A stretch of 64,000 bases of DNA from Prorocentrum cordatum (lineage: Eukaryota; Sar; Dinophyceae; Prorocentrales; Prorocentraceae), in assembly GCA_963575745.1 (NCBI GenBank), contig CAUYUJ010015505.1, positions 798,396 to 862,395 on the forward strand, written 5' to 3'. Each line of letters starts with the position of its first letter. Position 1 is the stretch's first letter. Under the pieces are notes generated by a model. That model was given only the letters and a program-made list of their open reading frames with translations. It was not told the DNA's origin and ran no database searches. Shown piece after piece: positions 1 through 64,000 of this stretch. The position numbers and the translations under genes are program-made.

Positions 1-1040
1 CCGGGCGCGCCGCCGCGGCGACACGACACGAACCTGCCCTACACCCCCTCCGGGGGACGCCCCCCACGCTCCCAGACACCCGACGTCGTGCTTTCTCGCG
101 ACGTGGATCCCCAGAAGCCTGGACCACTCTCCGAGGACCGCCTCTTCACTCGGGCGGGTGGTAGTTGGGGGTGGCCTACATTGGGGCCCCTTAGGGATCT
201 TTTGGTACTGGCAAGGGCCCCAAACGCGCCCTGAAAGGCCCGCTTCCAACATGGTAGGGGAAGCGTCTGCTCACCTCGGGGATCTGCTGACCCGAGTCGA
301 TGCAGACAGGGGTGGGCCTTGCGGGACCCTGCGCGCTGACTCGGGCCCGTGCACCCCTGGCTCTGCGGGATCCTGCCAGATCCAGCGCCCTGGCTGACCC
401 CCGTTTGCATCGACCCCAGTCCCTCGAGCCCCGATCACCGCCGCCCCCCCCCCAGGGGTCTCCCGCGGCCCTCGGCGCGGTCCACGCGGGCCGCCCCCGA
501 GCGGGCCGCGGCCGCGGCCGCGGCCCTGCCCTCGGGATGCTCGTGCGACCGGCACTCCCCGCATGGCGGAGGTGGGGAGTTGGGAGGGGACCACGTGTCG
601 CCGCGCCGTGTGTCCTCGACGCGCCCTAGTGGACGACGCCGACACCACGGCAAACCCATGGCAAACCCTGCGTGCCGAACCGCGGCAGACCTCACGGCTA
701 ACCCACCCAGCCCGAGGCATGCCCTGGTGGCCGCGGCGCCCTCCCCAAAGTGGATGGCCGCGCGTCGGAGCAAACGGCGCGGCGACATATGCGTTATGCT
801 GACCATTGTGCTATGGCCTCCTCTCGTCCGTTTGCGTCCTCCCTGGCACCGTCGCGTGCCATTGCTTCACACTCTTCTTGCCGCTCTCTGCGCCTGGTGC
901 TTCACTGAGGCGCGGGGGAGAGGGTCGATCTCGACTGACGCTTCGCGCTCGCGCCCGCGGTGTCTACGACGAGGGGGAGGACGGAGCTGGCGGAGCTTTG
1001 AGCTTTGTGGTTTGGGGGAGAAGGAGAGAGAGTAGGAGAA
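1..1040. other. GC-rich intronic stretch, no gene seen
   Basis: Very GC-rich, with a (GGCCGC)n-like block near 500-530. The several overlapping Arg/Ala/Pro frames share no motif with any family I recognise. It should be intron of the ychF gene downstream of exon 11. Confidence 0.5.
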
Positions 1041-1045
1041 GGCAG

Positions 1046-1414
1046 AGGAGGTAGGAGGAGGAGGAGGAGGAGGAGGAGGAGGAGGAGGAGGAGGAGGAGG
1101 AGGGAGGAGGAGGAGGAGGAGGAGGAGGAGAGGAGGAGGAGGAGGAGGGGAAGAGGAGTGGAGGAGGAGGAGGAGGAGGAGGAGGAGGAGGAGGAGGAGG
1201 AGGAGGAGGAGGAGGAGCGGAGGAGGAGGGGAGGAGGAGGAGGACGAGGAGGAGAGGAGGAGGAGGAGGAGGGGGAGGAGAGGAGGGGGAGGAGGAGGAG
1301 GAGGAGGAGGAGGAGGAGGAGGAGGAGGAGGAGGAGGAGGAGGAGGAGGAGGAGGAGGTAGGAGGAGGAGGAGGAGGAGGAGGTGGAGGAGGAGGAGGAG
1401 GGGGACGAGGAGGA
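1046..1414. repeat. (GGA)n array
   Basis: About 370 bp of almost pure GGA on the plus strand with few interruptions. The long poly-Pro, poly-Ser and poly-Leu frames here are artefacts. On the ychF sense strand it is a (TCC)n polypyrimidine block. Confidence 0.98.
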
Positions 1415-1530
1415 GAGCTGAGGGGACGAACGGCGGACAGGCAGGCCACGAACGAGAGCGCGGGCAGCGAGCCGGCGATAGAAATCGGCCAGGCACGACG
1501 GGTGCAGAGGAGCAGACGAGGGTGGAGGAC

Positions 1531-1669
1531 GGGCTGAACCTGAACGTGTTTTTCGTTTTCGTGTTGTTTTCGTTTTCCCTCGCTTTGTCTTCAATCCGCC
1601 CTTACCGCAAAACGAAGTCGAAACGAAAACGGCCCACGGAATCGCCCAAACACTGTTTGGGTCCAGAGG
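1531..1669. repeat. Imperfect hairpin element, about 140 bp
   Basis: Inner arms GTTTTCGTTTTCCCTCGC and GCAAAACGAAGTCGAAACGA are near-complements, and outer arms around 1531-1552 and 1649-1669 also pair. This looks like a small foldback element, 130 bp from ychF exon 11. Confidence 0.55.
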
Positions 1670-1757
1670 GGGTTGGGGCAGAGCACGGAGCAGACGGAGC
1701 AGCGGGTGGAGGGCGCAGGCACCTGCGCCGCCCCCCGCGGGCACCCCCGCGCCCCGC

Positions 1758-1800
1758 CTGTGCCGAGGTCCTCCTCCGCGACGTTCGCCGCGTACAAGAC
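1758..1800 (-). CDS. ychF: ychF exon 11: G4 motif NVAE
   Basis: Encodes [18 protein letters not shown] is the NxxE motif that replaces NKxD and gives YchF proteins ATP preference. The acceptor is GCCAG before G. The 3' end is uncertain: a GC donor after CACAG (1758) fits the CAG/AAG habit of this gene, and 1764 is an alternative. I found no continuation between 1757 and the left edge, so the next exon probably lies outside. Confidence 0.88.
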
Positions 1801-4800
1801 CTGGCGGCACGGCGCCCCGGGCCCCCCACAGGCGGAGCTTGGACGACAAATTAAACATACCCAACAACAAATCAAACATACTCAATCAAATAATCGAGAA
1901 TCGTCCCCATCTGTGTTGTTGCCTATGTTTGAATATTCGCCCTGTAGAGGGACACGCCCGACTCAACCCTAGGCAAGAGTGACCTTGGGTGCGTGAGCCA
2001 CATCGCAGGCTGCAGAAGCCCAGGTCTCCGACCACGCATCTCGGCCAGGGGGCCATCAAACATTGGCACCGTGGCGAATCACTGTGCCATCAGCGTTAGC
2101 GACGCTCTGGAGCCGCGGATTCGAAAACTAAAAAAAATATCGTTGTGTCTGGGGACACTGCTCCGCTCTCCCGAAAGTGCCATCTCTTTGGGGGGGCTCC
2201 TTGTGGTTCCGCTGGATTTGCCGGCGGACTCGCCTACAGCTTACTTCCGCCAGCCTTCCGCCGAGGAATGTCTGTCAAGTTCTCCATCCCTCAAAATGCC
2301 TCGAACGCGAGGCACTTTTTGAAACGCCCCGCATGACGCCTGAGTCGCGAATCAACCGCACTATCGGGCAAGTGGTGCAGCCGAAGTGCCGCAGGGGTTC
2401 TGCGGGGGGTCCCGGGGCGCTGCGAACAAAAGAGTGCCAAGGGAACGCGAGCATGCGGCGAGACGGTGTCCAGGAAGACGGAGAGGGAGGCCCAGGAGGC
2501 CGATCGCACGCACGCCCTGCCCCTTCATAGTTCGGACCCCCGAGGCCCTCGAGCGCCGATCCCGCGGCGATCTTCTCCAGAGTCTCCAAAAGCAGTGCTC
2601 TCACTGCAGGGCTTCTGCTCGTGCCACTCCGCAGGGGGATGGGTCCGGCGAGGTCGCGCCCCGCTGCCGCCCGCGGCCGCCAGTTGGCGCCCTGTGGCCG
2701 CCTCGTGCGCTGGTTGGGTTCCTTGGAGGTCTCGCCACGCTGCCGCCCGTCTCGCTGCCGCCTCGTGCGCTGGCTGGCTTCGTCGAGGCTGCGCCACGCT
2801 GCCGCCCCGCGGCCGGCCCCCGTGGCCGCCCCGTGCGATGGGCGGGTCCAGCGAGGCTTCGCCACGCTGCCGCCCGTGGCCGCCACGTGGCAGCCTCGTG
2901 CGGTGGTTGTGCCTGGCGGGTCTTCGCAGCGCTGCCGCCCGTGGCCGCCTCCCTGCTGCCTCTGGCCTGCAGCCAGCATCACCTCAGAACATTGCTTGCA
3001 CCACATAGCTTGCACGACATAGCGTGCACATCCACAGTGCAGTACGCTGCCGTTTGGGTTCCACGCTGCCTACCATGAGAACCATCTCAGCCAGCGTGGG
3101 CCACAATCGACAAGCTACTGCACCGTAGGAGATGAGGCGTGGGCTATGCGATGCGAGCGGCGCGGTGCACTCTACATGTATGCTTGCTGCAAGCGTGCTG
3201 CGTGATCGGTGCTCGCTGTGCGAGCTGCACGGCGCGCGAGCTCCGCGCGCTGCGCCCAAGCTGCCAGACGTGGGGAGGGCGGGCAGGCCGTGCGGCGTGA
3301 GCTGCGCGCGGCGCGTGCGAGAGCTGCCCCGGTGCTGGCCCTGCGGAGGGGGCCCTCGGTCGGGCCACCCGCCCGGCGCACGGGCCGCCCCCGCGGGGGA
3401 GGCCGCGAGGGGGGGGGCCACGCGCGGGCACGCGGCGCCAGCGCTTACGTCGGGCCTGCGCCCCTACAAGGGGGATCTTGGGCGCAAAACAAAAACAAAT
3501 ACCCCCCAAAAGACTCCCAAGAAATGGTCAAGAATAGCTTTCTTGTTCGAACAAAAAAAAACGTCGTCCCCGGACCAGTTGTTTGACTATTCTGGAAAAT
3601 CCCTCCTGCAGGGGGACAGGCCCGGCTTAAGCCAGCGCGGCGAGACCTCGAGGCACCCACCCGGCGCACGTGGCCTCCCACGATGGTGCCTGCGAGCGGG
3701 CACGGGCGCCGACGTGGCGAAGCCGCGGGGCGGCCACCCCAGCGGCTCAGGAGAACAGGCAGGAGTGACATGGAGGTGATATGGTGACATGGAGGTTCGG
3801 GTGGGGAGGGGGAACCCACGTCTCGTGCGATCGACCTGACATCGATCAAACTCTCCCTCTCACCAAAGGTCTCACTATCGATCTCGCAATCGGTCTCATT
3901 ATCGATATCACAGCAGCCCCAATGTCGATCTCACAATCGATCACTATAGGTCTCACTATCGATCTCTCTCTATCGACCTCGCCATCGATCCCACGATCGA
4001 TCTCATAACAGATCTCACGATCGATCTCTCCCACTCGATCTCCCATTCGATCTGACAATCGATCTCACCATCGATCTCACTCTCGGACTCGCTATCGACC
4101 TCGCAACAGTTCCCACTATTGGTCCCACTATCGATCTCACAATCGATTTCACCATTAATAGTACCATCGGTCCCACAATCGGTCTCACAATCGATCTTAC
4201 AATCAACCTGACCATCGATCACTATCGGACTTACAATTGATCTCACAATAGATCTCACGATCGATCTCAGTATCGATGTCACGGCAGATGTCACTACCAA
4301 TATCACAATGGATCCCAATTTCGATCTTACAACAGATGTCACTATCGATCTCACAATCGGTCTCACTTTCGATCGCACTATCGATCTCATTATCGATTTG
4401 ACCATCGAACCCAAGATCGATCTCACACGCGATCTCACCATCGATCTCACAATCGGTCGCACCATCACTCTGACAATCGATCTCACTTCCTTCTCCCACT
4501 CGGACTCACTCTCGATCTCACAGCAGTTCTCATTACAAATCTCACGATCGATCTCTCCCACTCGATCTCGCAATCGATCTGACAATCGATCTCACAATCG
4601 ATCTCACTTTCGGACTCGCTATCGATCTCACAACACTTCCGACTATCGGTCTCACGATCGATCTCACAATCGATCTGACCATCGATCCCACTATCAAAAT
4701 TACAGTCAATCTCACAATCGATCTCACGATCGATCTCAGTGTCGACCTCACTGTCGAACCCACTACAGATCTCACGACAGATCGCACTACCAATCTCACA

Positions 4801-5695
4801 GCAGACCAATACCGTTCTTCCAATCTCACTATCGATCTCGCAATCGATCTCATGATCGATCTCACCGCTGCGCCACCGACGGGACACCCCGCACCAGGGA
4901 CGGGACACCCCAGGCCACCGACCGGACCCCGCCGCGCCACCGATGGGACACCGACGGGACACCGCCGCGCCACCGGCAGGTCACCCCTGGCCACCGCGCG
5001 CCCGGGGGGGGGGGGGCGGACAACCAGCTCCACAGCCCCTGGCCACCGCGGCATCAGTCCTCTCGCGCACCCACGAAGCTTCGCCTCGCCCGCACGCGCG
5101 ACACGAACACGAAACCCAAACGGATTTCCGGGTGGGGGGCTCTCCGTTCCACTGCGATCTCACCCTCTCGCCTCCGACGGGCCCCTAAGAGCAACCGGTG
5201 CGGGGAAAGTCAAAAGGAACGAATAGGAGAAACGCCTCCAACCGACCACAACCACCACGAGGAAGAGAACCCCAATTCTGGAGACGATTCTGCTTGATGA
5301 GGCGACATCTTTGACTCCCAGCCCTTCCCTCCCCTTCATCCCCTTCCCCCCCTTCCTCTCGCCCCGCTCCCCTTCCATCCCGCCCCTACCCCCCTCTTCC
5401 CCATCCGCCGCACTTTCTCGCTTCAGCTCCCCCTTCATTCCCTCTCTCGCCTCAGGCAGTGCTGGTTCATCCCCTGCCCCGCTGGGGTGCTGCATTGCCT
5501 CCCGCAAGGGTTATACCACTGCCCCCTCAGGGAAACCCAACCAACCCTGTATGGCGTGATTGGTTTAGGGAGTCTCTTCTTCCATCTGAATAAACGCCCC
5601 CTCCCCCAGGCGGCTGGCACCCAACCAGGACCAGTGCCCCCCACCATCCTTGTGTCAAAAAGCAATACGAACACACACAAACACACACACACACA

Positions 5696-5730
<35 letters not shown>

Positions 5731-5742
5731 GCGAGCGAGCGC

Positions 5743-5787
<45 letters not shown>

Positions 5788-8700
5788 CACAAACACACAC
5801 ACACACACACAAACACAAACACAAACACAAACACAAACACAAACACAAACACAAACACAAACACAAACACAAACACAAACACAAACACACACACACACAC
5901 AACACACACACACTTTGGGGCAACTCTTGGGTCATGATCGTGGGCCCCGCGAGCACTTTGCATTGTGCTTTCTCCAGGCCGGCGGGGGTGCCCTCATATT
6001 GCCTGCTTTGCGCAAGGCCGCCATCCCTGTCAAAAAACATATTCGCGGCCATCCCTGTCAAAAAAACAGATTCGCGGACAGTAATGCGCGGCCACCCCGC
6101 GATCACTGTCCATTGGTGTTTGACAAGGGCCACGGGGGTGCTGGAATATTGCCCGGTTTGCGCAGGCCCACTAGACACCATGATGGCCTCTACGGTGGGG
6201 GCATTGGATAAGGAACCCTCAGATAAGGAATCCAAGGTCTGGAGGCCCGTGGAACTCCAATCGAAGCTTGGCCATGGATATCACCGCTGCCCTCATCAGA
6301 TACGGAACCCTCCAGGGTCTGCAGCCTCCTGGGCGCATGCCTAAACCAACGCCCCCACCGTAAGGCCGCGATTGTGTACCGGTTTTCGACAAGGAATGTG
6401 GGGGCCAACACGATACCCGATGTGTGTTGTCACGGGCGAGGGTGCAGCTGGCACACTCTTCGCGTGCCCTTGGCGTGGCGCACCTGGAGCAGCTGGAACA
6501 TGCGGCACGCATGGCGCATGTGGAGCAAGTGGCGCGCGTGGCGCGCGAGGCATGCCTGGCACGCTTGGGCCCCAGGGGTGACTGGCGCACCTGGAGCGCC
6601 TGGCACGCGTGGCGCACATCTCCCCGTCGCGCACAAGGGATCTATGGCGGTTCCCAGAAGCTACCCATCCATAGACGACCGCTGAATATGCTGAGGCCCG
6701 GGTGCTAATTCTGTGTTGGGAGGGCGGGCGGGCGTGAGCGAGACAGCTTGCGGGCGGGTGCGTGTGTCTTGACCCCTTCGCCTTCCCTCCTTGGATCGAT
6801 CTCCTCCAAGATTGCCCCAAGAAGGCCCCCGAGGCTCCCAAGGGTTCCCCAAGAGGGCCCCAAGAGGTGCACAAGAGGCCCCATGAGGCCCCCAAGAGGC
6901 TCCCAAGAGCTAAGAGGCCTAAGAGGTCCCTCCAGAGACACCCAAGACGCCCCAAGAGGGCTCGGCGACAAGGCCGACGGCACAAAGAAACTAAGGTTGT
7001 GGCCACATGATGGCCTCCTGGGAAGACAAAGCTAACTGGAACCGCCTCGTCCTTTGATCGATCTCCTCCAGGATGGCCCAGGTGCCTTGGAGGCCCCAAG
7101 AGGCCCCACAGAGGCCCCCCAGAGGCACACAAGGCGCCCCAAGGGGCCCCGGCGAGAAGGCCAACATCACTGAATTAAGTAAGGCTGTGGTAACATGTTG
7201 AGCTCATGAAGGGGGGCCCGAACGCAGGAGCCCCCCTCTTTTGATCGATATCTTCCAAGATGGCCCCAAGATGGCACCCAAAGCTCCCAAGGGTGCCCCA
7301 AGATGGCCCCAAGAGATGTGCAGGAGGCCCCAAGAGGCCCCCAAGAGGCCCCCAAGATGCCCCCAGGAGGCTCCCAAGAGACCCCCCGAGACACAGTTTG
7401 ACCTCCTGGGGGGACCCTAATTAAGGAGCGCCCTCCCTTGATCGATCTCCTCCAAGATGGCCCCAAGATGGCCCCCGAGGCTCCCAAGCGGTCCCCAAGA
7501 GAGCCCCAAGAAATGCCCAGGAGGCTCCAAGGGGCCCACAAGATGCCCCCAAGATGCCCCCAAGAGGCTCCCAAGAGCCCCCAAGAGGCCACCCAGAGGC
7601 ACCCAAGACGCCTCAAGAGGCCCCCGGGACTGCCAAGAGACCCTCAAGACGCAGTTCTTGAACGACACCCGAAGAGCTTCCGAGAGGCATCCAAGAAGCA
7701 TCTGGCCTTTGTGCTCGCCCTCCTCCTTTTCCTCCTCCTCATCCTTCCCTTCCTCATCCGCCTGTTCCTCCTCCTCCTCCTTCTTCCTTCTCCTTCCTCC
7801 CCCTCCCCCTCTCCCTCCCCCTCCCCCTCTCCCTCCCCCTCCCCCCTCCTCCCCCCTCCTCCTCCTCCTCCTCAATTTCCTCCTCCTCCTCCTCCTCCTC
7901 CTCCTCCTCCTCCGCTTCCTCCTACGATTCCTCATCGATCCTCCCCCTTTTGGGGTACGACGTCTTACCCAGCCCCTTATTCCAATGCATGCTCCTCCAA
8001 ATCCCTGGTCAAGGCAACTCGTCTGGGCATCGTTTCTGGATGGGCTGGTGGGGTTATTCGAAGCATCTAGAAATATTCCCCCCCGGCTGTGGTATCACTT
8101 AGGCTGGTCGCGAAGTTCTTGTCAACCAGCCAACGCGTCCTTCGGGATGCTGGTCCATCTTGCTTGGAGGCGCATTTTGCAGCATCTCTCAAGCAGCATT
8201 TCCCCCCTCTAATGGGCGGGGAGCAGAAGGTGCGACCACCTCTCAGACAGCACGCGCCTCATCGCAGAGTCCCTTCAGGAACAAGTCTGGCATTTCCCGC
8301 CAAATGGCGTGCGCTCCCCTCTGGCAGCGCCGCCTCCAGAGGGGGGGGGTCGGAGGACGAGGAAGCAGTGGGAACCAGGAGCAGGAGGAGGATGGGGTGG
8401 AGGAGGAGAACGGGGCGGAGGAGGAGAGAGGAGGAGGAGAGGGGAGAAAAGGGAGGAGGACCGAGGCCGCGCGCGCGGATCAGCACAGGTGGGCAAGCTG
8501 CGGCGCCACCGGCGGCAGCGAGCCGCATCCTCCTCCTGCTATTTCTGCTACTACTGCTGCTACTGCTGCTCCTCCTCCTCCTCCTCCTCAATCCTCATCA
8601 TGCCTCTTCCCCCTCCCCAGCCTCCCCTACTCCTCCTGTCTTCTCCTTCACTCGTCCTCCTTCCAACTCCCTCCCACCTCATCCTCCATCCTCCTCCCCC

Positions 8701-10882
8701 CTCCGCAACCCCCCCTCCTCCCCCTCCCGCTCTGGTCGCCCAATGTTGCAGCGAGCACTCGGGGTCAGGGTATGGATGGGGGATGGAGAACTTCACACGC
8801 GTGCCGCGGCCCTTGAATGTGTCACGATGTTATTGGAAGTGTCGGCCAATTGTCCAAAAAGCCTCCAGAGGCTTCCAGAGAGTGAAGAGGAGGAGGAGGA
8901 GGAGGAGGAGGAGGAAGAGAAGGAGGAAGGGCTGCCTCCTACTATCCGTCGAGGGCAAGGGTTCGGGGTGTATCCTTCGAGGGGAGCAGCGGGCTCCTTA
9001 AGAGCGAAGGGCCCCCTTGTAGAGCCATGGCCCCGCACATCTCGTAGATGGACGCCACCCCCCAATCCAACCCTTTCTGCCTTCCGTCAATGAAATGCTC
9101 TTGACTGTTTGGGAAGAGAAGAATGGAGGGAGGGCAGGTGTAGACACCACAGCGACGGTGCATGAGCTGGCTGCCTTCTTCATGGTGATCAGGGAGAACT
9201 TTTTCACCATTGCCTGCTCGTCCTCGTTGAGGTTCGTCGAGCGCGCTGGCTTTGAGCGGTCATTTGAACCGCTGGCCGCTGCGACACTGCCAAAACCGTG
9301 GCTGACTTCGTCAGACTGGCGAGTGCGGCCACGGCTTCGCTGATGGGTGCTGTTGGACAGAGACAGCAATGAAGGCTTCACTCCTCCTTCTCTGCTCCCC
9401 TCTTCGGCTGCATGCGGGTTTCGAGGGGTGACCTTCCAGACCCAGCAGCGGAGCAGCATGAGACGGACCGCCGCCAGTGTGCCACAGGAGGAAAAGGAAC
9501 GTATACGGAGGCGAGCGTGGAGCGGAGGCATCGCAACGGAATAATCGACCACTATGCCCGCTTGCACGTTGAGGCTCGGTGTACTTCCGAGTGCTGTGCG
9601 GCAAGGTTGAAGGGGCCCACGGACACACAAATAAATACACACACAAATAACAGAGTTCCCCATATTTTCAGATACTTCCTGGGTTTTTGTCTTCCCCCCA
9701 CTTCCCATATGTTCCAATATCTTCTGGGGAATCGACGATCAATCCTGCCTGCGTGTTCCTTTCCCCCCTGAAAAGTTTCTGTACATCTTCTGACCAGCAC
9801 GGGTCCGGAGGGAGAACGGGCCCTGGGCCCTGGGAGCTTCCCCCGGGAACACCTCCTCATCCCGAGTCGTTTTCTGACAGTCCCAGGGCCCGTGGAGGGC
9901 CCCGGGAGCCCGAGAAGGACGGAAGACCCCAGGACCCGCTTCCCTCGGGGAAAAGCGCGCTCCGCTACTCGCAAAGTCACTGCCCGCAAATGGCCTGGAT
10001 CCACCGTGGGGGATTTACGATGTACTCCACAGAGGAGGCCACGCTTTTTTCGGACGTTTGCGAGTAGGCACTTTGCGAGGAGTGGAACGCGCTCGGTGAG
10101 CCTCAGGAACCGCTTCCCCCATGGCGATTCTCCCATCAGCTCGCACTTGCCGGCGCTCCCGGGGGGCAACCCTTCAAGGCTCCCAAGACGGCCACGGAGG
10201 GCCACCGAGGCCGCCGAGATGGCCAAACACTGCCCCAAGGAGCATCCCACGGCAAGGGAGAAGATACCGCGAGGCGCCAAAGGAACTCCAGCGCCGGGAA
10301 GGCCAAACCCGTCAAATACAGTCAACCCGTATAATGAGGACGCACGATACGGATGACGGGCGCCGCTGGAAGGCCATGTCGACACTCTGCGAGCGGGGCG
10401 CGGCCAGCGACAGCGGCCAAGGATGGGCCGAAAGGGAAGGATGCAATGGGTAACCTTGGAAAGTCGCTCATCCTTGCTATGCAGGTTGATTGCAACCTGA
10501 AGAATTAGGCTTTGAGCAATTGTCCTGTCCCGAACCTCCCGGCTCAAGATGGTTCACCACAGGGGCCTTGGAGGAGTCCGAGGGAGCCCCCACGGGCCCA
10601 GCAAGGGCTCCAAGATACCCCCACAGGGCCCCAAGATGGCTCAGGAGGGCCCAGAAGTCCCCCAAACAGTCACAGCAGACTCCCCCGACAGCCTAAAGCG
10701 GCACCAAGAGGGCCCAAGAGTCCCAAGAGTACCCCAAAAGGGCCCACACAGAAGCCCACGACACCTCCAGTGGCGGAACTCGTCGTAGGCAGCCGGATAT
10801 GGATGCTGGGCTGAATGGGAGCTAGGATGATGATGGTGATGGTGATGGTGATGGTGATGGTGACGATGATGATGATGATGAC

Positions 10883-10958
<76 letters not shown>

Positions 10959-11463
10959 GTGGTGATAATGATGCTGATGATGATAATGATGATGATTATG
11001 ATGATGGTGATGATGATGATGATGGTGGCGATGGTGATGGTGATGATGATGCTGATGCTGCTGATGCTGATGGTTATGATGATGACGATGCTGACGACGG
11101 CGATGGTAATTATGATACTGATGGTGATGATGGTGATGGTGATGATGCTAATGATAATGATGGTAATGGTGACGTTGATGATGAACATGTTGGTACAAGA
11201 CAAAGATCCTGAAGGTGCCGATGAGGATGCTGATGTTGATACTGACGACGATGGTCATGGTGAGAATGATGACAACGACGATGACGGTGATGAGGATGAT
11301 CATGATGATACTGGTGGTGGTGATAGATATGATGATGATGATGAGGAGGATGCCGATGATGATGACGATTCTGGTCAGGATGAAGATGATGATGCCGATC
11401 AGTACGAGAAGGATGATGCTGAGGATGATACTGATGATGATGATGATGATGATGAGGAGGAGG

Positions 11464-11517
<54 letters not shown>

Positions 11518-14183
11518 GTGACGGTGACGGTGATGGTGATACTGCAGATGATGCTGGTGGTGATGACGATGATCATGATGCGAATGATGATGATGATGCT
11601 GATGATGATGACGATGATGATGATGATGATGATTACAAGGATAATGATGCGGAGGATGATGATGATAATGACGATGACGATGACAACATGTTTCCTCGCG
11701 GAGAACATAAACCCCACCATGTGCTGTCACGCCTCAGCCAGCACAGCGAAAGGACAAGAACTGCCTCTGCAAATCGTCCCCCCCACGACAGCCCTAAGCA
11801 AGCCTGAAGCCCGTGGCTCCTCCTCCCCAAGCGATCCGTCGAGGATGTGGGCAACAGGAGCAACGGTGGAGGAAGCGGGCCAGGAAAAGAGACCAGGGCG
11901 CTGTGGGCGGGAGCCCCAATTGCAAGGTTGGTTATCTGTACGACCCGCACAACGGCAGCCAGGGGGGGGGAATGGGGGAGGGGGAGAAAGAGAGGACAGA
12001 GGCGGGGAGGAGCAGCGTGGTTGCCAGAATCGGCCGCCGCGCGCCGCACCTGCACGACGTGCACAGGCTCGAGAGCGAAACCGCAACAGCACGGGAGGGA
12101 GGAGGAGGACGAGAAGGAGCAAAGGGCCAAGAGAAGAGAACGGAGCGCAGGAGAGAAAAGCTCGAATGGGCGCCAGGTCACAGCCGGGGGCTCCATCCAC
12201 TGGCGGGCCTCCGCATTCGAACAGTATCGACCGTCACGGTCGGGAGCAGGGAACGCTTATGAATGCGGGTGTATTTGTTGGACGTTCGTGGCGCACCGAA
12301 CCCTCTGGCAAGGCGTCGCCTCCCGCGGACCGCAGGGGCAGAGGCTTCTGAGCTGGCGGGCGCCCCGAGCTGCGCACGGAGCCCGCCTGCACGGTGTTCA
12401 TGAGTTCACGCACGACCGGTCAGCACAGGAGGAGAAGGCGAACTCACACGGGGGAGGAGGGGAGGCAGGCCCAGGAGAGGGGAAGGGGCAAGCGAGCCTC
12501 ATGGCGCAGGCGCAGCGGCGTATGGCCTCAGTGGCCAAACTCGGGAGGCGAACCCAGTGTAAGTGAACACGATGCACTAGTGAGTGGCCCGGACACCACC
12601 CCATAAGGCACTCCCAGAGAGGGCACTCCAAGACCAATGCACCAGAGAGAGGTCCTCGATGCTGAGCACAGTGTGCGTGGCCCGAGCGCCACCCCATGCA
12701 CTCAAGAGCAGATGCCAATGTCGTGTCTTGGAAGACTTGCTGTTGTCGCGCTGCTTTTAGCCGTCGTGCCACGCCCGATGTTTGTCGGAGTTGTGCTGCT
12801 GGACGTTGGCCTCCTGTAGCCCGCAATGCTCGGCCACGGCATGCAGCTAGTACCGGGTGAATTCGATTTAGCCTTTCCGTCGAGGAACTGGCATCTAAGT
12901 CGCAGCTCGTGGAAGTGCTGCCCATCATACTGCAAGTCTTAACTCGTAGGAATCATGATTAAACGGATGCATACTTCCCCTGGTGGTGCTGACCCTCCGA
13001 ATCAATAATGCACCTGGTCCGTGGCAAAGGTGACGCACCAAATCCGTGACACGGGTGATGGCAATGACGATGACCATGATAAGGACGATGCAGATGAGAA
13101 GGGCGATGATATCCGACGACGATGACGATGATGCTGACGATCGTCAAGTCATCGAACGATGACATCCGACGAAAATGGCACTGAATTCGATGAGGATGAT
13201 AATGGTGATGATGATGATGGTGACGACGACAAAGACGGTAACGATGATGATTGTGACGATTGTGACGATCATGACGCTGATACTGATGATGCTCTTCATG
13301 ATTAAGATTTCGATTATGAGAATGATGGTTCTGATTGTTACCATGATTATGATGATGATAAGCAGGATGACGGGAATGATGATGGTGATGGTAACGATTA
13401 GGATGAGGATGACGACATCAACGACGCGGACGCCAACGCCGAAACAAACGACGACGACGATAACGAGCACGACGATGATGAGGACAATGCTGATCATGCT
13501 GATAATGATGCTGATGATTGGGATGATGCTGATGATGATGATACTGATGATGACGACGATGCTGATGATGCTACTGATGATGTTGATGTTTAGGCTGGTG
13601 ATAATGATGACGATGATGATGTTGATGATGACAATGATGAAGGTGCTGATGATGTTGATTATGCTGATGATGATGCTGGTTATGATGATGGTGATGCTGA
13701 TGATGCTGATGATGATGATGATGACAATGATGATTATGGTGCTGTTGCTACTGCTACTGCTACTGATGATGATACTGATGCTGAGTGGGAACAGAAATTC
13801 AATTCATGGGCGTGCAGGGCGGGTGGATGAAAGGCCGGACGCGCGAATAGCTGGGTGAGGGGAGGAGCCACTAGCCTTTGAGTTCCACTCTCCGCCGCTT
13901 CTTCTCCGCGCGCCCCTCTGCCCTCCCGTCGCTGCTCCCGCCCTCCCGCGAGAGAGGTGGGGGGGGGCACTGACGCTCACCCAGGTGGGGGTCCCAGGAA
14001 CGACGAGGGGGCTGCGCGTCGTGGCCCGAGGCCCCTGCGTGGACGAGGGGGGCCAGGTGACGTGGCCCTGCAGGCCTTCCAGGATCTCCCGCTCTGGCCT
14101 TTCCAACTCCATTCTCGCCCGCCCGCCCGTTCCCCCCTTCCCCCCCCCGTGCACGCCTCATTCCTCGTCGTGGGAGGTGTGCG

Positions 14184-14222
<39 letters not shown>

Positions 14223-15300
14223 ACATCCGCCGGCCCCCTTGTGGGGCCACCAGGCTGTAGGCGCGGGTTCGCAGTTTCCTGTACCAGTTGTAGCTTGTAG
14301 TTTCCAGTGTTACAGTTCTGCTTCTTGCTGGTTACTGTAACTAGTTGATTGACCGCGCGAGGGGGGGGGAGGCCCAAAGCGGAACTTTTAGCACCCCCTG
14401 GGCGCGTTGTCTGAATTGCTGGGGGGGCTCGAAATCGACACCCCTCACGCAGATCCGCGGGGTCAGGGTCCAAAAACACAAGGTATTTGCAACATTTCTG
14501 AAATTCGTTGCCACCCTCACGCAGATCCGCGGGGTCAGGGTCCAAAAACACAGGGAATTTGCTACATTTCTGAAATTCGGTGCCACCCCTCACGCAGATC
14601 CGCGGGGTCAGGGTCAAAAGCACAGGGTATTTGCACCATTTCTGAAATTCGGTGCCACCCCTCACGCAGATCCGCGGGGTCAGGGTCCAAAAACACATGG
14701 AATTTGCTACATTTCTGAAATTCGGTGCCACCCCTCATGCAGATCCGCGGGGTCAGGGTCCAAAAACAAATAGTATTTGCCACATTTCTGAAATTCGGTG
14801 CCACCCCTCACGCAGATCCGCGGGGTCAGGGTCCAAAAACACCAGGGATTTGCAACATTTCTGAAATTCGGTGCCACTCCTCACGCAGATCCGCGGGGTC
14901 AGGGTCCAAAAACACAGGGGATTTGCTACATTTCTGAAATTCGGCGCCACCCCTTACGCAGATCCGCGGGGTCAGGGTCCAAAAACACAGGGGATTTGGC
15001 ACATTTCTGAAATTCGGTGCCACCCTTCACGCACATCCATCGCAAGGCGTGGTACCCCAAACTGCGAGAACTCCCTCGGCCCTTTAATCGCAAGGTGTGG
15101 TAACCAAGCCGGTAAACCATACACGTCTTACCAATCGCCAGGTGTGGTAACCCCTCTTGTGATCAGTTGGTTTTGCTGATTGCGAATCGGCTTCGCATGA
15201 AGTTTCGATACTGCTTCACGACAGCGCCAAGCCTCATGACTTAGCTCTTCCATGGCCCATTCTCCGAGAGAGGGGGCCGGCGGCAGGGGGCGAAGCCCTT

Positions 15301-15342
<42 letters not shown>

Positions 15343-18300
15343 GTGTGTATATATGTGTATATAGATGTATGTGTGTATACATCTATATATATATATATAT
15401 ATACACATCCATGGACCGTCGGAAGTCCGGACCACAGCGACCTTGCCTTCTCCAGGGCCCTCGCCGCCCCCGCCCCCCCAGTCCCCGTGCAGGCCCCGAT
15501 CTCCACTCTGGCACCGTATGCCCCACCACCTGAGCGTGGCGCAACCTGAATTCTTGGACGGGTGAGAACTCCAATCCTGGCTCCTTCGCAGCTCCCCCCC
15601 CCGATGATGCGCCATCATGAATTCAGGACAATCCAAAACTAAGGTTCTGGTTTATCCGCGACCCCCTGGCCCCCGACGGGTGCAGTTCCTGCCCCGCCCC
15701 AGTGCCCCATGGACCCCCAGGGGAGCTCTGCAACAATGTATGCCCATCAGGTGAAATGCCCCATTGGACGACAACCGTCAGAGAATCCCCAATCGTGAGA
15801 GAGCACAGTTCCTGGCACTTCAACGTCGCGAATCAACGTGATTGTCGCGTCCTGACAATCACAAACCATGCGAAACAAAAGTCCTGGAACTTCAGCGTCG
15901 CGAGTCAGCGTGACTGTTGCCTCCTGGCAATCTTGAGTCGTGCCAGAAAACCTGAGACGTCAACGCTGCGAATCAACGGTAAGTTGCGCCCAGGCAATCC
16001 TGTGACTTCGGCCATCGAATGTGCGCGGCGCGGAAGCGATGGCTGCATTTGACAAAGAGCCGCCCTTCATCCTTCAAACGGTTGCAATGGCTTCCCCAAG
16101 CAGTGCTTGCACTTAGGGGCTCTTACTTCTGGTCCAAACACTGGGCCTGGGTGGCGGTTTGGCGGCTCCAAGCTCGCCGTCGCCGCCCGGTCGCCGCCTA
16201 GTCGCCGCCCGTCGTCGCCTCGTCGCCGCCCGTCGTCTGGTTCTGGGTGGCGGTTTGGCGGTTCCGTGCTCGCCGTCGCCGCCCCGTCGCCGCCCGTGGC
16301 CGCCAGTCGTCTGGGCATGGGTGGCGGTCTGGCGGTTCCGTGGTCATAGGTGCTCCTTTCCCTTTTTAAGCCCAGCGATGATATAATCCCCCTCCACCTG
16401 GAATCCACGGCCCCCTGCACATTACATATGTCTGTGCCCCATCGTCCACCCTACATACGAACTCATTCCATCCCAGACAGGCCGGTATCGTTACCCCCCC
16501 CCATCATCCCCAACAGAACATACTGTGCGCACGCACTCGATCATCAAACATGTCTAATGTTCAGAAACCCTGTTGTGGCTTCGTGAGAACTTCAAACAAA
16601 ACATGGGTTCGACACAACAATTTTCAGACAACGAATGGTTGTTCAACCTTTTCAAAGCGTGCTACCATACGGGCCTTGCGCGCGCATGTCGGAATCGTTC
16701 GAATGCCCTCGCGGGCATGCTGTCGCAAAGACCCCTTGCAAGAAACATGGGACGAATAGTGCACGCGCGCGTCGTCGCGCGCGCATGCCACATTTTTTTA
16801 AACAATAAAATAATAATAAAAAAACACGCAGGTTGCGCAGGGATGTCGCAATCGAGTACCCCAAACACATTTTTAATACACGTTCATGGTTTTGCAACGT
16901 CCGTTTTTAAAAATGCCTGCGGTCGCGTTCGTGCGAGTTGTTCAGGAACCCCCAAAAGCTGTTTCAACATGTTCATTCAATTCGGTCAAACGGGTCCCGC
17001 CGCAAGTTGAAATCATCCGAACGCCCACGCGCGCGGGCCATTCTCGCGCGTCGGCCGCGCGCACATGTCGAACCCCCTCCAAAACCTTCATCACCGACGC
17101 GATGGCGTCATCAGCGTCGTCGGCGTGCTTTGCCCAAGCGTGATCAGCATCGGCGTCGTGTTTGTCAGCATCGTCACCAACACCGGTATCATCATCATCG
17201 CGTGTGCCGGCGCCGACGTTGCCATGATAGCGCGCCCGCCCAAGTGGCCGACTCGCCCTGACGGGCCCGCTGGGAAGTGCCCAGCGGTCAGCGCTACCGC
17301 GGCCGCGTCGGTCGCACCAAACTATCTGGCCGCTGCGCGCTCGAGTATGCGCGGGCCAGCGCGGACGCAGAGATGCACCAATCAACTCCAAGCACTCATC
17401 GCAATCGCGCTGCCGCATTGGTTCTGCAAGCCAGATTGCGGGTGGGTGGGCAGGATGATGGCGCGAGCAGTGGATTGGACGAAACACAACAAACAGAAAT
17501 TAATTGCAACACGTAGATTGCACCAAATACGTTGCACCACACAGATCGCACAGCATATATTGCACCACGTGGGTTGCACCACGTAGGTTGGACCATGTGG
17601 ATTGCACAACCTAGATTGTAACACGCACACACACATACTGCACCACGCAGTTCCCCTTTTCTTAAACACGAATATAACGACCCACGCCTCCAAATTTAAC
17701 CGCCCCTTTTCCGCGTTGCGCTTTGCGATTCTGCCCCATCGTCCATCCTAGATATGAGCTGTATCATCAAACCGGTAACGGTTCCCCCCTTCATCCTCGG
17801 TAACAGATACCATGCGCGTAATCGTTCATCACAAATCATCCGTTTCCAAGAACCCTTTGCCACAAAAACAGAACGAAGTGCGCAGGCGCGCGTCGCCACG
17901 CGCACATGCCGAATTGTTTCGAAACCTTGTTAGGTCCTGTAAGGATGTCAAAATCGACTGTCCCAGAATCATCACAAACACATAGTTTAGCAACATCAGT
18001 TTTCAAAAGAAACTTGCGTTCGGACTCTTGCGTATTTTTGGGAAACCAATAGGTTTGCAACAATTTCAGAACTTGCTACTACACGGGCCTCTCGCGCGCG
18101 CGTGTCGTCATCGCTCGAACGCCTTTTGCGGGCATGCTGTCGCAAAGACCCCTTGAAACTGAAATTGGGCGAAGTGTGCACGCGCGCGTCGTCGCGCGCG
18201 CATGCCAGACTCGTTCAATAAACCGTGGTTTCGTGCGGATTTCAAAAACCGACTATCCCGACAAGGTGTGCAACAGCAGTTTTCAAAAATGCCTGCGGTC

Positions 18301-21300
18301 GCGCTCCAGTGGTATCTTGAGATAACCGTCGGGTTTTTAATATGTGGACTTTGGTCAGACGGGCCCCCCACGCCGCACGTCCAAATGGTTCGAACTCCCT
18401 TGCGCGCGTGTTTGGGGGGGGGAGATCCATATCAAATACTTCCATGCGGGCCACCGTCGTGCGTCGGCCGCGCGCGCATGTCGAATTCACGCCAACACCT
18501 TACTCACCGACGCGAGGACACCGTCATCGTCACCGGCGTCATCCGCATCGGCGGCGTTGTCGGCTTTGCCGTCGTCGTTGTCACCATCGTCACCAGCACC
18601 GCTGCCATCAGCATCGCGTGTACCGGCGTTGACGTTGCCATGGTACCGCGCCCGCCCAAGTGGCCGACTCGCACAGAAGTGCCCGCTGGGAAATGCCCAG
18701 CGTTCAGCGCCACCGCGGCCGTGTCGGTCGCGCCAAACTGTCTGGCCGCTGCGCGTGCGAGCATGCGCGGGCTAGCGCGGCCGCAGAGGTACACCAGTCA
18801 ACTCCAAGCACTCATCGCAATCGCCGCCGCATGGCTTCTGCAAACCAAGTTGCGGGTGGGTGGGTGGGATGATTACGCGAGCAGTGGACTGGACAACTCA
18901 CTGCGAAACAAAAACCGTTGCACCAGGCACTGCGCAACATAGATGGCACCACGTATAAGACATCTCTCACAACGTATACTGCATCACGTATATTCCACCA
19001 CATGGACTGCATCACGTCGATTGCACCGCACCGTGCCTCTGGGCAGGGAGTGGGCGTGTCCTCAGGTCCTGAGGAGTCTTTACTGGGCCCAGACCCCAAG
19101 TTGCCAAATCTCCCGGGGGTTGTCGCGTGCCCCCTGGCCAGGGGAGCTGCTGACGCGTAAATCGGGCCCAAGAGGGCCCCAGAAAACCCCCGAGACGGCC
19201 CAAGAGGGTCCACAAGATGGAACACGAACCGAAAATCCGAGCCTTCCGCCCAAAGCAGCCCCCAGGATGCCCCTAGAGGCCTCCAAGAGGCCTCCCAAAA
19301 GGAAGCCAAGAGGACCAACTCACTAATTGTCTTTCGGTGTGGGTGGGGTTTGGGCGTTCTCGCTTTGTCGGCTTGCCAACGCTCCCAGACGGCCCTAGAG
19401 GCCTCAACACTGCCCCATAGGGCCCCATAGGGCCCCCAAGCGCCCCCCCAGAGGCGCCCCCAAAGCAGCACCCAGGACGCCCCAAGAGGCGCCCACGACG
19501 CCCCACGAGGCCCCGAAGAGGCCCCAAGAGGTTCCAGGAGGCCCCAAAGAGACCCAAAAGAGGCCCCAAGAGGCCCCCGAAGAGCTCCCAAGAGGCGTCC
19601 AAACTGCCTCCAAGAAGCCCCCGAGCGGCCTCACACGAGACCCCAACAAACACTCAATGGGCTTCATATCCTCAACCCAGGCATCGTGGCGGGATGGGCC
19701 GACGGCCATCCGTATATTTCACCACATAGCTTGCACCACGTCGATTACACCACACATATTGCGCACCACATAGATTGCACCACATAATCCCACCAGCCCT
19801 CTGGGCGTCGGTGGTTTAGAGCGCTTCCTCTTCCACCCCTCCTTCTTCCTCTTCGGGGAGGGGTTTACCCCTCCCCCTGCCCCCTCCCCTGGACCTGGAC
19901 GGGGGGGGGGTCGCGAGGTGTCAGGGCGTCCAGAACGGCCTCGGCGAGGAAGCCAAACTCGTTGGGTTTACTGTGGTTTTGGCACTCTGTTGGCTTCTTG
20001 GGGGGGGGCTGTAATTAGTACCCCCCCTCCTGCGATCGATCTCACCCAAGATGGCCCAAAGATGTCCCACAAGGGTGCCCCAAGAGGGCCCCAAGAGGTG
20101 GCCAGGAAGCCCCAAGAGGCCCCCTGGATGCCCCCCAAGAGGCTCCCACGAGACCCCCAAGATGCCCCCAAAGACCCCCCAGAGGCACCCAAGGTGCTCC
20201 AAGAGGCCTCGGCGAGAATGCCAACTCACTGATTTTACGAATGGTTTGGCCACATGTTGGCCTCTGGGGGGGCACTGATTAAGATGACTCCAAGAGCGCC
20301 TGGGAGAGCCCAAGATGACCTCCAAGATGGCTCCACCCCAAGATGTCTCAGAATGGCTTCCTCTGTGTGCTGCCCACTTCCCTGATCGAGGCAAGTCCTC
20401 TGGGCATCGTTTCTGGATGGGCTGGTGAGGATTCGGGAGAGTCAGCAATCTGCACGCCACAGAATGCGCAACATAGTTTGCACTAAAAATGTTGATTGCA
20501 CCACGCACGTTGCACAACATACGCTGCACCACGCATTGCTCCGCAAAAAAAGCGGCAACCCGCAGAGTGAGGAACCGACAAGTCATTCACTGTCCCTGGG
20601 TGCATGGCTGAAGTGGGGTTCCGCGGTGCGGATCGATGCTGCTGTTGTTGATGATGCCCGTGTTGTTGTTTCTGCTGCTGGTGATAGTATTGCTGTTGTT
20701 GCTGGTGTGGTTGTGGTTGTGGCTGCTGTTAGTCTTAATGTTGCGGTTGCGGTTGGTGTTGTTGTTAATGATGGTGCTGCTGCTGTTGTTGCTGGTGCTG
20801 TTGTTGTTCTTGTTGTGTTTGTTAGTGTTGTTGGTGTTGTTGTTGTTGTTGCGGTGTGAACTGGTTATTGTCTCTTGCTTAATGTCGTCGTCCCACCCGC
20901 GACTGTCCGCGGCCCACACGCGACCCAGCCGCGACCCACCCCACGACTCACCCGCGACCCACCCTCGACCCGCCCGCGACCCACCCGCGACCCATCCGCG
21001 ACCCACTCTCTACCCACCCGCGACCCACTCACCTGCTTTGACGAAAAAGTCGGCGCCTGCGGCTGGCTCGATGAATAAGCTGTTAAAAAATCGGCGCCTG
21101 CGGCAGGCTTCTCCAGAGCCTCGCAGACTGTCGACGACCCCGCCGCCCCCTCATTCTTATCCGCAACTGCGATGTGCTACAGATCTTGCGAACCATAAGC
21201 TGCACAGCCGAAAATACACAACCTTTCTTGCACCACCTAGATTTCGCCAAATCTATGTCCCCACCTAGAGTGCACAGCAAACGCGGCTAGACACACACTG

Positions 21301-24300
21301 TCTAAGGGCGGGCACGCTGGCTAGCTGCGTTTTCAAAGCGAGGCCAACATGTTCAAAGCCGCCCGCCCTCCAAGCGTGAAACTGTTGCAAACCTCTTGGA
21401 CGACTGCGCGCGGCTCCAAAGCGAGACCCACATTCTGAACACCACCCGCCCTCCATCCATGACACGGTTGCAAAGATGTTAAGCGAGTGTTCGCGGCGCT
21501 AGGGCGACACCCGCATTTTTAACATGGCCCGCCCTTGCTTTGGTGGAACGGCTGCACGCTTGTCAAACGAATGCGCGCGGCGCTGAGGCCAGAACCATAT
21601 TTCCCAACCATCCTGTGGTGTTGAGCCCTCGTTTTGAAGAGACGGTGCCCCGAGTCTCTCCTCCTTCCTTCCTTCCTCCTCCCCCTCCTCCCTCCTCCCT
21701 CCTCCCCCTCCTCCCTCCTCCCCCTCCTTGCCTTTGCTCTCGGCACACCTCTCACACATTTCGTAGCCCCATAGGGAGCTCCACCGAAGGTCCCAGTGGC
21801 ACAGCCCGCATGCGTCCGCCACACCCAGCACAGCGCTTCGTGGCCCCATGGGGAGCTCCACCGAAGGCCCGAGTGGAGGGGGGCGCATGCGTCCACCACA
21901 CCCAGCACAGCGTTTCGTGGCCCCATAAGGAGCTCCACCGAAGGTCCCAATGGGGGGGGGGGCGCGCGCGATAGGGAGCTCCACCGAAGGCCCCAGTGGA
22001 TGGGGGCGCATGCGCCCGCCACACCCAGCACAGCGCTTCGTGGCCCCATAGGGAGCTCCACCGAAGGTCCCAATGGGGGGGGCGCATGCGTCCGCCATAC
22101 CCAGCACGGCGTTTCGTGGCCCCATAGGGAGCTCCACCGAAGGTCCCAGTGGAGGGGGGCGCATGCGTCCGCCACACCCAGCACGGCGCTTCGTGGCCTC
22201 ATGGAGAGCTCCACCGAAGGCCCCAGTGGAGGGGGGCGCATGCGTCTGTCACACCCAACACAGCGCTTCGTGGCCCCATAGGGAGCTCCACCGAATGCGT
22301 TGCTCACAAAGACGGTACTAACAACCGCATATGGTTGGGTCCTTCGCCAAGCAAATTTGAAAACGGCCCGCCCTCCAATCGTGAAACTGCTGCACATCTC
22401 AAGCTGCAGAATCACACATGGTGAAAAAACCTCAGGCGAAACACCCAGCCCACTAGGAGGAGGAGGAGGAGGAGGAGGAGGAGGAGGAGGAGCAGGAGCA
22501 GGAAAGCAAGGAGGAGCCGGAGGATTCTGGAGGAGGAGGGGGCAAAGGATGGAGGAGGAGACGGAGGAGGATGCGGGAGTAGGAGGAGGAGCATGAGAAT
22601 CAGGAGGATCCAGGAGGAGGATGAGGAGGAGGAGGAGGAGGAGGAGGTGGAGAAGGGAAAGGAGGAGGGTGCGGGAGAAGGGTGGAGGAGGGGGGAGGAG
22701 GAGGGAGGAGGAGGAGGAGGAGGAGGAGGAGGAGGAGGAGGAGGAGGAGGAGGAGGAGGAGGAGGAGGAGGAGGAGGAGGAGGAGGAGAGGGTTTGGCCC
22801 TGGTCCTGATTCCTGGAAGAAGGAGTTCCAGCACTTCTGAGACCGAAAGAGGCCTGACCCCAGGCGTGTGCCTTCACTTATTACTTCTTTTGGCACCGCG
22901 CCCACCATTCCTTCAGAACCCAGTGGCATAGACGGGCCAGGGCCCAGAGGGGCCAGGCACGAGTTCTTCTGAGACTTCGAGCAGCGGCACTTCTACTTCA
23001 GGGACACCACTCTTCGAGCATGGCGGACCGCCAAGCTCGGGGTGCCAGGTTTTCAGGCCCTGGGCTGGACTGGACCTGCATACCCTGTGGGAGGCACGTC
23101 AAAGGTCACCATTGGCGCTGCTTATGTGGTACGACTTTTGGCAGGAATGATAACCTTGCGAACCCGTTCCCAGGTGGAGCCCACTTTGACCGTGGACAAG
23201 ATGGGAGAGTTCGAAGCAGGCGCTCCCTATCCAGGCCCCAGGCCGCTCGTCAGAAGGACTCAAGCAGCAACAACAACAAGGCAGCTCATGACATCGTTAA
23301 GAAGACCGTCCTCATCACTAGAGCTGACATGATGAACATGCCGCAAGCTGCCAAACATGTTCAAGAGCCGCCCTCGGACATCAATGAATTGCGCAAGTTC
23401 AAGCGTCATAATCATGGGCGCATGCTCCGCCTCGCCAGACTCATTCTTGCGACGCGCGTCGCAGGGCACTCATCCACAGAAGCTGAGCTGGAGTTGGCAG
23501 TATGCAAGCTCATGCAAAGCACCGCAGAATCGGTTACGAAGCAGCTGCATGAATTACATACCAACAGGGACAAAGTCATTGATCGGTTGAAGATCATAAG
23601 AGAGAAACAACAACTTCTACTGGAGGAAGAGAAAGGTTATGAGAAAAACTTGGGGCGTCTCCAAGCCAGTATTAGTGAGTTGGAGGACTTAGACGGTGAC
23701 CAAGGGTACGAGGACTGCGATGAGGATGACGACATGGGCGAGTATAGTGGAGGAGTAGCTATCAACACGCCAAGGGCCAGATCTCATCCTGCTGGAGCAG
23801 CGCCACCTGAGGGATCAGCTCCTGTGCAGCCTCCTGCTCCGCCACCTGCGGCGCCTCCTCCACCACAGCGCGCTCCGTCCCAGGCCAATCTTGACATCCT
23901 CCTTGCTGGTATGCACACCCTGATGAACCATATTCAAGTGCAGTCACAGGCGCAAGAAGCTCAACAGAAACAGATAGCGGAATTGACCAATGCTGTGGGG
24001 TTTATCTCAAGGGCTCAGCGCGTGGCGGGGCCCCCAACTCCGATTATTGCGTCGTCGACAGCAGCAGCAACTCCCGCGTGCATGCCAGTACCATCGACTC
24101 CACCAACATCGAGAAGGCCTTCATCTCCTCCCCCAGTGGAAAGGCACGCTCCTACCTCGCCTTTCCCACCTGCCCAGCGCACCCCAGAGGGAGAGCAGGT
24201 GCCGACAACTCCGATAGCTCCGACCCCGGGACCAGCAGCATCAGCGACAGGAGGATACTCCCCACCGCTCGAGATGATCGATCAGCCACTACTGGCGCCG

Positions 24301-27300
24301 ACGCAGCCGTTGAGCAACCAGGGCGAACTCACCAGCGGGCCGAATTTCAGCATGACCGACACCGAGCTGCGCAGCCCTCCCAGGAAGGAGCAGCGCACAG
24401 AGTAGATTGCAGGAGGAATATTCTCAGAGTGCACTGGCCACCTCCTCGGGTGACCTTTTTTCGCACAGATTGCCCTCCTCTCATCCACCCTCCTCCCCCT
24501 GAGGCTAGACCCACTCGCTCTATCCTATCTCTCAAACATCCAAGCCTTAGCTACGCACATCCTATCACAGCCACGGCCACATGTTTTTGGGCTGAGAAAA
24601 GGGTGGACATTGGTTCACCTTGGCAAAGCTCTGGCAATGCCAACCTTTCTGATGAGTACTGTGCGTTGGATGTGTGGGGGGCACTTAGCTGGAGCCACGA
24701 CTTGTGACATGCTCATGGTTCAGGGGAATACATGGAAGTTTAAGTGCAGGTGGGACTTCTTGGGGCAGGTTCTTGAGAACACTGAAGTCTCCTTCCTGGA
24801 CAGGATTGCGTGCAACGCCACTTGGTGGCACATCGAAGCGTGCCCTGGGGCGTGGGCACTAATTTGCGCTGCCACCTCATGCAGAGGAACGCAACACCCG
24901 ACTAGTTCAGGTGCCCTCAATGACACCGCCAGTTCCACTTCTCAGGGTATTAGCTACTGGACTGGGAATGCAGCGAGGCGGGAGGGGGGAGATTTTGTGC
25001 AGAAGTGGTCGGCTTCCTTTAACGGGCCTCAAGCACGCGTCAGACCTCCTTCTGAACTGCTTGTGGCCCGCCCCTCATTTTCCTCGCCTCAGTCACTGGC
25101 CCTCACTCACCGTTGGAAACCTCCCCTCCCAGGCAACTTGGCAAGCGAGTGTGCACCTGCTTCGATCACCTTGCCTTCCCCCAGCCTCAGTTGGCTCTAA
25201 CCCTGGCAAGCCCAGGGCAACCAGGTTTCCTGTGTCGAGGCGGCGAGGGCAAAGCACCTTTTTCCACTCATCACCCCCCTCCGCGTGGGCTCGACGCGTT
25301 TCAGTATCAAGTGGGCAACCACGCTGAGACTGCTCGCCCGACTTTTCCCACCGCACCCAAGTCCAGTGCTGCGACCAAGGACTGTATACCACCTTTTTCT
25401 GCGCTGCGTTCGGTTTTACAGGAGGCAAACATTTCCCAGCCCTTGCTCGATGCTGATTCACCGAGCTGCAGTCCTACCCCCCCCCCCCCTCTCCCTCCCT
25501 CAACAGTACTAGAGGAAGCCACCTTGGGGGCCCGACTTTGGTCACGCACTCGCGGGTTGGTGAGGGCTCGCACCAGGTTCGCATAGCTCCTCAAGGGGTT
25601 CCCGCCAAGGTTGTTCCGTGCTTGGACTCTAAGGATTTTGACACCGTTAAGTTCTATGGGACCAGGGGTATTATATGCCCCCCACTTTGCAGGGATGTTC
25701 CCCTTAATGACCTCCCTGGGGTTTCCCGCGTGGCTCTTGACTTGGCCCCTCGGAGGCCTGAGGTCCCCACTAAGCACTAAGCTTCACCTCTTCACGGATG
25801 GCTCGGTCAAACCGAGGTGCCTCTCTAAGGCCTCATGGGCCACGGTGGTTGTAGGTGAGCACGCGTCACAGGTCTTGCCATTCAGCTTTCTAGGCTGGTG
25901 GGCAGCTGACCTAGACAGCTTTTGCAGGACGGCCACTGGCAGCGACTTGGCCACCAGTACCGAGAGTGAGTTAGTTCATCGGTGTAGTATGGGCGGCCTA
26001 CTGTCTTGCCAGCCAGGATTCTACGACTCCCGCTGAGGTGCAGACAGGTTCCCTCAATGTTGTTCGAGCCATCACTGGCTTATCCGCCCCCCCCCCCCCC
26101 CCACCTCACGACTATATTGGCCGCTTGACTTGCTCCATGTGGGCCCAGGCGGGGTGCCATCGTCAGGTTTCCACTGCCCACGTCAAGGGGCATTGCGGTC
26201 ATCCCTGGAACACGCTTGCCGGTTGGCTCGCTGGGGCTGTTCTTGATGGCAGTCTATCGGCCACGGTGTTTCCCGAGGATACCATATCCCGCACAATTTA
26301 TCATAAGTCTAGGGAATGGGCTTGGTTACTGGAGGCCGACGCCACTTCCAAAGAGGCGTGCCCCTTTCAGTTGGGAGGTTCAGGCACTCACGCGCCTAAG
26401 TGCCATGGATTCGAAGAGCATGTGCCTACATCCGTCGATACCCGCCAATACTTGCCAGCAGGTGCCTCGACCGTGTCGCTGGCATTTCAGGCCGCACAGT
26501 TTAATGCGAGGTCTGCCTCTGTCAAGCTCACATTTGGCACGGCAGGGCGAGTGAGACGTGCTAGGCTCAAGCTTCTTCGGGCGCAGTTCATGGAGGCAAA
26601 CACCGTCTTGGTAGGCATTCAAGAAGCAAGGGCCCCTAGGGGTTCCAGGTGCACGGACGGTGTTTATATCATCTCCTCGGGGCCCGACCAAGAGGGGCTT
26701 GGAGTTGAGCTCTGGATCAATACGACTGTCCCCTATGGAAGAACAGACAAACACGAATACACGCTCATGCCCAAACGCGCGCGTGTACTCTTTGCGTCCA
26801 GCAGGTTACTACTCGTTCGCATCCAGGCCCCCGCTCTCAGTCTCATTGTTTCGGTTGCACATGTCCCCCATGCCAGGACCCCCCCCCCCGCCAGGGAAAA
26901 ATTGTGGGGCACGTTTGAGCAGCAGGCCCAGCCGTGGCCACCTTCCCTTGGCATTTGGGATGCGAACGCGAGAGTAGGATCCTACCTCACCTCAGCGGTT
27001 GGCTCAGCCGAACCTAGACAGCAGGAGGATCTTCAAGGCAGCACTCTCCACAGCTTTGCACAGGCTCATGAGTTGAGGCTGGTCAACACTTTCTTGATGA
27101 GCTCGCCTGAAGGATACGCGTATGTTAACAACCGCGGAACGAGGCATAGGATTGACTATAGTGTTACCTCCTCGGCCCTACAAGCATGCATCAAAGATTG
27201 CCAAGTTGCGACTGAGCTTGATACAGGGCTAGTTTCTAATGGCCACCTCCCCTTGTTTGCCTCAATGGCCTGGAACGTCGAACACAAACCACGTGGAGGA

Positions 27301-30300
27301 GGGAGATTTCCCCCTTGGGCCCCCACAAAATTGAGTGCGCACAGGCGTGCGAAAAGTTTCGGCAGATATTAGGAGACGTTCCCTTATCACCCTGGGGTTG
27401 CGAACTTAATCAGCATTGCCATGACGTCTCGGATTGCATCACGCAGACGGCCCATTCATGCTTTGCTCTCACCAGGCGATTACCCAATAAGGAGTTCCTG
27501 TCACCAGATGTCATGGACATGCTACGTTTAAGGAGAGGAGCACAGAGAGCCATCAGAAAATGGTTCATGTCGGCGCCTTGCGCTGATGCTAAGTTATCTG
27601 CCCATCTTGTATATCTGTCTCACTTTGCTTCTCGCCTCACCTCAGGCGATCTCTCCAGTATCAACTGTCTAGCCATGCCTGCCATGTTTGTCTCCTTGGA
27701 TCAGTTGCTTCGCTTTACTGCGTCACTATTTCATCAGAGGCAGCTGCGCAGTGAGGACCTTGCGGTGAGGATCACCCATTTCGTCGCCAACAGCATGGGC
27801 GCAGTTAGGGAAAACATTGAGCATGATCATTCCGGGTTTCTCGCTAGCATGGCTGACCAAATCTTACTTTCCGCGGATGCCCACATGCCCAGGAATGAGT
27901 GGTTTCATATTAACAGACTCCTGGCCATTGGGGGCACATCCAGGGGCCCTTCCTTCTCCTCCAACGCTATCCCTGTCATGACTGACGAGGGGGGGTTCAG
28001 ATCCCACTGAGCGTCCAGACGGCTCGGGTGGTCCTAAGATTCTCAGCTCACTCGAACAGGTTGCTCAGAACATGCAGAGGCACTTCTGCAAGGTCGAAAA
28101 GGGTCTCGACGCGTGCATATCAGGCATGTTGCAAACCTACAATCAGCTGCCTGACCTCCTCAGCAGCGTTGATCAACACTTACTCAAATATGTTCCCACA
28201 CCTCTCGGCTTGCGGCGCCCCATGCGTGCCTTCGGAAGGGCAAGGCCCCAGGCATTGATGGCATTCCCAGCTGTGCGTTCAAGATTGCCCCCCATGCAGC
28301 GGTCTAGGTTATTGGGGCCATTACTGGTTAAAATCACGCTTGGGGGCAGAGAACCGTGTATCTTTAAGCTTGGGGAGGTGGTTTTCTTCTACAACGGGTC
28401 TGGGGCTCCCTCGATTGCCAAAAACCAGCGCAATCTCATACTAGCCAGCACTCCCTGTAAACTTTACCACAAACACCTACGGTCTCTGGCGCACGATTTT
28501 GTCGCGTCCGCCATGCTTTGTGAACAATGCGGCGGGGTAGGGGGCAGGGGTGCAGACATGATCACACTTGCAGTTCGCGCGTTCCTTAGGCACTGCATTC
28601 GCAGCCGAACCTCGGGGAGTGTTATTTGTCTTGACCTGGTCCAGGCCTTCTATATCACTATTAAGCAGATTGCCTTAAATTGCCTGGGGATGACGATCGG
28701 CTATCAGAGGCGCTTGACCAACTTTCGCTCCCCCCGATCGTTGTCCAGGGAGTTAAAGCACAGCTAGCTAGGCAACCCCTCCTGGAAAATCACTTTCCCA
28801 GGGATGAGCTCCCAGCCCTCATTCAAGACAAGCAGAGAGGCACCCATTAGAAAGTCAGGGGCGCGAACGGATTTGTTGCACCTTCTCTTGGCTCTCGACC
28901 AGGCACTGTTGCAGCAACAAGCATTTTCAACGCGGTGTTTCGGCAGGTGCATTTGGACATTCGGCAAGGCACCCAGGCCATGGGGCGGCCCTGGCAGGAA
29001 GCGCGCGACGCTCCGCCACTCAAGCTCGCAACGGACAGGGGTTGGGACACGGCGTTCACGGACCTTTCGTTTGCGAATGATCTCACGGTCTTGCTGCCGC
29101 TGGTCAACCCAGCTGCAGCTGTGGAGTCTGATCGCGACCTCGCAGATAATGTCTTTTGTGCTGCCGCCTCCGCTGGTTTCTCTATACATGACGCCCACAC
29201 CAAAGTGATGATTTCGCTCAATGGCAAGGGACCCCGCGTCGCTCTACGCAATTTACCAGGCAAGGCCATTACTGGCATAACTTCGCAGCGTTGGGGGTTT
29301 TCCTTTCCCACCGCACAGATTCACAAAATACCCGGCAGCCAAGTGTCGGCTGATGGGTCCCTGGGTCCTGACATGCAGGCTCGCGCCGCCAAAACCCACC
29401 TGGCACTTCGGCCCGTCCGTCACACTGTTCCCCCCCGCGCTACTTCCTCATCCGTTCTGTTTTTTGGGGCCCCCGTCTGGGCGCGACTTACTGCTGCACA
29501 GTTCAGGAAGATTCAAGCGACTCACCTTGCTGTTTACCGTGTGGCCTCAGGATTGCCCTCCTCTAACAATGCCGATAACCATCTCATTAATGCCAGAGTG
29601 CTTTTGGATACCAACCGTCTTCCCACTAAGGTCGTCCTTTCGGTTGGGCGCTTGCGCCTTCTGGGCAGAGTCTCGAGGCAGGCACCTCCAGTACTCAGGA
29701 CGCCCCTGGACCTAAATTGGGATGACCCTTGAGGATGGCACACATGAGTTCGTGCTGACATGGAGTGGCTACATTTCTTTGTCCCAGAATGGCCAGACCC
29801 TAGGGAGGGGGACGAAGCTTGGATAACATTGGTCAGGAACGGCGCCAGAGGGTTCAAGCGCTCACTCAGCAGGGCCATTGACAAGGCCAGGGGGTTTCAT
29901 AGGGACCAAGCGCATCTTGAGGTTTGGCGCCACAGGCTCCTGCAGGCTGAGCTGGCCCCTCAGGGCACCGCAGGCCCCCCCCCCCCTCCCTCGGAAGGAT
30001 ATAGTTGTCACGAGTGTGGACATGTTGCTTGCAGCGCGCAGCAGTTGAGCGCTCATGTGGGCAAGGTGCACAAATCATCTCTTTCACCCAACAACATTGC
30101 CACATGCACGCTTTGCCAGGCTTGCTTACGTGATTTTCGACATGTCACACGCCTGGTTAAACATCTTGCGAACGCTCCTGCTTGCAAAATTGCATGGCGC
30201 TCGTCAGGACACCTACCATCCTCAGAAGAACTGTTGCAGGCACGCCAGGAAGCCAAGGTTGAAGCAGCTCTCAATAGGAAACAAGGGAGGTAGGATTGTT

Positions 30301-33300
30301 TCGCTGCGCTCCCTTGGCTTCAATGTCAAGGGCCACCGATTGCCCCCAGACGCCCTGTCACCAGAAGGCAGCAAGTTTCCTCCCCCCCTGCTGCCCCCCC
30401 TTGCGTCGAGCAGCCTAGGGTTGAGGCCCCTCGGAGACCCCCCGTTCGGCCCCTCAAAGTTGTCTTACACCTATTCGGAGGCTCTCGTTTCCAGGGGGGA
30501 CTTACAGGACCACTTCGACAGGATGTTGGCGCTCTTTCCCACGAGGTGTGTCGGGCTGAGCATTGGGGGAGAGCACCCCTCGCCACTGGCGAATTTCGAG
30601 GACGACTCATCTAGTTATGTCTGGCTAGATCTAATCAGAGCAGGCAGGGTGGCTGGAGTTGTTGCGAACCCCCCCTCTCCAGGACCTGGCTCTCTGGTGG
30701 CCAGATGCTTCATCCGAGGGAAGGGGTCCCTTGCCCCCTTCGGGACCCCTGCCACCCGTGGGGGTTGGGGGCCCTGAGCAGTGCCCAGAGCGAGCAGGTC
30801 CACAACGACAACAGACTGCTGCGCTTTTCCGTTCTTCTGCTTTACGAGGCATACAAATATAACATTCCTGCCATCCTCATTAATCCGACCCAAGAGGAAG
30901 GAGGCGCCAGCTCACCAAGCGTCTGGACCCTGTCTGAGGTCATCTTGCTCGAAAAAATGGATGGGGTCCCGAAGCACACCTTACATCAATGCGTGTTTGG
31001 TGCTAGAGCCCGCAGGCCCACAGCGTTGCTGACAATCCGGATGCCAGCTTTGGACGCGAGGCTACTGGACGTGCAAGGAGGGCTACGTTGCAACCATGAT
31101 TGGCACAATGATTTTAGCACTGACGACCTACCATTTCGGTGGAAAAGGGATGACGTGGCTCTCAGGCTGCCCACACAGTTGCTTAGGATTTTGGCCGCCG
31201 CCCTTCCCCAACATATTCGCGAGGGCTCCCCAGAGGCCCATCAAGAGCTCCGTAGTGGCTTCCCTTGGGGGTCTGCTCCTGGCTCCCTGGGGGCCTGCAG
31301 CCTGTCTTGGGACCTACGCAGGGAGGCAAGGCTACGTAGGAGGATTGACCTAGGTGTTGGAGTTGAATGGGAGCTCCCTCATGGTCTTCGCAGGTTCTTT
31401 GTCCCCATGGACCCCTACCTGGAGCCAACACGCACTGACTGCTTCACCCATCCTCGCAGGCGCCCTCCTAGCACCAACCCGTGGGATTTATGAATCCAAG
31501 GCTGGGCTCCCTTCTTCTCCCTCCCTGGACTGCAGCTCGCGCTTGGGAAGGACCCACACGCGAAGGTTTGCCCCAGCCTCGCTGGCTGGCGCTCGTGTTA
31601 CGCTCACGTTAAAAAGTAGTAACGTGTGGGTGCTGTACCTCGGGGTGCAGCGCGCCACTGGCAGTACCGTTGCCTCCTGTGTGAAGGCTCTTATTTTCCT
31701 AATTTTCTTGCCTGTCCTGTTTCTTGTTTCGCGCGCCCTCGGCAGTAGCACAGGAGGCGCATGTGTCTCCGCATTTCACCCTCTCACGTGATTTGCTCTG
31801 TCTTCCATTTTCTTTGCTTGCTCTCTCTTCCTGCTCTGCATAGGCTTCGAACCGTCCGCCTCATCGATGAATGAATGAATGAATGAATGAATGAATGAAT
31901 GAATGAATGAATGAATGAATGAGGAGGAGGAGGAGGAGGGGGAGAATGCCAGGGGGTGAGCTTCCTTGCCCTCCTCCAGGACGGCCAGGATCTTGTCGAG
32001 CACGTCGCTCTCCTCCTGGGCCCCCTTCACCTGCTTGTGGGCTGCGGGGTCCCGCCGCGGCCGCGGCGCACCGTCAGCCCGCCCCCGCCCCGTCCCCTCC
32101 GGGAGTGAGGAGGGCAGGGAGGCAGTGGGAGAAGGGGGGGGAGAAGGGGAAGCAGCGGGCAAGGGATGCTAAGAGGGGGGCGAGGGATGCTGAAAAGGAG
32201 GAGGGGGGGGGCGTGGGGAGGAGGGATCGATGGCTGGCTGGGGGCGCGCAGCACTCCCAGGCGCCGCTGGCTGACCCAAGGCGCGCCGACGAGCAGGGCC
32301 ATGAGCAGGGCGATGAGACGGGGCAGGCGGGACGGGAGAAGGGGGCGATGTGGACTCGAGGGGGAGGATGCGGCAGGAAGAGAGTGGAGTAGAATTGAAA
32401 GCTCGCGGAATCCTGTCTGTGCGACCTGCTTTGCTACGCTACTGCACCTTCCCATCGTGCACAAGAAGAAACGCATTTGGACTCTGAAGTGGGCCACTAC
32501 GAGCCTCACATGATACTATAGAAGGCGGGACCTTCGGCCTCCCAAGCAAGGGCGCTGGCGATGAAAGCAGCATGAGCATGACAAAGATCATGATGATAAT
32601 GCTGCGTTGACAAGGGCCCAAGCCGACGACGGCGAAGACTAGGAAGATGCCGGCCGTGCTCTGGACTCCCTTTGTGCCACCCTTCGTCGTATCGAAGATC
32701 TCTTATTAGGGGTGCCGCAGCTGATGGGCCTCACCCGGCGGGGTAAGAAACACGGCCGCCAGCAGTTGCTGGTATGATAGGGGTATTAAGAACAAGGGAA
32801 GGGGAGGGAGGAGGGAGGGAGGAAGGGGTCAAAATGACGAGGAGCAGGAGGAAGATGCGGAAGGAAATGCTTCGATAGGTATCCCGAAGTTCCCCATGAG
32901 CTCTGGAGGTCCCCAGTAGTCTCTGGAGGTCCCTTGAGTCTGGGGGTCCCCGTATGGGCTCTGGAGGTCTCCAGAGCATCTCGAGAAGCGGGCGCAGTGC
33001 GGGGCGCGCCTTGCCCCGAACGTCCTTGATCAGCTTCTGCTTCCTGTTCTCGAGCTGGGTGATGTCCGCGATGATCAGCTCCTCCCTCTCCTTCCGCCTC
33101 CTCCTCCTTTTCCCTGTTCCCTTTTCCTCCTCCTCCCTCTTCATTCTGCTTCTTCTCATCCTCCCTCTTCCCCCTGATCCTTCTGTTTCATCTCCCTCCT
33201 CCTCCTGTCCCACCAATTCCTTCTCGTCCCTTGTTCCCCTCCTCCTCCTCCTCCTCCTCCTCCTCCTCCTCTTCCTCCTCCTCCTCATCATCACCACTAC

Positions 33301-33332
33301 CACCACCACCACCACCACCACCACCATCGTGG

Positions 33333-33366
<34 letters not shown>

Positions 33367-33367
33367 T

Positions 33368-33399
<32 letters not shown>

Positions 33400-33440
33400 C
33401 GTTCATCATCATCAACAGCATCATCATCATCATCATCAGC

Positions 33441-33486
<46 letters not shown>

Positions 33487-33508
33487 ACATCTTCATCATC
33501 GTCATCAC

Positions 33509-33561
<53 letters not shown>

Positions 33562-33887
33562 GCTTCCTCCTGCTCCTCCTTCTCCTGATCCTCCTCATCC
33601 CCATCCCCCTCCTCCTCCTCCTCCTCCTCCTCCTCCTCCTTCCAGGCAGCTCCAAGTTGATCGTCTCGATGTCGCGGGCGGGGTCGACGGAGCCTGGCGG
33701 CGAGGAAAGAAACGGGAGGACGGCGCCGACGGGGTCAGGACGCCATCGCCGTCCCAAGGCCGATTGGCCAAAGGGGAGGGGGCGCCGAAGGAGCGCAGAA
33801 GGTTGCGGGAGCGACTGGCGCCGCGAGTCTCTCGGAGAGCGGGGGTGGTTACGAGTCAACGGCAGCCACGTAGACAAGAGCAGAAGG

Positions 33888-33942
<55 letters not shown>

Positions 33943-33955
33943 AATGATAATGATA

Positions 33956-34000
<45 letters not shown>

Positions 34001-37000
34001 CTCATGCTCATGCTGATGACAGTGCTGATGATGATGGTGACGATGCTGCTGCTGATGATGATGGTGGTGGTGATGATGCTCATCATGATGCTGATGATGC
34101 TGCTGATGTTGATGAGGGTGGTGCTGCTGATGATGACGATGGTGGTGATGCTGGATGATGATGATGATGCTGCTGATGATGATGACGATGATGGTGATGG
34201 CGGTGGTGATGCTGACAATGATGATGAAGACGGTGATGCTGCTGCTGGTGTTGTTGATGTTGGCCATGGTAGTGTCGGCACTGGTGGCGGTGATGATGAC
34301 GGTGATGACGGCGATGATGGTGATCATGACCTGTTCCTCGGAAGATCTCGGGTGTCGAGCCGTGCCTGACAAAATTCTGTGGGGGGCTCCTACCAACCAA
34401 TCGTCCAGAATTGTTGCCAGGCTTTCGAAACGGAGCGGTAGCGATGAGATCGGGCCCTCAGCCCTGCTTCGGAGGCCTGCTCAAGCGTCCCAGGAAGACG
34501 TTTTTTTAATGGCCGTGCGAGTGGACGAGTGCATCGCGCAGGCATGCACACACACACACACACCAGACAGCGAATAGACCACACATGAGGAACGAGGAGG
34601 AGAAAATCGAGCCAGGGGCGCTCAAGGGTCACCTCAAAGAATCCTCTTCCTATCCATCGGAAGCGCAGATCACAACGGTGAGGACAATCACCATACTGAC
34701 GCATACAGTCGAAATTCATCGGCCCCCCTGCAGCCGTGAAGAGTGGGGGACAACCAGAACAGCACGTTCTAGCTGAGAAATCGCGAAATCGAACAGTGGA
34801 ACAAACTTCTCGGCAGCTGGATCGAAGGACGCTGACACCCATGTATGGACCAGAGAGCTTCGTGACATATCGAACTTGCTTGATCAATTGGTCGAGCTGG
34901 GCGCGGCTCACAATCGGGACCCATGTCTGCAGCCTCTTGAGGACGCCATCATTCCGAAGGGTATCAAGCGGGCGTTTCCTGTGTATTGCAACATGAAGTT
35001 TAGCGTAACACGCCTGGCCATGGTCATGATCGATAGAGCAGCCGACAGTGTAACAAACGTGATGCCAACATTAAAAGTCAGGAGCGAATGCTGATATCAT
35101 CTCTGCCGATGTCCACTGCTACATCTGGCAATGCAGCGACCATCAGACTCAATAACCTCATCTATATCGTGTCGAGCTTGTTCAACAGCAGGACAACAAG
35201 CCGCAGCGCGAACTGTCGACACTGTCGACGCGGCAGACTGCCAGGGCAATTCTGCCGCCTAGGTACTCAGACCCAACAATTTGCAACGAGCAGTCGTAAT
35301 GCATGAGAATGAGTGGCGCGGAACAGCCATCAAGAGCTGAAGCGTCTGTTTGCATTGCCCTAAGACAAGATATGGTACATTATGCAGTCGCAGCACGGGT
35401 CGAAAGACCGAAACGCTTACAGCGATGACCGACGAAAGAGTCACAGCTTGCCCAAGACTCATCTGGCAATGAGAATGCGCGTGACCGGACTTTCTGAAGG
35501 GGATCACGCCACCCAATGCGGCAACCTCGGGGCCTAATGCCGAGGTATTTCAAATTACGAGACACTGATGCTGAGTAGTTTGACATCTCGGTTCCGATCG
35601 ACCAGGACATGGAATTTCTTAGAATACAAGAAGAGACCAAAGGCCAGCCCAATCAGGATCAACGTGGCTCAGATCCGAGAGACCGCTAGTAGAACGTCGC
35701 GCATGGCCAAGAGGCGGTCGCCACCATGTGCAAGGGAACGCTGAAGGCGACAGCCAATTCGAGATCGTATCCATCGAGGGAGAGGATGAATTCTGTGGCA
35801 GAATAAACATGTGCTACTGGGGTCCCCTGGTCAAACTTCACGTCGAATCGCAAACCGCCCGATTGTACGCCCTCCCAGCGCAACGATACCCCAAGTACCT
35901 TTGTAAAGAAGACGGTCAGAAATAAACGCAAATCTCGGTGCACCAATCCCCCTCACAACTTAAACCATGAAGGGGATCAAGAGAAACGGAAAGGCAAATC
36001 TGAGGCCGGTCAGGAGCACCCCAGAACGGTCGCGGCCCAGGAGATATCATCATTGGATGTCCCAAGTCTCGGCAGGCACATCAATGCCAATAATCTACGT
36101 CCCAGAAATACACGATTGCAACTGCTCAGATGTACTCCGATAAATCCGAGAGAGAGAGAGGCAGACAAAAGACGCCGGGCAGCAATTGCACGCCGGGGTT
36201 GCCCATGGAAAGAGAGAGGGCGCGTTTCAGCGCAGCTGCGAATAAGCATCGGGCCTTCGTCATCATGCTGCGTACGTTTCGGCAGGAAATCAGTGATCGC
36301 GCTCGCGCGCATCCCCTGGCAGACCGCAGACAAGATCTGAGGATTATCTCCGATAAGCTTGCACTGGCATGCGGAGTCCGTCCTCCCCAGGCACGGAGCG
36401 AGTCCTTGTTTTTATCGCCCAAGAGAAGTCGTCGAAGTGGACCTTCCAGAACCCATCCGAAATATCAGGGGCCTGCCGAGCACGTCCAAATGCTCGCCCC
36501 AAAGAGGAGAGACAACCGCCAAGTCGCCGAGAACCGAGCCTTCTGGCTTTCCAGCGCGGGCGCCGATGCCTCGAATGAGGGGCCGGAACGGCCGTCTTGG
36601 CCCAGAGCGCCCGGAAGCCAGGTGCGCCTCCGAAGGCGTCTCCAGATCCCCTACTTCCTCCGAATCTTACCACGGGCATCTTTACGAAAGCCTTCATCAC
36701 GAATGGCGCGCTCAATCAGGGATTCCTCAATCCTAACATCTGCGACTGCAGTGTTTGTATACGTGTGCAAAGAATCTCAGGATGGCCCAGTTGAAAAGTA
36801 AGCATATTGAGGTACGTGCATCAGTGCATCAGTGTAGGTACGAATAATCATATGGTGCCTCGCGGGCCCCCAACCGCGCGGAGCACGCATAGTCTGGCGA
36901 AGCTTCTCCAACAACGTTTCCGAGGGCGTGCGTGAGGTGGTGTTCCTTCGCTTTCTTGCAGACGTCGTGCACCATCTTCTTCCTGAGAGTCTCCATGGGG

Positions 37001-40000
37001 CCATCCACGTGGATTGTCTTCAACAGATGGGGCGAGATCTTGCGAAAGCAACTGCTGGTACACGCGATAACGACCAATCCAAAGAGGCACGCAGGGTTGG
37101 GCAGTGGCGGCAGGGGCGCATCTCTCAATCAACACGAGCACGGGGGTGCAGTCCGAACACTGGTAGTTCTGTAGGCGCCCCATCGTGGACTCGCGGATAG
37201 CAAGATCAGCAGGCAACGAAGAAGGAATATCAGAGTAGATGCGGTCGAACACCAAGGTCTGAGAAAAAAATGCATCGCGAATTTCACAGCGGGTATTCGG
37301 TTCATGGTAAAATTCACACCAGCGGCCACAGGGAGCCTAGACCATATTCAAATGGGACATATCGCCACAGCGAAACCCATTACCATATGGCATAAGTCTA
37401 TCTCTTTCGTCCAGAACACAGTTCCAGCCGCCCAGTATTATATAAAAGCTCGAAGTGGCCCCAAGACGAGCATTACGATTCGGAGCGAGGTAAGTGCAAG
37501 CCTGGATGGGGTCGCACGCGTTTGGGAGGCATGCGTTCGTCATCGTAAACATGCCGTGCTTGCCTGTGCAAAAAAGGATAAGAACCCTGCCAGTGATCAA
37601 TGGAACATGCTCTAAAGACTCGAAAAGCGCTGCGAAGGACGACAAGATGGACGCGACTACTCCACCAGCGCGTGAAACATCATCAATAATGAGCGACCAA
37701 TACTCAACAACGGAGGTCGTGCTGGCAGTTAGAAACAGATGCTAGCTGACCGTGTGTTGCTTTGGCGCAAGCCACTCACTGAATACCTGCGGCGGAACGA
37801 GACTGTCGTAGCCCATCGGTTCGAAGCCGTAGTCCATGAACTGCCCAAGAGATAAGAGACAAAGCAGGTGGAGGAGAGAAAACCGTATTGTTGGACCCCG
37901 AGCCCACACCAATACCCCGCGGAGAAAGGTCGCCTCGGCCTCCAGAGGCGCTAGCTAAACAATACTGAACATTTGAATCACTGGCGGCCAGCCCAAGCAG
38001 GCTCGAAGCAGTCCCTGGACTACGTTCTCACAGACCTCCGACGGCGCGTTGGCAGTGGTAGTCGCCGTCGCAATCGCCTGTAGCACGGCATCGTCGCTGA
38101 AGCGCCAAATGCGGAAATTTGTCAGGTACTTGCCCATCAGCCCGTGGGCGCGCCGATCGTCTGCCATGTCAGGACAGGCAGGCGCTGGAGCAGCACCGAC
38201 GTCGACCGCCTGCTTGGCCTTGGCCACGGCCTCCTTGAGTTCGAGCTAAAGCTGCACCACCTTCTGCTTCTGCTCGTAGGCGGCCTCGAGCGCCTTGGTC
38301 GCAGTCAGCTGCGTCTTGTCGTAGTCCATTTTGGCCTTCTCAAGGCGACGCCCATCCTCGTCGGCTGCCACCTGCGCCGTCTTGGCCTGCTTGGTCTCCG
38401 ACAGCGTGCCGAGCTGCTGCTGCACGAGGAAGCGCGCCTGCCGCCGACTCTGCCTGTCGCTGTCTCGAAGTCACGGTCGGAGAAGTCCATGAATCGGACA
38501 CGGGCCTCCTCCGAGAGGTTGGGCGGCTGCGCGCGCCTGGGCTGCTGCACTGCGCCGGAGCCGCCGCCTCGCTCGCCACCCGTGGCCACTGCCGTGAGCC
38601 CATGGCGGACCGTTGGCCCAGGCGCCACCGGCACGATCGCGCCACGACCAGGAGCAGGGCCCCACTCCGACGGATGGTAGCCATGGCACCCAACCTGTCG
38701 ACACTACGTGCGCCAGCCGAGGTTCTTGTAGCCACAATGCGAGCAGCGCCATCCAGAGCCCGTCGTAGACGCGCCGCTGCCGCTGCCAGGAGCACCACCG
38801 CGGCCGCCACCACGCGGAGGAGGAGCCATGCTGGCCGCACAGAGGCGGCTGCGGCCAAGCACGCTGGTGCTTAGCTCCAGGCCTGGGGCGGACCAAGCCG
38901 AAGCACTGAAAACTGCCGCGGTCTAGCGGTATCCACTTGTTCCGCTGGGGAACTCATCGCCTTGAGCCAAAATTGCTACGGAAAAGAGGGGGGAGGAGGA
39001 AGAAGAGAGGGGAGGGACGCAAGGAGGAGGAAGAGGACGAGGAGGAGGAGGCGGACGACAACGATGGGAAGGAGAGGAAAACGGCGGGGAAAGAACGGGA
39101 TACTGAAATCGAAAAGAGGCACGACGGCGAAGATGAAAAGGTAAACGAGGAAAACGGGGAGGACGGCCTCCAACCGGAGGCTGCTGAACACGTGACGGAA
39201 TCAAGCCGACACATGCAACAACTTCATAGTCTTGGAGAAGAAGGTCACGAAGTTCTTGCATGCTTACCAAGAAGGAACATCAACATAAGTTCACAACAAT
39301 ACTCCTTCCCCTCCTCCCAATGTCTGCGCCGTAGTAAGTTCTTCTCCTCCTGTTATGCCGAAGGTGCCTTGCGCATCGAGGAACCAAGGCGGTCAATACA
39401 AAAAGTCCTCATCCTCCCCTTCCTCCTCCTCCTCCTTTTCCTACTACTCCTACTGCACAACATCAACCAAGGACCAGCAGGTCACTTAAGGTCCACATAG
39501 TGGCTATGCGTGGACAAGGCTCGTGCTATGATGTGTTCGTCTAGGGTTTGTGCTATGATGTGTTCGTCCAGAACTACAGCAATCGCAGATGGATGGGCCA
39601 GCGACGGATAAGGGGAAGATGATGAGGAACATCGCACATAGTTTGTGTGGTTTGGGGGAAAGGGGCGAAGCCTACCTGGAACCCACCGCCCTTCCCGTCT
39701 GAGCTTTGTTACAGGCCTCGACTACCAGCGCGCCCAGCCCATGTTCAGCTCGAGTAACCCAACGGCGCTCAGAAACGACCTGCACTTGACAATCGGATCC
39801 AGCGACGCAGGGCGAGTATCCGGATGCCGGGCTTTCACTCCCACGGCGCCCCAGGAGAGGTGGAGGGAAAAGGAAGGGCAGCACAAAGATGTTGCAAGAT
39901 GGACTCGCTGTTCATGCAGAAACGTGTGCGGCATTTGAACTCTTGTGCGACTGTTTACCACTCTCTGACACTCCATCGCAGAGACACGACGGTTTTCCCA

Positions 40001-43000
40001 TCGCCAGACCGTCGACGTGAGTAATGTCGGGGTCCTCAAAGCAGCGGACCATATGCACGATGGCGTTCGTCTCGCGGATGTTGGCAAGGAACTTGTTGCC
40101 CAGGCCCTCGCCCTTGGACGCTCCCTTCGGATGGGATGGGGGAGAGAGAAGGATGCTGCTGATGATGAGCAAAAAGCGGAAAGGGGCGAACGAGGGATAC
40201 CGAAACAGGAACGTCATTGAAGAGGTGAGGGTTCCGAAAATCTGTACTGGAAATGTAAATGGAGACTTGCTGGTAGAACCGCGAACTCTCGTGAGCCGAC
40301 AGACCCTTCCCCCCAGGCAGCAACACAACGTGCCGCCTCTTTCCCCCCTCCCCCTTCCCTGCCCTGCTCCTCCATTTTTTCCTCCTCCTCGTCCTCCTGC
40401 TCCTGCTCCTGCTCCTGCTCATGCTCCTGCTCCTGCTCCTGCTGCTCCTCCTCCTCCTCCTCCTCCTCCTCCTCCTTCTCCTCCTCCTCCCCCCTCTCAT
40501 CATATCCTCATCCCTCCCCTACTCCTCTCTCTCCTCCTCCTCCCCCTGCTCAGCCCCCCTCTCCTCCTCCTCCTCCTCCTCCGCCTCCTCCTCCTCCTCC
40601 TCTTTCTCCACCTCCTCCTCCTCATCCTCCTTATCCTCCTCCTCGTCTTCCTCCCTCACCTCCTCTTCCTCTTCCTCCTCGTCCTCCTTCTCCTCCTCCT
40701 GCCCCCTTTATTCTCAATCTCCTCCACTGTGCGCATTGTTATGGGGTGCCAATCTGGGTTTGCTATCACTTGACTGCTGTAACTGCTGCCAACTTCTGTC
40801 TCCGCCCATGTTTTCACGTAGCGCGAGCCCCGCTGATTTCAGCAAGTACATCCCGCACTGGGAATCCGAGGTAATCCTTCCACTCCTGCTTCACCTCTTC
40901 TTCCTCCTCCCCTCCCTCCCTCCATCCCTTCTCATTCTCCTTCTCCTCCTGCCTCCCCCTCGTTCTCCTCCTCCTCCTCATCCTCCTCAGTCTTCGCCTC
41001 CTCATTCCTCCTCGTCCTCCCCCTCCTCATCCTGAGAGACATGCGACCTTCTAGCGCTGGCACTGCCGAAAGGAAGCGGGCCGTGCCTTGACCAGGCCTG
41101 CGATGTCTACGTACTCGATCAGCTCCGGGATGGTCTGGGCGGTAGGAGGGGATGGAAAGGCAGGGGAGGTTGCAGAGGCCGCGGGGGCGCGGGGGCTTGG
41201 GCTCGGCGGGGGCCAACGAAGGGGACGGCTGGATCGGGTGTCTCCCGGCCTGTCACCTCGAGCGGCCTGCTCCTGGGTGACCCGTTCGACTGCTGTCCTG
41301 CCACCTTGCCCCTCGGGTCGCATCGCGAGCGAAAAACCATGTCCGCATCCAAGGGCCTCGTGGGCCCTGGCCCCTTGTTGGAGGCCTGGAGATGGGCACC
41401 AACACCAACACCGAGATCGGGATCTTCTTTCCTCGGCGGAAGCACACCGCCGATACTGGTGTTGGTGCCAACTTCTACAGACGAGCGCGTTCCGCTGCTC
41501 GCAGAGTAACTGCTCGCACATGGGCTGGATCCCCCGCGGAGGATCTGCGATACACTACATCCAAGCGGACATGTGTGTTCTTTCGGACGTTTGCAAAGCA
41601 GGCACCCTGCGAGCAGTGGAGCGCGCTCGGTGATGCCAGACCGGCGACCTTTGACCCCGCGGACGCGGGGTGCCTCTTTCGCGGGTGCCCCGCGCGGACC
41701 GCAGCCGTGCAGCCGCGGATCCGCGGGCTCGCGCCCCCGGCTCGGGGCCGCGCGGGCGCGGCCGCTCGCCCTGGCACCGCGGCCGCGGCGGCCCGCAGGT
41801 GGTGCCGCCGCGAGCGCGAGGCGCAGGCGGGGAGCGCCCGTGTCTGGCGCGCGACGACGGCCGGTGGACTTCGCCAGGCGCGCGGGCGGCTGCTCGGAGA
41901 GGCTCCGCTCCAGGGCTCGCACGGCGCCTCTCTGCCTGGCGGGGGCTGGCTTTCGGGCGCCCTGGTCGTGCAGGTGGGGCAAGAAGGGGCCAGAGGGCAA
42001 GGGCGGGAAAGGCGTCGGGAAGGGCGTCGGGAACGTTGTGGGGTGCCTATATCGGGCCCAGCACGCTCGCTGCGGCTTGGTGGTGAGTTCCTTTTGTGGG
42101 AACCACCCACCGCGTTCGGGGCGCCGCTTCTCCGTGTCGACGCAAAGGTGTCCTGAGGCCCCCCTCCAACAGTCTTGGACACAAGCAGGGTTCCTGGCGT
42201 TGGCGGGGAGTTCGTGGAAATGAAAAGCTCAGCGAGCACATCCAGCATGATGAGTGTAGGTGGGCCCCCCCGCGCGTCCAAAGGGGAACATGAGACACCG
42301 TCTGCCCATGCATAGTATTCAAAACGTCGCTCATCTGCCTGGCGGCACTGGTCTCCGGAGCCCAGGGTGAAAATTTTGGGCTGACCCCCCGCGGAAATCC
42401 CCCTTTGACAAAAGGTTTCATGGTTTGTCTCTTGCGGGGAATCGCCGGTCAAAGAGGCCCGTACCATTGAACCGCATGCTCGTCTTGCCCGTCTGAAGAG
42501 AGGCCAAGACGGCCCAAGAGGCACCCAAGAGGCCTCCAAGACGGCCCCCAAACAAGAGTGGCCGAAGATGTGGAGCCCGTTACGGTATTCCGAACTCTTC
42601 CTCCCAGGATTCCCAGGATGGCCCCCGGGGAGCGCCAGCATGTCCCCAAGAGGCTCGAGGCCTCTCAGAGGCCACCAACAGGCCCCAAGAAGCCTCCATG
42701 AGGCCTCCAGGAGGCTTCCAATAGGCCTTTTGTCCACGACTCAGACGAGGTGGCGGGATGGGCCGAAGGCCAGTAGATCCGCCGCCCCTTTTTGCTTGCA
42801 AGAGGTGTGCGTGGTGTGCCCAATGCTTAATTCATTTCTCTCCTTGAAACAAGCCTCGCACTCAGGGGATCTTACGTGCATTCTCAAAACTAAGCGAGCC
42901 CCAGTGGCGGTCCAGCCAGCCCGTCGCCGCTGGGCCCCAGTGGCTCTCCGTCGCCGCCCGTCGCCGCCTTCCGTCGCCACCACTTGCATTCGTCCAGTGC

Positions 43001-46000
43001 CGGTCGTGTCGGTTCGTCGCCGCCCGTCGCCGCCCGTCGCCGCCGCCCGTCGCCGCGGCTTGCGCTCGGCCACTCGCACTCGCCCACTCGCGTCATAGAA
43101 CAAAGCATAGCATAGCACAGAATACCGCAGCATCGCATCGCAGAGCTTAGCATATATTAGCACAGCAGAGAAGGGTATGGCATAGCACAGCCTGCTGTAA
43201 CCATTGCGATGCGACGTAAGACTGCATCGCATCGATTGCATTGCGGAGATAGGCCCGCATTGATTGGCTCTTCATGTATTGTACTGCGTAGATTGCACTG
43301 CGTAGGCTGCATTGTACATATCACATCGCAGAGTATGCCAGAACGCACTGTTTGGAGTACACGCTGGCCAACCTCCAAAAGGTTTCAATACTCTCAGGCC
43401 CACTCCGCCGAAAAAAACAGACAGTCGGACAACTTGCTTCCAAGATGGCCAGGATGACCCCCAGGACGGGCACAAGGTTTTCACGATGGCCCCACGAGAA
43501 TCACAGATGGCCCCAAAGTGCCTCTAAGACTACTCGAGATGGACCCAAGACGGCAGAAGATGGTCTCCAGACGGCCGGGGAGACCACTGAAACGCTTCAA
43601 GTTGCTCCACGAAGACCTACACGACTCCAGCAGGCCCCCATGAGGCCAACAATCCCTGATTCGCCCCCAAGATCGCCTCAAGACGGCTCCAGAAGCTCCG
43701 ACGACAGCTCAAAGAGGGCTCCAAGAGGACCTCCAGGGAGCTCCCAGGAGGTAATAATCATTGCTTACCACGGGCTTTTGAATTAGTTGCGCATCCTCAC
43801 CTTTTCGGGCTTCCGACAGCCCAAGACGGCCCAAGAGGCCCCAAAGACGACCCAAGAAAACCCCATGACGGCCCCAGAGCTCTCCCAAGAAGACCCCAAG
43901 GCGGCCCAGTGAGAGAGCATCGTTCTCACTGATGGATGCGGCCGCCGCTGCTGCGATAGAGCCGCGGCCGCCGTCCTCACTCAAAGATGTGGCCGGCGAT
44001 GCGGCAAGAGCACCGTGCTCACTCTGCCGGCCGGCCTATCGGAAGCATCTGTCACACGCGGAGAGAGGCGGGGCATGGAACGAGCGGAGCTGGAGGGCGC
44101 TGAAGATTGTGGACGGCGGTGGCGCTGGCTCTCAAACCGAAGATCCGTGCCGAATTGGACATGAACCCGGCGATGAATCTCGACTCGTCGCCGCGGCTGC
44201 ATTCGCCTCAACATCCCGATGTGGACGTGCTCCAGGACAGATTCAGGGGTTCATTTTGACATGGGACAGGACCAGCACGGCTGGGGATGGAGGGTGGTGG
44301 AGGATGACGGACCATCCCGCGGGCCAGCCCAGTTCGAGAAACGCAACGGTGAATTGGGTCGAGAGCTCCACTCGTGATCACCTAAGCAGCTTGTCTGCAA
44401 GGGTTCTATATTTCCCAGACAGAGCTTGCACTTAGGGCTTCGGACTTCTCTCATCAAGGACTGGGATTGTGCGTTGGTCTGGCCGGATGATGGTGGCGCG
44501 TCGCCGCACGTCGCCGCCCTACGTCTGGGCCAATGCGCCCGTCCGGCTAGCTTATGGCGCCCGTCGCCGCCCGTCGCCGCCGCATTTTGGTCGCAAGTTT
44601 GACTGTGCGAACCTGGTAGATTGGGGCACATCGATTGCACCACATTTCTTGCGCCATAAATGCACCACATGGATTGCCCCACGTAGTTTGCACCGCATGT
44701 CTTGCTTAACAATCATGGCACCACATAGTTCACACCGCGCATATTGCACCACGCAGCCTGCATCACCACCTTCCCCCGCTCCCCCAGACTTATCCGTTGT
44801 GGGTTCCGCTCGTGAATGCATTTATGATCCTGAACCCTCGTCCACCCTGGATATGAACTCATAAAATCCCAGCCAGGCCGGTATCGACCCCCCCCGCCAT
44901 CCTCTACACAAGATATTATGCGTGCGCGGGCTCTCGTTTATGAAGGGTCAACAGTTTTCAAACATCTCATGCAACAAATGGGACGAAGTGCGCACGCGCG
45001 CGTCAACGCGCGCGCAGGCCGGAATCCTTGAACAACCTTCTTTGGTTTAGCAAAAAATTCAAAAAAATCGGCGACCACGAGAACTTGTAGCAACAAGCGG
45101 TTTTGCTGCGCTCGCGCTCTTGCGGCTTTTTTGTTGGAAAACAATACCATCGGTTTTCTTATATGTTCATCACCTTGTGTCCAACGGGCCTTTTCGCGCC
45201 GCATGTCGAACTCATTCGAACGCCCTTGCGCGCGTGCTGTGTGGTGGTGGTGTCGGGAAACGATCCGCGTCAATAATACCACCTGGGCCACTCGGGCGCG
45301 TCGGCCGCGCGCGCACGTCGAACTCCTTCTAAAACCTCCATCGCCGACGCGAGGACATCGTCATCGTTGTCGGCGGGCGTGATCAACATCGGCGCCGTCA
45401 TTGGCCTTGCCGTCGTCATCGCCACCATCGCCACCATCATCACTACTGTAATAATCGTGTCTACCGTTATCGGCGTTCCCATGATACCGCGCCCGCCCAA
45501 GTCACCGACTCGCTCTGAAGTGCCCGTTGGGATGTGCCCAGCAGTCAGCGCCACCGCGGCTGCTGGCAGCTGTGCGCGCGAGCATGTGCGGGCTAGCGCG
45601 GCCACAGAGATGCACCAGCCAACGCCAAGCACTCGTCGCAATCGCCGCCGCATGGGTTGTACAGACCATGTTGTGGGTGGGTGGATGGGATGTTTTGCAG
45701 GAGCATGGAAATTGTCAACTCGTTTGTAAAAATCAAAGGCACCACATTGATTGCATCACGCAGGTCGCGCCACCAATATTGCACCCCCGTGCTCACACAA
45801 CATAGCTATTGCACCACATAGGCTGCACCACTTAAATTGCACCACGTAGATTGCACCGCTTGATTGCACCAGGTAGCCCCACATCACATACATAGTATCC
45901 TGTAACTTACACCATGGCTGCTGCTTAACATGTGCTGCGCGACATAATTTACACCACATATATTGCACCACGCAGATTGCACTTCATGATTGCTTCTCTA

Positions 46001-49000
46001 CCGCCTCGTGATGGAGAAGCCGGGCCCCCGAAATCAGGGGCCCATCGCGCACCCCGCCCCCGCGCCCCCAGGCCTCCCATCGTGACCCCACCCCCATCGT
46101 GCCCACCCACCGTGAACTGCGCAAAGCTGTGCAGGGGCTTCTTCCGACAGGTTGTTACTTTGTCGCGACCCTTCGTCCTTCTCACAGCGCCCCGAATGCA
46201 GAGGGAGGCTGCAGAAGGAGGAAGGGGAGGAGGAGGAGGTTCTTGGAGGTCCCTGGAAGCCTAAAAGGTCTGCAAGCCCCACCCTCGCTCTCTCCCGCCG
46301 CTGCCCCCCCCCCCCACCCTCGCCCCTCTGCCCACACCCTCTGCCATCCTCCTTTCTCCCCCTTGACGGTCGACCCTCAGGCCTTTCCAGGGGTGCGTTC
46401 TGGAGAGGATCCCGAGAAAGACTCAGCCGTGGCGACGACGAGGGCGCCCCAGGAGGCCCGCTACGAACCAAAAACAAAAACAAATATCCTCGAACTACGA
46501 TGGCCCCCGCCATTCCTGCGTTGGCCCCTCGCCTGTGAGGCTCTGACCTGCAAGCTTCGGAGCGGGCCCCGACGGGACCGAGGAGGATCTGTACCACCAG
46601 TGGCGGCCCTTCTCCCAGTCGGCAGCTGGCAGAGCGCGAGCTTGTCCGACTCTGCCTCCTTAATCGTGGAGACGACTACGGCGGTCGAGGCGACCATCCC
46701 GGGTGGAGTTGCCGTCCGCCGGCCGGCCCGCAGCCGCACGGGCGTCCGCGGGGGACGGCTGTGACGGCGTTCCTGCTTCACGCCGTCGGCGAACGGATGG
46801 CAGAACGGAGACCCCTTGGCGCACCACAGAGCACTGCAACGGAGATGTCACGAAGCTCGGTTCCAAAAGGCCCTGCTGGCAAGGGATTCGTCCATGCCGC
46901 GGCCCCGGCCGCCGGCCAGGCCTGCTGGCACTGGGCGGGCCACACCGGCCTCGAACTCAAAAAGCATGCCGAGCAGCTGGGTGTCGACAGCGCTGGAGGC
47001 AAGCACGTGCCCGAGGGCATGCCAGGGGGAGAGAGCAACTTGCCCACAAGCGTCGGCGCAAGATGAACGCCTACGCCAAGCAAGGGGCGCGAGTGGGTAG
47101 AGTGGTTCTGTGCGGTCTCATTCCCTCCCCTACGCATGGCTCCGCTAGGTATGGACCCTAGTAAGCTCAACCGCACCATATTGCTGGCGGCGGTAGTCTC
47201 GGGGGCGCCTCGATCGGTAAGGTCAGGACCCTTCGGCTGTGGCTGCGCCTCGTCGATCCCATTGTCGATGCAAACGCTAAGCCCCTTCTCCAGTGAGCTT
47301 CCGCCGTCTTCGATGACGAGGGCCGTGCAGACCTTGAAGCAGGCTGGACGCATGCGAGTAGGAAGCTGGCCGCCCAGCTCGCGAATCGGTGGCACCAAGT
47401 GTACGGACCACGATCGGCCGTGCTCGCCACGTTGCCGCGTTTAAGGTGGGCCTGGCCGGCGTACCATACGATCATCACTCCTTCTGGGACCCGCCTAGTC
47501 CTCAGAAGGCTTGCCCCGATGAGCCTCAAGACTTTGGTGGACACAAGACTGGAGGTCCTGGAACTCACGTCTTGGGCTGCGGAGAAGGGCCTCGGTTCTG
47601 CTCGGCCTTTTTTCTTGAACCGGCCCGCGCCACCCTCCGCCAGCGCAGGCCATCATAGCGTTTGTTTGTACAGTGGAGGCCCGACCACAAGAAACCTTCC
47701 ACAAGAAACCCAACCCTGGAACCCCACGGCGCCCATTGATTCTTGGCGTGGGAACGTCACGCGCTCCATAGCCAAACCATTGAAAACCAAGAAACCCAAG
47801 GAACCCTGGAGGCAAGTAGGGTGTTTCTCGGCATGGGCCTCCACCCCAGAAATCCGATGTCGTGATTTTTTCAATACGGGGTCCCAGGAAATCTCGACAC
47901 ATTCCCCTGGACCGCTTTTTCATCCTGAATCGTTCTTTGACAGTCCTGGGGCCCGGCGAGGGCCCCTGGAAGCTGAAAGCTGCGAACCACCTCCGTCTTG
48001 ATTTGTTCAATACGTTGGATCTCTGGGACGGTACATCGTTGTGGACCCAGGGAAAGGGTCTGGAAGCCTGGGCACAGCGACCTGCGCGAGCGCCAGCTCT
48101 GCCAGGCCCCGCGGGGCACGCAGCACCACCGCTTCTCGGCATCTGCCCTGGGCTCTCGACGCCGCTGGTGGCGAGGCGGCCGAGGAAGTGTCAGCGACGG
48201 TGCAGAGGGCGAGGGGCCTCCTCGAGTTCTCCCTCCTCTTCACCCGCCTTACGCAGAAGGAGGAAAAACGCCATCAGCATAAAAATTTGGCGCTCCGCGC
48301 AGATGTCTTGGATCTGCGCTGGTCCCCCCTCCCTGGCGCGCGGAGCGCGCCAGGGGCGGCGCCGGAGGCGCCGCTGGGAGGCCAAAGCGCGGACTTTAGA
48401 AATCCACGCGGGGCGCCCAAAGTTTATGTTTGTACAACTTGTTCGTCTTCGAGTACGGCCCACCCCGTCGATGATCCATTCCTGCAGGTGCAAGAGCATC
48501 ATTACGTCCTCAAGTCTGCATTGGGAGGCGCCCCAGACGACCCCTTTCATTTTGCTGCATGCGTATTCTGATGGCTCTGGCAGTGGCCCCCCAGGGTGCA
48601 ACAGTTATGGGTGGAGGCTTGCGTTTCTGACATGGACGGGCGGGTCGTGAAGGCGGGGAGCGGCACCATGGAAGTCCTTGGGACCCTTGGCTCTGTGCTC
48701 CGAGGCGAGCTCATGAACATGCTCCAGGTTTTGCGCCACGGCTGTCCCCCGCTCCAGGCAGGGGTCGACACTTCTAAGGTCTGCAAGAAATTCCAGCGTG
48801 AGGAGGCCTGGTGCACTAAGCGCCGCAGGCCCCCCACACTGACCTTTGGAAGCTGATTTTGTGTATGTAGGTTAACGACCGAAAAGTCAAACCTACTGAT
48901 GTGTCCGTTGGTAGAGGACGATTGGGAATAGGAGGGAGATCCCCTTTCCCATGCGCCGCGGGCGAGAGGCGCTAGTCCTGTCAGATAGGACTGTCCAGTA

Positions 49001-52000
49001 CCTGAACCGAGACGGTAGCAGGATAGATGGATAGAAAGGTTATATGAGCGGACTTCACACAGATGTGGGCCCTCTTTGATGACTCCATTTCGTATCTGGG
49101 GGCGTGACCGCGTGGCCCACTCGGGCCGTGACCGCGTGGCCCTCAAGGGCTTTGAGAGGCCCGACGTCCTCGGGAACGCCCAGGCCGACCACGAGGCCAA
49201 ATCAGATGCTTCGATAGAGGACCTCCTGACCTGGCTAAGTAGAAGAAGCAAGAACGCCATAAACATACACTTTTGGCACGTTTTCTCCTTGGACTACAGA
49301 AAATCTGAGAGAAGCGTTCAGATGATGCCAACAGGATGTGCAATTCTTTGGCAGGCATGACCATGCACGCTGGTACCTTTACAGGCGCCACTGGCCGTCA
49401 GAACCAAGAGGGGGGGCGGCGCGGGAGAGGCGCCGGTCTCAGGTTGGACCTCCTCCTCGGACCTCCCCTCGCTCCCTCCTCTGGGGAAGAATGGCTTGGC
49501 GGTATCAGAACTGGGGCTGCGGAAGGCGCACACACGCACACTGCAGGGCACGGAAACTGTCCTCGGGAGGCCCTGCCGACAGGCGCCTGCGAAGGATGTC
49601 CGACTTCCGCCCGCCCCGAGGGCGGCCCCCAAACAGCTTCCGTTGCGCCGTCGTGCGTGCTGGCGCTCTGCTGTGTTGCGGCACTTCTGGGGCCTCCCCG
49701 AGCGGCAGGGCCAAGAAGATCCTGCAGACTTGCGAGGGTGAGGCTGCAAACTCCCCGGCCAGGTGCAGGCGAGGCCAGCTTCTGCGGGGCCAGCGCCTGT
49801 GTGAAGGGCATGCGGTCGCCCTCTCGCCGTAGGAGAATGCTGAGATGCATGCTCTTCCTGCAGACGTGACATCCGCGGGCGGCGTACATCGTAAGTGGAA
49901 CACGCGTCGGCCTGGCCCAAAACAGACCCAAGCGCCACCCCGCGTGGCTCCGAGGGACCTCGGTGAACTGCGTCGCGCCACTCGGAGAAGTCGCCATTAC
50001 CTCCTCTTCGACTCTCTCCTCGGGTTCAGCTCTGCGGCGACTGCTCCCTATCTTCGTCCTTCTCCTCCTCCTCCTCCTCCTCCTCCTCCTCCTCCTCTTA
50101 CTCCTCTCTTGGCTCAGCCTCCCTCCTGTTCCTCATTATCCCTCTGTTGTCTGGTCTTCCTCCTCCACCTCCTCCCTCCTCTTCCTGCTCCTCCTCCTTC
50201 TCCTCCTCCACCTCCTCCTCGTAACTCGTCTTCTCATTGCTCATGTTCTCACTATTACTCCTATGAGTTCCCCCCTCTTGCTTCCTTCCCCCATGTCCGC
50301 TCCATAACCTCGTTTATCCTGCTGATCATGCTCTCCGTTTTGTACCTCCTCCCCTTGATCCCTCTGCTAGCGCTTGTCATCGACCTCCTCCTCCTCCTCC
50401 TCCTCCTGATCATCATCACCTACTCTTACTTATCCTCTCCATCGTTCATTATGGTTGTCCTCTTCGTGTATTCTTATCTCGGCCACACAGGGGAAGCAGC
50501 AATAAGAGACGAAACATACCATTAGGTGTCAGGAAGAGGGCAAGCAGGGCGGACATCAACAATGGAGAATGCGGCAATGAGGGCCGGGGATCACCAGGTG
50601 TTTGCCGTCTTCCCGTCAACAATCTCTGTCTCTCTCCCACGCTCTCTCTTTCTCTCTTTATCTCTGTCTCTGCATGTACGCTTTCCACCTCTCTCAATTT
50701 CTCGTTTCTTCTGCCTCATTTACTCCCCTCCCCCCGTATCTCTCACCCTCCCCCACCTCTCCTATCCCTGTCCTGGGAAAGGTCGCCTTCTCGGACGGAT
50801 AAATATGAGCGAGCTTCTCCAAGCGCTCGTCGGGAACCTTCGCCTGGGAGGGGTGGATGGAACCTTCTGCCCTGCCCGCGTGCCCGCCGTATCCCGCCAG
50901 CGCTCCCTGTCCACGGGCACTGCATCTCGGATCGCTGGGCGGCATCGGCTGAGACCCACGAGGCAAGCGTGCCAAATTACAGACGGAGGAAAGGAAGTAC
51001 ACACCCAACGCCTGACTTGTCGACTTGATGCTCTCTCGGCAGTGCCGGCGCAACCAGCTTGGGCTGCGCTGCGCGACGCGATGATTTTCCGAATGAGGGG
51101 AAACTTGCAGTAAATTGGGAACTGTTCTGAGCTTTCTTTTTGCCTTCTCGCGGCGAGCAACGCAGTGAGAGGAGGTGCGGGCAGAGGACCCAGCCAATCT
51201 ATAAAACGTTGGCGAATAGCCTTCTCTGTTCTCCCACGGCACAGAGACGAGCAGACGCTTCAAGACTGCATTTCCCACTGGAGAATCTGTGTCCAAGCCA
51301 CACCCTAAGGTAACACCGCTGTATAGAGCCAGCCCAGCGCTTCCTGAATGAGCGGGGGGCATACACAACAGTCGGCAATGAGCAATGATCGCCACGCTGA
51401 CCCAAACATCGACCGCGAAATTCCTGTTGTACCAAATCGCTGACTGCCTCAGCCTGCGTCGTATCGTGGCGACCACCTATTCAGAGCGCACTCCAGTCCC
51501 AGAGCAAGCGGGAGTGGCCAAAGACCACTGCTGGCCCTGCCTGCGTGCCTGCTGCTTACGCGCTAGCGTGCTTCCCTTGCCCCCGGCTTTCTCTGTTTTC
51601 GACTCTTCCCCCCCCTCTCTCGCGCGCTCGCCTCCCTTCGGCCGCCCTTTTGCCCCCACCTGCCCGCCCGACACCCTGCCTCACTCGTCTTGGGCTCACT
51701 AGCCGAGCGGGTGCGGTGGAGGGGAAGGGCAACGGAGGTCGACTACATGCAAGAGTTAGGTCGGGCATATCCTCCTGCAGGCGGATTTGGGACGAACGAA
51801 CTTAAATACACCAGAAATGCTCAAACAAATCAAATATGGTAAAACAGCGTCCCTGGGCTATTTTAAACACTATTTTGAAATTTTCTCCTGTAGAGGGACA
51901 CGCCCGACTTAATGCAAGAGTTGGAAGATTGGAATTGTAAATGGGCACCAACACCAACACCAGGGGCTGCCTCCACGCGAGGAAGCTGATCCTGGACTTT

Positions 52001-55000
52001 GGTGTTGGTGGTAATCTTTCGGCCACCCAGAAAGCCCGAGCACTACCACCACCACCGAGATCGGGGTCACCTGCCCTCGGTGACACACCGCCGATGTTGG
52101 TGCTGGTGTCCGCTGCGATGCCTGCGCAAGAGATGCCCCGAGCAAGAGGACCCCGTTGGGCGCGGCTCGCCGATCGCCGCACGCGATGCGACGGTGGCGG
52201 TCCGTGCGCCCTGCGTGAGAGAGCGGCCCCGGGCTCACGAGCGACCCCGGGTGCGCGACTTCCGGGGAGAGGGCCGCGGGGAGGCCGAACACCAGAGCCC
52301 CCGAGCCGTGCCCGCCTGCCACCCCTCCTCCTCCCCCTCCTCCTCCTCCTCCTCCTCCTCCTCCTCCTCCTCCATCCGCTCCTCCTCCTCCTCCTCCTCC
52401 TCCTCCTCCTCCTCCTCCACCACCCTCTCCTCCCTCCTCCTCCTCCTCCTCCTCCTCCTCCTCTCCTCCTCCTCCTCCTCCTCCTCCTCCTCCCCCTCCT
52501 CCTCCTCCTCCTCCTCCTCCTCCGCCTCCTCCTCCTCCTCCTCCTCCTCCTCCTCCTCCTCCTCCTCCTCCTCCTCCTCCTCCTCCTCCTCCCTCCTCCT
52601 CCTCCTCCTCCTCCTCCTCCTCTCCTCCTCCTCCTCCTCCTCCTCCTCCTCCTCCTCCTCCTCCTCCTCCTCCTCCTCCCCTCCTCCTCCTCCCTCCCCC
52701 TTTCTCCCCCCCCCCCCCCTCCCTCTGGGGACCCCCACTGTGCCCGCACCGAAGGTCCCTCCGGCGAAAGGCCACCCTCACGTGCAGCCGGCCCCTGGGC
52801 CCCCCCCGAAGGCCGCGCACCGGGATGCCCGCCCGGCACAGGGCCGCTCGGCTGCTGCGGGACATGGCTCTCGTGGGGCCTCTGGCAGCCCGCCGCGCGA
52901 GACCTGCCAGGGCTGCACCTGCGAAATCGGGCCCGGGCATGGGATTCCAACGGGCCCCGTCTGGTCTGCGACGCGCCAGCTCGACGATAAACTAGCGGCG
53001 CCCAGAGGGGGGAGGCTTCTCAGAAGGAGGCTGCTTCTTAGAAGGCGCCGGCCCTACATCTGCTGCAGACATGGCCCGCGCCTTCTCTGAAGCAGGGGTG
53101 CTTCTAAGCTTCTAAGAAGCCTTCCCCCCTTTCCCTGCCCCCCTCTGCGCGTGGCCGCAGAAGGCGCCAGGCACCCTGGTGGCAGCCTGATCCTTCCGGC
53201 GCGCGGCGCGCAGGAGCCGGGCATCGGGGGGCGAGGTTTGGGGGGGGCCCCACGCAGGAGTGCGAGGGACCTCCGCGGAGCCCCCCCACGGCCTCGCTGC
53301 ATGGCCGCGGGAGCGCAGGCGGCACGGACTTTCGGCTGGGATCCAGTCCTTGCAGCAGACGACCACCGGCGGAGAGCGAGGGGGGGAAGTGAGAAGGAGA
53401 AGGAGGCCTTCGCAGAAGGCGATTGACTTCTCAGAAGCCCTCGCGCCTTCCGAGTGGTTCTCCGAGTGTTCGGGGAAGGCTCAGAACAATTCTCAGGAGC
53501 CTGGGGAACCTCCGAGCCTCCTGAGCAGGCCCGCCCCCTCTGACCTCCCCCCTGGGCTGTCCTGCAAGATCAAGCCGGTAATCATTTGGCAAGTGTGGGT
53601 TCTGGGCGCCCGTGGCACGGCTTCTGCAAGTGACCTGCATCCGTGAACGAGTGCGAGCAGGAAGCAAGGAAACTGTCGACGACGACCGTGCTGCTCCCTC
53701 CCTGGCACCCTCCTCCCCGCACGGTTTCACGGTTTCACAATCAAGGTCTGCAACGAGCAAGCTCAAAACAGGGCGACAGGGGTGCGGGAACCAAGGGGAG
53801 AGCAAGACCTGTCACGGACTCCTCCTCGCCTCCTCGGCGCCTAGCCCTTGGCTCCCCTCCTCCCCTCCTCCCTTCCTCCCCCCTCCTCTTCCTCCACCTC
53901 ATCCTCCCTCCTCTTCCCTGAGCAGCGCTGGGGAGTTGGCTGTGCACCTCCCGCGGATTGCACTGCCAACGCAAACTGAAGCCGCTACTGGTGCAGTCCA
54001 CAGCACAACCGAGGGTACTCGGTCATGCCCGCGTGGCAACCTGCACTACGACTGCCAGAATGGGCGGGCCGCCTTGGCCACGTTGGGGTCGATGGTGCAG
54101 AACGGGTAGTTTGCAGACTCTGCCGCACCTCTGGGGGCAATGGAGGGGAGAATGACAAAGGGGACGCGCTCCCCGAAGCGCCCCAATTCTGGATTCCGAG
54201 AGAGAGAGAGAGAGAGAGAAAGAGAAGGAGAGAGAGAGAGAGAGAGCGAGGGGGCGAGAGAGAGAGAGAGAGAGATAGAGAAAGAGAGATAGAGAGAGAG
54301 CTACAGGGATGGGATGGGGAGGGTGAGAGAGAGTTGGGTAACACATTGGAGAGCCAGTGCAATTTTGAAGAAAAGAACATCCAAATGGGCCGAGCACAAG
54401 AGAACAATAAAGGGGGACGGGGAAATCAGAGGGAGAGAGGGAGAGTCATGCGCATGGGGGAACGCGCGAGCGACAGGCAGAGAGAGAGAGAGAGAGAACA
54501 GAACAGGCTGCGACGGCGACGATGGCGACCTTGATGTCGACAACGGTGATGACGGCGACGGTGACGACGACGCCGACGGTTTCGGCTTCCCTGTCGAGGG
54601 ACGAACATCGAAAACAACAACACTCCCCCGTCTCATCTGGACAAAGGAAGGACTGACTTGCTTTCGATCTGTGCCGTCTCTGCGGTGGTACAAGGTAGAC
54701 GTGTAGAACCGTCGACGACGACGGCGTTGCCGACGGCGGCAACGACAGCGACATCGGCCACAACGGCGAACGAGGTGACGGAGGCGGCGACGACGACAAC
54801 GACGATGACGCCGGCGTCGACGCCGACGGTTTCGGCTTCTCTGTCGAGGGACGAACATCGAAAACAACAATGCTCCCCTGTCGCATCTGGGCAAACGAAA
54901 TACTGATTTGCTTTCGATATGTGCCGTCTCGGCGGCAGTACAAGGTAGAAGTGTGGAACCGTCGACGACGACGGCGTTGCCGACGGCGGCAACGACAGCG

Positions 55001-58000
55001 ACATCGGCCACAACGGCGAACAAGGTAACGGAGGCGGCGACGACGACGACAACGACGATGACGCCGGCGACGACGAATGCGACGGCGGCAACGACGGCGG
55101 CCTCGTCGATGGCGGTGGCGACGACGGACACGACAGTACTGGCGACGACAACGACGACATTGACGACGGCGACCCAAAATAACCCCCGAAATATACCCGA
55201 ACGCAACCCGAATGAATCCCCAAAGTGAGCCCCAAAACTGCACGAACAAAATTCGAACTAATTCAAGCTGAAAGGACCAATCCGTGGCCCGAGCCGCTCA
55301 CCAACACCCTACGCAACCGTGGCCAGGCCGCTGGTGTATTATCCACCCCATTGCCGTGGGTATCAAGTGGACAGCCCTCAAGGCCCTGAACATCATCAGT
55401 TTTGCGCGTTGAGGATGTGAGAAGGACTTCTCCTGAATGGCCACGTGATCGCTGGGCCGACCAATCTGCCCACCTTCCGGGCCTTGGCCGCCAGACACGG
55501 CGAACGATCCTGTACTTGCCTGGGCCCAAACGCACAAGCTCAGGTTAAACCAGAAGGCAGCGACCAGGCAAAGCACACGAGCGCAGACGCCAGCCCAAAA
55601 AACTTTTTACCAGCGAATCGGAACCCACTGGCAGAGTGCAGGGGGACGACGCGACACGCCGACGAAAACGACGGACGACAGACGAACGACGAGCGCGCGG
55701 GGCGGGGAAGGGGATGGAAGAGAGGGGGAGGGGGGAGGGCAAAGGAGGCGCGCCGGCCCGCGCCCGGACCAGCTTGCCCGCACAAAAACAATCGCACATG
55801 GGCCCGCGCAGGGATGCCGGAATGAGTGCGATGAAGTTGTGCGGGCCAGCCCTGCCTTGTCTGCCTGTCTGTGCCTCTGTGGCTGCCTGTCTGCCTGTCT
55901 GTCTCTGTCCCTGCCTTCCTCCACCGCCTCCCTCCCTCCATGCCTCCCTCCGTTTGTCCTTTTGCTCCTCTCCCGCTCCGATCTCTCCATGCCTCCCTCC
56001 TGCCCCCCGCCCCCCCCCTCGCCCGCACACCCTCCCAGACATCCGACGTCGCGATTCTTCCACAGGGCGGCCCTCCCAAAAGTCTAGACCCCTTCCCCAG
56101 GAACGGCAAGGCACCTGCTTTGCACCCTGAGTCGTTTGTGCTACGGCCACCAATCCGTGCAAGGGCCCCCGGAGGCCGACAATCACTCACCAGAACCTCT
56201 CGTCGTGATGTCTTCGCGACGTGATGATGCCAGGGTGCACTCTCCGGCCTCTTCCTGCCCCCGCCCCCCCATGGCCGCGACCCCCCCCCTCTGCCCCGTG
56301 GTGCGAGCGCGCGCCGACGCCGCAGAGCGCGTTGAAGAGCGTGCTCTTGCCCACGTTGGGCAGCCCGACGATGCCCGTCTGCAATCCGCGCCGACCCACG
56401 AGCCTGGTTAGCCGCCGGGGTCGCCCTCCTCCCCGCTTCCGACCACCCCTCCCCAGCGCATCGCTTAGCCCGCTGAGTGTGACGGCGTCATGGCCTTAGT
56501 TGTTACATCAAGTGAAAGACCGTCTCGGCATGCCCACCGCCGCGGGAATTTTGAGTACGAGGCTCTGGCGCCGACCCAACACCACCTTGTCTCACCGAGA
56601 CACGGAGCAGAGGACAAATTAACCACCTTGATTGTCTGGCACCCTGCAGGCCGTTCCAGTTGAACAGAAAAACTGCGCATCGCTTAGCCGATCCGCCGAT
56701 CCGCAATCCCCACTGGCATGGCTTGGGGCCCAATGGCCGACCCTTCCCCTTCCCCTTCCCCTCCTCCTCCTCCTCCTCCTGAATAGGTGCGGATCTGTAT
56801 GCTTTACGCTGCTCCCTTCGGGTCTCGCGGGGCCTGCGTGCCCCCCCTGGGGGCGGGGGCGGGCGGGGCTGAGATGCCGTGGCCCAGAGGGAATGAGGAT
56901 CGTGACTACCTACCAGACCACCCCAACCCAACCCGAAGACCCGCATTTCGGGTTCGGGGGGGTACGGGCTTCATATGTGCTTTTTTGTCCATGTTCCCCG
57001 ACCCCCCCTCACTGGAAATGGAGGGCACATCGGGGCCTTCGGGCTGGGTTGGGGTGGTTGGTTGGTGGGCGGTGAGGCCGGTCGCGAGGACAGCCTCGCG
57101 TCGTGGAGCACTCGCGACGGGATCTGGCTCGGCAGCTCTCGGCCTCTGGAGGCCCCGACCGGGCCCCGGGGCCGCCAGGTAACAGTGGCACGGGGCGAGA
57201 GGCCAGTCGCTGAGGGGAGGGGCCCGGGCCCCACGCCGCGAGAACAGCACGACGTCGGATGGCCGAGTCCTTCTCCTGCTCCCGGGTCCCCCTGCTGTGG
57301 GGGGCCTGCCCACGCTGCCGCTGCTCCTGCTCCTCGGCGAGCGAAGAGCGGTACGATCGTAAGCGTTCCCACCGTCGGGGGCGCGTCTTCCGGGGCGGCT
57401 GGAGCGTTGTCACCTTGCCGCCGTGTAGGGCCTGTAGGGGCATATACTTTTCGGCCGTCTCGTTGCAGCCGTCTCCGATGGCAAAGCAGCTTGTCGCATA
57501 CCTCCCGTAGTACGCTGATCTCCTCCCCCCTTCGCCTTCTTAATTGTTCTTCTTATTACAGTCGGGGCGTTGACATAAGGAACCCTAAATAAGGAACGGG
57601 GCCCCTTTCTCCCATAAGTTGAACTTCGATTTCCCATGGAAAACCTCAGGAAAACAGAAGGCAAATTGCAGCCCAATCAAGGAACACCGAGCCCCTCCCC
57701 AACGAAAAGGGTTCCTTCTTCAGGGCCCCGACTGTATGTGTTGTGTCTTCTTCTTCCCGACGGCGCCGAAACACGAAGGCCGCAGCGGGGCACTGAAGTA
57801 AAAAGAAGAGGATGAGGAAGAGGAGGAGCATCAGAAGGAGGAGGAGGAGGAGGAGGAGGAGGAGGAGGAGGAGGATGGGGAGAGGGAGCGGGAAGCAAAC
57901 AACAACATGTTGTTCATATTACTCCTTCTCTTTCTGCTGCTCCCGCTCCCCCTCTCGCCCGAAGGGTGGAAGTGAGCCCTGGGACCCCCAACTGCCCAGC

Positions 58001-61000
58001 TGCGCACGGACGTCTACCAGGCGTGCGGACGGACGGGGCGTCCGAGCCGCCGAAGCCGGCGCCGCCGCCACTCCCTGCGCGCGACGAGCCGTCAGCGCGC
58101 AACGCGGTGCCCTCGAGAGCGCACCCTCCAAACGGAAGGGGCGGCAGCAGCTAAACGCATGGCCCGCACCTTCCAGCTCGCAGCGGTGCTCTCCCGCTAA
58201 GAAGACGGAACCACGACGGGGACAAAACAGGGGATATCTGAGGTCCGGCGGCTCTGGAAAATCCATCAGGCGCCGCGGCCGTTCCAAAGAGCTCCAGGCA
58301 GCTCTGAGAGATCGATCCGGGACGCTCTGGAACGACCTATCCTGGTCCTGGGCCGGCCCAATCCGCCCTCGCCCTCACGTGCAGAGCGGTGCCCCGCACC
58401 GAGCCTCTTTCCACCTGTGCCTGGTGGTGGCCCTCTGCGGCCACGGTGGCTGCCATCACCCGGTCCTGCACTCGTCGTAGCGCTGCGCCGCTGCCGCAGA
58501 GGACCCTCGCCGTGGCTGCGACAGGACGGCGCTGGGACGGGCCTGCCCAGAGCTGCTGATCGCGGCAGGGTCGAATGAAGAGCTGAGACGCCTGATTGGA
58601 GCCCCTGCAGGCGACATCGGTTGACCCAGACGCGCCGCCTGCACCACATGGTGAGTCACCTGGTTCTGAGCAACGCAACCCGCAATGACGAACCCCGACT
58701 CCGAAGCAAGTCACTGGGTACCTGCCACGAGGCCCCAAGAGACGCAGAGCAAGTGGCGCGAGACCTCCCCGAAGCTTCCCCGAAGCTGCCGGAAGGGCTG
58801 CGGGGTAAGCTCGTGCCGACCCCCAGGTATGAGCGAGAAGCCCTGCGCCGTGCGGCCTCGGCATATGCCAGCGTGCCCTGCCCCAGGTCAGGGGCCGTCC
58901 TCCAGGCCTCGTCCCTGCTTGCAGCGCTTCTCCGGCATATTCGGACTTTTGCGCCGCTGCACTGAGCCCAGTGTTCCAGGTGTGAGCACTGCGCCGCCGT
59001 CTGTCTACGTGCTTCTCGTTGGTTGGGGTTCGAATGTTCGTTTCGCCTGAGCCCCTAGCTACGTCGATTAACTTATCACGACAGGTAGCCATGATGAACT
59101 CATCAACTGGTCCTTGCCACGTCTGATGCCAATCATGAGCCGCAGCTGAACCGCGCGCAACAGATGCAGGGAAATCCTGCTACTGTCTCTTCATCTAAAC
59201 GATCTTCGGCCATTCGGGCGATATTCGCTGTGGGGCTTGTCAGTCTTCTTCTCCTCATCAAGGCCTTGACTGGTTCTGGGCGGAGCTTGTTTTTTCCCTA
59301 GCCCTCTCCATGTGATGCTGTTCGCCTGAATGTGCTTTGAGCCTGAGCCGCCAGCAACTTCGACTGAAGATCTTGATGGTTCCACTATGGATTGTAGATC
59401 CTCCCTGACAAGTTGACCTGCGACGCTTTTGAACCTATCTCAAAAATGAGCCATGGCCGTCACCACTCGTCGACTCAAGATCTGGGATTTTGTCATATCT
59501 AGCTTGGTTCTTCCTTGGCCCTCTGCCTCGCGGTACCATTGGGAGTTTCAAGGTTAAGAGTTCAAGCTGCTGCCGAGCTAATAATAGATCTTGAAATATT
59601 CAACGTCGAGCCTGGATTTCCCCCTCGCCCTCTGCGTTGCAACGCCACTGAACCGATCCACGCCTCCAAGTCAAGAAGTCAGCCAGCTCCGCTTCAAGAT
59701 CATCATTCGCTCATCGAGGTGAAGGTCTACTCTCGTTCCCTGCATTGCGGCGCAACTGAACACAATAACCTCTTGAGCTCGAGCCGTCACAATCTCCGTG
59801 TCCATTGGCTCTCCGCTTTGAGCACCCCATCCAAGTCCTCCCTCGCTCACCCCTCATCCAGACAAGGGGTCAACAAGGGGAGGGGGCTGGAAGGTGGCTC
59901 GGAAAGAGAAGGAATATAGTGCATGGGGTGATGGCGAGGACTAGGAGGATGAGAGGACATGGTAATGACGACGAATACTGGCGACGATGATGGGGTGAGG
60001 AACAAAAATAAGGAGGAGGAGAAGGAAGACGAACACATACACTACGAAGGGAGAGACGGTATGGGGGGAGAACAACGGAGGAGAACAGAGGAGCAGGGAC
60101 GGATGCTGAGGAGACTGAGGAGGAAGACGAAGAAGGGACATATAGAAGGATCGTGCAGGAGGAGGAGAGAGACGGGGGCGGGGATGGAGTAGACGGATGA
60201 TGAAGCGAGGGTAGACAGCCTGGCGAGGACGGCGAGGAAGAGGAATTGAGGAGCGAGGACGAGGAGGCGGAAGAAGGACGGGGGCGATGCTGGAGACGAT
60301 GATGATACTGAAGTTAGGATGCTGGGGCCGAACTGTCTTACACCGTCCATGGGTGCGTGGTTGAAGAGGGGTTCCGCGGCGCGGGATCTTGTCATGGTGT
60401 ATCTTGCGTGGTTGGCGTCGTCACACAGAGAGATAGAGTAAGAGAGAGAGGCAAACAACAATAACAAATATAACAACAACAACCGACATAAAGAAATAAT
60501 GAGAGACAAAGAGAGAGAGAGAGAGAGGGCGTGAGAGAGAGAGAGAGAGAGATAGAGAGGGAGTGAGAGAGAGAGAGAGAGAGAGGGAGGGGCCAGGAGG
60601 GCACGCGGGGGAACGGAGGGGGAGGGACGGGAGGAGAAGGGCGCCGTTTCAGAGTCGGCAAGCTCTTATACGCAAGCTCCCGCGTCCGTGAGGTGAGAAT
60701 CTCGGCCTACCCCTTGTCCGGCGGCGCGCCGCGGCGCCAGTTCCCCCAGGGGTCGGCAGGTTCGCACGGGAGCCCACGGGCACGCTCCTGCACCGCCGTT
60801 CGGCCCGTGCGGCGGCTGCTCTGCACCAGGCCGAACGCCAGCGACGCCAGCCGGGCGTCGGGGAAGCGCCGCGGCGCGAATTCTCGGAGGAGGATCGCGC
60901 GCAGGTCGGCGGGCAGGGCGCACACGATCTCCTCCGACTCCTCGCTCAGGTCCCACCGCTGCAGGAAGCCGTCGACCTTCGCGGCTGGGCAGGCGGGTGG

Positions 61001-63182: not shown

Positions 63183-63227
63183 GCCGCCCAGGTGGGTGGC
63201 ACGTGACAAGGTACGGCGAGTTCGCGA

Positions 63228-63247
63228 GCAGTCCAAGCTTGGACTGC
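63228..63247. promoter_or_regulatory. Perfect 20-bp palindrome upstream of the ychF start
   Basis: GCAGTCCAAGCTTGGACTGC is its own reverse complement. It lies 46-65 bp upstream of the proposed ATG and contains the candidate trans-splice acceptor AG (63244-63245). A regulatory role is only a suggestion. Confidence 0.4.
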
Positions 63248-63248
63248 G

Positions 63249-64000
63249 GAGCCAAACCAGTACATGTACTCAAATAGCCGTTCCTACCAGCAATGCAACG
63301 GCACTTCTGTCGTCGTGCTTTACGCTTCCTGCGGTGCCCCAGGGTTTCTGCGGGCCCCCCACGGCCATCGGGGGATCAGGAACTTCTGTGGGGCACCTGC
63401 TGGGAGGCCGGTTTCTCATTCGATGTGCCACATGTGCCGCATGTGCCTCGGCCCGTCCCTGCCACCTGCTCTGCTTACTGCTCACAAGGCGAGGGGCGTG
63501 GATGGGCAGGGAAGGGATGGATGGTGGTGCGGGGGGGAAGAAGAAGTTTGAAGAAAAAGCCGGCGAGACCTCGAGCCGCTCCTCTTCTGACAGCTCCACC
63601 CTTTCGCGGGCCTCCCAAACGGTGCCGGAGTCTGCGGAGCGACAACATCCAACCACACCGCCGTCGAGTCGGCCATGCGGTGCGATTGGAGTCTCCGTTT
63701 GTAAGAGAGCGCCCGCGCCGATCCTGAGCCCAGGATCGATGCATAACGACGTCTTGTCTCGCCGGGGCAGCATTCACACCGATCCTGGGAGCACGACTGG
63801 ACCGGCCAGGACCGATGAAGCAGTACAGCTGACAGTCCCCAACTCAACTCCGCCCAAACCTCGAGGCCCACTCACGCGGGGTCTCCAGAAGTCCCGACCC
63901 CTTCCCGAGGGCCAGGTTTTCGTCCGGGGCTGTTTTTGACGGGCCTGGGCCCGAAGATGACAACCAGAGCCCGAAGATGTCGACCAATATTCGCGACGTT
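63249..64000. other. Sequence upstream of ychF, no gene seen
   Basis: GC-rich sequence with several open frames and no recognisable domain. It ends in a block (63880-63990) resembling the GGGCC-rich words at 9803-9930 and 47900-47990. Confidence 0.4.

Follow-up and report, generated by a model that had tools for sequence, protein, structure and literature searches.

The 64,000-nt stretch analysed here (hereinafter designated the window) lies on contig C14656 of the Prorocentrum cordatum assembly, and it very probably carries the first two thirds (5′ part) of a functional nuclear YchF gene of bacterial type, probably a plastid or other organelle form, which would be read as one long pre-mRNA and whose last exons are detached from it by an apparent misjoin of the contig. 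Judged from its family scores and alignments, the minus-strand gene in the window is one conserved bacterial-type YchF ATPase gene. With at least 16 exons over more than 100 kb, about 1% of it coding, it provides a protein-verified case of a small housekeeping gene stretched in a dinoflagellate. The content, order and phase of the exons, the intact frame and the family are direct observations, whereas the sequence of events from pre-mRNA to product stays conditional. An earlier sequence-only reading of this DNA, which had reported a conserved gene spread over its length, was accurate overall and needs correction on annotation, length, the first exon and the presence of LINEs.

Ten core exons on the minus strand (e1–e10), running from window position 56403 to 1758, encode residues 2–214 of the YchF core; they are collinear with YchF, matched in phase and free of stops, as had been claimed. 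A putative first exon (e0) lies upstream of them.

63007..63182, minus strand: e0, putative first exon; donor CAG/GTGAGA; phase fits e1; peptide ...ASTI
56315..56403, minus strand: e1, with the P-loop (G1) motif
54073..54128, minus strand: e2, with the conserved cysteine corresponding to C35 of E. coli
50787..50843, minus strand: e3
41087..41134, minus strand: e4, with the DxxG (G3) motif
40010..40124, minus strand: e5, peptide ...DITHVD(G), followed by the sole GT donor among e1–e10
33653..33693, minus strand: e6, peptide opening with the split (G)
33010..33081, minus strand: e7
31965..32030, minus strand: e8, followed by a 22,715-bp intron
9175..9249, minus strand: e9
1758..1800, minus strand: e10, with NVAE (the NxxE G4 motif), ending in a split (G)

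Together with e0 these 11 exons amount to 838 nt, or 1.36% of 61.4 kb, in agreement with the roughly 1.3% coding content reported before; the ten core exons stand, and the recount of all 11 gives 279 1/3 codons where 276 had been given.

Searching proteins with the joined model (120 matches listed of 7,994) revealed a 363-residue protein, P0001, encoded on a public intron-free contig of 1,178 nt. When spliced at G[CAT]-AG borders, with the exception of intron 13, e1–e16 reproduce residues 2–363 of P0001 at 362 of 362 positions. The relatives that come next, P0002 and P0003, are only 89% and 84% identical to it, and P0001 therefore most likely comes from the same species as the window gene. The P0001 contig is either a cDNA or a retrocopy, as 1.2 kb of it holds exons that lie more than 100 kb apart in the genome; its source tag (lgn) does not say RNA, and it would count as a transcript by its lack of introns. 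Because the 16 joined exons equal P0001, the gene is, as far as its sequence can tell, intact, almost certainly spliced and not a pseudogene, and the earlier description of it as functional-looking is upheld by the same match and the intact frame. PF06071, the C-terminal TGS domain, occurs at four places in the genome (8 candidates, 8 scored), two of which are this gene's exons on a second contig, C2591, and two of which are OLA1-type. Neither a retrocopy of the gene nor another intact ychF locus, which the sequence-only reading had held up as a counter-case, is found among these four places, and a single copy is supported through the TGS domain, the part of the gene that this search covers.

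The sequence-only reading had predicted the TGS domain to the left of the window. It does lie to the left by sequence, yet on C2591, which overlaps C14656. Exon 11 is present on both contigs, and exons 12–16 are found on C2591 only.

C14656:789142-789245: exon 11 (locus L005; window −9150 to −9253, about 9.15 kb left of the window)
C2591:83365-83262: exon 11, second contig
C2591:69912-69847: exon 12
C2591:64339-64304: exon 13
C2591:62329-62240: exon 14
C2591:43212-43147: exon 15
C2591:42244-42158: exon 16, with the stop codon

The right end of C2591 (70440-87979) matches C14656 from window −22024 to −4536 at 98%, giving a 17.5-kb overlap that is identical over 4,965 bp holding exon 11 (−9500 to −4536) and over the outer 1,162 bp (−22024 to −20863). 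The remaining differences fall inside a 108-bp satellite, except for 15 columns located in a TA run, a GGA run and a triplet repeat. Left of window −22024 (C14656:776371; C2591:70440) the two contigs diverge next to a G-rich repeat, with no N within 3 kb on C14656, and the break does not coincide with a gap of N; at its other end, C2591 stops 4.6 kb upstream of exon 11. The peptides of e12–e16 are absent from the six frames of 244 kb (10,000 N) even when one third of the residues may differ, nor is there a TGS exon in 140 kb to the left of the window, of which 5,000 are N (in L013 and L014). The simplest reading would be a single locus, in which C14656 has a misjoin 22 kb beyond the left edge of the window and the TGS exons are left behind on C2591. 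Transcripts were among the data used to scaffold the published P. cordatum assembly (PMC10666404, cited here and below from portions of the article). Contigs can thus be linked by matching spliced exons to a public sequence free of introns, and here this exposes an apparent assembly misjoin.

The different continuations of the two contigs past −22024, where the adjoining 3 kb hold no N, and the lack of a TGS exon in those 140 kb with their 5,000 N would also fit a window copy that is a truncated duplicate or pseudogene, with the working 3′ end on C2591 and the 17.5 kb a true segmental duplication. We consider this very unlikely, as outside tandem repeats there are zero differences in 4,965 + 1,162 bp, as P0001 needs e1–e10, which are found only here within the fetched 244 kb, and as C2591 terminates upstream of exon 11 in the way a contig end would. 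The placement of exons 1–10 and 12–16 on different contigs likewise admits two separate loci whose pre-mRNAs are trans-spliced into one mRNA. The addition of a spliced leader is not known to link two halves of a coding sequence. Trans-splicing of a spliced leader does occur in dinoflagellates (PMC11453091, in the portion of the article that treats it), but the contigs share 17.5 kb including exon 11, plain continuity explains the arrangement, and we therefore judge trans-splicing unnecessary and its probability slight. A real break, with the gene in two pieces that share a duplicated 17.5-kb exon-11 segment, the mRNA joined from both pre-mRNAs and intron 13 a true GC-AC intron, is highly improbable.

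The gene encodes a protein that scores 478.1 bits (P0001) against TIGR00092, the model of redox-regulated ATPase YchF, and its window part (the e0–e10 model) still reaches 295.5 bits at a cut-off of 279.2, bearing out the claim of one conserved YchF gene. P0001 contains both PF01926 and PF06071, the latter with 124.5 bits at residues 279–362, a portion encoded by exons 13–16 on C2591, outside the window. Among solved structures its best match is the bacterial YchF 1jal (419 bits), compared with 297 bits for 2ohf (GTP-binding protein 9), which we take to be human OLA1, and bacterial YchF structures are also the top structural matches of the joined window pieces. Alignment of the joined exons to YchF and OLA1 proteins, the check that had been proposed, accordingly has bacterial YchF as its best match. 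The bacterial proteins 1jal and 8kie, presumably from H. influenzae and E. coli, respectively, align with P0001 over nearly the whole core (residues 3–362); unlike the P. cordatum gene, bacterial YchF has neither introns nor an N-terminal extension.

The nucleotide-binding motifs are spread over the exons, with the P-loop GLPNVGKS in e1, G3 as DIAGL in e4 and G4 as NVAE in e10, where N206, V207 and E209 are invariant across the 22 rows of the alignment. YchF proteins have NxxE instead of NKxD at G4, and C35 is the redox cysteine of E. coli YchF, in which C35, C140 and C168 are named (PMC8779481, from portions of the article). C34 of P0001, encoded in e2, is invariant in the same 22 rows and lies opposite E. 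coli C35 in an alignment that used an E. coli YchF sequence; P0001 keeps this cysteine only and has L139 and I167 at the other two positions. GC3 of the coding core is 0.887. YchF proteins elsewhere prefer ATP and associate with ribosomes, and by analogy the product is expected to work as a ribosome-binding ATPase that adjusts translation under stress.

The NxxE motif and the domain order are common to YchF and OLA1 (PMC8779481, in part), which could suggest a cytosolic OLA1 instead of a bacterial- or plastid-type YchF. We regard this assignment as very improbable, since bacterial YchF outscores OLA1 by about 120 bits and the genome has a compact OLA1-like gene of its own (L001, C15609:253039-253287 region), which is separate from P0001 in the tree. 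The matched stretches of that gene, 867 and 252 nt long and about 200 bp apart, span about 1.3 kb, and two members of one universal family in the same genome thus differ roughly eighty-fold in gene length, the YchF gene being the longer. A further TGS exon or fragment of OLA1 type (L002, C1338:56665-56784) has no obvious gene joined to it.

Several lines of evidence place the bacterial-type YchF exons beyond coincidence. An E. coli YchF sequence gives clear minus-strand matches to the window in collinear order, motif scans of the window recover the P-loop and NVAE exons, and each peptide of e1–e11 occurs once only, with zero mismatch, in the six frames of 244 kb (10,000 N). A tblastn search with P0001 yields 10 matches of at least 30 bits in the window, whereas none of 20 shuffled P0001 queries and one reversed query reaches 30 bits there (best 26.9). 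That the core exons are short (41–115 nt in the window) and lie far apart might suggest a chance patchwork of ORF fragments resembling YchF, or contamination by bacteria, a notion we dismiss as virtually impossible given the failure of the shuffled queries and the exact 362-residue match of the spliced exons, and given that we know of no bacterial gene with such introns.

Measured from coordinates, the composite gene spans about 106.8 kb from e1 to the stop codon and about 113.5 kb from the putative e0, both values being approximate because intron 11 holds a satellite and its length is itself approximate. The earlier span of more than 61 kb therefore holds for the window, and the whole gene is longer, at about 107–114 kb. 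The intron lengths are as follows.

Introns 0–5: 6603, 2186, 3229, 9652, 962 and 6316 bp
Introns 6–10: 571, 979, 22715, 7374 and 10907 bp
Introns 11–15: 13349 (on C2591), 5507, 1974, 19027 and 902 bp

The donors of introns 1–15 comprise nine GC, four GA and two GT, leaving 13 of 15 that are not GT; all 15 agree with the G[CAT] donor of dinoflagellate spliceosomal introns. Acceptors end in AG in 14 of the 15 introns and continue with G in 12, and the e6/e7 border can be slid, as GAGCTG is repeated at both ends. The one exception among the acceptors, intron 13, has a GC donor and ends in AC (gcggac/ACC; acceptor at C2591:62330, L023), with no AG in the last 30 bases ahead of exon 14 and no room for extra residues in P0001; it may be a GC-AC intron, or the assembly may be in error at the acceptor.

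These features resemble the published P. cordatum introns in donor mix, AG-G acceptors and multi-kb lengths: for strain CCMP1329, portions of PMC10666404 give 51.4% GC, 24.7% GT and 23.8% GA donors, 79.7% AGG acceptors, a mean intron of 4,709 bp and a mean gene of 24,462 bp. Against those means, this gene is large, with introns of about 7 kb vs 4.7 kb and a length of about 107–114 kb vs 24.5 kb. The published genome is 4.15 Gbp in 22,724 scaffolds with a GC content of 59.7% (PMC10666404, in part); the assembly used here has 4.13 Gb in 21,875 contigs, and the GC content of the window is 59.2%. Non-GT borders and long introns are already established for the P. cordatum genome, of which this gene is a large example; despite its size it is ordinary for a dinoflagellate, and no new biology is needed. 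New here are the apparent contig misjoin, the possible GC-AC intron, the plausible organelle-targeting first exon and how sharply the gene differs in length from the compact OLA1-like one. The sequence-only reading had expected the gene to go unannotated by any GT-AG-only gene finder; it need not be unannotated, as the annotators of P. cordatum modified their gene finders for GC and GA donors (PMC10666404, in part). That article does not mention YchF in its main text. A simple terminal-inverted-repeat test does not identify introns 0–10 as introners, since in 0 of these 11 introns did terminal inverted repeats exceed shuffles (17–96 of 100 shuffles were as high).

A single, very long pre-mRNA would be transcribed across the whole gene, and its introns, mostly GC-AG and GA-AG, would be removed by the standard spliceosome, as for other genes of this genome, leaving a YchF mRNA with about 1.1–1.3 kb of coding sequence, to which the identical intron-free contig points. 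The product would go to the plastid or another organelle if the putative e0 is part of it, and, to judge from its family, would act as a ribosome-associated ATPase. Introns averaging close to 7 kb and containing tandem repeats and other DNA, a pattern typical of the published genome, would account for the length of the gene.

The N-terminus is the most tentative part of the model. The reading frame of e1 runs upstream of the P0001 start, and because RRGLQTG or RGLQTG recurs in homologues (RRGLQTG in P0123 and P0125), e1 begins before that start; the e1 residues before QTG and the e1 acceptor lie outside P0001 coverage. The hydrophobic stretch of e0 is placed 53 residues before GLQTG, compared with 48–55 residues in seven (P0121, P0122, P0124, P0125, P0126, P0133 and P0141) of the 16 homologues that have an extension and 30–113 across all 16. 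Those seven homologues have more residues ahead of the hydrophobic stretch than e0 has, and the e0 frame is open for 29 codons upstream of its ATG, so that e0 may be an internal exon instead of the first. Hydrophobicity alone does not single out e0, which ranks 22nd of 210 ATG ORFs of at least 40 codons in the 47.6 kb upstream. For the N-terminal exon proposed earlier (63182–63007), the phase fit and the strong donor hold up, and no homologue of model residues 1–70 is found at E ≤ 10 among 429 candidates. We consider it plausible, from these sequence features, that e0 is the true first exon and a possible organelle-targeting leader. A search of about 47.6 kb for an alternative short start exon ending in ATGCAG gave one candidate, which was not convincing.

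The relatives of the gene were compared in a tree of 70 rows. Of these, 40 were assigned to dinoflagellates from their search rank (P0124 and P0155 alone carry a species name) and 9 to cyanobacteria from their name or rank; the others are 5 bacterial proteins, 14 of 80 loci from a further search, the OLA1-like protein of this genome and an E. coli sequence. The 40 dinoflagellate-labelled rows group together (88/99), with P0001 among them, and P0001–P0003 form a subclade with five others (96/87), in which these three are long-branched (0.62) and so set off from other dinoflagellate relatives. In the 22-row alignment, all 11 dinoflagellate-labelled rows other than P0001–P0003 are 63–68% identical to P0001, including P0124 (67%), whose source name is Durusdinium trenchii; P0155, ychF of Symbiodinium sp. 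CCMP2456, was outside this identity alignment. Dinoflagellate YchF proteins share the domain order, along with the RGLQTG junction and the N-terminal extension in rows that start far enough upstream.

Among the 120 matches listed for P0007, the first with species names to follow the dinoflagellate-like rows are cyanobacterial, which suggests, at the level of sequence similarity, a plastid-type gene. The best bacterial matches listed for the window model are Lachnospiraceae-like, with Bacillota, Rhodobacteraceae and others also present. Drawn from the OLA1 row, itself a very long branch, the tree places the dinoflagellate rows outside cyanobacteria and other bacteria and gives no support for a cyanobacterial origin of the P0001 group. 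By description, Arabidopsis offers a parallel to P. cordatum in having a nuclear bacterial-type YchF beside a second EngD gene: EngD-2 (At1g56050) is a chloroplast-localised YchF related to alpha-proteobacteria, and EngD-1 is related to cyanobacteria (PMC4263083, from portions of the article).

The introns hold tandem arrays, both within the window and to its left.

14439-15038, 21760-22295 and 54565-55075: satellite arrays in the window; units of 73 bp (8.2 copies), 77 bp (and 123 bp) and 250 bp (2 copies)
About −20775 to −10984, left of the window: 108-bp satellite of about 9.8 kb (L007 9225-10000 and L006 1-9016)

The 108-bp satellite lies in intron 11 in two orientations, its last 21.6 copies running opposite to the first 62. 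Of the LINEs and satellites that the sequence-only reading had seen in the introns, the tandem arrays are thus present, and LINEs are unconfirmed: no transposon family was found in nine window open frames, one of which had a sub-threshold zinc-finger match, or in one typed piece, leaving room for diverged elements. Rfam gave 0 matches, and window 60001-63500 had no match in a phage collection. On the plus strand at about 28.4–28.8 kb, an ORF piece near 28573, with no Pfam match, gives the impression of a diverged retrotransposon reverse transcriptase. An 80-codon open stretch on the minus strand of intron 0 (60737-60976), likewise with no Pfam match, presumably resembles a motif recurrent in dinoflagellate proteins.
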